From NCBI RefSeq assembly GCF_000745835.1, contig NZ_JQKB01000003.1, positions 1-64,000 on the forward strand: a stretch of 64,000 nucleotides of DNA, given 5' to 3'. The translations under genes were made by a program, and so were the position numbers. Of the stretch, positions 1 through 64,000 are shown piece after piece. The first letter of the stretch is position 1. Every line of letters starts with the position of its first letter. Below the pieces are notes generated by a model. The model did not search any database. It saw only the letters and a program-made list of their open reading frames with translations, and was not told where the DNA came from. This DNA is from Belnapia moabensis DSM 16746. GTDB taxonomy: Bacteria; Pseudomonadota; Alphaproteobacteria; Acetobacterales; Acetobacteraceae.

Positions 1-2
1 GC

Positions 3-287
3 CAATGGTCCGACCTGGCCATCCTCCGCACCACGCCCGCGCTGTTCGCCCTGTTCTCACTCGTGACGCTGTGGGCCAACCAACTCGCCGCCGAGCGTGG
101 ACCGCTGGTCGAGTGTGTGCGCTGGTACCGCAAGTCGCTACCAACCTTCAGCGACGCTCTCGTGCTGGTGCGCCGCGAGCTCTGGCGCGCGCAGTTTTCT
201 GCTACCTCGCCGCTGGCCGGGACAGCACAGAATGTCTCAGCCGATCTCATCGAGCGATTGCTGCTCATCGTCTGCCGCCCGCCATGA
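3..287 (+). pseudogene. Transposase C-terminal fragment, cut by the window edge
   Basis: An open frame runs in from the window edge and ends at TGA. It encodes about 94 residues ending in a pattern (WYRKSLPTFSDALVLVRRELW, then an LIERLLLIVC tail) that looks like the C-terminal end of a DDE-type transposase of the IS4/IS701-like groups. Family assignment is by memory of such tails and is uncertain. The fragment has no start in the window, so it may be the end of an intact element or a relic. Its stop codon overlaps the ATG of the next gene, which places the right end of the element within or just after the first codons of that gene. No terminal inverted repeat can be identified because the other end is not visible. 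Confidence 0.55.
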
Positions 288-1339
288 TGGCACGCGAGCG
301 TCACGGCACGTGCAAAGCCAAGATAAGCGCCAATCCTGCCGATGCCGGCCTGCGCGCCCGCCTCGGTCAGGCCTTCATGCTGGGTGGACGGCACGACGCC
401 GCGGCCGAGCAGTTCGCACAGTGCCGCAGCAGCGCGCCCGGATGGCCTCGCATCGTGGCATTGCAGGCACAGAACGCATTGCTGGCCGGTGATTCTGCCA
501 ATGCCATCGCCTTTGCCGATGCCGGCCTGGCCGAGGGCGTCGTCGATGCCTCGCTGCATAGCATCCTGGCCCACGCGCTGGTCGCCACCGGGCGCCTGGC
601 GGAGGCAGCGCCGCATTTCACCGCGGCTGCGCGGCTGTCGCCTGAGAATGGCTATTTCGCCCATCTCGCCGCCGCGGCGGGGGAAGGAACGGAGCGCGCG
701 ACGGAAAGCTATATCACCGCGCTCTTCGACGGCTATGCGCCGCGCTTCGAACAGTCGCTCATCAGCCTCGGCTACCGCGTTCCCGGCCTGGTGCGGCGGA
801 TGGTGGAGCGGCACTGCCCCGCCGTCGCCGCCGGTGAGGCAAAGCTCGGCCCCGTCCTCGACCTCGGATGCGGCACCGGCCTGGTCGGCGTTGCGATTGC
901 CGATCTGCTGGGGGGGGCGCTGACCGGGATCGACCTCTCCCGCGGCATGCTTGAGCAGGCTGCCGCCAAGCATCTCTATGCGGAACTCCGCCAGGCCGAC
1001 ATCGTCGCCGCGCTGCGCGAGGGATTGCCGCCCCAGGCGCTGATCGTCGCCGCCGATGTCTTCATCTACCTCGGCGCGCTGGAGGAGGTTCTGCGTCTTT
1101 GTCGCCAGACCCTGGCGCCGGAAGGTGTGTTGCTCTTCAGCCTGGAGCGCGCGGCGCCGGGCGAGGGGTCCTGGCGCCTCGGTCCCTCGGGCCGCTATTC
1201 CCATGCGCCCGACTATGTCACCCGCTGCCTCGCGGAGGCGGGTCTCGTCCTCGTCGAACAGCGTGATGAGGCGCTGCGCCTCGAATCCGATCACACGGTC
1301 GAGGGCATGTTGATCCTCGCCCGCCCGGCGCCTCACTGA
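284..1339 (+). CDS. TPR-containing SAM-dependent methyltransferase, probably N-truncated
   Basis: The 351-residue product has two or three TPR-like helical repeats in its first 140 residues (for example LRARLGQAFMLGGRHDAAAEQF) followed by a class I methyltransferase domain with the SAM motif VLDLGCGTGLVG. The C-terminal half reads like a methyltransferase of the Methyltransf_12/25 type; the substrate is unknown. The open frame extends further upstream, but that part is the out-of-frame shadow of a transposase. The ATG at 284 overlaps the transposase stop, so the native N-terminus was probably replaced by insertion of the element. The stop overlaps the start of the next gene (TGATG), suggesting translational coupling with the O-GlcNAc transferase homologue. 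TPR-methyltransferase proteins often sit beside TPR glycosyltransferases, which supports a joint role in protein or glycan modification, but this is inference. Confidence 0.75.
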   Translation: MMARERHGTCKAKISANPADAGLRARLGQAFMLGGRHDAAAEQFAQCRSSAPGWPRIVALQAQNALLAGDSANAIAFADAGLAEGVVDASLHSILAHALVATGRLAEAAPHFTAAARLSPENGYFAHLAAAAGEGTERATESYITALFDGYAPRFEQSLISLGYRVPGLVRRMVERHCPAVAAGEAKLGPVLDLGCGTGLVGVAIADLLGGALTGIDLSRGMLEQAAAKHLYAELRQADIVAALREGLPPQALIVAADVFIYLGALEEVLRLCRQTLAPEGVLLFSLERAAPGEGSWRLGPSGRYSHAPDYVTRCLAEAGLVLVEQRDEALRLESDHTVEGMLILARPAPH

Positions 1340-3588
1340 TGGCTGCGCTCGACTATCGCACCGGGCTGGAGGCGCTGCGGGCAGGCATGCCGGAGGCCGC
1401 GCTCGCCCCGCTCTCGGCCGCGCTCGACGACCCCATGCAAGGCGCCTGGGCCCGGCTCAACCTCGGCCTTGCGCTTCATGCCCTTGGGCGCCTTGCCGAG
1501 GCGGAGCCGCATCTGCGAACCGCCATGGCGGCACTGCCCGACCAGGCGGAGCCGGCCTTCCGCCTTGGCACTATCGCCGGCCTGCGCGGTGATGGTGCCG
1601 GCGCGATGGCGCTCTTCCGTGCCGCCCTCGCGCGTGACCCGCACCACGTCCCGGCCCATGCCGCCCTGGCCGCCCTTGCGGTGGAAGCCGGCGACGGTGC
1701 CGAGGCCCGTGCGCTGCTCGCCGCGGCCCGTTGCATCGACCTGGGGGAGCCTGAGCTTGCCCTCGCGCTTGCTCGGCTCGACCTTGCCGAAGGGCTGAGC
1801 GAAGCGGCTGTCGCGGAGGCTGCCAGGGTACTTGCAGCCCGTCCGAGCCATGCCGCCGCCGCCCGGCTTTTCGCGGAAGCAAGCCTGGCGAGCCAGGATC
1901 CCGAGGCGGCCCTGGCCGAAATCGCCGCGCGGGCCGAGGCCGAACCCTTTGCTGCCGGCTGGCCCCTCGCCGCCGCCTGGTTGAATGAGGCAGCTGGACG
2001 TCCCGCTGCCGCCCTCGCCGAGTTGCGCACCGCCCATCTGCTGGCGCCCGGGTCGGCGGATGTCCTGGCGCTCCTCGCTCATGCTCTGGCCGGCGCGGAG
2101 CGGACGGCGGAGGCGGAGACGACGCTGCGCGCGGCCATCGCCGCTCGGCCTGCGGATATCGATTTGCGTAACCGATTGGCGACGGTGCTGTGGAAGGCCA
2201 ATCGCCTTTCGGCGATGCTCGACATCCTCACCGCCGCCATCGCCGATTTCGGCCCGCACCCGACGCTGCTGCTGAACCAAGCCCTGGCGCTGAACACTAT
2301 CGGCGAGCAGGAGGCGGCACTTGCCGCGGCCGATGCCTCGCTGCCCAGGGGAGGGGTGGCGGCGCTGGTCAACCGCATCGCCGTGCTGCCCTATCACCCG
2401 GTGGCCGGCACCGCTGCCAACCTTCGCAAGGCAGCCGAGGCGATCAACGTAGCCCTGCCGCCGGCGGCGCCGATCGTGGCCCGGCGCCGGGTGGGGGGCG
2501 GCCGGCTTCGTCTCGGCCTGCTCTCCGGTGGCCTCGGCCAGCACCCGGTGGGCTGGCTGACCTTGGCCGGGTTGGAGGCCTTGCCCGAGGCGGAGTTCGA
2601 ACTCACCGCCTATTCGCTGAAGCCGCGGACAGACCCGCTCGCTGCGCGCTTCCGCGCCCGCTGCACCCGCTGGCACGAAGTCGGCCCGCTGGATGATGCC
2701 GCGATCGCCGCGCAGATCGCCGAGGACGGCATCGACATCCTCGTCGAGCTGGGAGGCTATGGCGAAGGCGGTCGGCCCTTCGTGCTGCGGCATCGGCCGG
2801 CGCCGGTGCAGGTGAAATGGGTCGGCGCGCAGTTCTCGACGCTCGGCCTCGATGGCTGCGACTGGATGCTGACTGATCGCTGGGAGACCCCGCCCGGCTT
2901 CGAGCCGCATTACACCGAGCGCCTGCTGCGCCTGCCGGATGGCTATGTCTGCTACCTGCCGCCGCCCTATGCGCCGCCGGTCGCGCCGCTGCCGGCGGTT
3001 GCGAATGGGGCCGTCACCTTCGGGTGCTTCAATAACCTCGCCAAGCTGACGGCGCCGGTGCTCGCCGCCTGGGCGCGGATCATGGCGGCGCTGCCGGAGG
3101 CGCGGCTGGTGCTGCGCACCCACAGCCTCAGCGAGCCGGAGACGCGGGCGCGAACCGCCGCACGCCTCGCCGCGGCCCGGCTGCCGATGGCGCGGGTCGC
3201 GCTGGAAGGTGGCGTGCCGCATCGCGAACTCATGGCCGCCTATGGCGGGATCGACATCGCGCTCGATCCTTTCCCATATACCGGTGGCCTGACGGTCTGC
3301 GAGGCATTGTGGATGGGCGTGCCCGTTGTCGCCATGGCGGGGGACAGTTTCTGCGCCAGGCACGCGCTCAGTCATCTGAGTAATGTCGGCCTCGGCGACT
3401 GGGCGGTGGCGGATGTGGAGGCTTATGTCGCACAGGCTATCTGCCGGGCGCGGAATTTGCCGCCACTTGCGGCGCTACGCGAAGGGCTGCGCGAGCGGGT
3501 TACGGCCTCGCCGTTGACCGATGCGCCGCGTTTCGCCCACGGCCTTGCCGCGGCGCTGCACCATGCCTGGGAGGCGGCGGCTCGATAA
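1339..3588 (+). CDS. TPR O-GlcNAc transferase-like glycosyltransferase (SPINDLY family)
   Basis: The 749-residue protein has an N-terminal TPR superhelix over roughly residues 1-340, with many Ala-rich repeats, and a C-terminal glycosyltransferase family 41 catalytic region. Recognisable blocks are LVELGGYGEGGR, PVQVKWVGAQFSTLGL, the TDRWETPP loop and the sugar-nucleotide binding end LDPFPYTGGLTVCEALWMGVPVV. In this family the enzyme transfers a sugar, usually GlcNAc from UDP-GlcNAc, to Ser/Thr of target proteins, and the TPRs hold the target. No signal peptide is visible, so it should act in the cytoplasm. It is translationally coupled to the TPR methyltransferase upstream. Bacterial members are often found near flagellar or surface glycosylation genes, but none is seen here. 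Acceptor and donor are not shown by the sequence. Confidence 0.88.
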   Translation: MAALDYRTGLEALRAGMPEAALAPLSAALDDPMQGAWARLNLGLALHALGRLAEAEPHLRTAMAALPDQAEPAFRLGTIAGLRGDGAGAMALFRAALARDPHHVPAHAALAALAVEAGDGAEARALLAAARCIDLGEPELALALARLDLAEGLSEAAVAEAARVLAARPSHAAAARLFAEASLASQDPEAALAEIAARAEAEPFAAGWPLAAAWLNEAAGRPAAALAELRTAHLLAPGSADVLALLAHALAGAERTAEAETTLRAAIAARPADIDLRNRLATVLWKANRLSAMLDILTAAIADFGPHPTLLLNQALALNTIGEQEAALAAADASLPRGGVAALVNRIAVLPYHPVAGTAANLRKAAEAINVALPPAAPIVARRRVGGGRLRLGLLSGGLGQHPVGWLTLAGLEALPEAEFELTAYSLKPRTDPLAARFRARCTRWHEVGPLDDAAIAAQIAEDGIDILVELGGYGEGGRPFVLRHRPAPVQVKWVGAQFSTLGLDGCDWMLTDRWETPPGFEPHYTERLLRLPDGYVCYLPPPYAPPVAPLPAVANGAVTFGCFNNLAKLTAPVLAAWARIMAALPEARLVLRTHSLSEPETRARTAARLAAARLPMARVALEGGVPHRELMAAYGGIDIALDPFPYTGGLTVCEALWMGVPVVAMAGDSFCARHALSHLSNVGLGDWAVADVEAYVAQAICRARNLPPLAALREGLRERVTASPLTDAPRFAHGLAAALHHAWEAAAR

Positions 3589-3723
3589 AACGTCATGGAG
3601 TGCGGTTATGCTTCTGGTAACCTTCGGCTGGGCATGCGCGAAGCGGCACCCATCTCAGCGGAACCGGCAGACCCCTTCAGCCGTTCCGGCTGCGTCTCGC
3701 GGGATAAGGAAGCTGGAACGCCG

Positions 3724-4914
3724 ATGACCATCCTCGATACCCGCGTCTCCGCCCTGGCCAGACGCTACGGCGCCGTTCGTGGTCATACCGAGGCCCTCGC
3801 CGCGCCGCTCTCGCCCGAGGACCAGACGATCCAGTCGATGCCCGATGCCAGCCCGGCGAAGTGGCATCGGGCGCATGTCACCTGGTTCTTCGAAACCTTC
3901 CTGCTTCTGCCCAACTTGCCGGGCTACCGCCGGTTCCGTGAGGAGTTCGCCTTTCTTTTCAACTCCTATTATGAGGCTGCCGGTCCGCGCCATGCCCGGC
4001 CGAAGCGTGGGATGCTCACCAGGCCCTCCGCCGCCGAGGTCGGTGCCTATCGCGCCCAGGTCGATGCCGCGATGGCCCGGCTGCTGGAGAGTCCGCCGGA
4101 CGGGGCGCTGCCGCTGGTCGAGCTTGGCCTGCAGCACGAGCAGCAGCACCAGGAGTTGCTGCTGACCGACATCCTGCATGCCCTCGCTCAGAACCCGCTG
4201 CTGCCGGCCTATGATCCGCAGTGGCGGGAGCCTGCCATCGCCGCCGGCCCCGCCCGGATGCTCGACGGGACGGACGGTATCCGCGAGGTCGGCAGCGCCG
4301 GCCCGGGCTTCGCTTTCGACAACGAAACGCCGCGCCACAAGGTCTGGCTGGAGCCCTACCGCATCGCCGATCGGCTGGTAACCAATGGCGAATGGCTCGA
4401 TTTCATGGCCGATGGCGGCTACCGCAGCGCGACGCTCTGGATGAGCGAGGGCTGGGCGCGGGCGCAGGCCGAGGAGTGGCAGGCGCCCTTCCACTGGCAT
4501 CGACGCGAGGGCGGGTGGAGCCAGTTCACCCTGGGCGGGCTGCGGCCGCTCGATCCCGCCGCGCCGGTTCGGCACGTTTCCTGGTACGAAGCGGAGGCTT
4601 ATGCCCGTTGGGCCGGCCGCCGGCTGCCGACCGAGGCGGAGTGGGAGGCGGCGCAGGACCTGCCCGGCCTGTTCCAGGCGCGCGATTCCGCCTGGCAGTG
4701 GACCGGCAGCGCCTATCGTCCCTATCCCGGTTTCCGCCCCTGGGCGGGTGCGGTCGGCGAGTACAACGGCAAGTTCATGATCGGCCAGATGGTGCTGCGC
4801 GGTGGCTCGCTCGCCACGCCGCCCGGCCATGCCAGGCCCGGCTACCGCAACTTCTTCCCGCCCGATGCCCGCTGGCAATTCACCGGCCTCCGCCTCGCGG
4901 AGGACGCGGCATGA
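3724..4914 (+). CDS. egtB: Ergothioneine biosynthesis protein EgtB (hercynylcysteine sulfoxide synthase)
   Basis: EgtB is a non-haem iron sulfoxide synthase that joins trimethylhistidine (hercynine) to a thiol donor (gamma-glutamylcysteine or cysteine) using oxygen. The 396-residue protein has the N-terminal DinB-like helical domain with the expected iron-ligand histidines (H51 in KWHRAHVTW; H138 and H142 in QHEQQHQEL) and the C-terminal formylglycine-generating-enzyme fold (RHVSWYEAEAYARWAGRRLPTEAEWE; NFFPPDARWQFTGLRLA). The start ATG is chosen over an in-frame upstream one because it is preceded by AAGGAAG and gives the usual family length; the extra 43 upstream residues are low-complexity. 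The gene overlaps egtD by four bases (ATGA), so the two are co-translated. Confidence 0.95.
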   Translation: MTILDTRVSALARRYGAVRGHTEALAAPLSPEDQTIQSMPDASPAKWHRAHVTWFFETFLLLPNLPGYRRFREEFAFLFNSYYEAAGPRHARPKRGMLTRPSAAEVGAYRAQVDAAMARLLESPPDGALPLVELGLQHEQQHQELLLTDILHALAQNPLLPAYDPQWREPAIAAGPARMLDGTDGIREVGSAGPGFAFDNETPRHKVWLEPYRIADRLVTNGEWLDFMADGGYRSATLWMSEGWARAQAEEWQAPFHWHRREGGWSQFTLGGLRPLDPAAPVRHVSWYEAEAYARWAGRRLPTEAEWEAAQDLPGLFQARDSAWQWTGSAYRPYPGFRPWAGAVGEYNGKFMIGQMVLRGGSLATPPGHARPGYRNFFPPDARWQFTGLRLAEDAA

Positions 4915-5861
4915 GCGCGGCGATGGATGCTGCGGCCGGGCAGCGCGCGGCCCTCATCGCCGATGCGCTGGCTGGCCTTTCTGCTCCGCGCAAGACGCTG
5001 CCTTGCAAGTGGCTCTACGACGCCGAGGGCTGCCGGCTCTTCGAGGCCATCACCCGCCTGCCGGAATACTACCCGACGCGGACGGAGGTGCGGATCCTGA
5101 CCGAACAGGCCGCTTCCATCGCCGAGGCGGTCGGGCCTGGCCGCGCCGTGGTCGAATTCGGACCCGGCGATGGCGCCAAGGCGGCGCTGCTGCTCGCGGG
5201 TCTCGACCGGCCTGCCGCCTATGTGCCGGTCGACATCGCGCCGGAATGGCTGGAGGAGGCGGCGAGCCGGGTAGCGATCGCCCGGCCCGGCCTGCCGGTG
5301 CTGCCGGTCGTCGCCGATTTCACCCAGGCCTTTGCCCTGCCGCGGCGGCTCGGCGCCGCGCCGCGGCTTGGCTTCTTCCCGGGCTCCACGATCGGCAATT
5401 TCGAGCCGGCGGGGGCGGTCGAGTTCCTGCGCCGGGCGAGGACGACTTTGGGCACGGGGGCTCGGCTACTGCTGGGCGCCGATTTGGTGAAGGCGCCGGC
5501 GGTGCTGGAGGCCGCCTATGACGATGCCGCGGGCGTCACCGCCGCCTTCGACCTCAACCTGTTGCACCGGCTGAACCGCGAGGCCGGGGCGGATTTCGAC
5601 ACCGGTGCCTTCCGGCATCGCGCCGTCTGGAATGCGGTGCTGGAGCGGATCGAGATGCATCTCGTCGCCGAGCGGGCGCAGGTGGTGCGGCTGGCCGGGC
5701 GCAGCATCCGCTTCGAGGCGGGCGAGACTATCCATACCGAGAGCAGCCACAAGTACCGGCCGGAGCGGCTTGCCGGCTTGGCCGCTTCGGCCGGCTGGCG
5801 CATAAGCCGGCACTGGACGGATGCGGAGGGGCTCTTCTCGGTATGGCTGCTGGACGCGTAG
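4911..5861 (+). CDS. egtD: L-histidine N-alpha-methyltransferase EgtD
   Basis: EgtD trimethylates histidine with SAM to make hercynine, the first step of ergothioneine synthesis. The 316-residue product shows the family start KTLPCKWLYDAEGCRLFEAI, the SAM-binding VVEFGPGDGAK, the FPGSTIGNF block and the C-terminal IHTESSHKY segment that binds the histidine substrate. The ATG lies inside the egtB stop (ATGA), giving the egtB-egtD order. egtA, egtC and egtE are absent from the window. Either the organism uses other proteins for the later steps, as many alphaproteobacteria with two-gene loci do, or they are encoded elsewhere. The downstream phosphodiesterase overlaps the end of this gene by 19 bases. 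Confidence 0.95.
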   Translation: MSAAMDAAAGQRAALIADALAGLSAPRKTLPCKWLYDAEGCRLFEAITRLPEYYPTRTEVRILTEQAASIAEAVGPGRAVVEFGPGDGAKAALLLAGLDRPAAYVPVDIAPEWLEEAASRVAIARPGLPVLPVVADFTQAFALPRRLGAAPRLGFFPGSTIGNFEPAGAVEFLRRARTTLGTGARLLLGADLVKAPAVLEAAYDDAAGVTAAFDLNLLHRLNREAGADFDTGAFRHRAVWNAVLERIEMHLVAERAQVVRLAGRSIRFEAGETIHTESSHKYRPERLAGLAASAGWRISRHWTDAEGLFSVWLLDA

Positions 5862-6589
5862 GGACCGAGATCGCCAGCCATCGCGGCGGGGCGATCCTCT
5901 GGCCGGAGAACAGCCTGCTCGCTTTCCGCCATGCTCTCGCCCTGCCGGCCGAGCAGCTGGAGATCGACGTCCACCTCACCGCGGATGGCGAGGTCGCCGT
6001 CATCCATGACGCAACGCTCGATCGCACGACCGACGGCACCGGCCCGGTCCGTGCCCAGACCATGGCCGAGCTGCGCCGCGTCCGACTCAAAGGTACGGGC
6101 GGGGAGGGGGTGCCCAGCCTCGCCGAGGTCGTGGCGCTGACCCGTGAGGCGGGGCGAATCCTGCGGCTCGAAATCAAGGCGGATGGCATGGGGCGCCCCT
6201 ATCCGGGCATCGTCCCCGCCTGCCTCGCGGTGCTCGATGCCGCCAGGATGCGCGCCCGTACCGTGCTCATGAGCTTCGAGCCGATGACCGTCGCCGCCGC
6301 GGTGGCGGCCGGCGGATTTTACCGGCTGGTGCTGCTGATGGGCAGCCGGCCCTGGCACGGCATGGGGCCGGAGGGCGCCATCGCCCTCGCCCGCGCCTGC
6401 CATGCGGAGGAGCTCGGACTCACCATCGCGGATTGGGAGGAGGACTCGGTCGCCGCACTTCGCGCCGCCGGGCTCGGGGTCAGCGCCTGGGGCACCAATG
6501 ACGAGGCAAGCATCCGACGCGGCTTCGCGCTCGGGATGGATGCCATCGCCACGGACGATCCGCCGCTCGCGCTCCGGCTCCGCGGCTGA
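5843..6589 (+). CDS. Glycerophosphodiester phosphodiesterase
   Basis: The 248-residue protein matches the GDPD family, which hydrolyses glycerophosphodiesters to sn-glycerol-3-phosphate and an alcohol. Visible signature parts are IASHRGG, WPENSLLAF, the metal-binding EIDVHLTADGEVAVIHD, LDRTTDGTG and RLEIKADG; the C-terminal AWGTNDEASIRR and IATDDPPLALR are also typical. There is no signal peptide, so it is likely cytoplasmic (UgpQ-like) and would recycle deacylated phospholipid head groups. It starts inside the 3' end of egtD in another frame, which implies a shared transcript. No functional link with ergothioneine is evident. Confidence 0.9.
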   Translation: MAAGRVGTEIASHRGGAILWPENSLLAFRHALALPAEQLEIDVHLTADGEVAVIHDATLDRTTDGTGPVRAQTMAELRRVRLKGTGGEGVPSLAEVVALTREAGRILRLEIKADGMGRPYPGIVPACLAVLDAARMRARTVLMSFEPMTVAAAVAAGGFYRLVLLMGSRPWHGMGPEGAIALARACHAEELGLTIADWEEDSVAALRAAGLGVSAWGTNDEASIRRGFALGMDAIATDDPPLALRLRG

Positions 6590-6638
6590 ACCAAAACCTG
6601 ATAACGAAATCGGAACGGGCCGAAAGCCGCAGCCTCCC

Positions 6639-6667
6639 TTGCATCCGGCGCGCGGCGCGGCCATACC
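6639..6667 (+). promoter_or_regulatory. Candidate sigma-70 type promoter of the liv operon
   Basis: The elements TTGCAT (6639-6644) and CATACC (6662-6667) are separated by 17 bases and lie about 50 bases upstream of the GTG start of livG, in the only sizeable gap before the operon. The -10 match is weak, so this is a candidate from pattern only. Confidence 0.25.
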
Positions 6668-6716
6668 TAGCCGCAACGACGGCGCCATTAGAGACGCAAC
6701 GGGGAGAACGATCCGG

Positions 6717-7485
6717 GTGACAGATTCCATCCTGGAAACCGAGGGGCTGACGAAGGAATTCCGGGGGTTCGTCGCCGTCAACGGCGTCTCCCTGAAGGTC
6801 CGGCGCGGCAGCATCCATGGCCTGATCGGGCCGAACGGTGCCGGCAAGACCACCTGCTTCAACCTCCTGACCAAATTCCTCCAGCCGACGCGCGGGACGA
6901 TCCGCTACGACGGCCGCGACATCACCGGCATGAAGCCGGCCGAGGTCGCGCGCCTCGGCCTGGTGCGGAGCTTCCAGATCTCGGCCGTCTTCCCGCATCT
7001 CTCGGTGTTGGAGAATGTGCGGGTTGCGCTTCAGCGGCAGCGCGGCGGCAGCTTCGACTTCTGGCGCTCGGAAGGGCTGCTGCGGCAGTTCGATGACCGC
7101 GCCATGGCGCTGCTCGAGGATGTCGGCCTGACCGGCTATGCGCGGCTGCAGGCGGGCGAGCTGCCCTATGGCCGCAAGCGCGCCCTCGAGATCGCGACTA
7201 CGATGGCCATGGACCCGGCGATGATGCTGCTCGACGAGCCCACGGCCGGCATGACGCATGAGGATGTGGACCGCATCGTGGCGCTGGTGAAGCGCGTCTC
7301 TGCGGGCCGCACCGTGCTGCTGGTCGAGCACAACCTGAAGGTCGTCTCCGGCCTCTGCGACCGCATCACCGTACTCGCGCGCGGTAGCGTCCTCGCCGAG
7401 GGCGACTATGCCGAGGTCTCCCGCAACCCCGATGTGGTCGCCGCCTATCTCGGCACCGAAGCTTCCCCGGAAGGAGCGATGGCCC

Positions 7486-7493
<8 letters not shown>
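6717..7493 (+). CDS. livG: Branched-chain amino acid-type ABC transporter ATPase LivG
   Basis: The 258-residue ATPase has Walker A GPNGAGKTT, the LivG-type signature LPYGRKRALEIA in place of LSGGQ, Walker B MMLLDEPTAGM followed by the H-loop LLVEHNLK. It energises uptake together with LivF and the LivH/LivM permeases encoded downstream. The GTG start (V-T-D-S-I-L) is preceded by GGGGAG at an ideal distance, and the frame upstream is a shadow of the GDPD gene. It opens an eight-gene operon whose binding proteins occur in four tandem versions. The actual substrate is not shown; proteins of this type import branched-chain amino acids, other amino acids, short amides or urea. Confidence 0.93.
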
Positions 7494-8226
<733 letters not shown>

Positions 8227-8252
8227 TCCCGTCTCCCAGGAGCCCGACCATT

Positions 8253-9476
8253 ATGTCGCTTGACCGCCGCACTCTGCTGACCGGCGCCGCTGTTGCCCCC
8301 TTCGCCTTTGCCCGGGCGGGCCATGCCCAAGGGACGCCGACGCTGAAGATCGGCGTGCTGAACGACCAGTCGGGCGTCTACCGCGACATCTCCGGCCCGA
8401 CCTCGGTTGCCTGCGTGCGCCAGGCGATCCAGGATTTCGGCAGCCGCGGCTTCAATGTCGAGGTCGTCGTCGGCGACCACCAGAACAAGCCTGATGTCGG
8501 CAGCAACATCGCGCGGCAATGGATGGACCGCGACGGCGTCGACGTCATCGTCGATGTGCCGAATAGCGCGGTCGGCCTCGCGGTTGCCGGCGTGGTGCGC
8601 GAGAAGAACAAGGTCTACCTCAACTCGACCTCGGCGACGGCGGACCTGACCGGCGCGCAATGCTCGCCGAACACGGTCCACTGGACCTACGACACCTACA
8701 TGCTGGCGAAGTCCACCGGCGGCGCCATGGTGAAGGCGGGCGGCGATACCTGGTTCTTCCTCACGGCGGACTATGCCTTCGGCCATGCGCTGGAGCGGGA
8801 CACCACCAATTTCGTCAAGTCAGCCGGCGGGCGCGTCGTCGGCGGCGTGCGGCATCCGCTGAGCAACACCGACTACTCCTCCTTCCTGGTGCAGGCGCAG
8901 TCCTCGCGCGCCAAGGTCATCGGCCTGGCCAATGCGGGTACGGATACGGTCAACACGGTGAAGCAGGCGGCCGAGTTCGGCATCACGCGCCGCGGCACCA
9001 AGATCGCCGTGCTGCTGATGTTCCTGAATGACGTGCATGCGCTCGGCCTGCAGGCGGCGCAGGGGCTCGTGCTGACCGAGACCTTCTACTGGGATCTCAA
9101 CGACCGCACTCGCGCCTTCACCAATCGGGTGAAGCCGCATCTCGCTGGTTCGATGCCTGCCATGTCGCATGCCGGCTGCTACAGCGCGGTGCTGCACTAC
9201 CTGAAGACCGCGGCCGATATGGGTGCGGCGCAGGCGAAGCAGGACGGCGCGGCGACCGTCGCCCGCATGAAGGCGATGCCGACGGATGACGACTGCTTCG
9301 GCGCGGGCCGCATCCGCGAGGACGGGCGCAAGCTGCACCCGGCCCATCTCTTTGAGGTGAAGGCGCCGGGCGAGAGCAAGGGCGCCTGGGACTACTACAA
9401 GCTGCTGCAGACGACGCCGGCGGAGGAGGCCTTCCGCCCCGTCAACGAAGGCAGCTGCCCGCTCGTCCGCAGCTAG
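8253..9476 (+). CDS. ABC transporter substrate-binding protein, tandem copy 1 (LivK/Peripla_BP_6 type)
   Basis: The 407-residue protein begins with a twin-arginine-like export signal (DRRTLLTGAAVAPFAFARAGHAQ) and continues as a type I periplasmic-binding protein of the LivK/Peripla_BP_6 family (TLKIGVLNDQSGVYRDISGP, DHQNKPDVGSNIARQW, TADYAFGHALERD). It should capture the ligand in the periplasm for the LivHM/LivFG transporter. It is the first of four consecutive paralogues that share these blocks and the ending GSCPLVRS/GGCPLVRS. This copy differs from copies 2 and 3 in several middle positions (HPLSNTDYSS instead of the PFPxTxDFSS form), so it may bind a different ligand. The ligand cannot be read from the sequence. 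Confidence 0.9.
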   Translation: MSLDRRTLLTGAAVAPFAFARAGHAQGTPTLKIGVLNDQSGVYRDISGPTSVACVRQAIQDFGSRGFNVEVVVGDHQNKPDVGSNIARQWMDRDGVDVIVDVPNSAVGLAVAGVVREKNKVYLNSTSATADLTGAQCSPNTVHWTYDTYMLAKSTGGAMVKAGGDTWFFLTADYAFGHALERDTTNFVKSAGGRVVGGVRHPLSNTDYSSFLVQAQSSRAKVIGLANAGTDTVNTVKQAAEFGITRRGTKIAVLLMFLNDVHALGLQAAQGLVLTETFYWDLNDRTRAFTNRVKPHLAGSMPAMSHAGCYSAVLHYLKTAADMGAAQAKQDGAATVARMKAMPTDDDCFGAGRIREDGRKLHPAHLFEVKAPGESKGAWDYYKLLQTTPAEEAFRPVNEGSCPLVRS

Positions 9477-9494
9477 GACAAGGACCATGGGAGA

Positions 9495-9517
9495 CCGGGC
9501 GGCCATGCATCGCCCGG
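9495..9517 (+). other. Stem-loop between binding-protein copies 1 and 2
   Basis: CCGGGCG (9495-9501) and CGCCCGG (9511-9517) form a perfect seven-pair GC stem with a nine-base loop in the 63-base gap after copy 1. No T-run follows, so it is more likely an mRNA-stability or attenuation hairpin than a full terminator. Confidence 0.4.
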
Positions 9518-9539
9518 CCCCGCCAACAGGGAGACGGAC

Positions 9540-10769
9540 ATGACGATCACGAGGAGAAGCCTGCTCGCAACCGGCGCCATGGCCGCGGCGGCGACATCGC
9601 TGCCGCGGCTGACGCGCGCCCAGGCGGCGAATACAATCCGTATCGGCGTGCTGAACGACATGTCCGGCACCTACAAGGACAATACTGGCCCCGGCTCCGT
9701 CGCCTGCGCGCAGCAGGCGATCGCCGAGTTCGGCCAGCAGGGCTTCAATGTCGAGCTGATCTTCGCCGATCATCAGAACAAGCCGGATGTCGGGGTGAAC
9801 TTGGCACGGCAGTGGTACGACCAGGGCATCGACATGATCCTCGACGTGCCGACCAGCTCGGTCGGCCTCGCGGTGAACAATGTCGCCCGCGAAAAGAATA
9901 AGGTGAACATCAACTGCGGCTCGGCCACCTCGGACCTGACCGGGGCGCAATGCGCACCGACCATGGTCCATTGGTCCTACGACACCTACATGCTGTCGAA
10001 ATCGACCGGCGGCGCCATGGTGAAGGCGGGTGGCGATACCTGGTTCTTCATCACTGCCGACTATGCCTTCGGCCATGCGCTGGAGCGGGATACCAGCAAT
10101 TTCGTCAAGGCCTCGGGCGGCCGCGTTCTCGGCGCGGTGCGAACGCCTTTCCCTTCTACGACGGACTTTTCTTCGTTCCTCGTCCAGGCGCAGAGTTCGC
10201 GGGCCAAGGTGATCGGCTTCGCCAATGCGGGGTCGGACACCATCAACTGCGTAAAGCAGGCGGCGGAGTTTGGCATTACCAAGCGCGGCACCAAGCTCGC
10301 CGCCATGCTGATGTTCATCACCGACGTCCATTCCATCGGGCTCGAGACGGGGCAGGGGCTGGTCTGTACCGAGAGCTTCTACTGGGACCTCAACGACCGC
10401 ACCCGCGCCTTCACCCAGCGCGTGCTGCCGAAGATGCCGAACCTCTACCCCAACCAGATCCATGCCGGCTGCTACTCGGCAACGCTGCACTACCTACGCG
10501 CGGTGCAGGCAATGGGCGTGGCGGCCGCCAAGGCCTCGGGCACCGAGGTGGTCAACCGGATGAAGGCGATGCCGACGGAGGATGATGCCTTCGGGGCAGG
10601 GTCCATCCGCGCCGATGGGCGGAAGATTTGCCCCTCCTACCTGCTTGAGGTGAAGTCCCCGGCGGAGTCGAAGCGCCCCTGGGACTACTACAAGGTCCTG
10701 CAATCCACCCCGGCCGGCGAGGCCTTCCGCCCGTTGAACGAAGGCGGCTGCCCGCTGGTGCGTAGCTGA
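9540..10769 (+). CDS. ABC transporter substrate-binding protein, tandem copy 2
   Basis: The 409-residue protein carries a Tat-like signal (TITRRSLLATGAMAAAAT, cleavage after TRAQA) and the same Peripla_BP_6 fold as its neighbours. Shared blocks include IRIGVLNDMSGTYKDNTGP, ADHQNKPDVGVNLARQWYDQG, REKNKVNINCGSATSDLTGAQC and FYWDLNDRTRAFTQRV. It is most like copy 3, with which it shares long uninterrupted stretches around the DVPTSSVGLAVNNVAREKNK segment. The start is supported by GGGAG a few bases upstream. Its position inside the liv operon implies that it feeds the same permease as the other copies, with ligand preference differing at the binding cleft. Confidence 0.9.
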   Translation: MTITRRSLLATGAMAAAATSLPRLTRAQAANTIRIGVLNDMSGTYKDNTGPGSVACAQQAIAEFGQQGFNVELIFADHQNKPDVGVNLARQWYDQGIDMILDVPTSSVGLAVNNVAREKNKVNINCGSATSDLTGAQCAPTMVHWSYDTYMLSKSTGGAMVKAGGDTWFFITADYAFGHALERDTSNFVKASGGRVLGAVRTPFPSTTDFSSFLVQAQSSRAKVIGFANAGSDTINCVKQAAEFGITKRGTKLAAMLMFITDVHSIGLETGQGLVCTESFYWDLNDRTRAFTQRVLPKMPNLYPNQIHAGCYSATLHYLRAVQAMGVAAAKASGTEVVNRMKAMPTEDDAFGAGSIRADGRKICPSYLLEVKSPAESKRPWDYYKVLQSTPAGEAFRPLNEGGCPLVRS

Positions 10770-10789
10770 CAAGGAAGCGAGAGAAAGCG

Positions 10790-12019
10790 ATGACCCCGAC
10801 CCGCCGCAGCCTGCTGACCGCCACGGTCGGCGCCACGCTGATGCCCGCCCTGCCGCGCCTCGGCCGGGCGCAAGCCGCCAACACCATCCGCATCGGCGTA
10901 CTGAACGACCAGTCGGGCGTCTACCGCGACATCTCCGGCCCCTACGGCATCGAATGCACGAAGCAGGCGGTGCAGGAATTCGGCGACAAGGGCTTCGCCG
11001 TCGAGGTCATCTCCGCCGACCACCAGAACAAGCCCGATGTCGGCGCCAATATCGCACGGCAATGGTACGACCAGGGCGTCGACCTCATCATCGACGTGCC
11101 GACCTCCTCGGTCGGGCTCGCGGTCAACAACGTCGCCCGCGAGAAGAACAAGGCCTATATCAACACCGGCTCGGCGACCTCCGACCTCACCGGTGCCCAG
11201 TGCAGCCCGAACACGGTGCACTGGATGTATGACACCTACATGCTGGCGAAGTCCACCGGCGGCGCCATGGTGAAGGCGGGCGGCGACAGTTGGTTCTTCA
11301 TCACCGCCGACTACGCCTTCGGCCACGCGCTGGAGCGGGACACGACGACCTTCATCAGGGCCGCGGGCGGCAAGGTAAACGGCAGCGTCAAGTATCCTTT
11401 CCCGGCGACCTCGGACTTCTCCTCCTTCCTGCTGCAGGCACAGGCCTCGCGCGCCAAGGTCATCGGCTTCGCCAATGCCGGCGCGGACACCATCAACAGC
11501 ATCAAGCAGGCGGCCGAGTTCGGCATCACCCGCGGCGGGGTGAAGCTGGCGGCGCTGCTGATGTTCCTTCCCGATGTCCATGCGATCGGCCTCCGCACCG
11601 CACAGGGGCTGGTGCTGACCGAGAGCTTCTACTGGGACCTCAACGACCGCACCCGCGCGGTGTCGGAGCGGCTGCGGCCGCGGCTGAAGGATGTGAAGCC
11701 CAACATGGCCTCCATCGCCAACTACTCCTGCACGCTGCACTACCTGAAGGCGGTGGCCGACATGGGCGTCGCCGCGTCCAAGGCCTCGGGCGTCGATGTC
11801 GTCAACCGCATGAAGGCGATGCCCTGCGACGACGATGCCTTCGGCCCGGGCAGCATCCGCGCGGATGGGCGGAAGCTCTGCCCCTCCTACCTGTTCGAGG
11901 TGAAGTCGCCCGCCGAGAGCAAGGCGCCGTGGGACTACTACAAGCTGCTCCAGACCACCCCGGCCGAGGAAGCCTTCCGCCCGATTAACGAGGGTGGTTG
12001 CTCCCTCGTGCGGAGCTGA
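10790..12019 (+). CDS. ABC transporter substrate-binding protein, tandem copy 3
   Basis: The 409-residue paralogue has a Tat-like signal (TPTRRSLLTATVGATLM, ending GRAQA). It has the family blocks IRIGVLNDQSGVYRDISGP (identical to copy 1 in its second half), ADHQNKPDVGANIARQWYDQG and TGAQCSPNTVHWMYDTYMLAKS, and ends GGCSLVRS. It mixes features of copy 1 (N-terminal block) and copy 2 (middle and C-terminal blocks), which fits duplication followed by gene conversion. AAGGAAGCGAGAG precedes the ATG. Its stop is only five bases from the start of copy 4. Confidence 0.9.
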   Translation: MTPTRRSLLTATVGATLMPALPRLGRAQAANTIRIGVLNDQSGVYRDISGPYGIECTKQAVQEFGDKGFAVEVISADHQNKPDVGANIARQWYDQGVDLIIDVPTSSVGLAVNNVAREKNKAYINTGSATSDLTGAQCSPNTVHWMYDTYMLAKSTGGAMVKAGGDSWFFITADYAFGHALERDTTTFIRAAGGKVNGSVKYPFPATSDFSSFLLQAQASRAKVIGFANAGADTINSIKQAAEFGITRGGVKLAALLMFLPDVHAIGLRTAQGLVLTESFYWDLNDRTRAVSERLRPRLKDVKPNMASIANYSCTLHYLKAVADMGVAASKASGVDVVNRMKAMPCDDDAFGPGSIRADGRKLCPSYLFEVKSPAESKAPWDYYKLLQTTPAEEAFRPINEGGCSLVRS

Positions 12020-12024
12020 AGGCG

Positions 12025-13248
12025 ATGCCGCTGCACCGCCGCGACGTGTTGCTGGCCGGCAGCGGCCTCGCCTTGGCCGGCGGCCGGGCGAGGGCGCAGG
12101 GAGGGGCCTTGCGCCTCGGTGTCCTCACCGACATGTCCGGCCCCTATCGCGACCTGACGGGGCCGGGCAGCTTCGCCGGCGCCCGGCAGGCGGCGGAGGA
12201 GTTCTCCGCCGCGACCGGCATGGCGGTCGAGGTGATCGTCGGCGACCATCAAAACAAGCCGGATGTCGGCGCCAATATCGCCCGGCAATGGTTCGACCGC
12301 GAGGGCGTCGAGGCCATCATCGATCTGCCGAACAGCGCCGTGGCGCTGGCTGTCTCCGGCATCGCGCGGGAGAAGAACAAGGTGGTGCTCGGCTCCGGCG
12401 TGGGCTCCACCGTCTTCACCGGCGCGCAATGCAGCCCGAACAGCATCCAGTTCACCTACGACACCTACATGCTGGCCAAGGGCACCGGCGATGCGCTGGT
12501 GAAGCAGGGCGCCGATAGCTGGTTCTTCATCACCGCCGACTATGCCTTCGGCCATGCGCTGCAGGCCGATATCTCGCGCTTCGTCGAGGCGGCGGGCGGC
12601 AAGGTGCTGGGCGCCGCGCGCTACCCTTTCCCGGCGACGACGGATTTCTCCTCCTTCCTGCTCCAGGCGCAGAGCTCGCGCGCCAAGGTCATCGGCCTCG
12701 CCAATGCCGGGGCGGACCTCATCAACTGCATCAAGCAGGCGCGGGAATTCGGCCTGCTGCGGAGCGGAGTGAAGCTCGCCTGCCTGCTGATGACGGTCGT
12801 CGACAGCATCGCCCTCGGCCTGCCCGAGGCGCAGGGGCTGCTGATGACCGAGAGCTTCTATTGGGACCTCAACGACCGCACCCGCGCCTTCGCCGAGCGG
12901 GTGAAGGGCAAGCGGCAGGGCGCCGTGGTCCATGCCTCCTGCGCCGGCTGCTACGGCGTGACGCTGCACTATTTGAAGGCCGTGAAGGATCTCGGCATCG
13001 AGCGCGCCCGCGCCTCGGGCCTCGAGGTCGTCAACCGCATGAAGGCGATGCCGACCGATGACGATGCCTTCGGGCCGGGGCGCATCCGCGAGGATGGACG
13101 CAAGCTGACGCCCGGTTATCTTTTCCAGGTGAAGTCCCCGGCCGAGAGCCGTGGCCCCTTCGACGTGCATAAACTGGTTGCCACCACCCCGGCCGAGGAG
13201 GCCGCCCGCCCGCTCGCCGAAGGCGGCTGCCCCTTCGTTCGAACTTAA
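12025..13248 (+). CDS. ABC transporter substrate-binding protein, tandem copy 4
   Basis: The 407-residue protein starts at an ATG five bases after the stop of copy 3, giving a short Tat-like signal (PLHRRDVLLAGSGLALAGGRARAQG). The reading frame is open a little further upstream, but that part lies inside copy 3. It is the most divergent of the four (GSGVGSTVFTGAQCSPNSIQF; LLMTVVDSIALGLPEAQG), yet keeps DHQNKPDVGANIARQW, FYWDLNDRTRAF and the conserved ending GGCPFVRT. It is followed after 15 bases by livH. Divergence from the other copies suggests a distinct ligand range served by the same translocator. Confidence 0.9.
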   Translation: MPLHRRDVLLAGSGLALAGGRARAQGGALRLGVLTDMSGPYRDLTGPGSFAGARQAAEEFSAATGMAVEVIVGDHQNKPDVGANIARQWFDREGVEAIIDLPNSAVALAVSGIAREKNKVVLGSGVGSTVFTGAQCSPNSIQFTYDTYMLAKGTGDALVKQGADSWFFITADYAFGHALQADISRFVEAAGGKVLGAARYPFPATTDFSSFLLQAQSSRAKVIGLANAGADLINCIKQAREFGLLRSGVKLACLLMTVVDSIALGLPEAQGLLMTESFYWDLNDRTRAFAERVKGKRQGAVVHASCAGCYGVTLHYLKAVKDLGIERARASGLEVVNRMKAMPTDDDAFGPGRIREDGRKLTPGYLFQVKSPAESRGPFDVHKLVATTPAEEAARPLAEGGCPFVRT

Positions 13249-13263
13249 GGACTCCCACGCCGC

Positions 13264-14148
13264 ATGGAAGACATCTTCGGCATCCCCGCACCGCTGCTCT
13301 TCGGGCAGCTGCTGCTCGGCCTCATCAACGGCGCCTTCTATGCGATGATGTCGCTGGGGCTGGCGGTGATATTCGGGCTGCTCAACATCATTAATTTCAC
13401 CCATGGCGCGCAGTTCATGATGGGCGCCTTCGCGGCCTGGATGCTGCTCGAATGGGCCGGGCTGAACTACTGGTGGGCGCTCCTGCTGGTGCCCATCATC
13501 GTCGGCTTCACCGGCGTGGTGCTGGAGCGGCTGATGATCAGCCGGCTCTACAAGCTCGACCACCTCTACGGGCTGCTGCTGACCTTCGGCCTCGGCCTTA
13601 TCATCGAGGGCGTGTTCCGCAACCAGTTCGGCTCCTCCGGCCTGCCCTACCGCATCCCGCCCGAGCTTCAGGGTGCCTGGGACCTCGGCTTCATGTTCCT
13701 GCCGATCTATCGCGGCTGGGTGGTGATCGCGGCCCTCATCCTCTGCCTCGCCACCTGGCTGCTGATCGAGAAGACGCGGCTCGGCGCCTATCTCCGCGCG
13801 GCGACGGAGAATGCGCCGCTGGTCCAGGCCTTCGGCGTCAACGTCCCCCGCATGGTGACGCTGACCTACGGCTTCGGCGTGGCGCTCGCCGCCATCGGCG
13901 GGGTGCTGGCGGCGCCGATCTATTCGGTGAACCCGCAGATGGGCACCAACCTCATCATCGTCGTCTTCGCCGTGGTGGTGATCGGCGGGATGGGCTCCAT
14001 CCTGGGGTCCATCATCACCGGCTTCGGCCTCGGAATCGTCGAGGGGCTGACCAAGGTCTTCTACCCGGAGGCCTCGGCAACCGTCATCTTCGTCATCATG
14101 GCGATCGTGCTGCTGGCACGGCCCGCCGGCCTGTTCGGGAGGGCCTGA
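13264..14148 (+). CDS. livH: Branched-chain amino acid-type ABC permease LivH
   Basis: The 294-residue membrane protein belongs to the LivH/BPD_transp_2 family with about eight hydrophobic segments. Typical blocks are the N-terminal LINGAFYAMMSLGLAVIFGLLNIINFTHG, the LLTFGLGLIIEGVFR segment and the C-terminal VVIGGMGSILGSIITGFGLG loop that contacts the ATPases. It forms the channel with LivM. It sits directly after the fourth binding protein, and its stop is one base from the livM start, so expression is coupled. Confidence 0.93.
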   Translation: MEDIFGIPAPLLFGQLLLGLINGAFYAMMSLGLAVIFGLLNIINFTHGAQFMMGAFAAWMLLEWAGLNYWWALLLVPIIVGFTGVVLERLMISRLYKLDHLYGLLLTFGLGLIIEGVFRNQFGSSGLPYRIPPELQGAWDLGFMFLPIYRGWVVIAALILCLATWLLIEKTRLGAYLRAATENAPLVQAFGVNVPRMVTLTYGFGVALAAIGGVLAAPIYSVNPQMGTNLIIVVFAVVVIGGMGSILGSIITGFGLGIVEGLTKVFYPEASATVIFVIMAIVLLARPAGLFGRA

Positions 14149-14149
14149 C

Positions 14150-15145
14150 ATGGCCGATTCCACCGCCATCACCGCCAATTCGATCCCGGCCCCCGCGGCC
14201 GAGGATCACGGCATCTGGGGCTTCTCACGGGCGCAGTTTGGGGCGCTCGGGGTGATGCTGGCCGTGCTCGCCATCGGGCCCTTCCTGCTCTACCCCGTCT
14301 TCCTGATGAAGCTGCTCTGCTTCGCCCTCTTCGCCTGCGCCTTCAACCTGCTGATCGGCTATGTCGGGCTGCTCTCCTTCGGCCACGCCGCCTATTTCGG
14401 CATGGGCGGGTATCTCGCCGGCCATGCGGCGAAGGTCTGGGGGCTGACGCCGGAGCTCGCCATCATCACCGGCGGCGCGACGGCGGCGCTGCTCGGCGCC
14501 GTCGCGGGCTGGGTGGCGATCCGCCGCCAGGGCATCTACTTCGCCATGATCACCCTGGCGCTGGCGCAGATGATCTACTTCCTCTGCGTGCAGCTGCCCT
14601 TCACCGGGGGCGAGGACGGCATCCAGGCCATCCCGCGCGGCAGCCTGTTCGGCGTCGTCCCGCTCGACCGGGACCTGACGCTCTACTGGGTGGTCGCCGG
14701 CATCTTCCTGCTCGGCTTCCTGATGATCCACCGCATCATCCACTCGCCCTACGGGATGGTGCTGAAGTCGATCCGCGAGAACGAGCCGCGGGCGATCTCG
14801 CTCGGCTACCGGACGGACGACTACAAGCTGCTCGCCTTCATCCTCTCCGCCGGGCTCGCCGGCGTGGCGGGGGCGACCAAGTCGATCGTCTTCGGCATCG
14901 CCACGCTGACCGACGTGCACTGGTCGATGTCGGGCGAGGTGGTGCTGATGACGCTGGTGGGCGGCCTCGGCACGGTCTTCGGCCCGGTCGTAGGCGCGGC
15001 GGTGATCGTGACGATGCAGAACTACCTGGCCGAGCTCGGCGCCTGGGTGACGGTGATCCAGGGCGTGATCTTCGTCATCTGCGTTCTGGCCTTCCGCCGC
15101 GGCATCGTCGGCGAGATCGGCAACTGGCTGAAGGTGAAGCTGTAA
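14150..15145 (+). CDS. livM: Branched-chain amino acid-type ABC permease LivM
   Basis: The 331-residue protein is the second membrane subunit, with an N-terminal cytoplasmic leader, about nine hydrophobic helices and the LivM blocks FNLLIGYVGLLSFGHAAYFGMGGY, SPYGMVLKSIRENEPRAISLGY and VVLMTLVGGLGTVFGPVVGA. It closes the eight-gene operon and is followed by a strong GC hairpin that can end transcription. The substrate is set by the binding proteins upstream and is unknown. Confidence 0.93.
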   Translation: MADSTAITANSIPAPAAEDHGIWGFSRAQFGALGVMLAVLAIGPFLLYPVFLMKLLCFALFACAFNLLIGYVGLLSFGHAAYFGMGGYLAGHAAKVWGLTPELAIITGGATAALLGAVAGWVAIRRQGIYFAMITLALAQMIYFLCVQLPFTGGEDGIQAIPRGSLFGVVPLDRDLTLYWVVAGIFLLGFLMIHRIIHSPYGMVLKSIRENEPRAISLGYRTDDYKLLAFILSAGLAGVAGATKSIVFGIATLTDVHWSMSGEVVLMTLVGGLGTVFGPVVGAAVIVTMQNYLAELGAWVTVIQGVIFVICVLAFRRGIVGEIGNWLKVKL

Positions 15146-15151
15146 GGCGGG

Positions 15152-15173
15152 AAGGGGCCATGCGGCCCCTCCT
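15152..15173. terminator. Hairpin terminator between livM and DUF3297
   Basis: GGGGCC (15154-15159) and GGCCCC (15164-15169) are separated by ATGC, with AA/TCCTT around them, in the 30-base gap between two convergent genes. The stem could end transcription from both sides; a T-tract is short. Confidence 0.5.
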
Positions 15174-15175
15174 TC

Positions 15176-15415
15176 TCAGCCTTCCTTGAGATAGGGCTCG
15201 ACCGTACCCTTCAGCTTGATGGTCATCGGGTTGCCCTTGCGGTCGAGCGTCTTGCCGACCGCGACCCGAACCCAGCCCTCGCTGACGCAGTATTCCTCCA
15301 CATTGGTCTTCTCCGCCCCGTTGAAGCGGATGCCGATGCCGCGGGAGAGCAGCTCGGCATCATGGAAGGGGCTGCGGGGGTCGGTCGCCAGGCGGTCCGG
15401 CAGTGTTTCGGTCAT
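15176..15415 (-). CDS. DUF3297 family protein
   Basis: The 79-residue product reads TETLPDRLATDPRSPFHDAELL, then a GIGIRFNGAEKTNVEEYCV block and an ending GNPMTIKLKGTVEPYLKEG. This is the compact pattern of the DUF3297 family, widespread in proteobacteria and of unknown function. The inner ATG is chosen because GAAGGA lies six bases upstream and it gives the family length; an ATG nine codons earlier has no clear ribosome site. There is no signal peptide or membrane segment. The gene is convergent with livM and follows the cysteine dioxygenase-like gene on the same strand. Confidence 0.85.
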   Translation of the reverse strand: MTETLPDRLATDPRSPFHDAELLSRGIGIRFNGAEKTNVEEYCVSEGWVRVAVGKTLDRKGNPMTIKLKGTVEPYLKEG

Positions 15416-15482
15416 GGCCTGTCCTTCGGGCAGTTCGGTCATGCCGGGGTGATACCCAGAGGCGGGCGCCGCGCCAACCGCC

Positions 15483-16070
15483 TCAAGCGGCCAGCTCGCG
15501 GCTACGGTCCCAGAGATTTGGCACCGCCCTGTTGTGGTAGCCGGAGGTGAAGGGCCGCGCCGCGCCCGTCGTCGGGTCGAATACGCTGCGCGGGATCGCG
15601 CCGATATTGCCGCCATAGCAATGGATGCTGATGCTCACGCGGTCGGCGAAGGCGTTCTCCACCACATGGATGTCGTAAGTATCGGCCGAGACGGCCACCA
15701 CCTCGCCCGGCCGCAGCCGGTCCACCTGGCCGGGGCGCATGGGGGCGCCGGGTCGCATCTCGGTCGAGACCTCCTCGCCGCGCAGCATGCCGACCAAGCC
15801 CCAAACGGTGTGGTTGTGGACAGGCGTCCGCTGGCCCGGCCCCCAGACGAAGCTGACGACGCAGAAACGCTCGGCCGGGTCGCAATGCAGCAGGTACTGC
15901 CGGTAGGTCGGGCCGGCCTCGGCCATCTCGGCCGGCAGCCAGTCATCCTGGGCGACGAGGCCGCGCAGCAGGTCGGCACCCTCGTCCAGCCATCTGCGCT
16001 CGTCGGTACCGGTATCGGCCAGCCGCGTCATGGCCTGGATGAAGCTCCGCAGCCTGATCAGTCCTGACAT
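15483..16070 (-). CDS. Cysteine dioxygenase-like thiol dioxygenase (cupin)
   Basis: The 195-residue protein has a single cupin barrel with the iron triad H85 and H87 in [11 protein letters not shown] and H135 in [10 protein letters not shown], plus a tyrosine in the HCYGGN strand. This fits the cysteine dioxygenase family, which oxidises a small thiol (cysteine, 3-mercaptopropionate or a relative) to its sulfinate with oxygen. Which thiol is used is not clear from the sequence. It lies upstream of DUF3297 on the same strand and is divergent from a second cupin gene about 100 bases away. Confidence 0.8.
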
Positions 16071-16170
16071 GTCAGTCCCTCCCTCAGGCGTGGAAGCTTA
16101 TCCCGGCTTCGGCGCATTGGAACGGGTTTCCGTGACGATGCGTTTTCAGGGCAGCGAGGAGGAGGTGCCG

Positions 16171-16650
16171 ATGAGCCCGGAATTGCTGGTCTTCGCCGAT
16201 GACGGGACCATCCCCAACAATCCGCGCCTGCCCGTGCTGCTGTACCGCGGCGCCGTCCCACCCGGCGAGCCGGAGGCGGTGGAGGCGCTCTTTACCCGGA
16301 ATGGCTGGCCGCCGGCTTGGCGCAATGGCATCTACCCCTACCACCACTACCATCCGAATGCGCATGAGGCGCTGGCGATCGCCCGCGGTCGGGTACGGGT
16401 GATGCTGGGCGGGGAGGGCGGCCAGGCGCTCGATCTCGGGGCGGCTGATGTGGTGGTGCTGCCGGCCGGCACAGGGCACCGCAATCTCGGCGCGAGCGCC
16501 GACCTGCTGGTGGTCGGGGCCTATCCGCCGGGGGAGGCGCCCGAAGAGTATCGCGGCCGACCGGGCGAGCATGAGCGGGCGATCGCCACCATCCCCGCCG
16601 TGGAAGATCCGCCGGGCGAGCCGGTCACTGGCGGCCCCTGGCCGCTGTGA
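16171..16650 (+). CDS. Cupin-domain protein (YjlB-like)
   Basis: The 159-residue protein is a single cupin: [20 protein letters not shown] at the start, the metal-binding [25 protein letters not shown] block, and [18 protein letters not shown] with the second histidine motif. The start is set at the ATG preceded by a strong GGAGGAGG; the longer open frame upstream overlaps the divergent promoter region. It resembles the B. subtilis YjlB type, whose function is not established. A short gap leads to the nitroreductase gene on the same strand. Confidence 0.75.
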
Positions 16651-16691
16651 GCGCGCCATGACAGGCTTGCCTCTGCTGGAGGAGCCTGCCC

Positions 16692-17327
16692 ATGACCGAA
16701 CTCTTCGAGATCCTGCACAGCACCCGCGCCATGCGCCGGCTGAGGCCGAACCCGGTGCCGGATGCGCTGATCGCCAAGATCCTCCGTGCCGGCGCCTCGG
16801 CGGCGAATGGCGGCAACATCCAGCGCTGGCGCTTCCTTGTGGTGAAGGACTTGGAGATCAAGAAGGCGGTGCAGGTCTGGTACAAGCGCGCCTATGACGA
16901 GGTGATCGCGCCGCGCTACAGCAGCATCGCGCCGCCGCCCGGGACCACGGCCGAGCGCTATGCCCGGCAGCATGCCGCCGTCGAGTATCTGACCGATCAT
17001 TTCCACGAGGCGCCGGTTTGGATCGTCGCCTGCCTCGCGGAGGAGAAGCCGACCCGCTGGTCCGGCGCCTCGATCTATCCGGCGGTGCAGAACATGCTGC
17101 TGGCGGCGCGGGAGCTTGGGCTCGGTGCGACCCTGACGACGAGGCACCTGCTTTACGAGAAGGAGGCGGAGGCGGCGCTCGGCCTGCCGCCCGGCGTGCA
17201 TTCCTATGCGATCCTGCCCATCGGCTATCCGATGGGCCGCTTCGGGCCGGTCGGGCGCGGCCCGCTCCGGGACATCACCTTCCTCGACCGCTGGGGCGAG
17301 AATTGGGATATCCCGGAGGAAGGGTGA
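16692..17327 (+). CDS. Nitroreductase family FMN oxidoreductase
   Basis: The 211-residue protein has the nitroreductase start FEILHSTRAMRRLRPNPVP, the FMN-contact ASAANGGNIQRWRFLVV and the later SIYPAVQNMLLAARELGLGATLTT block. Enzymes of this fold use FMN and NAD(P)H to reduce nitro compounds, quinones or other acceptors, or act as dehydrogenases. The substrate is unknown. GAGGAG precedes the ATG. Its 3' end faces that of the alcohol dehydrogenase gene with a gap of only seven bases. Confidence 0.88.
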   Translation: MTELFEILHSTRAMRRLRPNPVPDALIAKILRAGASAANGGNIQRWRFLVVKDLEIKKAVQVWYKRAYDEVIAPRYSSIAPPPGTTAERYARQHAAVEYLTDHFHEAPVWIVACLAEEKPTRWSGASIYPAVQNMLLAARELGLGATLTTRHLLYEKEAEAALGLPPGVHSYAILPIGYPMGRFGPVGRGPLRDITFLDRWGENWDIPEEG

Positions 17328-17334
17328 GGTTGCC

Positions 17335-18396
17335 TTACCCGGCGACGAGCACCACGCGGCCGGTGATCTTGCCCTCCTTCAGACGGTGCAGCACGGCGTC
17401 GGCATTGCGCTGCGGCTGGTTCTCGACCGGGATCGGTGGGATCTGGCCCTTCTTGGCGATGTCGATGAGCGCCCGCAACTCCTTGACGTTGCCGACATAG
17501 CTGCCCTGGACGGTCAGCGCCTTGATCGGCATGAGCGGCAGCGGGATGTTCATCTCGCCGCCGAACAGCCCGACCTGCACCAGCTTGCCGCCCTTGCGCA
17601 GCGCGTCGAAGGCGAAGCGCGCGGTCTGGGTGCCGTTCACCAGGTCGACGACGCCGGCCACCGGCCCGCCGCAGGCCTCGATGATGCGCTGCGTCGTGTC
17701 CTCGCCCGAGGCGAGCACCGTGTCGCTCGCGCCCTGCTTCTTGGCGGCGGCCAGCTTGTCCTCAGCGACGTCGACCACGCAGATGCGGCGATGGCCGAGC
17801 GCCTTCAGGATGGCGATGGCGTTCAGCCCGAGCCCGCCGGCGCCGACCAGCACCACCGGCTCGTCAGGCTCCAGCGGCATCAGCTTGTTGACTGCCGAAT
17901 AGACGGTGACGCCGGAGCAGGCATAGGTCGCGGCGAGCGAGGGGTCGACGCCCTCGATGTCGATCAGGTGCTTCACGTGTGTCGCCAGGACATGCGTCGC
18001 ATAGCCGCCATTCTGATAGACGCCGAGGCTGCGCCCGTTGAGGCACATATTCTCCTCGTCGCGCTGGCAGATGGCGCATTTGCCGCAGCCGACCCAGGGG
18101 TAGACGACGCGGATGTCGCCGACCTTGCTGCCCTGGCCCTCGGCCTCCGGCCCGAGCTTCACGACGCGCCCGACGATCTCATGGCCCATGGCGAGCGGCA
18201 GCTTCACGCCGCGATCGGTTAGCCGCATCTTGCCGCGGCTGCCGAGGTCGTATTCGCCCTCCCAGATATGCAGGTCGGAATGGCAGACGCCGGCATGCGT
18301 CACCTCGAGCAGCACCTCGGCGCCCTTGGGCTCGGGCGTCGGCATCTCGATTTCCTGCAACGGTTGTCCCGTCTCGACCACGGCCCAGGCGCGCAT
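17335..18396 (-). CDS. Zinc-dependent alcohol dehydrogenase
   Basis: The 353-residue medium-chain dehydrogenase has the catalytic zinc ligands in GVCHSDLHIWEGEYD and GHEIVG, the structural four-cysteine zinc lobe CGKCAICQRDEENMC and the NAD(H) Rossmann motif VVLVGAGGLGLNAIA. Such enzymes interconvert alcohols with aldehydes or ketones. The ATG is preferred over an upstream GTG five codons earlier because GGGAGAG sits at the right distance. It stands alone on the minus strand, with a repeat-bearing gap upstream. Confidence 0.9.
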   Translation of the reverse strand: MRAWAVVETGQPLQEIEMPTPEPKGAEVLLEVTHAGVCHSDLHIWEGEYDLGSRGKMRLTDRGVKLPLAMGHEIVGRVVKLGPEAEGQGSKVGDIRVVYPWVGCGKCAICQRDEENMCLNGRSLGVYQNGGYATHVLATHVKHLIDIEGVDPSLAATYACSGVTVYSAVNKLMPLEPDEPVVLVGAGGLGLNAIAILKALGHRRICVVDVAEDKLAAAKKQGASDTVLASGEDTTQRIIEACGGPVAGVVDLVNGTQTARFAFDALRKGGKLVQVGLFGGEMNIPLPLMPIKALTVQGSYVGNVKELRALIDIAKKGQIPPIPVENQPQRNADAVLHRLKEGKITGRVVLVAG

Positions 18397-18523
18397 CGCG
18401 TTCTCTCCCACTTGATAAACCGATGGGACCGCGCCGCGCGGCCGCGGTCAAGCGGGGCGAGAGCAAACCCCGGACGGCCGGGCTCACCCGGGCGGGGTGA
18501 TTGGGCCGTCCGAACAACAGGCT

Positions 18524-18563
18524 GGAGCGGCTTCCGCGAGCATGATCGAGCGGAGACCGCTCC
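18524..18563. repeat. Intergenic imperfect palindrome (REP-like)
   Basis: GGAGCGGCTTCCGC (18524-18537) pairs with GCGGAGACCGCTCC (18550-18563), 12 of 14 positions, around a 12-base centre. It lies in the 243-base gap between the alcohol dehydrogenase start and the TctC stop. That gap otherwise shows no coding potential. The shape is that of a REP-type extragenic palindrome. Confidence 0.4.
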
Positions 18564-18639
18564 GGTTGGCGGCGATCCCACGCTCTTTCACGACCCGGCC
18601 TATTTGGTGACCTAGGGTGGAGGAGCGAGCGGCGCCGCA

Positions 18640-19602
18640 TCAATCCGGCCGGATGCCGTTCTCGCGGACGACGCGGCGCCAGGTCTCGATCTGCCGGTCG
18701 AGGAAGGCGGCGAAGTCGGCAGGTCCTTTGGGGTGCACATCGACGCCGAGCGTGCCCGTCAGCCGCTCGCGCACCGCCGGCACCTTCAGCGCCTCGCGCA
18801 GCGCGGCCTCGAAGCGGGCGCGGATCGGCGCCGGCGTCGCCACCGGGCCGAGCACGCCCCAGAAGGCCTCCGCCGTCACCTTCACCCCGAGTTCCGTGAG
18901 CGTCGGCGCGTCGGGGGCGACGGTGGAGCGCTTCGCCCCGGTGCTGGCCAGCGGGCGGATCGCCTTGGCCTCGAGCTGGGGGACGAAGATCGTGCCCGTC
19001 GCGGTCGGCAGATCCACCTCGCCGGCGGAGGCGGCAACGCCGAGCGGCCCGCCGCCGCGATAGGGGACGTGGACGAGGCTGATCCCCGCCTCCTTCTCGA
19101 CCAGCTTCATCGTCAGATGCGCGAGGGAGCCGTTGCCGATGGTGCCGTAGGTGATGGTCTCCGGCTTCGCCTTGGCCGCCGCCACCAGGGCGGGGAAGTC
19201 TCGCCAGGGCCGCGTATGGAAGGCGGTGATGACCATGGGCGAGGTGCCGATCAGCAGCACCGGCGCCAGATCCTTCTGCGTGTCGAAGCCGAGATTGGAG
19301 ATCAGCGCCGGGTTCACCGCATGGGTGTCGAAGACGAGGACCCAGCTGTTGCCGTCCGGCGTGGAGCGCGCCACGTCGCGCGTGCCGATCGCCCCCGAGG
19401 CGCCAGCCTTGTTCTCCACGACGACCGGCACGCCGAGCGCGGCCGAGAGGTGCGGTTGCAACAGACGCGAGATGGCATCGACGCTTCCACCCGGCGGGAA
19501 GGGCGCGACGAGGCGGATCGGGCCGCTCGGCCAAGCCGGCTGGGCGATGGCGGGCGCGGCGAGGACGAGCCCCGTGCCGAGCACGGTACGGCGGGTGAGC
19601 AT
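18640..19602 (-). CDS. Tripartite tricarboxylate transporter binding protein (Bug/TctC family)
   Basis: The 320-residue periplasmic protein begins with a twin-arginine-like signal (LTRRTVLGTGLVLAAPAIAQ) and then the family start WPSGPIRLVAPFPPGGSVD. Later blocks NKAGASGAIGTRDVA and VPYRGGG are also typical of Bug-type solute receptors. These bind carboxylates or related small acids for the TctAB permease. No tctA or tctB is present here; orphan Bug proteins are common in this bacterial group. The ATG is set by AGGGAGG upstream rather than the in-frame start 18 codons earlier. Confidence 0.9.
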   Translation of the reverse strand: MLTRRTVLGTGLVLAAPAIAQPAWPSGPIRLVAPFPPGGSVDAISRLLQPHLSAALGVPVVVENKAGASGAIGTRDVARSTPDGNSWVLVFDTHAVNPALISNLGFDTQKDLAPVLLIGTSPMVITAFHTRPWRDFPALVAAAKAKPETITYGTIGNGSLAHLTMKLVEKEAGISLVHVPYRGGGPLGVAASAGEVDLPTATGTIFVPQLEAKAIRPLASTGAKRSTVAPDAPTLTELGVKVTAEAFWGVLGPVATPAPIRARFEAALREALKVPAVRERLTGTLGVDVHPKGPADFAAFLDRQIETWRRVVRENGIRPD

Positions 19603-19733
19603 GGTTGGAACCTCCCTGTTTTCGTCTCTTGGCCGCATAGATGGTGCCGCCGTCAAGGCCGGCGATGGACGCCTGGGGCGTCCGGCCGCTAGCCTTCCCC
19701 GTCAAGGAAGAACGACTCGGGAGAACATCGCCC

Positions 19734-20981
19734 ATGACGCTGCGCCGCCATCTCTGGCCGCTCGCCCTGCTGCCGCTGCTCGCCTGCGCCGGGCAGGACC
19801 GCGCGCCCACCGCCGCCGCCCCCTCGCGCCAGGCGGTGCTGGACGGGGCGCTCCGCCAGCAGGTGGAGGCCGGCAAGGTCGCCGCCATCTCCGCCATCGT
19901 CATCCGCGCCGATGGCGAGGTGCTCTACCAGGGCCATGCGGGCGGGACGAATGCCGAAAGCCTCTTCCGCCTCGCCTCGATGACCAAGCCCGTCACCAGC
20001 GTCGCGGTGATGACGCTGGTCGAGGACGGCAAGCTTCGCCTCGACGATCCGCTGGCAAAGCACCTGCCGGAATTCCGTGGGCTGCGCGTGCGCGAGGCGA
20101 ATGGCAGGCTGGTCGCCGCGCGGCAGCCGACGATCCGCGATTTGCTGCGGCACATGGGCGGCTTCTCCTACAGCTTCCTCAACGTCCCCGGCATGGTCGA
20201 GGCCTATGCGCGGGAGGGCGTGGATGACGGGCTGGCCGCGCCGGGCCGCACCACGCGCGACAACATGCGGCGCCTGGCCCGCGCGCCCTTGCAGGCGCAG
20301 CCCAACACGGTCTGGGCCTATTCGCTGGCGACGGATGTGCTCGGCGCCGTCGTCGAGCGCGTCAGCGGCAAGCCGCTCGATGCCTATGTCCAGGAGCGCA
20401 TCGCCGGCCCGCTGCGGATGACGAGCTTCGCCTTCCATGTCCCGGAAGCCTCGCGCCCACGCATGGTGACGGCGATGCAGCCGACCGAAGGCGGGCTGCG
20501 CCCGATCCGCTCGGGCGACCGGGTGCCCTATCCGCTGACCCGTGGCACCTGGGTCTCCGACCCCGAGCGCGCCTTCAGCCGCACCGCCTATCCCTCGGGC
20601 GGCGCGGGCGCGACGGCGACGCTCGGTGACTATGCACGCTTCACCCGCATGCTGCTGAACGGCGGCGAGCTGGAGGGCGTGCGCATCCTGAAGGCGGAGA
20701 CGGTGGCGGAGATGACCCGCGGCCAGACCGGCGGCCTGCCCGTCAACCTCCGCGGGCCGGGCTACGACTTCGGCTACGGCTTCAGCGTGGTGACGGACCC
20801 GGCGGCGGCGAAGACCCGCCAGCCAGTGGGCACCTATGGCTGGGGCGGCATCTACGGCACCGGCTTCTTCGTCGATCCGGCGAACCGGCTGGCCACCATC
20901 GTCATGACGCAGACCGCGACCAATGGCGGCGCCGCGGCGAACGAGGTGCGCGAGGCCTTCTACGGCACCATGGCACAGTAG
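19734..20981 (+). CDS. Beta-lactamase-fold serine hydrolase, lipoprotein
   Basis: The 415-residue protein has a short signal ending in a lipobox-like LLAC (Cys18), so it may be anchored to a membrane. The class C beta-lactamase/penicillin-binding fold follows with the SxxK nucleophile motif in RLASMTKPVTS (Ser82, Lys85), a WAYSLATD block at the YxN position and a late GWGGIYGTGFFVDP block near the KTG position. Members act as esterases, D-aminopeptidases or beta-lactamases. A second member lies at 24056-25213. The start follows GGGAGAA; an upstream in-frame start would add non-signal sequence. Confidence 0.85.
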   Translation: MTLRRHLWPLALLPLLACAGQDRAPTAAAPSRQAVLDGALRQQVEAGKVAAISAIVIRADGEVLYQGHAGGTNAESLFRLASMTKPVTSVAVMTLVEDGKLRLDDPLAKHLPEFRGLRVREANGRLVAARQPTIRDLLRHMGGFSYSFLNVPGMVEAYAREGVDDGLAAPGRTTRDNMRRLARAPLQAQPNTVWAYSLATDVLGAVVERVSGKPLDAYVQERIAGPLRMTSFAFHVPEASRPRMVTAMQPTEGGLRPIRSGDRVPYPLTRGTWVSDPERAFSRTAYPSGGAGATATLGDYARFTRMLLNGGELEGVRILKAETVAEMTRGQTGGLPVNLRGPGYDFGYGFSVVTDPAAAKTRQPVGTYGWGGIYGTGFFVDPANRLATIVMTQTATNGGAAANEVREAFYGTMAQ

Positions 20982-20997
20982 CGCGGCGTGGGGCGGC

Positions 20998-22101
20998 TCA
21001 GAGCGGCCGCCCCGAGGAGCCGCCCGAGGCCTTGGCCGCCGTCAGGACGCGGCGGATCTCGCCTTCGGCCTTCTCCAGCTCCTTCGTGGCGCTGGCACGC
21101 TGCGCCTGGGCCTCGTTGGCGATGCGCAGGCTGTCCTCGATCGTCGCCACGAGCGAGGCATTGGCGCGCTTCACCGCCTCGATGTCGAAGACGCCGCGCT
21201 CGATCTGCTGGCGCGCTTCCAGGTTGCCCTGGCGCAGGCGCTCGGCATTGCCGGTCAGCAGCTCGTTGGTGAGGTCGGTCGCCTCCTTCAGCGTCCGCCC
21301 GGCCTCGCGCATGTTCTGGATGGCGAGCGCCTGCGCCAGCTGCTGGCGCCAGAGCGGCACGGTATTGGCGATGACGCTCTGGATCTTGGAGGCAAGGGCC
21401 TTGTCGTTCTCCTGGATCAGGCGGATCGAGGGAAGGGCCTGCATCGCCACCTGGCGGGTGAGGCGCAGGTCGTGGACGCGGCGCTCCAGCTCGTCGCGGG
21501 CGGTGCGCAGGTCGCGCAGCTTCTGCGCCGCCGTCGAGTCGCCGCCCTCCACAGCCTTCGCCATGGCGGGGATCGCCTCCTTCTCCACGCGCGCCAGCAC
21601 GGTCTCGCCGGCGGCGATGTGGTCGCCGAGGGCGTGGAACCACTCGAGAGTCGCGGCATAGAGCCGCTCCAGCTTCTCGACATCCTCGAGGAGCCGGGTG
21701 CGGTGGGTGTCGAGCTTGTCGCCGACCGCCTCGACCTGTCCCTTGATGCTCTCGTAGCGCTGCAGGACGCGCGCCGTCTCGGCCTTCGCGCGGCCGAAGA
21801 GGCGTGCCAGCCAGCCGGTCTTCTCGCCGAGGCCGCGCATGTCGAAGCCGCGCAGCGTGCCGATCAGCGTCGACAGGGTGACCCCGGCCTCGCCGGCCTC
21901 GCGGTTGCGGGCGCCTTCCAGCATGGCGTCGGCGGCAATGGTGGCGCGGTTCTGCGCCTCCTGGCCGAAGCGCAGGATGCTGGCGGGGTCGGCGACGTCG
22001 AGCTGCGCCGCGAGCCGTGTCACCTCGGCCTCGCGCGGCGGCAGCACCGGCTCCAGCTCAACCGTCTTCTGTTCGACCATCGTCTGCTGGGTTTCGCTCA
22101 T
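20998..22101 (-). CDS. telA: Toxic anion resistance protein TelA
   Basis: The 367-residue soluble, largely helical protein matches the TelA/KlaA family (DUF/PF05816): a charged N-terminus, FGRAKAETARVLQRYESIKGQ, KLERLYAATLEWFHAL and the core ANTVPLWRQQLAQALAIQN followed by NELLTGNAERLRQG. The family is linked to tellurite and other stress tolerance, but its mechanism is unclear. It is the last gene of a minus-strand set with an XpaC-like membrane protein and a tiny membrane protein; ATG/stop overlap (ATGA) couples it to the gene upstream. GAGGAAGGA precedes the start. Confidence 0.9.
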   Translation of the reverse strand: MSETQQTMVEQKTVELEPVLPPREAEVTRLAAQLDVADPASILRFGQEAQNRATIAADAMLEGARNREAGEAGVTLSTLIGTLRGFDMRGLGEKTGWLARLFGRAKAETARVLQRYESIKGQVEAVGDKLDTHRTRLLEDVEKLERLYAATLEWFHALGDHIAAGETVLARVEKEAIPAMAKAVEGGDSTAAQKLRDLRTARDELERRVHDLRLTRQVAMQALPSIRLIQENDKALASKIQSVIANTVPLWRQQLAQALAIQNMREAGRTLKEATDLTNELLTGNAERLRQGNLEARQQIERGVFDIEAVKRANASLVATIEDSLRIANEAQAQRASATKELEKAEGEIRRVLTAAKASGGSSGRPL

Positions 22102-22847
22102 CGGAATCCTTCCTCGCGCAGGCGGTCGGAGAGCACCTTCACCTGGATGTCGAGCGCCGCGCTCTCCTCACGCGTCAGCCGCCCGCGAAGTTCCTGCGCC
22201 GTCGTTGCCAAATCATCGAGCAGGACGGGCAGCCCCTCGGGCGGGGCGGCACCGGCCTCCAGGCGCTCGACGATGCGCTCCAGCCCGTCGAGATGGACGG
22301 TCAGGAAGCGCCTTGCCTGGGGCAGGCGGTCCGGATGGGCGGTGAGGTCGTCCAGCACGCCCTCCATCGCCGAAGCCACGCCCTGGAGCTTCCCATCGCC
22401 CCGCCGTGCCGCCACCGCCTCAATGCGGGCGAGGCGCAGGCGGCTCTCCTCGATCGGGCCGGGGGGCGGCGGCGGGGGCTCCGGCGGCGGGGGTGGGGCG
22501 GTCTCGGGCAGCGCCTGGTACATCATCCGCGTGCCGAAGAGGGCGCCGGTGGCCATGATCAGCGACATCGGGATTCCGAGATGGCCTGCCATCTGCGCGG
22601 AGAGCCCGGTGCTGACGGCCATCAGCCAGGCCGCGCGGTGCGAATCGCCCTGGCGGCCGCGGCGCAGGGCGCGGGCGGCCAGCAGGCTGCCGCCGAAGCC
22701 GAGCGCGGCACCGGTCACGCCCCGCTCGTTGCCGTCGATGGCGAAGAGCAGCGCGGCGGGCAGCAGCGGCGAGGCGAAGATCGGCAGCGCCAGCCCGCGC
22801 CAACGGGTGCGCAGCCCAATCCAGGCGCCGAGGGCGCGGTCGAGCAT
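22098..22847 (-). CDS. XpaC-like membrane protein upstream of telA
   Basis: The 249-residue product has several hydrophobic segments in its first 130 residues (LALPIFASPLLPAALLFAI; GVTGAALGFGGSLLAA; MAGHLGIPMSLIMATGALFGT), a proline-rich hinge (PPPPPEPPPPPPGP) and a helical cytoplasmic tail. Its place immediately upstream of telA, with overlapping stop and start, and its layout suggest the 5-bromo-4-chloroindolyl phosphate hydrolysis (XpaC) family, often found with TelA; I am only moderately sure of that match. The reading frame is open far upstream, but that is the shadow of the 3-hydroxyacyl-CoA dehydrogenase gene; the ATG here overlaps the stop of a 49-residue gene. Confidence 0.65.
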   Translation of the reverse strand: MLDRALGAWIGLRTRWRGLALPIFASPLLPAALLFAIDGNERGVTGAALGFGGSLLAARALRRGRQGDSHRAAWLMAVSTGLSAQMAGHLGIPMSLIMATGALFGTRMMYQALPETAPPPPPEPPPPPPGPIEESRLRLARIEAVAARRGDGKLQGVASAMEGVLDDLTAHPDRLPQARRFLTVHLDGLERIVERLEAGAAPPEGLPVLLDDLATTAQELRGRLTREESAALDIQVKVLSDRLREEGFR

Positions 22848-22996
22848 CAGTCGAAGAACCCGCCGATGCTGCGGAACAGGGCAATGATGCCGACCAGCCA
22901 GGTGGTGGCGGTCAGCAGCACGCCGCCCCAGGCCCAGACCAGCGGCGTGGTCAGCGGCGGGGAGGCGGGGAGGGAGGTCACGTTGCGTTCGGCCAT
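22847..22996 (-). CDS. Small single-span membrane protein, first gene of the telA operon
   Basis: This 49-residue frame begins AERNVTSLPASPPLTTP, has one clear transmembrane segment (PLVWAWGGVLLTATTWLVGIIALF) and ends RSIGGFFD. Its TGA overlaps the ATG of the XpaC-like gene (TGATG), which itself overlaps telA, so the three genes form a coupled unit. No family is recognised. A signal-anchor orientation with a short cytoplasmic tail is likely. It is too short for usual gene callers, but the overlap and the well-formed helix support it. Confidence 0.65.
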   Translation of the reverse strand: MAERNVTSLPASPPLTTPLVWAWGGVLLTATTWLVGIIALFRSIGGFFD

Positions 22997-23075
22997 GGCG
23001 GGTCGTTAGATCGCCATCGGGGAGGCTGGGATCAAGCCACCTTCCCGGGCGGAACGTCACGGAAGGACGATTTTG

Positions 23076-24002
23076 ATGGAGCAGATCGCAGTGGTGGGCG
23101 CCGGGCTGATCGGGCGCGCCTGGGCCATCGTCTTCGCCCGCGCCGGCCACCCCGTCCGGCTCTGGGACAAGGCCCCGGGGGTTGCGGAGCGGGCGCTGGC
23201 GCTGATCGGCGAGAGCCTGGCCGACCTGCACGCGGCGGGGCTCGTCACCGAGCAGCCGTCCGTCATCGCGGCGCGCGTCACGGCGGCGGCGACGCTGGCG
23301 GAGTGCGTGGCCGGTGCTGTCCATGTGCAGGAGAACGGGCCGGAGCGGCTCGGGCCGAAGCAGGAGCTCTTCGCAGAGCTCGACAGGCTCTGCGGGCCGG
23401 AGGTGGTGCTGGCCTCCTCCACCAGCGGCATTCCGGCGAGCGAGTTCACGGGGAACCTTATGGGGCGGGGGCGCTGCCTCGTCGCGCATCCGGTGAACCC
23501 GCCTTATCTCGTCCCGCTGGTCGAGCTGGTCGGGGCGCCCTGGACCGATCCGGCGGTCGTGGCGCGGACGCGGGGGCTGATGCAGCGCGTCGGGCAGGTG
23601 CCGGTGACGGCGCATAAGGAGACGCGGGGCTTCGTGCTCAACCGGTTGCAGGCGGCGCTGGTGGCGGAGGCCTTCCGCATGGTGCGCGACGGTGTGATGT
23701 CGGCCGAGGATGTCGATGCCTGCGTGAAGGATGGGCTCGGGCTGCGCTGGTCCTTCATGGGGCCTTTCGAGACCATCGACCTGAATGCGCCGGGCGGCGT
23801 CGCCGATTACGTCGAGCGGTTCGGGCCGCTGATGGGGGGCATCACCGAGGAGCAGACGCCGTATCTCTATGACGCCGAGACGGTCGGGCGGGTCGCAGGG
23901 GAGCGGCGCGCGGCCCTGCCGCTCGAGGGGATCGAGGGGAGGAGCGCCTGGCGCGACCGGCGGCTGATGGCGCTCATCGCGCATAAGCGCGGCCAGGATT
24001 GA
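23076..24002 (+). CDS. 3-hydroxyacyl-CoA dehydrogenase family protein
   Basis: The 308-residue protein opens with the NAD-binding motif IAVVGAGLIGRAWAIVFARAG and has the family blocks VQENGPERLGPKQELFAEL, SSTSGIP, HPVNPPYLVPLVEL and the C-terminal DGLGLRWSFMGPFETIDLNAPGG. It is closest in layout to the short single-domain members such as L-gulonate/carnitine-type 3-hydroxyacid dehydrogenases (lambda-crystallin group), which oxidise a 3-hydroxy acid rather than acting in fatty acid oxidation. The exact substrate is unknown. The ATG is chosen over an adjoining TTG; GGAAGGA precedes it. Confidence 0.85.
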   Translation: MEQIAVVGAGLIGRAWAIVFARAGHPVRLWDKAPGVAERALALIGESLADLHAAGLVTEQPSVIAARVTAAATLAECVAGAVHVQENGPERLGPKQELFAELDRLCGPEVVLASSTSGIPASEFTGNLMGRGRCLVAHPVNPPYLVPLVELVGAPWTDPAVVARTRGLMQRVGQVPVTAHKETRGFVLNRLQAALVAEAFRMVRDGVMSAEDVDACVKDGLGLRWSFMGPFETIDLNAPGGVADYVERFGPLMGGITEEQTPYLYDAETVGRVAGERRAALPLEGIEGRSAWRDRRLMALIAHKRGQD

Positions 24003-24055
24003 CCGAAGCCTCTGCGCGGAGTTGCCTCTCCGCAACCAGGGAGGGGAATGCGGCG

Positions 24056-25213
24056 ATGCAAGCGATCGACACACTGTTGCGGCAGGCCGTGGAGAGCGGC
24101 GCGGTGGCGGGTGTCGCCGCGGTCGCGGGCAATGCGGCCGGGGTGCTGTATGAGGGCGCGGCCGGATTGCGCTCCGCGGCGGGCGGGGAGGCGATGACGG
24201 TCGACACGGTCGGCTGGATCGCCAGCATGACCAAGGCCATCACCAGCGTCGCCGCCTTGCAGCAGGTCGAGGCGGGGCGGCTCACCCTCGACGGGCCGAT
24301 CGCCGATGTGCTGCCGGAGCTGGCCGACCGGCAGGTGCTGGAGGGGTTCTCCGAAGCCGGTGAGCCGATGCTGCGGCCGGCGCGCGGGGCCATCACCCTG
24401 CGGCAGCTGCTGACCCATACCAGCGGCTTCAGCTACCCGATGTGGAATGCGGATATCGGCCGCTACATGCAGCTGAAGGGCATCCCCGGCGTCGCCTCGC
24501 GCAAGCTGCGGGCCTTGGAGCTGCCGCTGGTCGCCGACCCTGGCACAGCCTGGCATTACGGCATCGGCATCGACTGGGCGGGGCGTGCCGTCGAGGCGGT
24601 CACCGGGCTGCGGCTGGGCGAGGTGATCGAGGAGCGCATCACCGGGCCGCTCGGGATGCGGGATACCGGCTTCCGCCCCGGCTCGGCGCAGCGGGCGCGG
24701 CTTTCGGCGATGCATAGCCGCGGGGCGGATGGGCGGCTGGCGCCGATCCCCTTCCCGATCCCCGAGGAGCAGGAATTCGACATGGGGGGCGGCGGGCTCT
24801 ACGGCACGGCGCCCGACTATCTCCGCTTCTGCCGCATGGTGCTGAATGGCGGGGCGCTGGACGGGGCGCGCATCCTCGACCCGGGCACGGTCGCGGAGCT
24901 GGGTCGCAACCAGATGGGCGAGTTGCTGGTCGGGCCGATGGCGACGGCGCAGGCGGCCGTCTCGCATGATGCGGAGTTCTTCCCCGGGCAGCGGAAGCGG
25001 TGGAGCCTCGCCTTCATGTTGAACGAGGAGGCGCATCCCGAAGGGGGACGCGCGGCGGGGAGCATGGCCTGGGCGGGGCTCGGCAATACCTATTACTGGA
25101 TCGACCCGATGCATGACCGCTGCGGGGTGCTCCTGACGCAGAGTTTTCCCTTCGCCGATCCGAGGGTTCTCGATCTGCTTGCGGCCTTCGAGCGGGCGGT
25201 CTATGCGGGGTGA
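24056..25213 (+). CDS. Beta-lactamase-fold serine hydrolase (cytoplasmic type)
   Basis: The 385-residue protein has no signal peptide and carries the SxxK motif in WIASMTKAITS, a HYGIGIDWAG block at the YxN position, and an ending WAGLGNTYYWIDPMHDRCGV typical of the class C beta-lactamase/esterase group. It resembles EstB-like esterases. It is paralogous in fold to the lipoprotein hydrolase at 19734, though that one is exported. The start is set at the ATG after a GGGAGGGG box; the frame also has a TTG inside the preceding gene. It closely follows the 3-hydroxyacyl-CoA dehydrogenase and may share its transcript. Confidence 0.85.
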   Translation: MQAIDTLLRQAVESGAVAGVAAVAGNAAGVLYEGAAGLRSAAGGEAMTVDTVGWIASMTKAITSVAALQQVEAGRLTLDGPIADVLPELADRQVLEGFSEAGEPMLRPARGAITLRQLLTHTSGFSYPMWNADIGRYMQLKGIPGVASRKLRALELPLVADPGTAWHYGIGIDWAGRAVEAVTGLRLGEVIEERITGPLGMRDTGFRPGSAQRARLSAMHSRGADGRLAPIPFPIPEEQEFDMGGGGLYGTAPDYLRFCRMVLNGGALDGARILDPGTVAELGRNQMGELLVGPMATAQAAVSHDAEFFPGQRKRWSLAFMLNEEAHPEGGRAAGSMAWAGLGNTYYWIDPMHDRCGVLLTQSFPFADPRVLDLLAAFERAVYAG

Positions 25214-25216
25214 GGT

Positions 25217-25233
25217 GCTTCAATTATTGAAGC
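25217..25233. terminator. Short perfect palindrome after the serine hydrolase
   Basis: GCTTCAA and TTGAAGC are separated by TTA, and a second hairpin-like GGGCT/AGCCC follows at once. The 195-base gap that holds it is the least GC-rich sequence nearby and has no gene. The palindrome may terminate the upstream gene or be an operator for the DUF1275 gene. Confidence 0.3.
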
Positions 25234-25408
25234 GGGCTGGCGCCAAGCCCTTGAGAAGTCTGGCAAAACTGCGGGATTTTTAGATTTTAGCGCTTGAAGC
25301 GCCTGCCGCCGAGGCTTTGCCTTGGGCGGATGTTCCTAGTAGCAGGCTTGGGATTGAGGCGGCAAGGATTTATGGTCGCTGCCGTCACAACCCAGTCCTG
25401 GACCCCAC

Positions 25409-26128
25409 ATGCTCATCCGGCAAGGTGATGCCAGGCCGCTCGCCGCCGATCGCAGCCTCGCCTGCAGCCTCGCCCTGGCCGCGGGGGCGCTGAATACGGT
25501 CGGCTTCTACAAGATCGGGATCTACTCCTCGCACATGACCGGGGCGGTCTCGACGCTGGCAGACCGGGTGGCGCTCGGCGACTTCGCGGGGGCTCTGGTG
25601 TGCCTCGGGCTGGTTGGCGCCTTCGTCGCCGGGGCGGCGGCCTCGACCCTGCTGGCGAATGAGGGGCAGCGGCGGGAGCTGGCCGGTATCCATGCGCTCA
25701 GCATCATGGCGGAGGCGGTGCTGCTGGCGGGGCTGGCGGCCGCCGATGCCTGGGCGCCGCAGCTTTGGGGCGGGCTCGGCTTCGTGCTCGGGATGAGCGC
25801 GCTGATGGGGCTGCAGAATGCGGTGGTGACGCGCATCTCCAATGCGCGCATCCGCACGACGCATGTGACGGGGATGGTGACGGATATCGGCATCGAGCTC
25901 GGCAACCTGCTCGACATCGCGCTGCGAAGGCGAAGGCGGGCGGAGGCGGCGGTCAATCTCGAGAAGCTTGGGCTGCATGTGCCGACGGTCGCGGCGTTCC
26001 TACTCGGCGGGGTGGGCGGGGTGTTTGCGTATCGGGAGATCGGGGCGGGGATGCTGCTGCTGGTGGCGGTGAGCCTCGCGGGGCTGGCGCTGCCGGGCAT
26101 CCTGGCGACGCGGCGGGTGCGAGGATGA
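25409..26128 (+). CDS. DUF1275 (YoaK-type) membrane protein
   Basis: The 239-residue protein has about six hydrophobic helices and the DUF1275 hallmarks: SLALAAGALNTVGFYKIGIYSSHMTGAVS at the start and LMGLQNAVVTRISNARIRTTHVTGMVTDIGIELG in the middle. The family is of unknown function, sometimes described as a membrane permease-like protein. It lies alone, with a 195-base upstream gap that could carry its promoter and a long gene-poor stretch downstream. The ATG has no strong ribosome site; a slightly different start is possible. Confidence 0.85.
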   Translation: MLIRQGDARPLAADRSLACSLALAAGALNTVGFYKIGIYSSHMTGAVSTLADRVALGDFAGALVCLGLVGAFVAGAAASTLLANEGQRRELAGIHALSIMAEAVLLAGLAAADAWAPQLWGGLGFVLGMSALMGLQNAVVTRISNARIRTTHVTGMVTDIGIELGNLLDIALRRRRRAEAAVNLEKLGLHVPTVAAFLLGGVGGVFAYREIGAGMLLLVAVSLAGLALPGILATRRVRG

Positions 26129-26566
26129 GGGCCCGGGTTACGAACCCGATCAGGAACGGCAGATTGGGGTGGAGAGCGAACATAGGCGTCAACACAATCT
26201 GACTGCCGCTTCGCGCCAAGTTCGGCCATGCAGATGCTCAGCGCATGCCCCCGGGAGCGGACATGCCGGATGGCAGAGTTATCGGCCACGAGGTGACGTG
26301 AGCGGGCATAAGGGAACCGGACGGTGCTGTGCTTCGCTGGCACTACAGTCGCGGATTCCAACAAGGCGTATTTTGCAGCCGATTCGCGTCGTGCCGCCGG
26401 TTCGTGATCGGAGGCCAGCTCGCTAAGGTTTGGCGTTCCAACTTACTCAGGAGATGTGCCGTCGTGCGTATCAGACCTAAACGCAGCCGAAAGACCGCTC
26501 GCAAGCGCCTCCGGGTGCAACGTAGACACGCCAAACTCCAGAAGGGTGGCTGACACTACAGTTGCT
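26129..26566. other. Gene-poor stretch of lower GC
   Basis: This 438-base stretch between the DUF1275 gene and the broken Crp-type gene has visibly less GC than the flanks. It holds no convincing gene apart from a possible 29-codon basic frame near its right end. The part around 26200-26290 contains short imperfect blocks (CCGCTTCGCGCCAAG, GGAGCGGACATG) reminiscent of scattered degenerate repeats of alphaproteobacteria; I cannot confirm this by eye. Confidence 0.5.
26464..26553 (+). CDS. Possible 29-residue Arg/Lys-rich peptide
   Basis: A GTG-started frame encodes VRIRPKRSRKTARKRL, then RVQRRHAKLQKGG and a stop. More than half the residues are basic and they are spaced in a helical pattern, unlike the flanking sequence. 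AGGAG lies upstream but at a longer than ideal distance. The composition recalls small ribosome-bound or nucleic-acid-binding peptides, but no family is recognised. It may also be chance, since the stretch has no other support. Confidence 0.3.
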   Translation: MRIRPKRSRKTARKRLRVQRRHAKLQKGG

Positions 26567-27292
26567 CTAGCCTCTCGCAGAGCCGAGCAACTGCTCGAAC
26601 TGGCGGCGCACGGTGCCGTAGCACTCGCAGGCGGCGGCCTCGAGCCCTTCGCGGTCGGTGACCTTCATTTGCCCATGGCCGTACCGGATGAGCCCGGCCT
26701 GCTGGAACAGTCTCGCCGCCACGGTGACACCGGGGCGGTGGACGCACAGCATCATCGCCAGGAACTCCTGGGTCATCGGGAACTCGTCATCCTCGGCGCG
26801 GTCGTGCGCCATCAGCAGCCAGCGCGCCAGGCGCTGGTCCAGCGCGTGGTGGCCGTTGCAGGCCGCGGTCTGGGTCACCTGCTGCTGGAAGGCCAGGGTA
26901 TAGCGGAGCAGGAGCGTCCGCAGGGCCGCGCTCTCCTCCAGTGCCCGGCGGAAGGCGCCCGCGTGGAGCCGCAGCATGGTGCCGGCGGCCTGGACCATGG
27001 CCTCGACATGGCTGCTGTTGCTGCCGAGCAGAAGGGGCAGGCCCACCATGCCCTCGGAACCGACGACGCCAACCTCGGCGGACCGGCCATCCGCAAGCAT
27101 CGCCAGCATCGAGGACCAGCCGCTCTCGGGGAAATAGACCGCCGTGATCGGCTGGTCGGGCGCCAGCAGGATCTGGCGCTACTCTGTTTCGATCGGCTCA
27201 AGCTGCGGCCAGAGCCGCGCAAGGTCCTCAACGGGAAGAGCCGCGAGCAAGCGGTTGCGGGGAGTCGGGACAGGGGATTGCGAAGCGGTCAA
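26567..27292 (-). pseudogene. Crp/Fnr-type transcription regulator interrupted by an in-frame TAG
   Basis: Two open segments in the same frame together make a normal Crp/Fnr protein. The N-terminal piece ends NRLLAALPVEDLARLWPQLEP-IETE. After TAG (27179-27181) the frame resumes RQILLAPDQPITAVYFPESG, then the sensor domain (GSEGMVGLPLLLG) and a winged helix ending FLAMMLCVHRPGVTVAARLF and GLEAAACECYGTV. The stop falls at a beta-roll position where a charged residue such as Q is usual, so a single CAG-to-TAG change would explain it. The start is unclear; a TTG at 27292 is one option. A shorter protein from an inner ATG (27109) would keep the DNA-binding domain. Whether it is a sequencing error, a recent pseudogene or readthrough is open. 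Confidence 0.75.
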
Positions 27293-27581
27293 GGAGGCTC
27301 TCGGGCGACAGATGCCGGCGGGAGCACTGACCTCTCTCAGCCGCCCGCGCCGAAGGGTCTCGACGGGCGATGAAGGGGAGATGGTAGCGCACGGGCGCGG
27401 GGACAACCGGCCAGGCGAACAGCCCGCCAGCTTGGCGTGAGGTCAACCGTACTCGAATCCGAAATCTACCGACCGGGTTGCACCGGCATTGGTTCCTGCC
27501 GCCCTTGTACGACAGCCGACAGCGACCTTCGGCCGTGACGGGCATGAACCCTGCTTTGGTGACGTTGCGAATCGGATAACT

Positions 27582-28721
27582 GTGAGTTCGGATCAATTGG
27601 GCAATCCCGAGCGAGATGACGGCGGGGTGGCTACTCCGGGGCGCACTGAGCCGTCGCCGACGCTCCTTCCGGATGGCGAGGGGTGGAGTTCCGCATCGGC
27701 AGACGCGGAAGGACGCATCGCGGAACTCGAGGCGGAGAACGAGACACTCAAGGCAGAGGCCGAGCGGCTTCGGCACCTGCTGGACAGCGCCTCAGGCTAC
27801 GCAATCGTCACGCTCGACCTCGAAGGGCGGATCACGGGCTGGAACGAGGGCGCCACCGCCATCCTGGGCTACAGGCATGGGGAGATTCTCGGCCGCTCCG
27901 GCGACGTGTTCTTTCCCGCCGAGGACCGTGCCGCAGGCGTGTTCGTGAAGGAGTTGTGCCGCGCCATGGAGGAGGGCCGCGCGACCAACGAGCGCTGGCA
28001 CATCCGGCGTGACGGCAGCCGCTTCTGGGCCAGCGGGCTGATGGTGCCGCTGCTGAACACGGATGGTAAGCCCGAGGGGTTACTGAACGTCCTGCGGGAC
28101 AACACCGCAGGCCGGATTGAGGAGGAGCGCCGGGCCCTGCAGCTGGCTGAAATGGGCCACCGGGTGAAGAACGTCCTCGCCACGGTGCAGGCGGTCGCGG
28201 CCCAGACAATGCGCCATGGCGGGGTGCCCGAAGCGGTGCAGAAGATGCTTTTGCAACGGCTGGTGGCCCTGGCGGGCTCGCACGACCTGCTGACCCGCGG
28301 TGGATGGGGGAGCGCCTCCCTGACGGATGTCGTGGAACGCGCCCTTTCGCCCTATGCCGGATCAGGCCGCGTACGATCCGACGGCCCACCGGTACGGCTG
28401 GCGGCAGACGCCGTGGAGATGTTCAGTCTGGCCTTCCACGAATTGGCCACCAATGCGGCCAAGTACGGTGCCCTGTCCGTTCCGAAAGGCCAGGTCGAGG
28501 TGTCCTGGGCCTTACGGCGCAGCGGCAAGGGCACGCGGCGGGTGGACATCGACTGGCGCGAGCGGGGCGGCCCGACCGTCACACCGCCCAGACGCCAAGG
28601 CTTCGGCTCGCGGTTGCTGGAGCGCGGGCTGGCGCAGAAGTTCGGCGGCACGGTCAAGCTCGACTTCCATCCCGAGGGCCTGGAGTGCCGCATCTGTCTC
28701 CCGGTAGCGCTCGGGGATTAA
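27582..28721 (+). CDS. PAS-domain HWE-type sensor histidine kinase
   Basis: The 379-residue protein has a short coiled coil (EGRIAELEAENETLKAEAERL), one PAS domain (SASGYAIVTLDLEGRITGWNEGA to LLNVLRDNT) and an HWE/HisKA_2 kinase. The phospho-accepting His is in LAEMGHRVKNVLATVQAVA (about residue 193) and the ATP-binding N-box is HELATNAAKYGALS (about residue 286), followed by GFGSRLLERGLAQKFGG. It has no membrane segment, so it senses a cytoplasmic signal, possibly light or redox through PAS; no cofactor-binding cysteine is evident. The GTG start is a guess; the frame is open another 31 codons upstream. It is divergent from the broken Crp gene; no response regulator is nearby. Confidence 0.85.
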   Translation: MSSDQLGNPERDDGGVATPGRTEPSPTLLPDGEGWSSASADAEGRIAELEAENETLKAEAERLRHLLDSASGYAIVTLDLEGRITGWNEGATAILGYRHGEILGRSGDVFFPAEDRAAGVFVKELCRAMEEGRATNERWHIRRDGSRFWASGLMVPLLNTDGKPEGLLNVLRDNTAGRIEEERRALQLAEMGHRVKNVLATVQAVAAQTMRHGGVPEAVQKMLLQRLVALAGSHDLLTRGGWGSASLTDVVERALSPYAGSGRVRSDGPPVRLAADAVEMFSLAFHELATNAAKYGALSVPKGQVEVSWALRRSGKGTRRVDIDWRERGGPTVTPPRRQGFGSRLLERGLAQKFGGTVKLDFHPEGLECRICLPVALGD

Positions 28722-28920
28722 GGCACACGGCCCTCACCATGGGCTGGGACCGCTTCGTGTCGAGCCGGCGTTCGAACGACAAGCGGCACAGGTCTGCTCC
28801 TGCGCGGTTCGGCCTCGAAAGCCGCATGTCCGTTATTCGGTCAAACCCGGTCGTCCGGGTCGCTTTCGGGTGGGTCTGCCGCGGATCGGAAGCGGCCGCT
28901 ACCGATCGACTTTCCGCCCT

Positions 28921-29025
28921 CGAACAAACTCCGATCAGGTGGAATCACCTGATCGGAGCAATTTGCTCGATGCAACAAAGGTCAGAGCGCTTGTCGTGAG
29001 CCAAGGCGAACGGAAAGCGCTTTAG
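28921..29025 (-). repeat. Composite two-hairpin repeat, copy A
   Basis: Read on the minus strand, this element begins with TAAAGCGCTT, where TAA is the stop of the DppC-type gene. A hairpin follows (AGCGCTT and AAGCGCT around GTTCGCCTTGGCTCACG), then a spacer CTTTGTTGCATC. The second part is GAGCAAATTG and a perfect 13-pair hairpin CTCCGATCAGGTG-ATTC-CACCTGATCGGAG, closed by TTTGTTC, which pairs with GAGCAAA. Copy B at 55916-56021 has the same plan. The rest of the 300-base gap between the histidine kinase and this element shows no gene. Confidence 0.75.
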
Positions 29026-29879
29026 CGCCGCTCGCCGCGCGGGTCGAGCGCGTCGCGGAGGCCGTCGCCCATCAGGTTGAAGGCGAGCACGACGAGGAAG
29101 ATGGCGAGGCCGGGGAAGATGGCCAGCCAAGGCGCCTGGGTCAGGAAGCGCTGGGCGCTGTTCAGCATGCTGCCCCAGGAGGGGGCGGGCGGCTGCTGGC
29201 CGAGGCCGAGGAAGCTCAGCGAGGCCTCGGCGATGATGGCCTCGGCGATGGAGAGCGTCGCCTGCACCAGCAGGGGCGGGATGATGTTCGGCAGGACATG
29301 GACGAGGCCGAGGCGCCAGGGCGGGTTGCCCAGCGCACGGGCGGCCTCGACCCAGTCGGTGGCGCGGGCGTCGAGGGCCATGCCGCGCGCCAGGCGGACG
29401 AAGATGGGCGAGGCGGTGATGGCGATGGCGAGCATCGCGTTCTCGAGCGCGGGGCCCAAGAATGCGGCGAGGGCGATGGCGAGGATGAGGAAGGGGACGG
29501 AGAGCATGGCGTCGGCGATGCGGGCGATCAGCGCATCGACCCAGCCGCCGGCGAGGCCGGCGAGCAGGCCGATCGGCACGCCGATCAGCAAGGCGACGGA
29601 GACGGAGAGGACGCCAGCGGCCATCGAGGCGCGGGCGCCGTAGAGCACCCGCGCCAGCACGTCGCGGCCGTTCTCGTCGGTGCCGAACCAGTGGGCGGCG
29701 GAGGGAGGCTTGCGGATCGCCGTCCAGGAGGTCTGCAAGGGGTCGGCGGGGGAGAGCCAGGGGGCCAGGAGGGCGGCGAGGATGAAGAGCACCACGACGA
29801 GGAGGCCGAAGACGGCGAGGCGGTGGCGGAGGAAGCGGCGGAGCGCGCGGCGCGCCGGGCTGTCGGCGGTGGCGCTCAT
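29022..29879 (-). CDS. Dipeptide/oligopeptide-type ABC permease (DppC family)
   Basis: The 285-residue membrane protein has the DppC layout: a short basic N-terminus, a long first helix (LAVFGLLVVVLFILAALLAPWL), the periplasmic loop ending HWFGTDENGRDVLARVLYGAR, then five further helices with the ATPase-contact EAARALGNPPWRLGLVHVLPN. It forms the channel with the DppB-type protein encoded just upstream (four-base overlap). Its stop codon lies in the two-hairpin repeat copy A. It is the last gene of a five-gene operon; the substrate is set by the upstream binding protein. Confidence 0.92.
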   Translation of the reverse strand: MSATADSPARRALRRFLRHRLAVFGLLVVVLFILAALLAPWLSPADPLQTSWTAIRKPPSAAHWFGTDENGRDVLARVLYGARASMAAGVLSVSVALLIGVPIGLLAGLAGGWVDALIARIADAMLSVPFLILAIALAAFLGPALENAMLAIAITASPIFVRLARGMALDARATDWVEAARALGNPPWRLGLVHVLPNIIPPLLVQATLSIAEAIIAEASLSFLGLGQQPPAPSWGSMLNSAQRFLTQAPWLAIFPGLAIFLVVLAFNLMGDGLRDALDPRGERR

Positions 29880-30823
29880 GCTGTGCGCAGGCGTGGGTTG
29901 ACGGCCATGTAGAGCAGGTCGGCGATGAGGGAGAGGGCGGTGAAGATCAGCGCGGTCGCCATCACCACGCCCTGCACCACGGGGTAGTCGCGGTTGAAGA
30001 CGGCATCGACGATCAGCTTGCCGAAGCCGGGGATGGTGAAGATCTGCTCGGTCAGCACCGCGCCGGCGAGCAGCCGGCCGAATTCGATGGTGCCGAGCGT
30101 GACCACGGGGATCAGCGCGTTGCGGAGCGCGTGGCGGCCGACGACGGCGCGCTCCCCGAGGCCCTTGGCGCGGGCGGTGCGGACATAGTCCTGGCCGAGC
30201 GCGCCGAGCATCGCCGCGCGGGTGTGGCGCATCAGCACGCCGGCGATGCCGGAGCCGAGCACGAAGGCGGGCATGATCGTCGTCGCCAGGCTTTGCAGCG
30301 GGTCCTCGGTCAGGGGCACGTAGCCGGAGGGAGGGAGCCAGCCGAGCTGCACGGAGAAAAGCAGGATCATCATGATGCCGAGCCAGAAGTTCGGCGTCGA
30401 GATGCCGAAGAGGGCGACGGCGTTGACCAGCCAGTCGGTCGGGCGGTCGCGGCGCACGGCGGAGAGCACGCCGGCGGGGATGCCGATGGCGAGGGCGATG
30501 AGAAAGGCCATCACCGCGAGCTGGAAGGTGACGGGGAGCTTCTCGAGGATGAGCTTCGCCACCGGCTCGCGGATGCGCCAGGAGAAGCCGAAATCGCCCT
30601 GCACGGCGCGGGTGATCCAGTGAAGGTATTGCTCGGGCAGGGGACGGTCGAGGAAGAGCTCGGCGCGGATCTGCGCCAGCACCTGCGGGTCGCCGCGCTC
30701 CTCGCCGGCGAGGATCAGCGCCGGATCGCCGGGCATCAGCTGCTGCAGGCCGAAGATCAGCACGGAGAGGATGAGCAGCGTCGGGACGATCTGGCCGAGG
30801 CGGCGGAGAAGCCAGGGGAGCAT
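29876..30823 (-). CDS. Dipeptide/oligopeptide-type ABC permease (DppB family)
   Basis: The 315-residue membrane protein begins with the DppB hallmark LRRLGQIVPTLLILSVLIFGLQQLMPGDPA and has the conserved YVRTARAKGLGERAVVGRHALRNALIPVVT cytoplasmic loop and the VLTEQIFTIPGFGKLIVDA segment. It is the first permease of the operon and overlaps the DppC gene by four bases. A 119-base gap holding a strong hairpin separates it from the binding-protein gene, so its expression may be lower than that of the receptor. Confidence 0.92.
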   Translation of the reverse strand: MLPWLLRRLGQIVPTLLILSVLIFGLQQLMPGDPALILAGEERGDPQVLAQIRAELFLDRPLPEQYLHWITRAVQGDFGFSWRIREPVAKLILEKLPVTFQLAVMAFLIALAIGIPAGVLSAVRRDRPTDWLVNAVALFGISTPNFWLGIMMILLFSVQLGWLPPSGYVPLTEDPLQSLATTIMPAFVLGSGIAGVLMRHTRAAMLGALGQDYVRTARAKGLGERAVVGRHALRNALIPVVTLGTIEFGRLLAGAVLTEQIFTIPGFGKLIVDAVFNRDYPVVQGVVMATALIFTALSLIADLLYMAVNPRLRTA

Positions 30824-30853
30824 TTAGCGTCCTGCCCCTGGAGATCGTGGGCT

Positions 30854-30884
30854 CGGCCCGCGCCTGGCGTGGATGAGCGGGCCG
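30854..30884 (-). other. Hairpin between the peptide-binding protein and DppB genes
   Basis: CGGCCCGC (30854-30861) and GCGGGCCG (30877-30884) form a perfect eight-pair GC stem. It stands in the only large gap of an otherwise tightly packed operon, right after the receptor gene. Such a stem commonly protects the receptor mRNA or attenuates the permease genes; no T-run follows. Confidence 0.4.
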
Positions 30885-30942
30885 CGGGCGGCCAGGGCTG
30901 ATGACACGCGGGCGAAGGCCGCAGGGGGGCGGAAGCGCGGCA

Positions 30943-32444
30943 TCAGTTCAGCCGCAGGCCTTGCGGGCGGATCAAGCCGTCGGCGACGGGGACGAAGCCG
31001 CTGAGGCGGGCGGTGTGGGCGACGATGTTCTTGCGGTGCCAGAGATAGACGCGGCTGCGGTCCTGGCGGAGCGCGATCTCGAAGATGCGGGCGTAGAGGG
31101 CGCGGCGGGCGGCGGCATCGGTCTCGCTGCGGGCCGCATCCAGCAGGCGGTCGACTTCGGGGTTGGCGTATTTGCCGTCGTTCTGGCCGCCCTGGCTGTG
31201 GATGAAGGTCCAGGTATTGCCGTCCGGATCGACGCGGCCGGACCAGGCGACGAGGTAGGTCTCGAACTCGCCGCGGTTGGCGGCTTGCAGGCTGGAGGCG
31301 AATTCCATGGTGTTCAGCTTCAGGGCGAAGCCGGCCTCCTGCACCATGGCCTGGATCACCTCGCCGGCCTGGCGGAGGTCGGGGCTGTTCGGCACCGTCA
31401 TCTCGACCGGGACGGGCGCGGTGACGCCGGCCTCGCGGAGCAGGGCGCGGGCGCGAGCCACGTCGCGCGCTTCACGACGGAAGGTTGGGATGTGGAAGGG
31501 GTTCTCGGGCGGGATCGGCTGGGCGGTGGGGGTGTAGGCGCCTTCGTAGACGACCTGGTTCACCGCATCGCGGTCGATGGCGAGCTCGAAGGCGGCGCGG
31601 ATGCGCGGGTCGCGGGCGAAGGGTGTGTTGGCGCGTGGCCCGTTGCCGAGGTTGAAGACGATGCTCTGGTAGCCGAGCTCATCATAGGCGACGGCGCGGA
31701 GGCGGCGGTTGGCCTGGACGGCCTTCATGTCGTCCGGCTCGATGGTCTGCACCATCTCCAGCGCGCCGGATTGCAGGTTGGCGAGGCGGACGGTGCTGTC
31801 GGGGATCGGCAGGAAGGTGATGCGCGGGATGTGGATGCGCGCGGCGTCCCAGTAGCCCTCGAAGCGCTCGACTACGATGCGGTCCTGCGCGACGCGCTCG
31901 ACCAGGCGGTAGGGGCCGGCGCAGACGGGGGCGTTGCCGAAATTGCGGCCGGCGGCCTCGGCGGCCTTCGGGCTGACGACCATGCCGGCGCGGTCGGTGA
32001 GCTGGGAAAGGAAGGGGGAGGAGGCGACCTTCAGCCGGATGCGGATGGTGCGGGGGTCCACCACTTCGACCGATTCCATCGCGCCGATCTCGCTGCGGCG
32101 GAAGCTGCCGGACAGCGTCATGTGGCGGTTGAGGGAGTAGCGGACGGCCTCGGCGTCCATCGGCTCGCCGTCGTGGAAGCGGACGTTCTCGCGAAGGGTG
32201 ATGCGGAGCGTTTTTGGATCTTCCCAGGCGTAGCCGGTGGCGAGCTGGGGGACGATCTCAAGCTTCTCGTTGATGTCGAAGAGCTTGTCGCAGAGCGTGG
32301 CGAAGACGATGCGGCCGACGAAGGTGCGGGCGAGCGTCGGGTCGAGGATGTCGGGGTCCTCGCGGAGGCCGATGCGGAGGGTCTGCGCCTCGGCCGCGGC
32401 GGCAAGCGCCAGGGAGGCGAGGGCGGCGAGGAGGGTTCGGCGGA

Positions 32445-32448
<4 letters not shown>
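30943..32448 (-). CDS. Peptide/nickel-type ABC substrate-binding protein (SBP_bac_5)
   Basis: The 501-residue protein has a short Sec signal ([16 protein letters not shown], then [21 protein letters not shown]) and the SBP_bac_5 blocks [19 protein letters not shown] and [21 protein letters not shown]-like DVRYSLNRH region, [23 protein letters not shown], and later [19 protein letters not shown]. It binds peptides or other small solutes in the periplasm for the Dpp-type importer. Glutathione- and opine-type receptors look the same at this level, so the ligand is open. It overlaps the upstream DppF gene by four bases. Confidence 0.9.
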
Positions 32449-33484
<1,036 letters not shown>

Positions 33485-33488
<4 letters not shown>

Positions 33489-34456
33489 GCGGCGAGCACG
33501 CGGTCGAGCGGGGCGCGCCAGCAGGCGGTGGCGTGGCCGGGTTCCACCTCGGAGAGCGGGGGCTGGCGGGTGCAGTCGGCGCCGCGGAAGGGGCAGCGCG
33601 GGGCGAAGCGGCAGCCTTCGGGCGGGTGGAGGAGGTCGGGGACGGTGCCTTCGATGCTGGCGAGGCGGGTGGGGCCGCCCTCGATGCGGGGGGCGGCGCC
33701 GAGAAGGCCGACCGTGTAGGGATGCTCGGGGCGGGCGAAGAGGCGGGCGGCCGGCGCCCGCTCGGCGACGCGGCCGGCATACATGACGACGACATCGTCG
33801 GCATGGTCGGCGACGACGCCGAGGTCGTGGGTGATGAGCACCACGGCCGTGCCTGTCTCGCGCTTCAGCTCATCGAGGAGCGCGAGGATCTGTGCCTGCA
33901 CCGTCACGTCGAGGGCGGTGGTGGGCTCGTCGGCGATCAGCAGGCGCGGGCGGCAGGCGAGCGCCATGGCGATCATCACCCGCTGGCGCATGCCGCCCGA
34001 GAGCTGGTGCGGATATTGGCGGGCGCGGCGGGCGGCGTCGGGGATGCGGACGCGGTCGAGCAGTGCGACGGCGCGGTCGAATGCGGCGCGCTCGCCGAGG
34101 CGCTCGTGCAGGCGCAGCACCTCGGCCACCTGCTCGCCGGCGGTGAAGGCGGGGTTGAGGCTGGTCATCGGCTCCTGGAAGATCATGGCGATCTCCCGGC
34201 CGCGGCGGCGGCGCCATTCGGGCTGGGCGAGGGTCGCCATCTCGCGCCCGCGCAGGCGGATGGAGCCGGAGAGGCGGGCATTGGGGGGCAGCAGGCCCAT
34301 CGTCGCCAGGGCGGTGACGGACTTGCCGCAGCCGCTCTCGCCGACGATGGCGAGCGTCCGGCCGGCCTCGACGGCAAGGGAGACGCCGTCGACGGCCCGG
34401 AGCGGGCCGCGATCGGTGCGGAAGGTGATGGCGAGGTCCCGGAGCTCGAGGACCAT
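33485..34456 (-). CDS. Peptide-type ABC transporter ATPase (DppD family)
   Basis: The 323-residue ATPase begins the operon. It has Walker [27 protein letters not shown], signature [17 protein letters not shown], Walker [20 protein letters not shown] and the C-terminal [14 protein letters not shown] motif. ATPase genes standing before the receptor and permeases is a less common order than dppABCDF. No strong promoter is obvious in the 72-base gap that separates it from the CHAP-domain gene, so readthrough from that gene is possible. Confidence 0.92.
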
Positions 34457-34528
34457 CAGCCGTTGGGGCGGAAGCGCATCATCCCCTGGACAGTGACATG
34501 CCAGCGGATGGGCGCAAGACGCGATTGC

Positions 34529-35311
34529 CTACCGCGCGGTGCGGGCCTGGGCGGTTCGGAGCGGGGCGAGGCCTTGCAGGCTGTAGCCGCGCGAGGACTG
34601 GCCATCCGGCATTTCGGCGAGCTGCTCGTAGCGGGTGCTGCGGTGGAGCTGCATGCCGGCATAGGCGGTGCCGGTGTTCACGCCGTCATCCGGGCGGTTG
34701 TAGATGAAGCCATAGGTCGGGTAGACGCGGCCGAAGGCGTTGTCGTTGGTGCCGGACTGGACGCGGACCTCGGACCAGTCATTGGCGTCCGAGACGTCGA
34801 TCACGCTGATATTCTGCATGACCGAGCCGCGGCGGATGCCGGGGCCGCCCCAATTGGCGTGGTCGATGCGGACCTCGCGCGGGCCGACGATGTGGCGGAC
34901 CACGGCGACATGGCCACGGGTCATGCCGCCGGTCGCGCGGAAGGCCATGACTGAGCCCGGCTCCGGGCGCTGGCCGCGGTCGTAGAGGCCGGCGGCGTTG
35001 CTCCACCAGTCGCCGCCATTGCCGCTGACGTGCATGCCGGTGACGGCGCGGGCATAGGGGACGCAAGAGATGCCGCCGTTGGCGGCGGGGGTGGCGGCCA
35101 GCCGGGCCTGGCTGCGGCGGGCGGTTCGGAGGCGGCTCGTCGCCCGGTGGGACGTGGCATGGGCCTGCTGTCCTGCCGGGGCGGATTTGCGCACCGAATC
35201 CCGGCCATGGCGTTGCTGGGCCTGGTCCCGCGACGTGGCCAGAGCGTCGCCGGACGCTGCCATCGCACCGATCACCACGCACCACGCCACTGCCATCCGA
35301 TGCACCCGCAT
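34529..35311 (-). CDS. CHAP-domain secreted cysteine peptidase/amidase
   Basis: The 260-residue protein has a Sec signal (MAVAWCVVIGAMAASGDALA), a basic Ser/Gln/Arg-rich linker and a CHAP domain with the catalytic cysteine in NGGISCVPYARAVTG, the GNGGDWWSNAAGLYDRG block and the catalytic histidine in TRGHVAVVRHI, then IDHANWG. CHAP enzymes cut peptidoglycan cross-links or glutathionyl-type amides. The start follows a run of G that could act as a ribosome site; the in-frame frame upstream is not signal-like. It is exported, so it probably acts on the cell wall during growth or division. Confidence 0.87.
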   Translation of the reverse strand: MRVHRMAVAWCVVIGAMAASGDALATSRDQAQQRHGRDSVRKSAPAGQQAHATSHRATSRLRTARRSQARLAATPAANGGISCVPYARAVTGMHVSGNGGDWWSNAAGLYDRGQRPEPGSVMAFRATGGMTRGHVAVVRHIVGPREVRIDHANWGGPGIRRGSVMQNISVIDVSDANDWSEVRVQSGTNDNAFGRVYPTYGFIYNRPDDGVNTGTAYAGMQLHRSTRYEQLAEMPDGQSSRGYSLQGLAPLRTAQARTAR

Positions 35312-35550
35312 GCCAATCCCCCCCTGCGCGTGAACCGCTTCGCCTCGCGAGGCCGTAACCTCACGACACAAATGGGGTTATCCCGGTCGCAAATGTCTCG
35401 CGCAACCGGGAGCGGCGAAACATCGGGAAACTAGGGGTGATTTTCATGGAGAGGCGCCGATTACTGGTCCGTGAACGGACGATCGTCCTAGTCAGCGTCT
35501 CAGAAAGGAGCCTAGCCACAGTGTGACGGCCGAGAAGCCACAGTCGCGAC

Positions 35551-35580
35551 AAGGGCGGCGCCCCGGAAGGCGCCGCCCTT
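35551..35580 (-). terminator. GC hairpin terminator downstream of ridA
   Basis: AAGGGCGGCGCC (35551-35562) and GGCGCCGCCCTT (35569-35580) form a 12-pair stem with a six-base loop, about 18 bases past the ridA stop. The T-tract is weak (CTTGTCGCG). Confidence 0.6.
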
Positions 35581-35597
35581 GCACGAGTCCAAGCCGC

Positions 35598-35948
35598 TCA
35601 GCGGCAGGCGGTGACCATGATCTCGACCAGGTGGCGCGGGTCGGCCATGTTGGCCTCGACACAGGCGCGGGCCGGGCGGCCCGCATCGCCGAGCCACTCC
35701 ACCCAGACCTTGTTCATCGCGTCGCGGTCGGTGATGTGCTTCAGCCAGATCTGCGCGGTCAGCAGGCGGGTGGTGTCGGTGCCGTTGGCCTCGAGCGCCG
35801 CGGTGATCTTGGCGAGGACCTGCTTCGTCTGGCCGGTGACGTCGAGCGAAAGGTCGTCGGCGGTCATGCCGGCCAGGTAGACGAAATTGTGGTACTCGAC
35901 GGAACCTGAGAGAATCGTGTTGCTGCCCTGGCGGGTGATCTTCGACAT
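35598..35948 (-). CDS. RidA family protein (Rid/YjgF)
   Basis: The 116-residue protein matches the RidA fold, but with a diverged start: GSNTILSGSVEYHNFVYLAGMTADDLSLDVTGQTKQVL, and the later VWVEWLGDAGRPARACVEANMADPRHLVEIMVTA with the RxxxxV region that binds ligand. RidA proteins hydrolyse reactive enamines and imines from amino acid metabolism; the imine-binding Arg is seen in the ARACVE stretch. Not all RidA subfamilies are active deaminases. GGAGGGG precedes the ATG. A strong hairpin follows the gene. Confidence 0.85.
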   Translation of the reverse strand: MSKITRQGSNTILSGSVEYHNFVYLAGMTADDLSLDVTGQTKQVLAKITAALEANGTDTTRLLTAQIWLKHITDRDAMNKVWVEWLGDAGRPARACVEANMADPRHLVEIMVTACR

Positions 35949-36009
35949 CGGCTGCCCCTCCTTCAAGGAAGGGCCGTTCTAGGGCGCCGTTACATCAGCG
36001 ACAAGCCGC

Positions 36010-36984
36010 TCAGGCCACCGCATAGGTGCTGCCTGAGGCCGCCGCGCCGATCATCGTCTCGAAGACGGCGACGCCGTGGATCGCCTGCTCGGCCGGCAGC
36101 GGGTAGGCCGGGCCGCCGGCGACCGCGGCGGCGAAGGCCTCCAGCTCGGCGGCCTCGATATCGGTCTTGTCGAAGTCGCGGGCCCAGCCCTGGCCCTCGA
36201 CGGGGGTGAAGACGAGGCGGTCCTGGCCCTGCATCTCGAGATGGCCCTTGGTGCCGAAGAGGGCGACGCGCCAGTAGCGGGCGGTCAGCGAGAGCGTGGC
36301 GAAATTGCAGGTGGCGCCGGAGGCGAAGCGGGCGAGCATCGCGGTCGTGTCGTCGATATGCGGCGAGACCCGGGGGAAGGACTGCACGGTCACTTCGGCG
36401 ATGGGGCCCATCAGGTTGATCAGCATGTCGAGCATGTGGATGCCCATGGCGCCCATGCCGCCAAGCGGGCTCTCCTCGCGGTCGGCGCGCCACATGCCGG
36501 GCTTCCAGGCGAAGGCGCCGGGGCCGCTGATATGGCCCTCGGCGTGGAGGACGGTGCCGAGTTCGCCCTCGGCGAGCATGCGCTTCATCTCGAGCGTCGC
36601 GGGGAGGAAGCGGCGGTTATGGCCGAGGGCGAGGACGACGCCGGCCTGGCGGCAGGCGGCGACGCAGGCCTCGGCGCTCGCCTTGCTCAAGGTGAAGGGC
36701 TTCTCGACGAAGACATGCTTGCCGGCGGCGGCGGCGGCCATGACTTGGTCGGCATGCTGCTTGTGCGGGGTGGCCAGCGCCACGGCCTTCACCTCGGGGT
36801 CGGCGAGGACGGCCTCAAAGCTTGGGTGGAGGCGGATGCCCTGTTCGGCGGCCCAGGCTTCGGCCTTCGACAGCCTGCCGGTGGTGCCGGCGACGAAGCG
36901 GAGACCGGCGCCGTTCTTCCGTTGCACGCTCTCCACCAGGGTGCGGCCCCAGCGGCCCATGCCGACGATCGCGGTGTTCAACAT
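36010..36984 (-). CDS. Gfo/Idh/MocA family NAD(P)-dependent oxidoreductase
   Basis: The 324-residue protein has the Rossmann start NTAIVGMGRWGRTLVESVQ, the family block ALATPHKQHADQVMAAAAAGKHVFVEKPFTLS and the GHNRRFLP stretch, with a C-terminal alpha/beta domain that includes SPLGGMGAMGIHMLDML. Such enzymes oxidise or reduce sugars, inositols or related polyols; the substrate is unknown. It stands between RidA and the epoxide hydrolase-like gene on the same strand. A palindromic element lies in the gap behind its 5' end. Confidence 0.9.
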   Translation of the reverse strand: MLNTAIVGMGRWGRTLVESVQRKNGAGLRFVAGTTGRLSKAEAWAAEQGIRLHPSFEAVLADPEVKAVALATPHKQHADQVMAAAAAGKHVFVEKPFTLSKASAEACVAACRQAGVVLALGHNRRFLPATLEMKRMLAEGELGTVLHAEGHISGPGAFAWKPGMWRADREESPLGGMGAMGIHMLDMLINLMGPIAEVTVQSFPRVSPHIDDTTAMLARFASGATCNFATLSLTARYWRVALFGTKGHLEMQGQDRLVFTPVEGQGWARDFDKTDIEAAELEAFAAAVAGGPAYPLPAEQAIHGVAVFETMIGAAASGSTYAVA

Positions 36985-37013
36985 GATCAGCTGTCCTGCG
37001 TTTCGGCACGGAG

Positions 37014-37061
37014 ACTAATCCCGTTTTGGCGGGACTGTCGCCAGACCAAAACGGGATTAGT
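37014..37061. repeat. Long perfect inverted repeat in the gap upstream of the Gfo/Idh gene
   Basis: ACTAATCCCGTTTTGG (37014-37029) pairs perfectly with CCAAAACGGGATTAGT (37046-37061), 16 pairs around a 16-base centre that itself contains GGCG/CGCC. The gap is only about 95 bases, so the repeat fills half of it. It may terminate the epoxide hydrolase gene or be a REP-type element. No second copy was seen in the window. Confidence 0.6.
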
Positions 37062-37079
37062 ATTCATTGAGCCGGCGGT

Positions 37080-38240
37080 TCACGCCCCGAGTGTGGCCAC
37101 TCGGGGCGACCGCGGGCTGGCCGCGCCGCTGCTCCTCAGGAAGTCCAGCAGATGCGTGACGGTCTGCTCCGGCTGCTCCTGCTGCACCCAGTGGCCGGCG
37201 CCCTCGATCAGGTGGCAGCCGCGCATGTCGGTGCAGGCCTCGCGCTGCATGCGCTCCAGCGCGGCAGGCACCTGGCAGATGCCCCAGTCGCTGGCGCCGG
37301 CGATGAAGAGCGAGGGCTGCGTGATGCGGCGGCCGGCCATCAGCTGGTGCTCCGGCTGGAAGCGGCCCGAGGTGGTGCAGCGGTACCATTGGAAGCCGCC
37401 CTGGAAGCCGGTGCGGGCGTACTCGGCAGCGTAGACGGCGAGTTCGGCATCGGGGAGCCAGCGGTTGGCGGCGATGGCCTCCGGCGAGGGCATGTCGGAG
37501 GCGACCTGCTCGGCCATGCCCTTGGCGAGATCCATGACGTAGTAGCCGGGGAGTTTCGCCAGTTCCTCCGCGGTCCATGAAGCGAGGGGGAAGGGGCGGT
37601 TGTCGGGCCAGTCGGCGCTCTTCGCGTGGTAGTAGGCGCGGAGGAAGGCGTGCAGGCCCTGCGGGGCGTGCTGCATCTCGGCATTCGCCTCGCGGGTCGA
37701 GTAGTACCATTGGTAGTGCTTGCGGGGGCGGGGCAGGGCGGCGAGCGCGGCGTGGATGTCGGGGGCGGCGGGGCGGGGCTTGGCACCTTCCTGCAGCGGG
37801 GGCGGGCCGGCGAAGGGGGCGCTCATCAGCACGACGCGGCGGAACAGGTCGGGGCGCAGCAGGGCGCACCAGGCGGCCATGGGGGAGCCGAAATCGTGGC
37901 CGATCACCGCCTCCACCCCGTCATGGCCGAGGGCCGCGATGAGGCCCATCGCGTCGCGGACGATGTTGAAGGGGCGGAAGGGGGCGAGGTCGCCGTCGTA
38001 ATCGGCGCTCCAGCCGGTGGTGCGGCCATAGCCGCGCTGGTCGGGGGCGACGACGTGGTAGCCGGCCTCGGCCAGCGGCAGCATCACCTTGCGCCAGGAG
38101 AAGGCGAGCTCGGGGAAGCCGTGGAGCAGCAGCAGGCAGGGCGCCTCAGGGTTGCCGGCCTCGAGGATATGCATGCGAAGGCCGTTGATGCCGTCGAGGA
38201 AGCGGCTGGTGATGCCGGGGGGCAGGGGCAGGTCGTCCAT
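37080..38240 (-). CDS. Epoxide hydrolase-like alpha/beta hydrolase
   Basis: The 386-residue protein belongs to the alpha/beta hydrolase fold with epoxide-hydrolase features: the oxyanion motif LLLHGFPELAFSW, the nucleophile aspartate in AVIGHDFGSPMAAW, a cap domain with tyrosine-rich stretches (HYQWYYSTREANAEM; GYYVMDL) and a C-terminal GAGHWVQQEQPEQ with the catalytic histidine. The open frame continues far upstream, but that part is the shadow of an MFS gene; the ATG follows GGAGGAAG. Substrate unknown. A gap with the 16-pair inverted repeat follows the stop. Confidence 0.87.
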   Translation of the reverse strand: MDDLPLPPGITSRFLDGINGLRMHILEAGNPEAPCLLLLHGFPELAFSWRKVMLPLAEAGYHVVAPDQRGYGRTTGWSADYDGDLAPFRPFNIVRDAMGLIAALGHDGVEAVIGHDFGSPMAAWCALLRPDLFRRVVLMSAPFAGPPPLQEGAKPRPAAPDIHAALAALPRPRKHYQWYYSTREANAEMQHAPQGLHAFLRAYYHAKSADWPDNRPFPLASWTAEELAKLPGYYVMDLAKGMAEQVASDMPSPEAIAANRWLPDAELAVYAAEYARTGFQGGFQWYRCTTSGRFQPEHQLMAGRRITQPSLFIAGASDWGICQVPAALERMQREACTDMRGCHLIEGAGHWVQQEQPEQTVTHLLDFLRSSGAASPRSPRVATLGA

Positions 38241-38260
38241 GGCGTCGTCTTCCTCCGGTG

Positions 38261-39511
38261 TCAGTTTCTTGTCTCCAGCGACGCCACCATCGCAGGCTTT
38301 CGCTGCCAGCCCCAGGCCACGGCGAGCAGGGCGGCGAGCATCGCGGCGACGGTCGGCCAGCGGAGGCCGAAGACCTCGCCGGCGGTGCCGAGGGCCAGCG
38401 CGCCGCTCGCAGGACAGGCGCGGGTGATCATGCCCCAGAGGCTCAGCACGCGGCCGCGCATCGAGGCATCGGCGGCGTTCTGCACGAGCGTCTGCACCAG
38501 GATGCCGTGGACGGAGGCGCTGGCGCCCATCAGCGCGGCGCAGACCAGGGCGAAGGGGAAGAGGCTGGTCGAGACGAAGCCGATGGTGAAGAGCGCCTGA
38601 CAGGCGGCGGCGGCGATGGCGAGCGTCACCGCGCCTTCCAGCTTGCCGCGGCCGGCGACCCAGAGGCCGGCGAAGAGCGCGCCGATGCCGATGCAGGCGG
38701 TGAGCATCGCCATGCCGTCCGCGCCGCGGGCGAAGAGGCGCTCGACGAAGGGGGGCAGGATCTCCTGGACGCCGCGCATCAGCACCGCGGCGACGGCGGC
38801 GAAGGCCAGCAGCGGGCCGATCCCCGAGTGGCGACCGGCATAGCGGAAGCCGGCGATGGTGTCGGCGAGGACGCCGCTCCCCGATGGGACGCCGCGGCGC
38901 TGGGCGGCATCGACGCGGAGATTGGGCATGGTCAGCGTCGCGGCGAGATAGGCGAGGCTGTTGAGGAAGACGGCGGGGACGACGCCGGCGACCGCGATCA
39001 GGGGCCCCGCGATGGCCGGGCCGATGAAGCGGGCGACGTTGTAGCAGAGCGAATTGCAGGCGACGGCGGCGGGCAGGTCGGCGCGGGGGACGAGGCCGGG
39101 CATCAGGCTCTGCCGCGCCGGTTGGGCGAAGGAGGAGGCGGTGCCCTTCACCATCTCGAGCGCTAGCAGGAGGCCGATGGAGAGGTTGCCGGTGGCGAGC
39201 AAGGCACCGATGGCCGCCGCCTCGAGCGCGATAGTGGCCTGGGAGGCCATGGTGAGCTTCACCCGGTCCATCCGGTCGGCGACGGCACCGGCGATGGGGC
39301 TGAAGATCACCGCCGGCGCCAAGTCGCAGAAGGCGACCATGCCGACCCAGAAGGCGCTCTTCGTCAGTTCCCAGGCGAGCCAGGCGACGGCGATCTGGTG
39401 GACCCAGAGCCCGGTCCAGGAGGTCAGCGAGGCGCCGAAGAACAGCCGCGCGTCGCGATGCGAGAGGGCGCGGCCCAGCGCGCCGAAGGCCGCCAGACCG
39501 CGGATGGTCAT
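38261..39511 (-). CDS. MFS transporter (MFS_3/EntS-like exporter)
   Basis: The 416-residue protein has about 12 hydrophobic helices and starts with the MFS_3 pattern RDARLFFGASLTSWTGLWVHQIAVAWLAWELTKS. It also has the DRMDRVKLTMASQATIALEAAA block of motif A and a HGILVQTLVQNAADASMRGRVLSLWGM segment in the second half. The family includes enterobactin and other drug exporters, so export of a small molecule is likely but the cargo is open. The start overlaps the stop of the lipoprotein gene by one base. Confidence 0.85.
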   Translation of the reverse strand: MTIRGLAAFGALGRALSHRDARLFFGASLTSWTGLWVHQIAVAWLAWELTKSAFWVGMVAFCDLAPAVIFSPIAGAVADRMDRVKLTMASQATIALEAAAIGALLATGNLSIGLLLALEMVKGTASSFAQPARQSLMPGLVPRADLPAAVACNSLCYNVARFIGPAIAGPLIAVAGVVPAVFLNSLAYLAATLTMPNLRVDAAQRRGVPSGSGVLADTIAGFRYAGRHSGIGPLLAFAAVAAVLMRGVQEILPPFVERLFARGADGMAMLTACIGIGALFAGLWVAGRGKLEGAVTLAIAAAACQALFTIGFVSTSLFPFALVCAALMGASASVHGILVQTLVQNAADASMRGRVLSLWGMITRACPASGALALGTAGEVFGLRWPTVAAMLAALLAVAWGWQRKPAMVASLETRN

Positions 39512-39933
39512 CAGCGTTGCGGGGCGGCGGGCCGGGCGTTCTGCTGCGGAGCGGTCCGGGTGTTTTCCTGCACGCAGTCGGAGGCGATGCGGTCGCGCTC
39601 GTAGATGCGGGCCAGGCGGTCAGTCTCGCCGCGGCGGGCATAGATGCTGGCATCGGTGCCGATGCGGGCGTCGCGCTCGTCCTCGCGCATGAGCTGGCCG
39701 CGGTCGCGGAAGGTGACGATGCGATCGGCATCGGCCCGGCAGGCGGCGGCGAGCGCGGCTTGGTCGCGCAACGCGGCGGCCGGAGCCGGCGTGGTGGGGA
39801 CGGCGCCGGGGCCGGGGGCGATGGCGGCGCGGCTGGGGGCGGCGTTGCCGGTGAGCGGCACCACGGCGGGGTCGGGGCCGCCGGCGCAGGCGGCGAGGAG
39901 CGCGAGCAGGCCGATCGAGGGGAGGCGTTTCAT
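39511..39933 (-). CDS. Small lipoprotein of unknown function
   Basis: The 140-residue product has a signal with a lipobox (LALLAACAGGPDP, cysteine at about residue 16), a Pro/Ala-rich linker and a charged helical region (LRDQAALAAACRADADRIVTFRDRGQLMREDERDARIG). A conserved feel comes from the paired cysteines in the ACRADADRI and SDCVQEN stretches. No family is recognised. It begins four bases after the preceding stop and overlaps the MFS gene by one base, so the three genes are co-translated. It is probably anchored to the outer or inner membrane. Confidence 0.7.
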   Translation of the reverse strand: MKRLPSIGLLALLAACAGGPDPAVVPLTGNAAPSRAAIAPGPGAVPTTPAPAAALRDQAALAAACRADADRIVTFRDRGQLMREDERDARIGTDASIYARRGETDRLARIYERDRIASDCVQENTRTAPQQNARPAAPQR

Positions 39934-39937
39934 CGGG

Positions 39938-40468
39938 TCATCCGTCATGCGATGCGGCGAGGCTCGGGGCGCTACCCGGGGACTGACCCTGGGGCAGCGG
40001 CCGGGACAATAGCCGGCGCAGACCGGTTTCGTCGAACCGCGCGCCGCCGTCCAGCGGCATCGCGGCCGCGGCGGAGAGCAGGGCGGGATGGAGGTCGATT
40101 CCCTGGCGGGTGACCGCGAAGAGCGCGGCCAGCCAGGGGGCGCGGCCGAGGATCTCGACCAAGGCGAGCAGGCGGAGGCAGAGGCTGAGGCCGGGGATGG
40201 TGTCGAGGCCGATGGCCGAGTCGATGGCTTCGGCCCAGGCGGCGGCGTCGCGGTCGGCGATGGCGAGCTCCATCGGCTCGCCCTCGGCGCGGGGGAAGAG
40301 CAGGCGGCGGGGCTTGCCCCATTGCTGGCGGTCGGCGGCCTCGCGGGCCAGCTCCCAGGCGGCGAGGAGCTGGCGCGGGGCGACCGGGGGCAGGCGCTCG
40401 GGCGGCAGGGGGACGGCGTAGGTGAGCGCGCCGTTCGGCGCCTCGGCCACGCGGATGGGGAGAGGCAT
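39938..40468 (-). CDS. Hypothetical protein, first gene before a lipoprotein/MFS pair
   Basis: The 176-residue protein begins PLPIRVAEAPNGALTYAVPLPPERLPPVAPRQLLAAWELAREA and is Leu/Ala-rich without a clear signal peptide or transmembrane span. No domain is recognised. The ATG is taken over a TTG three codons earlier. It heads a tightly packed three-gene set with the lipoprotein and MFS genes, and its stop is four bases from the next start. It is divergent from the amidase gene about 115 bases away. Confidence 0.55.
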   Translation of the reverse strand: MPLPIRVAEAPNGALTYAVPLPPERLPPVAPRQLLAAWELAREAADRQQWGKPRRLLFPRAEGEPMELAIADRDAAAWAEAIDSAIGLDTIPGLSLCLRLLALVEILGRAPWLAALFAVTRQGIDLHPALLSAAAAMPLDGGARFDETGLRRLLSRPLPQGQSPGSAPSLAASHDG

Positions 40469-40583
40469 TGGGTACAATCTGGGGTCCGCGAGGGGCCGGC
40501 GCCAGCGGCGTTGCGGTGGGCGATGGTTTTCCCGGCGATTCCGGGCCTGTCGCGCCCTTCGGGCTTGCGTCTAAGCTCGGGGC

Positions 40584-41876
40584 ATGACCGATCCCGCGAC
40601 ACTCCCCGCCACTGAAGCCGTGCGGCGCATCCGCGACCGGCGCCTCTCCGCCACCGAGCTGACCGAGGCGCTGCTGGCGCGGATCGGGGCCAGGGAGGCG
40701 GAGGTCAGGACCTTCGTCCATCTCGACCCAGCGCTGGCGCTGCGGCAGGCGGCGGCGGTCGACCGGGCGGTGAAGGCGGGGCGGGCGGGGCCGCTCGCCG
40801 GGCTCGGCATCGGGGTGAAGGATGTGCTGGATACGGCGGACCAGCCTTCGCAATACGGCTCGGCGGTCTGGGCGGGGCATCGGCCGAGGGGCGATGCGGC
40901 CTGCGTCGCGCTGGCGCGGCGGGCGGGGGCGGTGATCCTCGGCAAGACCGTGACCACGGAATTCGCCACGCGGCGGCCGGGGGCGACGACCAATCCGCAC
41001 AATCCGGCGCATACGCCGGGCGGGTCCTCCTCGGGCTCGGCGGCGGGGGCGGGGGCGGGGTTCTTCCATGCCGGGTTCGGGACGCAGACGGCGGGCAGCA
41101 TCATCCGGCCGGCGGCCTATTGCGGGGCCGTCGGGTTCAAGCCGTCCTTCGGCACGCTGCACCGGGCGGGGATGAAGGTGATGTCGGAATCGCTCGACAC
41201 GATCGGCGTCATCGCCGGGAGCGTGGGCCATGCGGCGCTGGTCTTGGCGGGGCTGACGGGCGGGGATTACGGGTCGCCGGAGGAGAAGCCGGGGCGGGCG
41301 CCGCGGATCGGGCTGTGCTGGGGGCCCTCCGTGGACCAGGCGGCGGCGGAGACGCGGGAGGCCATCGAGCGGGTCGCGGCCGCGGCGGCGCGGGCGGGGG
41401 CCAGGGTCGAGGCGGTGGAGATGCCGCCCGTCGTCGTCGCTGGATACGAGGCGCATGCGCTGGTGATGAATGGGGAGTCGGCGGAGGCGCTGGCCTGGGA
41501 GGTCGATCAGGCCTCGGCGCAGCTCTCGGAGGGGCTGCGGGAGCGGCTGGACTGGGGGCGTGGCCAGGGACGGGCGGCGCTGGAGGCGGGGCGGGCGGCC
41601 TTTGCGGCGGCGCGGGCGGCGTTCGTCGATGTGATCGCGGGATTCGATGCGATCCTGACGCCGAGCGCGCCGGGCGAGGCGCCAGAGGGGCTCGGCTGGA
41701 CGGGCGATCCGGCCTTCAACTCGCTCTGGACCTTGCTGCATGTGCCCTGCGTCACCGTGCCGGTGGGCACGGGGCCGAAGGGGTTGCCGCTCGGGGCGCA
41801 GGTGGTCGCCGGGTTCGGGCGGGACCGGGAGGCGCTGGCCTGGGCGGAGTGGGTGCGCGCCGCGGCCGAAGGGTAG
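40584..41876 (+). CDS. Amidase (amidase signature family)
   Basis: The 430-residue protein has the amidase signature catalytic triad: Lys79 in GIGVKDVLD, the cis-serine in the PGGSSSGSAAGAG loop and the nucleophile Ser172 in GFGTQTAGSIIRPA. It hydrolyses small amides or aryl/alkyl amides to acids and ammonia; GatA subunits share the fold but are longer and paired with GatB/C, which are absent here. It stands alone, head-to-head with the hypothetical protein. Its stop faces the molybdenum-enzyme maturation cluster. Confidence 0.9.
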   Translation: MTDPATLPATEAVRRIRDRRLSATELTEALLARIGAREAEVRTFVHLDPALALRQAAAVDRAVKAGRAGPLAGLGIGVKDVLDTADQPSQYGSAVWAGHRPRGDAACVALARRAGAVILGKTVTTEFATRRPGATTNPHNPAHTPGGSSSGSAAGAGAGFFHAGFGTQTAGSIIRPAAYCGAVGFKPSFGTLHRAGMKVMSESLDTIGVIAGSVGHAALVLAGLTGGDYGSPEEKPGRAPRIGLCWGPSVDQAAAETREAIERVAAAAARAGARVEAVEMPPVVVAGYEAHALVMNGESAEALAWEVDQASAQLSEGLRERLDWGRGQGRAALEAGRAAFAAARAAFVDVIAGFDAILTPSAPGEAPEGLGWTGDPAFNSLWTLLHVPCVTVPVGTGPKGLPLGAQVVAGFGRDREALAWAEWVRAAAEG

Positions 41877-41914
41877 GTCACGCCTTCGGCCTTTCGGCCT
41901 CCGGCGATCACGCT

Positions 41915-43558
41915 CTACCTGACCTTCTCGAAGCCCGGCGCCTTCCTGAGCGCGTCGGTGGTGTCGAAGTCGCGGAGGACGGCGTCATCGGCCATCTCGA
42001 CCTCGGCGACGCGGTCGGCGTGCTTGCCGGCCAGGTGGCGGGCGCCGACATCGCCGGTGATGGTCATCATCTCGGGCAGGAATTCCATGGCCCAGAGCAT
42101 CGGGTTGCCCTGCTTGCCGCGAAAGGTCGGCATGACGATGGCGCGGCCTTCCTCGGGGTCGAAGGCGGCCAGCAGGCGGTCGATCATCGGGCCGGCGACG
42201 AGGGGCATGTCGCCGAGGCAGATGACGACGCCCTCGATATCCTTCGGCAGCGCACCGAGCCCGGCCTTGAGGCTGGCGGAAAGGCCCTCCGCATAGTCCT
42301 CGGCATGGGCGAAGAGGACGGGCCGGCCGGCGAGGGCCGCCTCGACCCGCTCATGCTCGTAGCCGGTGACCACCACCACCGGGCGGGCGCGGGAGGCGAG
42401 CGCGTTGTCCACGACGCGGGCGACCATGGGGACGCCCTGGTCGTCCTGCACCAGCAGCTTGTTGAGCGGAGCCATGCGCCGGCTGCGGCCGGCGGCCAGG
42501 ACGAGCGCGGCGAGCTTGCGGCCGCGGCGGGGGGCGGGGCCGGCGGGCTGGGGCGCGGCGTCGCGGGGGAGGGGGCGGGCTTCCATCTCCTTCAGCAGCC
42601 CGCCGACGCCCATGCCCATGACGTCGCGCGGCGTCACCGGCAGGCCGGCGAAGAGGCGCTGGAGGACCCAATCGATGCCGTTGAGCTTCGGCGACTTGGC
42701 GCAGCCGGGCAGGACGAGGGCCGGGATGTCGTCGATATGGCCGAGGCAGATCAGGTTGCCGGGGTCGACCGGCATGCCGAAATGGTCGATCGCGCCGCCG
42801 GAGCGAACGATGCCGGCCGGGCCGACGTCGCGGCGGTCCACCACGGCGGAGGCGCCGGCGACCAGCAGCAGCTCGGCGCCGGCGCGGCGCAGGCGGTTGA
42901 GCGCGTCGGAGATCGGCTGGGTCTCGTGCCGGCAGCGCTCGGGGGGCAGAAGGGTGCCGCAGAGCGCCTCCACCCGGTCGCGCGTCGCCTCGATGGCGCC
43001 TTCCATCACGCTTTCCTTCACGCCGGGCAGCTCGGTCAGCACGAGGCCGACCTTCAGCGGGCGGAAGGGATGGAGGGAGAGGGCGGGCGGGCCGGTGCGG
43101 GCGATGAGCTCCGCCACCTCCAGCACCGGGCCGGGGGTGGCGAAGGGGATGACCTTGATGGTCGCCAGCATCTCCTTCGCCGCGACGGGAATGTGCGAGG
43201 CGAGGGTGGCGACGGTCAGCGACTCGTCGAGCGAGTTCAGGCGGTTGACGGTTGTGGCGTTGACCACGAGCAGCCCGGCGGCATCGGCGAGGATGTTGAC
43301 CCGGCCGGTGGAGGCGCGGGAACGGGCGAGGAGCGGGCCCATCAGCGCATTGGCGAGGCGGTCGGCGGCCTCGTTCTCCGGCACGTCACCCGGCTCCAGC
43401 CGGGCGGCGATGACGCTGCCATGGCCGGCGGATTGCAGGGCGGCGACGGCCTCCTGGTCGAGGACGGTGCCCTTCTTCAGCACCTTGCCCGGCAGGCGGA
43501 CGGTATGGGCGAGGACGGCGCCGCGGGCCTCGTCGAGCGGGGTGGGCCCGAAGATCAT
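41915..43558 (-). CDS. MobA-like nucleotidyltransferase fused to a molybdopterin-binding domain
   Basis: The 547-residue protein is a fusion. Residues 1-330 resemble the molybdopterin-binding MoeA/MogA-type domain (LRRAGAELLLVAGASAVVDRRDV; GHIDDIPALVLPGCAKSPKLNGIDW). Residues about 350-547 are an NTP-transferase with LAALVLAAGRSRRMAPLNKLLV and GVVICLGDMPLV, as in MocA/MobA, which attach CMP or GMP to the molybdenum cofactor. It would finish the cofactor of a molybdenum hydroxylase. The open frame extends upstream as the shadow of the XdhC gene; the ATG overlaps the XdhC stop (ATGA). It is the last gene of the maturation module. Confidence 0.85.
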   Translation of the reverse strand: MIFGPTPLDEARGAVLAHTVRLPGKVLKKGTVLDQEAVAALQSAGHGSVIAARLEPGDVPENEAADRLANALMGPLLARSRASTGRVNILADAAGLLVVNATTVNRLNSLDESLTVATLASHIPVAAKEMLATIKVIPFATPGPVLEVAELIARTGPPALSLHPFRPLKVGLVLTELPGVKESVMEGAIEATRDRVEALCGTLLPPERCRHETQPISDALNRLRRAGAELLLVAGASAVVDRRDVGPAGIVRSGGAIDHFGMPVDPGNLICLGHIDDIPALVLPGCAKSPKLNGIDWVLQRLFAGLPVTPRDVMGMGVGGLLKEMEARPLPRDAAPQPAGPAPRRGRKLAALVLAAGRSRRMAPLNKLLVQDDQGVPMVARVVDNALASRARPVVVVTGYEHERVEAALAGRPVLFAHAEDYAEGLSASLKAGLGALPKDIEGVVICLGDMPLVAGPMIDRLLAAFDPEEGRAIVMPTFRGKQGNPMLWAMEFLPEMMTITGDVGARHLAGKHADRVAEVEMADDAVLRDFDTTDALRKAPGFEKVR

Positions 43559-44259
43559 GCGGCGAGCGCCGGACGCTGCGCCAGCGCCGCGCCGCGGCGG
43601 GTGGCGACGACCTCGGCGAGGATGGAGAGCGCGATCTCGGGCGCCGTCACCGCCTCGATGTTGAGGCCGACGGGGGCGTGGATGCGGGCGATGGCCTCGG
43701 GCGTGTGGCCCATCTCGGTGAGGCGGGCGACGCGCTTGGCATGCGTCCGGCGGCTGCCGAGGGCGCCGATGTAGAAGCAGTCGGACTTCAGCGCGGCGTC
43801 GAGGGCGGGGTCGTCGAGCTTGGGGTCGTGGGTCAGCGTCACCACGGCGCTGCGGGCGTCGGGGGCGAGGGCGGCGACGGCGTCGTCGGTCCATTCGTGG
43901 ATCAGGGTGATGCCGGGGAAGCGCTCGGCGGTGGCCCAGGCGCGGCGGGGATCGACGACCGTCACCGCATAGCCTGCGGCCTGAGCCATGGGCACCAGGG
44001 CCTGCGCAATATGGACGGCGCCGACGACGATCAGCCGCAGGGCCGGGTTGTGCGGGTGGATGAACCAGGCCTCGCCGTCGAGGGTGAGGTTGGCGGCGGC
44101 GTCCTCCGCCAGCGCCCTCGCGGCGGCTTCGGCAAGGGGCGGTGCGAGTTCGGCATCGGGCCAGAGGTGCTGGGCGCCATCCGAGAGGCGGGTCAGCAGG
44201 GCGACCGGGCGCTTGGCCGATTTCGCCGCCTCCAGGGCGGCGAGGACCTCCGGAGTCAC
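43555..44259 (-). CDS. XdhC-type maturation protein, Rossmann half
   Basis: The 234-residue protein contains the XdhC C-terminal Rossmann domain (LRLIVVGAVHIAQALVPMAQAAGYAVTVVDPR; SAVVTLTHDPKLDDPAL; YIGALGSRRTHAKRVARL). XdhC binds the molybdenum cofactor and inserts the sulfurated form into xanthine dehydrogenase-type enzymes. Here it lacks the usual N-terminal CoxI domain, which is encoded by the separate gene just upstream with a GTG/stop overlap. The GTG start is chosen on that overlap. A few residues upstream in the same frame are not XdhC-like. Confidence 0.85.
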   Translation of the reverse strand: MTPEVLAALEAAKSAKRPVALLTRLSDGAQHLWPDAELAPPLAEAAARALAEDAAANLTLDGEAWFIHPHNPALRLIVVGAVHIAQALVPMAQAAGYAVTVVDPRRAWATAERFPGITLIHEWTDDAVAALAPDARSAVVTLTHDPKLDDPALDAALKSDCFYIGALGSRRTHAKRVARLTEMGHTPEAIARIHAPVGLNIEAVTAPEIALSILAEVVATRRGAALAQRPALAA

Positions 44260-44576
44260 GAGAGCTTCTCCACGAAGACCTTCAGCTTGCCGCCGCAGGC
44301 GAGGCCGACTTCCCAAGCGCGCTCGTCGGAGATGCCGAAATCGAGGAGCTGGGGCGTGCCGGTGGTCATGGTCTGCTTGGCGGCATCGGCCACGGCGCCC
44401 TCGATGCAGCCGCCGGAGACGCTACCGGCGAGCCGGCCGGAGGCGCTGACGGCCAGGCGCGAGCCGGCCGGGCGGGGCGAGCTGCCCCAGGTCTCGACGA
44501 CGGTGGCGATCGCCACGGGTTCGCCCGCCGCGCGCCAGGCGGCGGCGGTGGCCAGCACGTCTTCGGAATCGCTCAT
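44256..44576 (-). CDS. XdhC/CoxI N-terminal domain as a separate protein
   Basis: The 106-residue protein is the XdhC_CoxI domain alone: ATVVETWGSSPRPAGSRLAVS, GSVSGGCIEGAVADAA with its cysteine and GLACGGKLKVFVE with the second cysteine. The cysteines hold molybdenum cofactor or its sulfur. It is followed at once by the Rossmann half (overlapping GTG), so the two could assemble as a split XdhC. It is preceded by coxE with another four-base overlap. Split forms are known among Cox-type maturation clusters. Confidence 0.85.
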   Translation of the reverse strand: MSDSEDVLATAAAWRAAGEPVAIATVVETWGSSPRPAGSRLAVSASGRLAGSVSGGCIEGAVADAAKQTMTTGTPQLLDFGISDERAWEVGLACGGKLKVFVEKLS

Positions 44577-45814
44577 GCGGCATTTCTCCTTGCCGGCTGC
44601 GGCCCGCTCAGCGTCGCCACCAGGGCGCGCAGGCTTTGCAGGTTGTGGACCGGGCGGAATTCGTCGACATGCGGCAGCATCGCCCGGATGCCCTGTGATC
44701 TGGGTTGGAAGCCCTCCCAGCGCAACAGGGGGTTCAGCCAGATCAGTCGGCGGCAGGAACGGCGGAGGCGGTCGGTCGCCTCGGCAAGACCCTTCGCCCC
44801 TTCGCGGTCGAGGCCGTCGGTGATGAGCAGGACCACGGCGCCCTGGCCGAGCACGCGGCGGGACCAGAGGCGGTTGAACAGCTCGATGCTCTCGCCGATG
44901 CGGGTGCCGCCGGACCAGTCGGGGACGATGTGGGAGACGAGTTCGAAGGCGACCTCGGCGTCGCGGCTCTTGAGCTGGCGGGTGACGTTGGTCAGGCGCG
45001 TGCCGAAGAGGAAGGAGCTGACGCGGTCGCGGTCATTCGTCACCGCGTGGAGGAAGTGGAGCAGGACCTGGGCGTAGCGCGACATGCTGCCGGAGATGTC
45101 GCACAGCGCCACGAGGGGTGGCGGGCGGTGGACGCGGCGGCGGCGCTCGATGCTCATGATCTCGCCGCCCATGCGGAGGCTCTCGCGGAGGGTCGCGCGG
45201 AGGTCGGTCTTCGGGCCGGTGGGATCGGGGCGGAAGCGGCGGGTTGGGCGCTCGTCCAGCGGCAGGACGAGGCGGCGGATCTCCTGCCTGGCGGCGGCGA
45301 TCTCGGCGGCGGACATCGCCTCGAAATCCATCGATTGCAGGCGTTCGCGCTCGCTCACCGTCATCGCCACCTCGACCGGCGGGCGCTCTTCCGGCGGCTG
45401 GGGCGGGGTGGGGGATTGCGGCGGGGGCGTCATCGCCTCGGCGAGGCGGCGGCTGGTAGGGGGTGGCTTGTCGCGCTCCCTGAAGCCGTCGAGCATCGCC
45501 ATTGCGGCGGCGTTGCGGCCGGCTTCGGGGTCGCGGAAGAAGAGCAGGAAGGCCTGGTCGAAGATCTCGAAGCCGTCGCGGCGGTGGACCATGACGCCGC
45601 GGAGCGCGGCATGGACCTGGCGGCGGTCGCCGATATCGACGAGTTGCAGGGCTTCGCTGGCGGCGAGCAGTTCGGCGGGACCGACGGGGAGGCCGGCGCG
45701 GCGCAGCAGCCGGCTGAAGGCGAGCAGGTTGCCCGCCAGCGCGCCGCGGCCGGCACCGATGCCGGCGCTGGCGAGCTGCATCGCCTGGCCGAGATTGGCG
45801 GGCATGTCGCTCAT
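44573..45814 (-). CDS. coxE: VWA-domain protein CoxE
   Basis: The 413-residue protein has an N-terminal helical part (NLLAFSRLLRRAGLPVGPAELLAASEAL), a proline-rich linker, and a von Willebrand A domain with the MIDAS motif CDISGSMSRYAQVL and later PDWSGGTRIGESI and LLITDGLDREG. With CoxD (a MoxR AAA ATPase) it helps assemble the active site of CO-dehydrogenase-type molybdenum enzymes by a chaperone-like action. It is encoded between coxD and the split XdhC genes with short overlaps or gaps. It is soluble and cytoplasmic. Confidence 0.87.
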   Translation of the reverse strand: MSDMPANLGQAMQLASAGIGAGRGALAGNLLAFSRLLRRAGLPVGPAELLAASEALQLVDIGDRRQVHAALRGVMVHRRDGFEIFDQAFLLFFRDPEAGRNAAAMAMLDGFRERDKPPPTSRRLAEAMTPPPQSPTPPQPPEERPPVEVAMTVSERERLQSMDFEAMSAAEIAAARQEIRRLVLPLDERPTRRFRPDPTGPKTDLRATLRESLRMGGEIMSIERRRRVHRPPPLVALCDISGSMSRYAQVLLHFLHAVTNDRDRVSSFLFGTRLTNVTRQLKSRDAEVAFELVSHIVPDWSGGTRIGESIELFNRLWSRRVLGQGAVVLLITDGLDREGAKGLAEATDRLRRSCRRLIWLNPLLRWEGFQPRSQGIRAMLPHVDEFRPVHNLQSLRALVATLSGPQPARRNAA

Positions 45815-45821
45815 GCGGCGA

Positions 45822-46721
45822 TCACGCGGCCTTCGACTCCTCGACCAGCTTCGCGGCCTCGGCGCCGCGCAGCTTGGCGATGTCGTCCTGGTACTTCAGC
45901 AGCACGCCGAGCGTCTCGTCGACCGCCTGCGGTTCCAGCTCGGTGGCGTCGAGCGCGGCCAGGGCCGAGGCCCAGTCGATGGTCTCGGCGACGCCGGGCA
46001 GCTTGAAGTATTCGCCACCGCGAAGCTTCTGCACGAAGGCGACGACCTGGGCAGACAGTGCCTCGGGCACATGCGGGGCGCGGATGCGAAGGATCGCGCG
46101 TTCGCGGGCGGCGTCGGGGTAGTCGACCCAATGGTAGAGGCAGCGGCGGCGGATGGCGTCGTGGACCTCACGCGTGCGGTTGCTGGTGATGATGACGACG
46201 GGCGGGACCTTGGCCTTCACCGTGCCGTATTCCGGGATGGAGAGCTGGAAATCGGCCAGCAGCTCCAGCAGGAAGGCCTCGAAGGGCTCGTCGGCCCGGT
46301 CCAGCTCGTCGATCAGCAGCACCGCAGGGCCGCCCTCGGGGCTGAGGGCCTGGAGCAGCGGGCGCTCCTGGAGGAAGCGGCGGTCGTAGATGCCGCGCTC
46401 CAGCGCCTCGCGGTCCGTCGTCTCGCCGCTCGCCTCGGCGAGGCGGATGGAGATGAGCTGCTTGGCGTGGTTCCACTCATAGGCCGCGGCGCCGAGGTCG
46501 AGGCCATCGTAGCATTGCAGGCGGACCAGCCGGCGGGGCAGGCCGCCGGCCAGGACCTTGGCGATCTCGGTCTTGCCGGTGCCGGGCTCGCCTTCGAGGA
46601 AGAGAGGGCGGCCCATGCGCAGGGCGAGATGCACCGTGGTCGAGAGCGCCCGGTCGGCGACGTAGCCGCCGGCGGCGAGCAGCTGCTGGGTGGCCTCGAC
46701 GCTCCCCGGGATGTCGCTCAC
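45822..46721 (-). CDS. coxD: MoxR-type AAA ATPase CoxD
   Basis: The 299-residue ATPase shows Walker A LEGEPGTGKTEIAKVL, Walker B AVLLIDELDRADEPFEAFLLELLADFQ and sensor-1 VVIITSNRTREVHDAIRRRC. It works with CoxE as a metallochaperone that remodels molybdenum/copper sites; in Oligotropha coxD is needed for the sulfurated copper-molybdenum centre. It overlaps the coxG gene by four bases. No structural coxS, coxM or coxL is present in the window. Confidence 0.88.
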   Translation of the reverse strand: MSDIPGSVEATQQLLAAGGYVADRALSTTVHLALRMGRPLFLEGEPGTGKTEIAKVLAGGLPRRLVRLQCYDGLDLGAAAYEWNHAKQLISIRLAEASGETTDREALERGIYDRRFLQERPLLQALSPEGGPAVLLIDELDRADEPFEAFLLELLADFQLSIPEYGTVKAKVPPVVIITSNRTREVHDAIRRRCLYHWVDYPDAARERAILRIRAPHVPEALSAQVVAFVQKLRGGEYFKLPGVAETIDWASALAALDATELEPQAVDETLGVLLKYQDDIAKLRGAEAAKLVEESKAA

Positions 46722-47521
46722 AGGAAGAGCAGCGCCAGGATGATCAGCATCGCCGCGCAGCCGCCCCAGAATTGCAGCGGCAGGCCGAAGGGCTGGAAGG
46801 AGCCGAGCAGGCGGAGCGGCTGGACCGCCACCGGGTCCACCGGGCGCGGGTTGGGGCGGTGGACCGGCTTGCCGGCGGCGCTCGGCCCGTCGGCACCGTG
46901 CTGGGTGAGGGGGCCGGGGCCGCCGGCGTCGCGCAGGTACTCGGTATCCGTCCCGGAGAGGGCGGGGGCGCGGATCTCGGCGCTGGCGGCGGACCGCTCG
47001 GCGCTGGCGGCGGACCGCTCGGCGCTGGCGGCGGCGGGCTCGGCCATGGCTGGCTCGGGCGCGGGCTCCGGCTCCGGGGCCGGGGTGAGGTGGGCGGCGA
47101 AGCGGTTGAAGAACTGGTCGGCCATCTGCTTCGCGGTGCTGTCGATCAGCCGCCCGCCGAGCTGGGCCATCTTGCCCCCGACCTGGGCCTTCACATTGTA
47201 GGTGAGCAGGGTCTCGGAGGGGCCAACCTCTTCTAGCGCGACGTCGGCGCCGCCCTTGGCGAAGCCCATCGCCCCGCCATTGCCCTCGCCGGTGATGGTG
47301 TAGCCGGCCGGCGGGTTAATGTTCTCGAGCTTCACCTTGCCGCCGAACTTGGCCGACATCGGGCCGAGCTTCAGCGCCACCTTGGCCTGGAACTGGTCGT
47401 CGCCGACCCGCTCGACCGATTCGCAGCCGGGGATGGAGGCCTGCAGGACCTGCGGGTCGTTCAGGGCTTCCCAGACTTGCTGGCGCGGCGCGGGGATGCG
47501 CCGCTCGCCGGTCATTTCCAT
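46718..47521 (-). CDS. coxG: CoxG-like SRPBCC protein with C-terminal membrane anchor
   Basis: The 267-residue protein starts with an SRPBCC (START-like) fold (GERRIPAPRQQVWEALNDPQVLQASIPGCESVERVGDDQF) of the CO-dehydrogenase subunit G family. It has a long Ala/Glu/Pro-rich linker with a 21-base tandem repeat, and a C-terminal transmembrane tail (AMLIILALLFL) that likely anchors the protein to the membrane. CoxG helps recruit the Mo-enzyme to the membrane. AGGAGAC precedes the ATG; upstream in-frame starts give no domain. It opens the six-gene maturation cluster. Confidence 0.85.
   Translation of the reverse strand: MEMTGERRIPAPRQQVWEALNDPQVLQASIPGCESVERVGDDQFQAKVALKLGPMSAKFGGKVKLENINPPAGYTITGEGNGGAMGFAKGGADVALEEVGPSETLLTYNVKAQVGGKMAQLGGRLIDSTAKQMADQFFNRFAAHLTPAPEPEPAPEPAMAEPAAASAERSAASAERSAASAEIRAPALSGTDTEYLRDAGGPGPLTQHGADGPSAAGKPVHRPNPRPVDPVAVQPLRLLGSFQPFGLPLQFWGGCAAMLIILALLFL
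46980..47042. repeat. Tandem 21-base repeat inside coxG
   Basis: Three head-to-tail copies of GCGCTGGCGGCGGACCGCTCG start at 46980, 47001 and 47022; the third has a few changes. They encode a repeated SAERSAA-type heptad in the linker of the protein. Confidence 0.75.
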
Positions 47522-47687
47522 GCGTGTCTCCTGGGTTTTCGCGGACCTTAGTGGCCGGGCCGGGTGAGGGGAACCCCACCCCGTATCGGTCCGGGAGGGG
47601 GTTCGTTCAATGCCCGGTGGCAACGCGGGGCGATCGGGGCGGGTTCAACTGGGGGCCGGCAGCCTTCATCGAGGCGCGGGGGTGCGG

Positions 47688-47774
47688 ATGCCGGGCTTCT
47701 TCGGCTATCGCGGCTGGGCGGTTGCCTTTCTCGTCCCGACCTTCATCCTGGCGGCCTTCGTTTTCTTCCGGTGA
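47688..47774 (+). CDS. Possible 28-residue hydrophobic peptide
   Basis: The frame PGFFGYRGWAVAFLVPTF-ILAAFVFFR is almost entirely hydrophobic and could be a single-span membrane peptide. It ends 11 bases before the lyase gene start and lies divergent to coxG. A weak GGGGGTGCGG precedes the ATG. It is only a candidate, as no homologue is recognised. Confidence 0.3.
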   Translation: MPGFFGYRGWAVAFLVPTFILAAFVFFR

Positions 47775-47785
47775 GGAAATCCCCC

Positions 47786-48721
47786 ATGCCCTACGTCATC
47801 GGTGCCGACAATCCCGAGGAGCCCGCCGGCCACCGCTTCGGCCGGCTGCTCGAGCGGAAGCAGATCCTGCAGCTGCCGGGGGCGCATAACGGCATGGCGG
47901 GGCTGCTGGCGAAGAAGGCGGGGTTCGAGGGGCTCTACCTCTCGGGGGCGGCGATGACGCTCTCCATGGGCATCCCTGATCTCGGCATGATCACGGTCGA
48001 CGAGGTCGCCTTCCATATCCGCCAGATCGCCCGCGCGACCGCGCTGCCGCTGCTGGTCGACGGCGACACCGGCTATGGTGAGGCGCTGAACGTCATGCAC
48101 ATGGTTCGCACCTTCGAGGATGCGGGGGCGGCTGCGGTGCATCTCGAGGACCAGCTACTGCCGAAGAAATGCGGCCATCTCAACGACAAGAAGATGGCCG
48201 ATGCGCATGACATGGCGGCCAAGGTGGCGGCGGCGCGGAAGGCGCGGCGGCACCTCTACATCATCGCCCGCACCGATGCGGCGGCGAGCGAGGGGATGGA
48301 CGGGGCGCTGGCGCGGGCCAAGCTCTATCTCGACAGCGGGGCGGATGCGATCTTCCCCGAGGCGCTGAACAGCCGGGAGATGTTCACGGAATTCTCGCGC
48401 CGCATCCGGGCCGAGGGCTATCCGGAGGTGAAGCTGCTGGCGAACATGACGGAGTTCGGCCGCACGCCCTTCTTCACCGCGCAGGAATTCGAGGAGATGG
48501 GCTACCAGATGGTGATCTGGCCGGTCTCCGCCGCGCGCGTCGCCAACAAGGCGATGGAGGAGCTGTTCCAGTCGATCCGCGAGAATGGCGGGACCCACAA
48601 GCTGGTCGACCGGATGCAGACGCGGGCGGAGCTGTATGACGTCATCAACCTCCATGCTTATGAGGCGCTGGACAGCAGCCTGATCCAGACCATCGTCCCG
48701 ACGTCGATGCCGCAGCGGTAA
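47786..48721 (+). CDS. Isocitrate lyase/PEP mutase family protein (methylisocitrate lyase-like)
   Basis: The 311-residue TIM-barrel protein has the family blocks GAHNGMAGLLAKKAGFEGLYLSGAAM, LLVDGDTGYGEALNVMHMVR, AAVHLEDQLLPKKCGHL with the catalytic cysteine region, and YIIARTDAAASEGMDGALARAK. It is most like methylisocitrate lyase (PrpB), which cleaves 2-methylisocitrate to pyruvate and succinate, or carboxyvinyl-carboxyphosphonate mutases. No other methylcitrate cycle genes are close, so PrpB is not certain. GAGGAAAT precedes the ATG. The long frame upstream is a shadow. Confidence 0.87.
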   Translation: MPYVIGADNPEEPAGHRFGRLLERKQILQLPGAHNGMAGLLAKKAGFEGLYLSGAAMTLSMGIPDLGMITVDEVAFHIRQIARATALPLLVDGDTGYGEALNVMHMVRTFEDAGAAAVHLEDQLLPKKCGHLNDKKMADAHDMAAKVAAARKARRHLYIIARTDAAASEGMDGALARAKLYLDSGADAIFPEALNSREMFTEFSRRIRAEGYPEVKLLANMTEFGRTPFFTAQEFEEMGYQMVIWPVSAARVANKAMEELFQSIRENGGTHKLVDRMQTRAELYDVINLHAYEALDSSLIQTIVPTSMPQR

Positions 48722-48733
48722 GGGGAGAGCACG

Positions 48734-49567
48734 ATGCGCACGGGCGTCTTCTACTTCCCGACCGAATACGGGATCGAGACCGGGGAGTTGGCACGGGCGC
48801 TGGAGGAGCGGGGGTTCGACTCGCTCTTCCTTTGCGAGCACACCCACATTCCCGTCAGCCGGCGTTCACCCTTTCCGGGCGGGGGTGAGCTGCCGAAGCG
48901 GTACAAGCATACGCATGATCCCTTCGTCGCGCTGAGCTTTGCCGCCGCCGCGACGAAAACCTTGCTGCTCGGCACCGGCGTCTGCCTGGTGCCGCAGCGG
49001 GACCCGATCATCACTGCCAAGTCGGTCGCCAGCCTCGACCGGCTCTCGGGCGGGCGCTTCGTCTTCGGCGTCGGCGGCGGGTGGAATGTCGAGGAGATGG
49101 AGAATCACGGCGCGCGCTATCCGACGCGCTTCAGGCTGATGGAGGAGCGCATCCGGGCGATGCAGGCGCTCTGGACGGAGGAGGAGGCGAGCTTCCATGG
49201 GGAGTTCGTCAACTTCGACCCGGTCTGGTGCTACCCGAAGCCGGTGCAGCGGCCGCATCCGCCGGTGCTGCTCGGCGGCGAGACGGATTACACGCTGAGG
49301 CGGGTCGCGGCATTCTGCCAGGGATGGTTCCCGCGGGCGGGGGGCGATTTCGACCCGAAGCTGGCGCGCGAGCGGCTGCGGCGGGTGGCGGAAGGGGCGG
49401 GCCGGGACCCTGCGAGCCTTTCCATTACCGTCTTCCGGGCGCCGCCGGAGGCCGGGAAGCTGGACGCCTACCGCGAGGCGGGGATCGAACGGGTGTTGCT
49501 GGAGGTGCCGGACCTCGACCGCGATGGCATCCTCCGCCGTCTCGACGAGCTGGCGCCGCTGGTCTGA
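48734..49567 (+). CDS. LLM class F420/FMN-dependent oxidoreductase
   Basis: The 277-residue protein has the luciferase-like pattern of TIGR03619-type oxidoreductases: RTGVFYFPTEYGI, ALEERGFDSLFLCEHTHIP, LLGTGVCLVPQRDPIITAKSVASLDRLSGGRFVFGVGGGWN and RPHPPVLLGG. Such enzymes use F420 or FMN to oxidise alcohols or other organics. The substrate is unknown. GGGGAGAG lies before the ATG, twelve bases after the lyase stop, so the two are probably co-transcribed. Confidence 0.87.
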   Translation: MRTGVFYFPTEYGIETGELARALEERGFDSLFLCEHTHIPVSRRSPFPGGGELPKRYKHTHDPFVALSFAAAATKTLLLGTGVCLVPQRDPIITAKSVASLDRLSGGRFVFGVGGGWNVEEMENHGARYPTRFRLMEERIRAMQALWTEEEASFHGEFVNFDPVWCYPKPVQRPHPPVLLGGETDYTLRRVAAFCQGWFPRAGGDFDPKLARERLRRVAEGAGRDPASLSITVFRAPPEAGKLDAYREAGIERVLLEVPDLDRDGILRRLDELAPLV

Positions 49568-49601
49568 GGGAACCAGGGCGAGGGCGCGGCATTCGCCCCA
49601 T

Positions 49602-49847
49602 ATGCCCTCGCTCGACCCTGAAGAAGGCGATGCGATCCGCCAGGCCCTCGGCCTCGATCGCGCCGCCAGGCCCTATCGCAACCACTACCCCGCCCCGGGC
49701 GACGACCCGGTGGCCGGGCGGCTTGTCGAGCGCGGGATGATGCAGCGCGGCGCGACGACGCCGGCGGGCCTGGTGCTGTTCCAGGTGACGGAGGCGGGCG
49801 CACGGCAGGTCGGCGCGCGGCTGCCGGAGGCCGAGGCCGGGCGGTGA
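49602..49847 (+). CDS. Small hypothetical protein
   Basis: The 81-residue product (PSLDPEEGDAIRQALGLDRAARPYRN, then GAGDD-like PAPGDDPVAGRLVERGMMQRG and an ending VTEAGARQVGARLPEAE) is acidic at the start, with a possible winged-helix-like end. No family is recognised. The ATG follows a CGCCCCAT context with no clear ribosome site. It lies between the LLM oxidoreductase and NIPSNAP genes on the same strand and may belong to that transcript. Confidence 0.5.
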   Translation: MPSLDPEEGDAIRQALGLDRAARPYRNHYPAPGDDPVAGRLVERGMMQRGATTPAGLVLFQVTEAGARQVGARLPEAEAGR

Positions 49848-49912
49848 GGCCGGATTGACCGCGGCGCCCGGACATGCGGCACTCCGCCCATCCTGACGGG
49901 AGGGAAGAGCCC

Positions 49913-50593
49913 ATGTTCCTCGAGCAACGCATCTACACCATGCATCCGGGCAAGCTGCCCGCCTGGCTGGCGCTCTACCGCGATATCGGCGGCCCGGCCT
50001 CCTCCCGCACGCTGACGCCGCTGATCGGCATGTTCACGGTCGAATTCGGCCAGATCAACCGGGTGCTCTTCGTCCGCGGCTTCGACGACATCGACGAGCG
50101 CGAGCGCGGCATGGGCCGGCGGGATGCCGATCCGGAGTGGCAGCGCTTCCTGAAGGAGGGGCGCGACAGCGGCGCGCTGATGGCGCAGGAGGCGAAGCTC
50201 CTCAAGACCGTGCCCTTCTCGCCGCTGCAGAAGGTCGGCCAGCCCTTCGAGCGCAAGGTCGAGGGTGGGGAGATGTGGGTCGATCATCGGACCTACGACT
50301 TCCACCCCGGCAAGGCGCAGGCCTGGATCGACGCCTATCGCGACCTCGGCAAGCCGGTGCAGGACCGGCTGCTCGGCCAGCTGCTGTGGTTCGCTGTGAC
50401 CGAATGCGGGCCGATCAATCAGGCCGTCTTCGCCTGGGCCTATAGCTCGCTCGGCGACCGCGACAAGCGGCGGGCGGCGATGGCGGCCGATCCCGGCTGG
50501 GCGGAGTTCCAGAAGGCGACGGCGCCGCTCGGCGCGCTGAAGCAGCAGACGACGATGGTGCTGAAGCCTACCCCCTTCTCCCCGATCCGCTGA
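49913..50593 (+). CDS. NIPSNAP family protein with two repeats
   Basis: The 226-residue protein contains two NIPSNAP-type ferredoxin-like domains, the first beginning LEQRIYTMHPGKLPAWLALYRDIG and the second YDFHPGKAQAWIDAYRDLG. NIPSNAP domains are small dimeric barrels with unclear roles in bacteria. The ATG has a GGGAGGGAAG upstream. It is followed by an amino acid receptor gene ten bases later. Confidence 0.87.
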   Translation: MFLEQRIYTMHPGKLPAWLALYRDIGGPASSRTLTPLIGMFTVEFGQINRVLFVRGFDDIDERERGMGRRDADPEWQRFLKEGRDSGALMAQEAKLLKTVPFSPLQKVGQPFERKVEGGEMWVDHRTYDFHPGKAQAWIDAYRDLGKPVQDRLLGQLLWFAVTECGPINQAVFAWAYSSLGDRDKRRAAMAADPGWAEFQKATAPLGALKQQTTMVLKPTPFSPIR

Positions 50594-50603
50594 GGCAGGA
50601 CTC

Positions 50604-51617
50604 ATGTTGAAGAGGATGCTGGCCGGCGCGGCCCTCGCGCTTGGCCTCACCGGCGCTGCCCAGGCGGGCCAGACCTTCGACGCGGTCAAGGCCCGCGGCG
50701 TGCTCAACTGCGGCGTCAATGTCGGCATTGCCGGTTTCTCCTTGCCCGATAGCCAGGGCGTCTGGCGCGGAATGGATGCCGATCTCTGCCGCGGCCTCGC
50801 CGCTGCGCTGTTCGGCGACCCGGCCAAGGTGCGCTTCGTGCCGCTGACCGCGGTGCAGCGCTTCACCGCGCTGCAATCGGGCGAGATCGACGTGCTGATC
50901 CGCCAGACGACGCTGACCATGACGCGCGACACCTCGCTCGGCCTGCGCATGGTCGCCGTCAACCTCTATGACGGCCATGGCTTCATGGTGCGGAAGGACG
51001 CGGGCGTTACCGAGTCGAAGGGGATGGATGGGATGACCATCTGCCTCTCGCCGGGAACGACGAACGAGCTGGTGACGACGGACTGGTTCCGCGCCAACAA
51101 CCTGCGCTTCACGCCACTGCTGCAGGAGCGGATGCAGGACAATGCGACGGCGCTGCAATCCGGCCGGTGCGATGCCATCGGCACGGATGCGACTCAGCTC
51201 GCGGCGCTCCGCAGCCAGTTCACCAATCCGGCCAATTTCGTGATCCTGCCGGAGCGGTTCAGCAAGGAGCCCTATGGGCCGGTGGTGCGACGCGACGACC
51301 AGGAATGGTTCGACGTCGTGCGCTGGACGCTCTCGGCGCTCATCCAGGCGGAGGAGCTCGGTGTCAACAGCGGCAACCTCGAGCAGATGAAGGGCAGCCC
51401 CAACCCGGAGGTCCGGCGGCTGCTCGGCGTCGACCCGGTGCTGGGCAACTCGCTGAAGCTCGATCCGGCCTGGGCCTACAACGCCATCAAGGCGATCGGG
51501 AATTACGGCGAGCTGTTCGACCGCAATCTCGGGCCGCAGACGCCGATCGGGCTGGAGCGGGGGCTGAACCGGCTCTGGACCAATGGCGGGCTGATGTATT
51601 CCTGGCCGATGCGGTAG
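50604..51617 (+). CDS. General L-amino acid ABC receptor-like protein (AapJ/BztA type)
   Basis: The 337-residue protein has a Sec signal (LAGAALALGLTGAAQA) and the AapJ-type type II periplasmic fold: KARGVLNCGVNVGIAGFSLPDSQGVWRGMDADLCRGLAAAL and QSGEIDVLIRQTTLTMTRDT. AapJ delivers a broad range of L-amino acids to AapQMP, but those permease and ATPase genes are not next to it here. A tRNA gene follows instead. The receptor may serve a transporter encoded elsewhere or be a solitary receptor. Confidence 0.9.
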   Translation: MLKRMLAGAALALGLTGAAQAGQTFDAVKARGVLNCGVNVGIAGFSLPDSQGVWRGMDADLCRGLAAALFGDPAKVRFVPLTAVQRFTALQSGEIDVLIRQTTLTMTRDTSLGLRMVAVNLYDGHGFMVRKDAGVTESKGMDGMTICLSPGTTNELVTTDWFRANNLRFTPLLQERMQDNATALQSGRCDAIGTDATQLAALRSQFTNPANFVILPERFSKEPYGPVVRRDDQEWFDVVRWTLSALIQAEELGVNSGNLEQMKGSPNPEVRRLLGVDPVLGNSLKLDPAWAYNAIKAIGNYGELFDRNLGPQTPIGLERGLNRLWTNGGLMYSWPMR

Positions 51618-51672
51618 CCGCGCCTCTCCTGTTGCCGTGGGGCGGGGGACGGCCTAGTTTCCCGCCCCAAGT

Positions 51673-51748
<76 letters not shown>

Positions 51749-51767
51749 CCTGCAACAAGGGTGCCTC

Positions 51768-52079
51768 ATGCCGCAGCTTGCCCGCATCTTCGTCATGCCG
51801 CGTTCCGCCATGCAGTCCGGGCGGGGGCGCTCTCAGGGCTGGACCCTGGCCTATGAGCCGGGCGAGCGGCAGCGGCTCGACCCGCTGATGGGCTGGGCCG
51901 GCTCGGGCGACACCAATGCGCAGGTGAGCCTCAATTTCGACAGCAAGGAGGATGCTATCGCCTATGCCGAGGCGAACGGCATCCCCTACGAGGTCGAGGA
52001 GCCGAAGCCGGTCCGCATCAAGGCGAAGGTCTATGCGGACAACTTCCGCTTCGGGCGTCCGGAGAACTGGACGCACTGA
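51768..52079 (+). CDS. NDUFS4-like complex I accessory subunit (ETC_C1 family)
   Basis: The 103-residue protein matches the ETC complex I subunit conserved region family: PQLARIFVMPRSAMQSGRGRSQGWTLAYEP, LMGWAGSGDTNAQVSLNF and KVYADNFRFGRPENWTH. It is the bacterial counterpart of the 18-kDa NDUFS4 subunit that stabilises the N-module of NADH:quinone oxidoreductase. It stands away from the nuo operon, between two tRNA genes, which is common in alphaproteobacteria. The product is cytoplasmic or peripheral at the inner membrane. Confidence 0.9.
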   Translation: MPQLARIFVMPRSAMQSGRGRSQGWTLAYEPGERQRLDPLMGWAGSGDTNAQVSLNFDSKEDAIAYAEANGIPYEVEEPKPVRIKAKVYADNFRFGRPENWTH

Positions 52080-52087
52080 ACCCGATT

Positions 52088-52164
52088 GCGCCCGTAGCTC
52101 AGCTGGATAGAGCACGCGCCTTCTAAGCGTGTGGTCGTGGGTTCGAATCCCGCCGGGCGCGCCA
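52088..52164 (+). tRNA. tRNA-Arg (TCT)
   Basis: Acceptor GCGCCCG/CGGGCGC, D-arm TAGCTCAGCTGGATAGAGCA, anticodon loop CTTCTAA (anticodon TCT) and T-arm GTGGGTTCGAATCCCGC are visible. CCA is encoded at the 3' end. Confidence 0.96.
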
Positions 52165-52167
52165 CCC

Positions 52168-53022
52168 TTACAGCAGCTCCACCGACCAGCCGGCGCGGAA
52201 TTCGCCGCCCGGGGGGAGGATGATTACGCCGGACTTCGCGGCGAACTCGCCATCCCAGCCGAGCGGGCTGGCGAAGCCTTGCCAGGGCTCGATGCAGAGG
52301 AAGTCGCCCCCGGGCTTCGACCAGAGGCCGAGTTGCGGGAAGCCGGTGAAGGCGAAACGGAGGACGGGACCGTCCTCGGCGCGGTAGTCGAGGCGGCGGC
52401 TGCGGGGCTGGTCGAGGATCATCGCATCGGCTTCGAAGAGCGCGGAGGCGAGGGCGAGGTGGCGGCCCGCGATGGGGCTCGGCTGGGGCTCGGGCAGCAA
52501 CAGGCCGTCCTGCAACCGGCGGATGGGGGCAGGCTCGTCTGTTTCGAAGGTAAGGGTGTGGGGGCGACCCTCGGCGCCGGGGAGCGGCCAGCGGAAGGCG
52601 GGATGGGCACCGAGCGAGGCGGGCAGGGGCTCGGGGCCGGGGTTGGCCAGGCGGTAGTCCGCCGAGAGGCACCCGCCTGCGACGGCGTAGTGGATGTCGA
52701 GGGCGAAGGCGAAGGGATAGGCGGTGCGGCTCGCCTCGTCGTCGGTGAGGCGGAAGGTGCAGCGGCTGGGCGCCTGGTCGATCAGGGTGAAGCTTCGGTC
52801 GCGGGCGAAGCCGTGCTGACGCATGGGGTAGCGGCGGCCGGCATGGTTGAATCCATCGCCCGAGAGGCGGCCGACGATGGGGAAGAGCACCGGCGCATGG
52901 CGCGGCCAGGCGGGGCCGGCATCCCAGAGGAAGTCGCGACCGGCGGCATCCTGCAATCGGCAAAGCTCGGCGCCCTCGGGCTTGATGGCGGCAGTGAGCG
53001 CGTCGCTGGCGATCTGGATCAT
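52168..53022 (-). CDS. Aldose 1-epimerase family protein
   Basis: The 284-residue protein has the aldose epimerase beta-sandwich blocks: AELCRLQDAAGRDFLWDAGPAWPRHAPVLFPIVGRLSG, YPMRQHGFARD with the catalytic His region, ASLGAHPAFRWPL and FLCIEPWQGFASP. It interconverts alpha and beta anomers of a hexose or a related sugar. The ATG overlaps the Lrp-type gene by four bases. A frame upstream is the shadow of that gene. It is not near other sugar genes. Confidence 0.88.
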   Translation of the reverse strand: MIQIASDALTAAIKPEGAELCRLQDAAGRDFLWDAGPAWPRHAPVLFPIVGRLSGDGFNHAGRRYPMRQHGFARDRSFTLIDQAPSRCTFRLTDDEASRTAYPFAFALDIHYAVAGGCLSADYRLANPGPEPLPASLGAHPAFRWPLPGAEGRPHTLTFETDEPAPIRRLQDGLLLPEPQPSPIAGRHLALASALFEADAMILDQPRSRRLDYRAEDGPVLRFAFTGFPQLGLWSKPGGDFLCIEPWQGFASPLGWDGEFAAKSGVIILPPGGEFRAGWSVELL

Positions 53023-53471
53023 GCGGTCCCCCGGATGACGGTGCGGATGGCGAAGCTCGACTGGATGCGGGCGACGCCCGGCATGCGCGACAGCGCCTCC
53101 TTGTGGATGCGTTCGTAATCGGCGGCGTCGCGCGCTTCGACACGCAGGAGGTAGTCGGCGATGCCGGTCATCAGGTAGCACTCCCGCACCTCGGGGCAAC
53201 GGCGCACCGCCTCCTCGAAGCGCCTCAGGTGCTCGTCGGTCTGGCGGTCGAGCGTGATCTGCACGATCACCACGACCAGGTCGCGCGGCGCGGCCTCCTC
53301 GATCAGCGCGGTATAGCCGCGGATGATGCCGCGATGCTCCAGCAGGCGGACGCGGCGGAGGCAGGCGGAGGGGGAGAGGGAGACGGCCTCGGCGAGGTCG
53401 GCATTGCTCATGCGGCCGTCGGCGCGGAGCAGGCGGAGGATGGCGCGGTCGGTGTCATCCAGGGTTTGCAT
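53019..53471 (-). CDS. Lrp/AsnC family transcription regulator
   Basis: The 150-residue protein has the AsnC winged helix (LDDTDRAILRLLRADGRMSNADLAEAVSLSPSACLRRVRLLEHRGII) and the RAM ligand-binding domain (VRECYLMTGIADYLLRVEARDAADYERI). It is divergent from dadA, the usual arrangement for a regulator of D-amino acid dehydrogenase, and the 129-base gap between them is a likely binding site. The ligand is probably an amino acid. Its stop overlaps the aldose epimerase start by four bases. Confidence 0.92.
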   Translation of the reverse strand: MQTLDDTDRAILRLLRADGRMSNADLAEAVSLSPSACLRRVRLLEHRGIIRGYTALIEEAAPRDLVVVIVQITLDRQTDEHLRRFEEAVRRCPEVRECYLMTGIADYLLRVEARDAADYERIHKEALSRMPGVARIQSSFAIRTVIRGTA

Positions 53472-53600
53472 CGAATTATCTACGAATTGGCCGCAGATCA
53501 TGCGCCATTCCGGCTCCGCATGGCAAAGGCTGCGAGGGTCTGGCGTGAAATTCGCATACGCCGGTGCGTAGTCTCGGTGGATAAATAGGCGGAGGCGGCG
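53472..53600. promoter_or_regulatory. Shared regulatory gap between the Lrp-type gene and dadA
   Basis: The gap carries an AT-rich block CGAATTATCTACGAATT with two CGAATT half-sites near the regulator start. It is the natural place for both divergent promoters and for binding of the Lrp-type regulator. The half-sites are a pattern only. Confidence 0.45.
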
Positions 53601-54860
53601 ATGCGCGTTGTGGTGCTTGGCAGCGGCGTGGTCGGGGTGACCAGCGCCTGGTATCTCTCGCGGGCCGGCCATCAGGTGACGGTGATCGACCGCCAGCCGG
53701 CCGCCGGCATGGAGACGAGCTTCGCCAATGCGGGGCAGGTCTCGCCGGGCTATTCGGCGCCCTGGGCCGGCCCTGGCATCCCCGTCAAGGCGCTGAAATG
53801 GCTGATGATGCGGCACCGGCCGCTGGTCTTCTGGCCGCAGGCGAAGGGCGGGCTCTATCCCTGGCTGGCGCGGATGCTCGCCAACTGCACCGAGGATGCC
53901 TATGCGACCAACAAGGCGCGCATGGTCCGCCTCGCCGAGTACAGCCGCGACTGCCTGCGCGACCTGCGCGACGAGACCGGCATCGCCTATGACCAGCGGA
54001 TGCAGGGCACCTTGCAGCTCTTCCGCACGCAGAAGCAGCTCGATGCCGTCGGCGGCGATACGGCGGTGCTGGATGCCTTCCAGGTGCCCTATGAGCTGCT
54101 CGACCCGAAGGGCTGCGTCGGCGCGGAGCCGGCGCTCGGGCTGGTCGAGGGGAAATTCGTCGGCGGGCTGCGCCTGCCGGGCGACGAGACGGGCGATGCG
54201 CATGTCTTCACCCAGCGGCTGGCCGGGATGGCGGCGGCGGCGGGGGTGGAGTTCCGCCAGGGCGTGACCATCCAGAGGATCGAGAGCGAGGGTGACCGGG
54301 TCACCGGCGTCGTGACCGACCAGGGCAGGGTCACGGCGGATGCCTATGTGGTGGCGCTGGGGAGCTATTCGACGGCGCTGCTGCGGCCGCTCGGCGTCTT
54401 CGTGCCGGTCTATCCGGTGAAGGGCTATTCGCTGACCCTGCCGGTCACCGAGGAGGCGGGGGCGCCGGTCTCCACCGTCATGGACGAGACCTACAAGGTG
54501 GCGATCACCCGACTCGGCGACCGCATCCGCGTCGGCGGGACGGCGGAACTGGCGGGGTTCAACCTCAAGCTCCGCGGGCCGCGGCGGGAGACGCTGGCGC
54601 ATTCGGTGGGCGACCTCTTCCCGCGCGGGGGCGATATAGCCCAGGCGAAATTCTGGACCGGCCTCAGGCCGATGACGCCGGACGGGACGCCGGTGGTCGG
54701 GCCGACGCGGTACCGCAACCTGCACCTCAATACCGGGCATGGGACGCTGGGCTGGACCATGGCCTGCGGCAGCGGGCGGCTGTTGGCGGACCTCGTCACC
54801 GGGCGGCGGCCGGAGATCGACTCCGAGGATCTGGCGCTGACGCGCTACGCGGCCGCTTGA
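53601..54860 (+). CDS. dadA: D-amino acid dehydrogenase DadA
   Basis: The 419-residue protein is an FAD-dependent dehydrogenase of the DAO family. It starts [30 protein letters not shown] (FAD-binding) and has the DadA stretch [31 protein letters not shown], and the late [49 protein letters not shown]. DadA oxidises D-alanine and other D-amino acids to keto acids and feeds electrons to quinones. It is divergent from an Lrp-type gene; dadX (racemase) is not nearby. GGCGGAGG precedes the ATG. Confidence 0.94.
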
Positions 54861-54907
54861 CGGGCCTGCCGGAGGCGGCCTGACTGGCCGCTTCCCGGGA
54901 GGCTTTC

Positions 54908-55918
54908 ATGGAATACCGTGCACTCGGCCGCAGCGGCCTCAGCGTCAGCCGGCTCTGCCTCGGCACCATGATGTTTGGCGGACCGACCGATGCGGCGACC
55001 GGCGCGCGGCTGATCGCGCGGGCTGCCGAGGCGGGGATCAACTTCCTCGATACGGCGGATGCCTATAACGGCGGGCGGTCGGAGGAGGTGGTGGGGCAGG
55101 CCATCGCCGCGCGCCGGCATGACTGGGTGGTGGCGACGAAGATCGCCAACAAGGTCGGGAAGGGCCCGAACGAGGGCGGGCTGTCGCGCAAATGGGTCAT
55201 GCAGGGGGCGGAGGCCTGCCTGCGCCGGCTCGGCACCGACTTCATCGACATCCTCTACCTCCACAAGGAGGATCGTGCGACGCCGCTGGAGACGACGGTG
55301 CGCGCCATGGCCGACCTGGTGCGGGCGGGGAAGATCCGGCATTTCGGCGTCTCCAACTACCGCTCCTGGCGGATCGCGGAGATCTGCCGGCTTTGCGACG
55401 AGGCGGGGATCGACCGGCCGGTGGTGTCGCAGCCCTATTACAACGCGATGAACCGGCAGCCGGAGGTGGAGCAGCTTCCCGTCGCGGCGCATTACGGGCT
55501 CGGCGTCTTTCCCTATTCGCCGCTGGCGCGCGGGGTGCTGACGGCGAAGTACCGGCCGGGCGCGGAGCCCGAGGCGGGCAGCCGGGCGGCGCGGCAGGAC
55601 AAGCGGATGCTGGAGACGGAGCTTCGCCCTGAGTCGCTCGAGATCGCGCAGGTGATCCGCGAGCATGCGCAGCGCGCCGGCACCACGCCGGTGCATTTCG
55701 CCATCGGCTGGGTGCTGAACAACCGGCTCGTCACCGGCTGCATTCTCGGGCCGCGGACGGAGGCGCATCTGGAGGACTATCTGGCGGCGCTCGACTACCG
55801 GTTCACCGTGGAGGACGAGGCGCTGGTCGACCGGCTGGTACCGGCGGGGCATCCCTCGACGCCGGGGTACAACGATCCGCAATATCCGATCGACGGGCGG
55901 GTGGCGGTGGCCGGCTAG
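54908..55918 (+). CDS. Aldo/keto reductase
   Basis: The 336-residue TIM-barrel protein has the AKR catalytic pattern: YRALGRSGLSVSRLCLGTMMFGG, FLDTADAYNGGRSEEVVGQAI with Asp and Tyr, WVVATKIANKVG with Lys, LYLHKEDRATP with His, and the cofactor region GVSNYRSW. It reduces aldehydes or ketones with NADPH, or the reverse. It lies 47 bases after dadA with GGGAGG upstream of the ATG. Its TAG stop is the first three bases of the two-hairpin repeat copy B. Confidence 0.9.
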   Translation: MEYRALGRSGLSVSRLCLGTMMFGGPTDAATGARLIARAAEAGINFLDTADAYNGGRSEEVVGQAIAARRHDWVVATKIANKVGKGPNEGGLSRKWVMQGAEACLRRLGTDFIDILYLHKEDRATPLETTVRAMADLVRAGKIRHFGVSNYRSWRIAEICRLCDEAGIDRPVVSQPYYNAMNRQPEVEQLPVAAHYGLGVFPYSPLARGVLTAKYRPGAEPEAGSRAARQDKRMLETELRPESLEIAQVIREHAQRAGTTPVHFAIGWVLNNRLVTGCILGPRTEAHLEDYLAALDYRFTVEDEALVDRLVPAGHPSTPGYNDPQYPIDGRVAVAG

Positions 55919-56021
55919 AGCGGGCTCTGTTCGCACCGGCTCACGGAGCCCGCTCTAGCTTGTTGTTCTGGCGAGCAAATTACTCCGATCAGATGATTCC
56001 ATCCGATTCGAGTTTGCTCTA
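55916..56021 (+). repeat. Composite two-hairpin repeat, copy B
   Basis: Hairpin 1 is TAGAGCGGGCTC (55916-55927) pairing with GAGCCCGCTCTA (55946-55957) around GTTCGCACCGGCTCACG-type loop sequence. Hairpin 2 is GAGCAAATTACTCCGATCAGATG, then ATTC, then CATCCGATTCGAGTTTGCTC; it is less perfect than in copy A, but its outer stem GAGCAAA/TTTGCTC pairs fully. TAG at the left end is the stop of the aldo/keto reductase; the CTA near the right end is the stop of the DsbA-like gene on the other strand. Confidence 0.75.
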
Positions 56022-56684
56022 GCTCTCGACCAGGGCGATATCAAGCAGGCGTTCCAGGACCTCGGGCTCCTGGGCGCCGGCGATGGCGCTGCGGCCGGCG
56101 ACGACGAAGCAGGGCACGCCGTTGATGCCGAGGCGGTGGGCGCGGAGGTTGTCCGCATGCACCGCCTCGACCTCGGCGACGGTCGAGAGGAAGCGGCGGG
56201 CGAGGGGCGCGTCGAGCCCCTGCTGGCCGGCGATGGCGGCGAGCACATGGGCATCGCCGATATCGGCGCCCTCGGTGAAATAGGCTTCGAAGATCGCCTC
56301 GACCAGGGCGTCGGCGGCATTGAAGCGGCCGGCCCAGCGGACCAGCCGGTGGGCATCGAGCGAATGCGGCACGCGGCGAATGCGGTCAAAGCGGAATTCG
56401 ATGCCCTCGGCCCGGCCGAGATCGGCGATGGTGCCGTGCAGGCGGCGGGCGCGGTCCTCGCCGCCGAATTTGCGGACGAGGTAGTCCTGCCGCGGCACGC
56501 CCTGCGGGGCGAAGTCCGGGTTCAGCAGGAAGGGCCGCCAGAGCAGTTCCGCCGCCACGTCCGGACGGGAGCGCAGGGTTCGCCGCAGCCGCCTGATGCC
56601 TAGGAAGCACCAGGGACAGACCAGGTCGAAGACGACCTCGATGGGCAGGCGGGCGCGAGGCGGGGCGAGCAGGTTCACCGGCAC
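56019..56684 (-). CDS. DsbA family protein (2-hydroxychromene-2-carboxylate isomerase-like)
   Basis: The roughly 221-residue protein has the thioredoxin-fold DsbA layout with the redox motif CPWC in VVFDLVCPWCFLGIRRL, the inserted helical domain (DAHRLVRWAGRFNAADALVEAIFEAYFTEG) and the cis-proline loop GINGVPCFVV. FrnE-type members act in the cytoplasm on disulfides or isomerise glutathione-like adducts. There is no signal peptide. The start is uncertain: GTG codons at 56684 and 56678 are both possible, and the frame is open further upstream. The stop codon lies in the repeat. Confidence 0.8.
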   Translation of the reverse strand: MPVNLLAPPRARLPIEVVFDLVCPWCFLGIRRLRRTLRSRPDVAAELLWRPFLLNPDFAPQGVPRQDYLVRKFGGEDRARRLHGTIADLGRAEGIEFRFDRIRRVPHSLDAHRLVRWAGRFNAADALVEAIFEAYFTEGADIGDAHVLAAIAGQQGLDAPLARRFLSTVAEVEAVHADNLRAHRLGINGVPCFVVAGRSAIAGAQEPEVLERLLDIALVES

Positions 56685-56802
56685 ATCATAGGCCGAAGCG
56701 GCGGTGCGGGCGAAGCCTCCGTGGAGCGGATGGTTGACAGGTTTTGATGACGGAGCCAATCATGGGCAGATAGATAGCGGTCGTCATTAAAAAGGGCCAA
56801 CG

Positions 56803-57744
56803 ATGCGGATCCTCTCCCTCGGCGCCGGGGCCATCGGCGGCTATTACGCGTGGAGATTGGCGGAGGCGGGGGCGGATATCAGCCTTCTCGTCCGCCCCGG
56901 GCGGGCGGCGCAGCTGGAGCGCGACGGGCTGGTGGTCGCCAGCCGGGGCGAGGTCGGACGCCGCCGGCTGCCGGTGGTGCAGGCCGGGCAGATCGGTGGG
57001 CCCTTCGATGTCGTGCTGCTGACCTGCAAGGCCTATGACCTCGGCCCGGCTATGGAGGCCATCGCGCCCGCGATGGGGCCGGGGAGCCTGGTGCTGCCGC
57101 TGCTGAACGGCATCGCGCATATCGATGCGCTGGATGCGCGGTTCGGCGCGGCGTGGGTGCTGGGCGGCGTCGCCTATATCGCCACGACGATGGAGCCGGA
57201 CGGCACCATCCGCCATGCGAGCCCCACAGATACGCTGGTGGTCGGCGACCGCTCCGGGGCGATCACGCCGGAGGTGCAGGGGCTGGCCGAGGCCTTCGCC
57301 GCGGGCGGGGTCGCGGCGCGGGCTTCGGAGGGCATCCTCCAGGATCTCTGGGAGAAGTGGTGCATGCTGGCGCCGGGCGCCGCGCTCACCTGCCTGATGC
57401 GCGGCACGGTGGGCGAGGCGATGGCGACGGAGGATGGCCCGGCTGTCGCCCGCGGGATGCTGGCCGAGGCGCGCGCCATCGCCGCCGCGCTTGGCCATGC
57501 CCCGCGCCCGCCCGCCATCGCCCAGGCCGACCGCACGCTGACCGACCCGCAATCGCGCTGGGCGGCCTCGATGATGCGCGACATCGAGCAGGGCGCGCCG
57601 AGGGTCGAGGCCGAGCACATCCTCGGCGACCTGATCCGCCGCGGGCGGGAGCGCGGGCTCGGCGCGCCGCTGCTCGCGGCCGCCTTCGCCCATCTCCAGG
57701 TCTACAACGCCCGCGGCGCCGCCCGCGGCAGGAGCACGCCATGA
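56803..57744 (+). CDS. panE: 2-dehydropantoate 2-reductase family protein
   Basis: The 313-residue protein has the ApbA/PanE layout: RILSLGAGAIGGYYAWRLAEAGADISLLVRPGRA, CKAYDLGPAMEAIAPAMGPGSLVLPLLNGIAH, and WEKWCMLAPGAALTCLMRG with the catalytic-lysine helix, plus the DPQSRWAASMMRDIEQGAPRVEAEHILGD tail. It reduces ketopantoate with NADPH for coenzyme A synthesis, but paralogues with other ketoacids exist, so panE is likely rather than certain. It overlaps the SDR gene by four bases. Confidence 0.85.
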   Translation: MRILSLGAGAIGGYYAWRLAEAGADISLLVRPGRAAQLERDGLVVASRGEVGRRRLPVVQAGQIGGPFDVVLLTCKAYDLGPAMEAIAPAMGPGSLVLPLLNGIAHIDALDARFGAAWVLGGVAYIATTMEPDGTIRHASPTDTLVVGDRSGAITPEVQGLAEAFAAGGVAARASEGILQDLWEKWCMLAPGAALTCLMRGTVGEAMATEDGPAVARGMLAEARAIAAALGHAPRPPAIAQADRTLTDPQSRWAASMMRDIEQGAPRVEAEHILGDLIRRGRERGLGAPLLAAAFAHLQVYNARGAARGRSTP

Positions 57745-58526
57745 CCACCGATACCGTCCTCATCACCGGTGCCTCCACGGGCATCGGCGCCGTCTATGCC
57801 GACCGCCTGGCGCGGCGCGGGCATGACCTGATCCTCGTCGCCCGCGACCGGGCCCGGCTCGAGGCGCTGGCCGGGCGGCTCGGCGACGAGACCGGGCGGC
57901 GGGTGGAGGTGATGGTCGCCGACCTCACCGACCCGCTCGGCCTGCGCCGGGTGGAGGGGCGGCTGAAGGCCGATGCGGCGATCGGGATGCTGGTCAACAA
58001 TGCCGGCATGGCCGCCTCGGGTACGCTGGCGGAGGTCGACCCCGACCTGCTGGAGCGGATGGTGATGCTGAACAGCGTCGCGCCGATGCGCCTCGCGGCG
58101 GCGGCGGCACGGGGCTTCCTGGCGCGCGGCCGGGGCACCGTCGTCAACATCGCCTCGGTGCTCGCCCTGGCGCCGGAGCGGTTCAACGGCGTCTACAGCG
58201 CCACCAAGGGCTTCGTGCTCAATCTCAGCCTGTCGATGCGGCAGGAGCTGGGGGACAAGGGCATCCGCGTGCAGGCTGTGCTGCCGGGGGCGACGCGCAC
58301 CGAGATCTGGGGCCGCGCCGGGGTCGATGTCGACCAGTTCCCGGCCGAGATGGTCATGGGGGTCGAGGAGATGGTGGATGCGGCGCTGCTCGGCCTCGAC
58401 CGGGACGAGGCGGTGACCATCCCTCCCTTGCCGAATGTGGCGGAGTGGGAGCGCTTCACCGCGGCGCGGCTGGCGATGGGGCCGAACCTGTCGCGCAGCC
58501 AGGTCGCGGCGCGGTACCGGAGATGA
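57741..58526 (+). CDS. Short-chain dehydrogenase/reductase
   Basis: The 261-residue protein has the SDR motifs TGASTGIG (cofactor), LVNNAGMA, VVNIASVLA with catalytic Ser and GVYSATKGFVL with Tyr-x-x-x-Lys. It resembles classical SDRs such as DltE-like or YqjQ/MoxR-type oxidoreductases; the substrate is unknown. The ATG is set by GCAGGAG and the overlap with the panE stop. The frame upstream is the panE shadow. It overlaps the MATE gene by four bases, so the three genes are co-translated. Confidence 0.9.
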   Translation: MTTDTVLITGASTGIGAVYADRLARRGHDLILVARDRARLEALAGRLGDETGRRVEVMVADLTDPLGLRRVEGRLKADAAIGMLVNNAGMAASGTLAEVDPDLLERMVMLNSVAPMRLAAAAARGFLARGRGTVVNIASVLALAPERFNGVYSATKGFVLNLSLSMRQELGDKGIRVQAVLPGATRTEIWGRAGVDVDQFPAEMVMGVEEMVDAALLGLDRDEAVTIPPLPNVAEWERFTAARLAMGPNLSRSQVAARYRR

Positions 58527-59899
58527 GCGCCGCGACCTCCCTCGCGCCCGGCGCGGCGGCGATGAGCCCGCGCACCCGCATGCTGCTGCATGGAAGGGTG
58601 GTGCCGACGCTGCTGCGCCTCGTCTGGCCGAATACGCTGGTGATGCTGGCTCAGGCCTCGGTCGGGCTGATCGAGACCTGGTGGGTTTCCCATCTCGGCA
58701 CCGAGGCGCTGGCCGGCATGGCGCTGGTCTTCCCCGGCTTCATGATGATGCAGATGCTCTCGGGCGGCGCGGTGGGCGGCGGCATCGCCTCGGCCGTGGC
58801 GCGGGCGCTCGGCGCCGGGCGGCGGGAGGATGCGGATGCGCTGGTGCTTCATGCTCTGGTCATCAACGGGGTGCTGGGCCTGGCCTTCACGGCGCTGCTG
58901 ATCGGTGGCGGGTCCGCGCTCTATGCCGCGCTCGGTGGCGAGGGCGGGTCGCTGCGGGCAGCGCTGGCCTATTCCGACGTGGTCTTCGGCGGGGCGGTGC
59001 TGGTCTGGCTGAGCAATGCCTTCGCCAGCGTGCTGCGCGGCACCGGCGCGATGCTGCTGCCCTCGGTCGCAATCGTCATCGGCGTCGTGGTGCTGGTGCC
59101 GCTCTCGCCGCTGCTGATCCATGGCTATGGGCCGGTCCCCGCCCTCGGCATCGCAGGCGGAGGCTGGGCGGTGGTGATCGGGACGGGGCTCACGACCGCG
59201 ATCCTCGGCTGGGCAGTGCTGACCGGGCGGAGCATCGCCAGGCTGCGCCGAGAGCGGCTGCGCTGGCTGCTGTTCCGCGACATCCTGGGCGTCGGCGCCG
59301 TCGCCTCGGTGAGCACCTTGCAGACGACCTTCACCATCGCGCTGACGACGGCGGTGGTGGCGCGGGCCGGCGGAGCGGATGCGGTGGCAGGCTACGGGAC
59401 CGGGACGCGGCTGGAATACCTATTGATCCCGCTGGTCTTCGGGCTCGGGGCGCCGCTGGTGGCGCTGGTTGGGACGAATATCGGGGCCGGGCAGGGGGCG
59501 CGGGCGCTGCGCATCGCGCTGACCGGCGGGGCGCTCGCCTTCATCGCCGCCGAGGCGGTGGGGCTGGCGGCGGCGGCCTGGCCGGAGGCTTGGCTGGGGC
59601 TGTTCGGCGACGATCCGCGGATGCTGGAGACGGGGGCGGCCTATCTGCGGGTGGTTGGGCCGGCCTATGGGTTCTTCGGGCTGGGGCTGTCGCTCTACTT
59701 CGCCTCGCAGGGGGCGGGGAAGCTCGGTTGGCCGCTGCTGGCGGGGCTGGTCCGGCTGGTGATCGCGGTGGGGGGCGGCTGGGTGGCGTTACACCTTACC
59801 GGCTCGCTCACCTGGGTCTTCGCGGCGCTGGCGGCGGGGCTCCTCGTCTATGGGGTATTTCTGGCGGCGGTGATCCGGGGCGGGGCCTGGTTCCGCTAA
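58523..59899 (+). CDS. MATE family efflux transporter
   Basis: The 458-residue membrane protein has about 12 helices and MATE blocks such as LVWPNTLVMLAQASVGLIETWWVSHLGTEALAGMALVFP and LGAPLVALVGTNIGAGQGARALRIALTGGALAF, in two homologous halves. MATE proteins export drugs or metabolites with Na+ or H+. The ATG overlaps the SDR stop. The position with panE and SDR hints that a reduced small molecule may be exported, but this is weak. The stop overlaps the 3' end of the opposite-strand GGDEF gene. Confidence 0.9.
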   Translation: MSAATSLAPGAAAMSPRTRMLLHGRVVPTLLRLVWPNTLVMLAQASVGLIETWWVSHLGTEALAGMALVFPGFMMMQMLSGGAVGGGIASAVARALGAGRREDADALVLHALVINGVLGLAFTALLIGGGSALYAALGGEGGSLRAALAYSDVVFGGAVLVWLSNAFASVLRGTGAMLLPSVAIVIGVVVLVPLSPLLIHGYGPVPALGIAGGGWAVVIGTGLTTAILGWAVLTGRSIARLRRERLRWLLFRDILGVGAVASVSTLQTTFTIALTTAVVARAGGADAVAGYGTGTRLEYLLIPLVFGLGAPLVALVGTNIGAGQGARALRIALTGGALAFIAAEAVGLAAAAWPEAWLGLFGDDPRMLETGAAYLRVVGPAYGFFGLGLSLYFASQGAGKLGWPLLAGLVRLVIAVGGGWVALHLTGSLTWVFAALAAGLLVYGVFLAAVIRGGAWFR

Positions 59900-60435
59900 G
59901 CTGATCGGCCCTGGATGAAGGTGACGAGGTTGTCGCCGCCTGCACGGCGGGCCGCGTCGCGCAGATCGCGGGCCCGATCGATCAGGAGGGCGGCCTGCTC
60001 CTCGCCGCCGCGGCTCAGCACCAGGCCGATGCTGCAGGTGAGGGCCAGGGCGCCGATCGGCGTCGGCACCGGCGCGGCGCGGACGGCGCGCAGCAGGCGC
60101 TCGGCGGCCGCCACCGCCTGGGCGGGGAAGATGTCGGCGAGGCAGACGCCGAAGCCGCCATCGACGCGCCCGACCAGGTCCTGCACGCGGATGCGCTCAT
60201 GCATCCGGTCGGCGACGCCGAGCAGCGCCGCGTCGCGCACCGCAAGGCCGTGCCGGGCGGTGATGGCGTCCAGCCCGTCGATGCCGAGGCAGAGCATGCC
60301 GATCTGCGGACCGACCGGCTCGGCCATGCCGAGCACCGCCTCGAGGAAGTGCAGCAGGGCCTCCTCGGTGACCGCGCCGGTCACCGGGTCGCGGTGGCGG
60401 CCATTCGGGTCGTCGCTCAAGGGAGCGGGGGTCAT
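59896..60435 (-). CDS. Degenerate GGDEF-domain protein
   Basis: The 179-residue protein is a lone GGDEF-like domain: RDPVTGAVTEEALLHFLEAVLG, IGMLCLGIDGLDAITARHGLAVRDAALLGVADRM, VGRVDGGFGVCLADIF and IGALALTCSIGLVLS. The catalytic GG(D/E)EF motif is replaced by DGGFG (residues 92-96), so it should not make cyclic-di-GMP. It may bind nucleotide or act as a scaffold. No PAS, REC or membrane segment is attached. It is convergent with the MATE gene and divergent from the M20 hydrolase. Confidence 0.78.
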   Translation of the reverse strand: MTPAPLSDDPNGRHRDPVTGAVTEEALLHFLEAVLGMAEPVGPQIGMLCLGIDGLDAITARHGLAVRDAALLGVADRMHERIRVQDLVGRVDGGFGVCLADIFPAQAVAAAERLLRAVRAAPVPTPIGALALTCSIGLVLSRGGEEQAALLIDRARDLRDAARRAGGDNLVTFIQGRSA

Positions 60436-60589
60436 GGAGGTGCGGGGTCCTGTCGGGCTGGTCTGAGAGCGTGGTGTCGATCAATGCGGTTGCCGCCTGA
60501 TTAATCCGCAGCAAAACCAGACACGGCACCCTTGCGGGGGGCGGCGTGGCGGGGTCTTTTCGAACGGAACGAGCCGCGAGGATCCCTGC

Positions 60590-61759
60590 ATGACCGCCTT
60601 CGACGCCATTGCCCGCCGCCAGGCCGAACTCGCCGCCATCCGCCAGGACATCCATGCCCATCCCGAGCTCGGGATGGAGGAGCGCCGCACGGCGGAGCTG
60701 GTGGCGCGCAAGCTGGAGGAATGGGGAATCGAGGTGCATCGCGGCGTCGGCGGCACGGGCGTGGTCGGCGTGCTGCGCTCGGGCAATGGCGAGGCGGCGA
60801 TCGGGCTGCGCGCCGACATGGATGCGCTGCCGATGGAGGAGGCGAACGACCTGCCCTACCGCAGCACCTCGCCAGGGCGGATGCATGCCTGCGGGCATGA
60901 CGGCCACACCACCATGCTGCTCGGCGCCGCACAGTATCTGGCGGAGACGCGGGCCTTCAACGGAACGGTGAACTTCATCTTCCAGCCGGGAGAGGAGGGA
61001 TGCGGCGGAGCGCTGGCGATGCTGGAGGATGGGCTGTTCGAGCGCTTCCCCTGCAATCAGGTCTTTGCCATGCACAACCGGCCGGGGCTGCCGATCGGCG
61101 AATATGCCATCCGCAGCGGGCCGACGGCGGCGGGCGGGGCCTTCTTCGATATCACCGTCGAGGGGAAGGGCTCGCATGGCGCAAGGCCGGAGGCAGGGGT
61201 CGATCCGGTGCTGGCCGCCTGCCATATTGCGACGGCGCTGCAGTCCATCGTCGCGCGCAACATGCCGCCGATGGAGACGGCGGTGCTGAGCATCACCAAG
61301 GTGACCGGGGGCGATGCCTACAACGTCATCCCGCAGACGGCGAAGCTCTCGGGCACGGCGCGCTTTTTCAGCGAGCGAGCGCGGGGGCTGCTCGAGGAGG
61401 GGATGAAGCGGGTGGCGGAGGGCGTCGCGGCGGGGCTTGGGGCGACGGCGAGCGTCGATTTCCGGCTGATCTTCGCGCCGACCATCAACGCGCCGGAGCA
61501 GACCGAGCGCTTCGCCGCCGCCGCGGCCGAGATCGTGGGCGAGGCGAAGGTGGACCGGACCAAGCCGCCGGGGATGGGGTCGGAAGATTTCAGCTTCATG
61601 ATGGAGCGAGTGCCGGGCGCCTATCTCCATGTCGGCAATGGCGACAGCGCGACCGTCCACAATCAGCACTACAATTTCAACGACGCGGCCATCCCCTATG
61701 GGGCGGCGCTGCTGGCCCGGCTGGTGGAGCGCGAGTTGCCGAAGGGCGCGCAGGGCTGA
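60590..61759 (+). CDS. M20 family amidohydrolase (hippurate hydrolase-like)
   Basis: The 389-residue protein has the M20D pattern: IRQDIHAHPELGMEERRTAELV, GLRADMDALPMEE, MHACGHDGHTTMLLGAAQ and FIFQPGEEGCGGALAMLEDG, with metal-binding His/Asp/Glu residues, and a lid with GKGSHGARPEAGVDPVL. It hydrolyses N-acyl amino acids or related amides such as hippurate. No signal peptide. The next gene, an esterase, overlaps its stop by one base (TGATG), so the two hydrolases may act in one pathway. Confidence 0.9.
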   Translation: MTAFDAIARRQAELAAIRQDIHAHPELGMEERRTAELVARKLEEWGIEVHRGVGGTGVVGVLRSGNGEAAIGLRADMDALPMEEANDLPYRSTSPGRMHACGHDGHTTMLLGAAQYLAETRAFNGTVNFIFQPGEEGCGGALAMLEDGLFERFPCNQVFAMHNRPGLPIGEYAIRSGPTAAGGAFFDITVEGKGSHGARPEAGVDPVLAACHIATALQSIVARNMPPMETAVLSITKVTGGDAYNVIPQTAKLSGTARFFSERARGLLEEGMKRVAEGVAAGLGATASVDFRLIFAPTINAPEQTERFAAAAAEIVGEAKVDRTKPPGMGSEDFSFMMERVPGAYLHVGNGDSATVHNQHYNFNDAAIPYGAALLARLVERELPKGAQG

Positions 61760-62661
61760 TGGCGCTGTCGCGGCGGGCGGCGCTCGGCCTCGCCGGGGCG
61801 GCGGCGTTCGGCCGGGTGGCGGGGGCGCAGAACGGGGCGCCGGTGACCATGCCGGGGGTGCGGCAGTTCGACCTGGCGCCGAAGGCCGGCGGGCGGCCGC
61901 CCTGGCGCATCTTCATCCGCCAGCCGGACGGGCCGGCGCCGGCGGGGGGCTGGCCGGCGCTCTATCTGCTCGATGCCAATGCGGTGATGGGCATCGCCAG
62001 CGATGCTCTGCGGGTGCAGGCGGCCTTCCCCGGCGAGACCGGCATCCGCGACGGGGTGCTGGTCGGCATCGGCTACCCGACCGAAGCGGCCTATGACGAC
62101 CGGCGCCGCGCCTTCGACCTGACGCCGCCGCCGGAGAAGGGGCGCACCGGCGGGGCCGAGGGCTTCCTCCGCTTCATCGTGGAGGAACTGCAGCCCTTCG
62201 TCGCCGCGCGGGTGCCGCTGGACCCGTCGCGGCAGGGGGTGTTCGGCCATTCGCTGGGTGGGCTCTGCGTGGTCTGGTCGCTGCTGACGCGGCCGCGCGC
62301 CTTCAGCCATTGGGTGGCGATCAGTCCCTCGCTGCAATTCGACGCGGAGCTGATCGGCCAGGCGCAGCAGCGATTCGCCGCGCTGCCGCCGGCGGAGCGG
62401 GGGCAGCCGCGGGCGCTGCTCGGCGCCGGGGAGTTCGAGGAGCGCCTGGCGCCGTTCCAGGCGGCGGCGGGGGATGCGGCGATGCGGCGGGAGAGCATCG
62501 GGAGGCTGCGCATCCCTGCGCGGGCGCGGGAGATGGCGGACCGGCTGCGCGACCTCGGCATCGCGGCGCGATTCGAGCAGATCTCCGGGGAGACGCATTT
62601 CTCCGAGATTCCGGTGGCGGTGAACCGGGGGCTGCGCTTCGTGCTCGGGCCCGATCAATAG
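61759..62661 (+). CDS. Alpha/beta hydrolase (esterase D/IroE-like), probably exported
   Basis: The 300-residue protein begins with a Tat-like signal (ALSRRAALGLAGAAAFGRVAGAQ) and an esterase fold with the nucleophile elbow VFGHSLGGLCVVWSLL and a C-terminal GETHFSEIP with the catalytic His. The family includes S-formylglutathione hydrolases and siderophore esterases (Fes/IroE). A ferric-siderophore role is possible, but no other iron genes are nearby. Translation is coupled to the M20 hydrolase gene. Confidence 0.85.
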   Translation: MALSRRAALGLAGAAAFGRVAGAQNGAPVTMPGVRQFDLAPKAGGRPPWRIFIRQPDGPAPAGGWPALYLLDANAVMGIASDALRVQAAFPGETGIRDGVLVGIGYPTEAAYDDRRRAFDLTPPPEKGRTGGAEGFLRFIVEELQPFVAARVPLDPSRQGVFGHSLGGLCVVWSLLTRPRAFSHWVAISPSLQFDAELIGQAQQRFAALPPAERGQPRALLGAGEFEERLAPFQAAAGDAAMRRESIGRLRIPARAREMADRLRDLGIAARFEQISGETHFSEIPVAVNRGLRFVLGPDQ

Positions 62662-62669
62662 AGCGCGCT

Positions 62670-62759
62670 TGGCGGATGGGGTGGGATTCGAACCCACGGT
62701 GGGCGTGAACCCACGGCGGTTTTCAAGACCGCTGCCATAGACCACTCGGCCACCCATCC
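62670..62759 (-). tRNA. tRNA-Ser (TGA)
   Basis: On the minus strand the class II cloverleaf is clear: acceptor GGATGGG/CCCATCC with CCA encoded, anticodon stem GCGGT/ACCGC with loop CTTGAAA (anticodon TGA), a long variable arm, and T-arm GTGGGTTCGAATCCCAC. Confidence 0.96.
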
Positions 62760-62813
62760 TATGCGGACCGCGCCTGAGCGGCTACATCTAGCGCCTCTCC
62801 TGGGATGGGACAA

Positions 62814-63809
62814 ATGAAGCGATCGCTTGCCGCAGCCCTGCCTGCCCTCACCCTGCTCGCCGGCACGGCCGCAGCACAGGATCTTCCGGCGCCGGACCGG
62901 CGCGGATCCGTCAGTATCGTCTCCGAGAACGACAGCTACGCCCGCAACACGGACCGCTGGTACACCAATGGCTTCCGCTTCAACTGGGCCTCGGCCGAGG
63001 ACAACCTGCCGGGGCCGATGGCGGCGCTGGACGAGGCGCTGGGAACGCTCTTCGGCCCCGCGCGCAGCCGCTGGGGCCTCGGCTTCGGCCAGAGCATGTT
63101 CACCCCGGTCGATACCCACAGCCGCGACCCCGATCCGCGCGACCGGCCCTATGCGGGCTACCTCTATGGCGAGATCTCGCTCGACCGGCGGACGCAGACG
63201 ACGCTTGACCGCTTCAGCCTGCAGGTCGGCGTGGTGGGGCCGAGTTCGCTCGCCCGGCAGACCCAGGACGTGGTGCATACCGTCCTCGGCGACCGGGAGG
63301 CGCGCGGCTGGCGCTACCAGCTGCGGGACGAGCCGGTCTTCAACCTGAATTACGACCGCATCTGGCGCATCCCGGTCGCCTCCCTGCCGGGCGGGCTCGG
63401 CGTGGATACGCTGCCGAGTGTGACGCTCGCCGCAGGCACGGTGCAGACCTATGCCGGCATCGGTGGGCGCGTCCGCATCGGCCAGGGGCTGGACCGCGAC
63501 TTCGGCGCGCCGCGCATCCGCCCGACCATCGCCGATACCTCGGCGGCAGTGGGTGAAGGCTTCGGCTGGTATCTCTTCGCCGGCGCCGGCGGGCGGGCGG
63601 TGGCGCGGGACATCTTCCTCGACGGCAATACCTACCGGGACAGCCGCTCGGTTGATCATCGGCCCTTCGTTGGCGACCTCGAATTCGGCGGGGCGGTCTT
63701 CTGGCACAATGTCCGGCTGAGCTACACGCAGAATTTCCGCAGTAAGGAATTCGTCGGGCAGAAGAAGGAATTCGTCTTCGGCGCGCTGTCGCTGTCGGTG
63801 TCCTTCTAG
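62814..63809 (+). CDS. LpxR-like lipid A deacylase family outer-membrane protein
   Basis: The 331-residue protein has a Sec signal (ALTLLAGTAAAQ) and the DUF2219/LpxR pattern: SIVSENDSYARNTDRWYTNGFRFNW with the Asn and Asp of the active site, RDRPYAGYLYGEISLDR and a C-terminal beta-barrel strand ending GALSLSVSF with a terminal Phe. LpxR removes the 3'-acyloxyacyl chain of lipid A in the outer membrane; family members outside enterobacteria may only be structural. An ATG three codons earlier is also possible. Its stop overlaps the 3' end of the opposite kinase gene. Confidence 0.87.
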   Translation: MKRSLAAALPALTLLAGTAAAQDLPAPDRRGSVSIVSENDSYARNTDRWYTNGFRFNWASAEDNLPGPMAALDEALGTLFGPARSRWGLGFGQSMFTPVDTHSRDPDPRDRPYAGYLYGEISLDRRTQTTLDRFSLQVGVVGPSSLARQTQDVVHTVLGDREARGWRYQLRDEPVFNLNYDRIWRIPVASLPGGLGVDTLPSVTLAAGTVQTYAGIGGRVRIGQGLDRDFGAPRIRPTIADTSAAVGEGFGWYLFAGAGGRAVARDIFLDGNTYRDSRSVDHRPFVGDLEFGGAVFWHNVRLSYTQNFRSKEFVGQKKEFVFGALSLSVSF

Positions 63810-64000
63810 GCCAGCGAGAAGCGGATGGAGACCGCGGTGCCGCCTGGCCCCGCGGTCAGCGACACCATCCCGCCGACGCTCTGCGCCAGGCTATCGACGA
63901 TGCGGCGGCCGAGGCCGGTGCCGGTGGCCGAGGGCTTGGCCCCGGCGCCGATGCCGCGGTCCTGCACGGCGAGCAGGCCGTGGTCGTCCTGGCGTTCCAG
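63806..64000 (-). CDS. Sensor histidine kinase, C-terminal end only (truncated by window)
   Basis: The minus-strand frame runs to the window edge and encodes the last 64 residues of an HWE/HisKA_2 or HATPase-type kinase: LLAVQDRGIGAGAKPSA (G1 box), GTGLGRRIVDSLAQSVGG (G2 region) and TAVSIRFSLA. Sensor domains and the phospho-accepting His lie outside the window. It overlaps the LpxR-like gene by four bases tail to tail. Confidence 0.75.
   Translation of the reverse strand: MERQDDHGLLAVQDRGIGAGAKPSATGTGLGRRIVDSLAQSVGGMVSLTAGPGGTAVSIRFSLA

What the first reader, a model, noticed from the sequence alone, without database searches (positions are those of the whole stretch)
28921..56021. Two-hairpin element in two copies, with compensatory stem changes and a link to stop codons
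Copies at 28921-29025 (minus) and 55916-56021 (plus) share order and spacing. Hairpin 1 has a conserved loop (GTTCGC, then GGCTCACG), while the stem differs on both sides: AGCGCTT/AAGCGCT in copy A and AGCGGGCTC/GAGCCCGCT in copy B. The spacer CTT(T)GTTG leads to hairpin 2 (GAGCAAATT, CTCCGATCAG, ATTC loop). Changing both arms of a stem while keeping the loop is a sign of selection for structure. In each copy the stop codon of the adjacent gene (TAA or TAG) is fused directly to the first stem (TA-A/G-AGCG). It is a candidate REP/BIME-like mobile or regulatory element in this lineage.
Basis: partly seen in the sequence, partly recalled or inferred. Interest (0 to 1): 0.72.

Follow-up and report, generated by a model that had tools for sequence, protein, structure and literature searches.

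The report
Mobile hairpin element at stop codons
Two short hairpin sequences noticed in a bacterium of the genus Belnapia are copies of a small jumping DNA element that goes into the stop codons at gene ends and rebuilds them on insertion; elements of this general type are known, but how they move was listed as unresolved.

Summary
Copies A (28918-29025, minus) and B (55915-56022, plus) belong to a repeat with 29 matches below E 0.001, some partial, in a Belnapia-type genome; a decayed third lies at 18457-18565. Stems covary. The link to stop codons is a target-site effect: copy B's site is empty in four sister species as a single CTAG. The element inserts at the TA of CTAG, and its own terminal G and C rebuild TAG on both sides. 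Of 101 copies with clear coding phase on both sides, 78 lie between convergent genes and 87 have at least one flanking stop codon in a terminal tetramer. It is not REP/BIME: the one Y1 transposase found is IS200-type. Anatomy matches the alphaproteobacterial CIR repeats. Ten IS630-family copies in the genus, one intact in this genome, share GAGC ends and a (C/T)TAG target, so the best reading is a CIR-type miniature transposon moved by IS630-type transposase. Against this, four element-bearing genomes elsewhere in the class show no IS630 domain, and IS and element do not co-occur strictly. Transposition and methylation are untested.

The parts
55915..56022 (+). copy B: whole element with both terminal CTAG sites; element proper (102 bp) from G 55918 to C 56019
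   Evidence: empty orthologous sites with one CTAG
55915..55918 (+). left CTAG; TAG 55916-55918 is the stop codon of the aldo/keto reductase gene
55915..55958 (+). copy B hairpin 1 (CTAGAGCGGGCTC...GAGCCCGCTCTAG)
55973..56019 (+). copy B hairpin 2 (GAGCAAATT...GTTTGCTC)
55995..55999 (+). GATTC (GANTC, CcrM-type site) at the tip of copy B hairpin 2
56019..56022 (+). right CTAG; CTA 56019-56021 is the stop codon (TAG on the minus strand) of the DsbA-like gene
28918..29025 (-). copy A: whole element; left tetramer CTAA (29025-29022), right end decayed (CGAG 28922-28919)
28942..28946 (-). GATTC at the tip of copy A hairpin 2
29022..29879 (-). gene ending in copy A: ABC transporter permease, OppC type (stop TAA in the terminal tetramer)
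54908..55918 (+). gene ending in the left CTAG of copy B: aldo/keto reductase family
56019..56759 (-). gene ending in the right CTAG of copy B: DsbA-like thioredoxin domain
18457..18565 (-). third, decayed copy in the window (terminal CTAGs and GANTC lost)

Best explanation
A non-autonomous miniature transposon of about 102 bp plus duplicated TA, of the alphaproteobacterial CIR type: two hairpin arms, a T-rich linker, and a GANTC site at the tip of the second arm. An IS630/Tc1-mariner-type transposase, such as the intact one in this genome (L243), most likely recognises the ends GAGCGGTTTCC... and GAGCAAACTCCGATCAG..., and inserts the element at a TA with duplication of the TA, preferring C-TA-G. 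Because the element begins with G and ends with C, CTAG is rebuilt at both ends. A TAG stop codon, or two convergent TAG stops overlapping in one CTAG, therefore survives, and insertions that persist are concentrated at gene ends. Shown by sequence: empty and filled sites, TA target, rebuilt stop codons, gene context, covariation, the GANTC position, similar ends on ISs. Inferred: that this IS moves it, that the transposase reads the shared ends, that CcrM methylates the loop, and any function of the hairpins.
For: Empty sites: copy B's flanks match four sister genomes (G001, G002, G005, G006) with a 4-base overlap, CTAG, and no element; alignment, where G004 also has the CTAG without element. 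Of 14 own-genome loci tested with joined flanks, base-level alignment gives CTAG empty sites at three: copy B, L040 (G003, G004) and L036 (G005, G006; left flank diverged); L033's empty site is CTAA in four genomes. Ends: 73 of 135 left and 69 of 135 right tetramers are CTAG, against 253 CTAG per Mb in flanks. TA rather than 4-bp duplication: in 28 copies from other families, inner bases are G in 28 of 28 and C in 26 of 28 while outer bases vary (C 18 of 28 left, G 23 of 28 right, where tetramers were picked with a YTAR pattern), and 3 of 10 ISs are flanked TTAG/CTAG, the other 7 CTAG/CTAG. Gene context: 78 of 101 convergent, 87 of 101 with at least one and 33 with both stop codons in the terminal tetramers. 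Controls: by the definition, 102 of 134 elements against 17 of 55 other CTAGs in the same loci have an in-frame stop on at least one side, both sides 33 against 1; in the window 2 of 15 other CTAGs. Convergent: 3 of 25 classifiable other CTAGs (55 looked at) and 169 of 2312 classifiable random window positions (3000 drawn). IS link: transposase of 316 aa, NF033545 196.1 bits against a cut-off of 100; of 30 fetched IS630 loci, 11 show a facing TA-flanked GAGC-like pair at 1030-1075 bp, one of them (L252) spurious. In the ten, beyond GAGC, one end matches the element's left end at 5-9 of 12 positions and the other its right end at 6-10; chance of 7 or more is 0.025 and 0.010 per end. GANTC at one fixed place in 73 of 135 and in hairpin 2 of 21 of 28 class-wide copies.
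Against: No association of element and transposase relatives among the 22 family genomes examined in both searches: 11 of 17 with the element and 3 of 5 without have one at E<=1e-20. G115, G231, G199 and G070 carry 13, 12, 11 and 3 matches (at most 13 scored each) but no DDE_3 match. The pairing of ends is not clean: the IS end resembling the element's right end resembles its left end as well or nearly so (6-9 of 12). In three other families the local IS ends match one local element's ends at 6 and 6 (G086; 8 and 6 crossed), 6 and 1 (G140) and 5 and 4 (G312) of 12. ISs with similar ends also occur in genomes without the element (G009, G015, G016, G042). IS copies themselves are not clearly at stop codons. 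Copy A has no clean empty site: relatives lack it, but the downstream DNA is too different. Sites without the element carry TGA, not a TA, at L031, L035, L040 in G005 and G006, and copy B in G003 and G007. In 13 assessable class-wide copies the convergent bias is weak, 6 of 13.
Confidence: 0.78

Rival explanations
1. Same element and same CTAG site, but moved by another enzyme (a host recombinase, an IS5-type transposase with 4-bp YTAR duplication, or an extinct element), the IS630 resemblance being limited to generic GAGC ends.
For: Element-bearing genomes without detectable IS630; no strict co-occurrence; the two IS ends do not map cleanly onto the two element ends; in G140 and G312 the IS ends match little beyond GAGC. 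Copy B's empty sites alone fit a 4-bp CTAG duplication as well as a TA one.
Against: Outer and inner terminal bases behave as TA duplication; L033's empty site is CTAA while the filled left end is CTAG; variant tetramers are not shared between the two ends beyond chance (44 against 40.7 concordant), so non-CTAG targets are at least not copied as four bases; ends match at 5-10 of 12 positions beyond GAGC in Belnapia.
Confidence: 0.17
2. REP/BIME-like element moved by a RAYT (tyrosine) transposase.
For: Hairpins at gene ends, many copies, a tetranucleotide at the foot of each hairpin; some mosaic and solo-hairpin forms (L010, L026, L014).
Against: One Y1 transposase found in the genome, IS200-type and below the RAYT cut-off, and no model match on its contig C24 among the 54 listed; units of about 105 bp; filled and empty sites as for a cut-and-paste insertion.
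Confidence: 0.02
3. A fixed regulatory RNA or bidirectional terminator at gene ends, spread by descent, not a mobile element.
For: Strong covariation; excess of G-U over A-C cells in stems, 219 against 160, though the alignments favour the modelled strand; 78 of 101 between convergent genes.
Against: Presence/absence between sister species with intact empty CTAG sites; no terminator-like site found at either window copy by a simple scan; the G-U excess is small. A secondary role after insertion is not excluded.
Confidence: 0.03

Closest known systems
CIR elements (Caulobacter CcrM-associated intergenic repeats, Chen and Shapiro 2003; original not held, described in PMC2229807, passages read)
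   Same: About 110 bp, two inverted repeats as two arms with a linker, GANTC at the loop of one arm, TA at both termini, intergenic, in alphaproteobacteria.
   Different: That review lists no terminal inverted repeat, an unknown target-site duplication and an unresolved mode of mobility. Here empty sites, a TA target, rebuilt stop codons, an imperfect terminal repeat (10 of 20 identical) and ISs with similar ends are seen. Sequence kinship to the Caulobacter or Brucella CIRs was not compared.
IS630 family (Tc1/mariner) insertion sequences and their MITEs, e.g. RUP of pneumococcus (PMC2229807, passages read)
   Same: TA target duplicated on insertion; preference for TA in CTAG as in IS630 of Shigella (title of Tenzen and Ohtsubo 1991 seen in the reference list of PMC2170065); ends shared with IS630 copies in the genus.
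   Different: Two independent hairpin arms instead of one end-to-end hairpin; terminal inverted repeats imperfect; GANTC loop; strong bias to stop codons.
REP / BIME
   Same: Palindromic, many copies, at gene ends, tetranucleotide at hairpin foot.
   Different: Size, tag (CTAG), filled/empty sites, no RAYT found in this genome.
RIME (Rhizobium-specific intergenic mosaic elements, Osteras 1995; not held; seen only as a title and in passages of PMC1273637 and PMC2573895)
   Same: Intergenic palindromic mosaic repeats in alphaproteobacteria.
   Different: No sequence compared; some copies here have hairpin 1 replaced by another palindrome (L010, L152).

Membership tests
CIR elements | Dispersed repeat of about 110 bp in many copies | tested here: met
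   29 matches at E<0.001 in the own genome, some partial; matches in 28 of 36 family genomes
CIR elements | Two inverted repeats as two arms joined by a linker | tested here: met
CIR elements | GANTC (CcrM site) at the loop of one arm | tested here: met
   Fixed place in 73 of 135 copies, anywhere in 83 of 135; hairpin 2 of 21 of 28 class-wide copies; absent in the rest
CIR elements | TA at both termini | tested here: met
   Most copies; left T 87% and A 76%, right T 86% and A 84% of 135
CIR elements | Methylation of the site by CcrM | not tested
   GANTC is the most depleted of 16 palindromes of its form in the window (0.23 of expected), which proves nothing; the ccrM gene was not searched
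CIR elements | Sequence homology to CIR1-CIR4 of Caulobacter/Brucella | not testable with these tools
IS630-type MITE | TA target duplicated on insertion | tested here: met
   copy B alone does not tell TA from CTAG duplication
IS630-type MITE | Ends shared with an autonomous IS630 in the same genome | tested here: inconclusive
   L243 in the own genome: GAGC plus 8 and 7 of 12 positions, but its right end fits the element's left end equally well (8 of 12)
IS630-type MITE | Moved in trans by that transposase | not testable with these tools
   needs a mobilisation assay
REP/BIME | RAYT transposase in the genome | tested here: not met
   (own genome only)
REP/BIME | 20-40 bp palindromes tagged GTAG or CGTC (from the title and abstract start of PMC3733652, search listing) | tested here: not met
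   tag CTAG; element about 105 bp
Rfam families | Match to a curated RNA family | tested here: not met
   (only tRNAs in the window; one chance match below gathering score in four element loci)

The most novel reading that the evidence does not exclude
The CIR repeats of alphaproteobacteria are one class-wide family of stop-codon-rebuilding IS630-type miniature transposons. Their G...C termini make insertion into TAG, and into overlapping convergent stops sharing one CTAG, harmless to both genes and pull the two genes apart. The GANTC at the tip of the second arm lets the CcrM methylation cycle gate when they move or are read, as Dam methylation does for IS10 (recalled).
Probability: 0.25. Interest if true: 0.75.

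Novelty: new member of a known kind. Interest (0 to 1): 0.52.

Why it matters
CIR-type repeats were described in 2003, and their mode of movement was listed as unresolved in a 2007 review (PMC2229807, passages). Filled and empty sites, a rule for the target and a candidate transposase make that directly testable. The rule also explains a puzzling fact, hairpins fused to stop codons, without invoking regulation: an element whose end restores TAG can sit in the stop codons of two genes at once.

Tried and rejected
REP/BIME with RAYT: rejected for this genome. Four-base YTAR duplication (IS5 type): considered after because the HSP overlap is 4 bases; set aside, not excluded, because inner bases are constant while outer ones vary, 3 of 10 ISs are TTAG/CTAG and L033's empty site is CTAA. 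Rfam: nothing. Terminator or promoter patterns at both copies: none. Strand test G-U against A-C: weak. A clean left-to-left, right-to-right match of element and IS ends: not borne out (crossed matches). Paper searches: Belnapia with repeat element, no paper; MITE/Alphaproteobacteria/GANTC/CTAG, 3 papers, none on this by the listing. One search had an off-by-one at the right end and is superseded. L024/L038 first looked like chance in coding DNA; the model scores it 74.4 bits and it was kept.

Rows dropped: 2 of 137 model matches (second, overlapping or weak matches in L122 and L119) before all counts of 135; one match seen twice (L201/L215) entered once. The 135 are the better-scoring copies of a longer, capped list: 15 own, 114 from six sister genomes, 6 from G023 of the same family. 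Some are orthologous, so they are not independent. One search used eight hand-picked ISs; one search repeated the end comparison over all 30 fetched IS loci and adds L241 and the poorer L244 (5 and 6 of 12).
Full report
The two copies are present as described. The left copy sits at the 3' end of an OppC-type permease gene. The right copy lies between convergent aldo/keto reductase and DsbA-like genes, whose stop codons are both inside its terminal CTAGs. Both fold well beyond shuffles. A model built from ten own-genome copies finds 54 matches at E<=1 in the 6.73-Mb genome, 29 of them below 0.001 (some partial), including a decayed third copy in the window at 18457-18565.

Host: contig lengths of sister genomes G002, G004, G005 and G006 equal those of Belnapia rosea, B. 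mucosa, Belnapia sp. F-4-1 and B. arida in the exact-pattern scan, so the window is from a Belnapia or very near kin (Alphaproteobacteria; NCBI places the genus in Roseomonadaceae). That identity is inferred, not stated by a tool.

Distribution: 28 of 36 genomes of the family and 0 of 24 others in a first sample; 18 of 289 in a class-wide sample, 17 of them outside the family in 13 family codes, several multi-copy. The 28 copies fetched from outside the family, of a longer list, broadly keep the plan of two hairpins between TA-containing ends, with variations: left tetramer CTAG 17 and TTAG 5, right CTAG 19, CTAA 4 and TTAG 2, GANTC in hairpin 2 in 21. Some have GATC or GCGC instead of GCTC at the right end.

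Structure: covariation is strong in two sets, 23 of 34 pairs in 77 sequences and 19 of 34 in 60, 0 of 500 shuffles as high, and the slid controls are much lower; the alignments were fitted to the model. G-U cells exceed A-C cells only modestly, 219 to 160, so a strand-specific RNA role is not established.

Mobility: copy B's flanks align to four sister genomes with a 4-base overlap at CTAG and nothing between; one search shows CTAG directly followed by the downstream gene in G001, G002, G005 and G006, CTAG plus extra bases in G004, and TGA without element in G003 and G007. Joined flanks of 14 own copies searched in eight genomes of the genus (capped list) gave junction-spanning matches at several loci. 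At base level CTAG empty sites are seen at copy B, L040 and L036, and CTAA at L033. L035, L036 and L040 are filled in one sister (G006, G001, G001) and empty in others. Other sites were less clean: L031 and L035 empty sites carry TGA, as does L040 in G005 and G006; L029, L007 and L038 align poorly; L037 is partly deleted in G005; copy A has no clean junction; L032 gave one weak junction-spanning match (70% identity), and L027 and L030 none in the listed rows.

Target rule: left and right tetramers are CTAG in 73 and 69 of 135 copies, although CTAG occurs at 253 per Mb in flanks (2571 expected from base composition). Inner bases (G, C) are nearly constant in class-wide copies while outer ones vary, so the duplicated unit is most likely TA and the G and C belong to the element. 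Insertion into C-TA-G thus gives CTAG at both ends and restores TAG. By a GC-phase test, 78 of 101 copies with clear phase on both sides are between convergent genes, 22 between genes in the same direction and 1 divergent; 87 have at least one and 33 both stop codons in the tetramers. Over the whole set of 135, without the phase threshold, the in-frame stops are TAG 121, TAA 19, TGA 2. Controls: other CTAGs in the same loci are in-frame stops in 17 of 55 (both sides 1), against 102 of 134 (both sides 33) for elements by the same definition, and 2 of 15 in the window; convergent settings are 3 of 25 classifiable other CTAGs and 169 of 2312 classifiable random window positions. In 13 assessable class-wide copies the bias is weaker: 6 convergent, 8 with at least one stop. 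Whether the bias is targeting or survival is open; IS copies show no clear bias to stops, which favours survival.

Mover: DDE_3 (IS630-type) genes are in 7 of 8 genomes of the genus. Among 30 fetched loci, ten have facing TA-flanked GAGC-type ends about 1050 bp apart, 7 with CTAG/CTAG and 3 with TTAG/CTAG flanks (an eleventh pair is spurious). The own genome has an intact one, 316 aa, IS630 equivalog. Beyond GAGC, one end matches the element's left end at 5-9 of 12 positions and the other its right end at 6-10, but the latter also fits the element's left end at 6-9. Four ISs of other end types match at 2-5. ISs in four genomes without the element (G009, G015, G016, G042) match at 5-10, so the likeness tracks the IS subgroup. 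Against the link stand the lack of co-occurrence and element-bearing genomes without DDE_3, which need lost or undetected transposases.

Literature: PMC2229807 (passages) describes CIR as about 110 bp, two arms and a linker, GANTC at a loop, TA termini, no terminal repeat, target duplication unknown, mobility unresolved. PMC10969869 (passages) calls CIR strictly intergenic. Chen and Shapiro 2003 and Osteras 1995 were not held. PMC2170065 (passages) covers TA duplication by IS630-family ISY100 and cites a paper whose title states IS630's preference for CTAG. Seven paper searches showed, in titles and abstract starts, nothing that states the stop-codon rule or an IS630 link for CIR; most subscription papers are not held, so this is no proof of absence.

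Noticed in passing
   Followed up: yes
L010 1499-1597 (-), L152 1001-1094 (+): Copies whose hairpin 1 is replaced by another perfect palindrome (GGAGCATGATC...GATCATGCTCC); flanking bases agree in the two species, so probably one old event. Suggests modular arms.
   Followed up: partly
L026 about 1501-1554; L014 about 471-512: Solo hairpin 1 and solo hairpin 2 forms in the own genome.
   Followed up: no
window: GANTC is the most depleted of 16 palindromes of the form NN-N-NN in the window (0.23 of the dinucleotide expectation), as might be expected in a CcrM lineage; TCNGA is next (0.32).
   Followed up: no
L119 1001-1207; G005:C1:2819983-2820946 (L201): Elements nested or close together: two overlapping matches in L119, and two copies within 1 kb in L201.
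   Followed up: no
G000 contig ends (e.g. C9, C18, C89, C55): Many IS630 fragments lie at contig ends of the own assembly, so full ISs are probably under-counted there.
   Followed up: no
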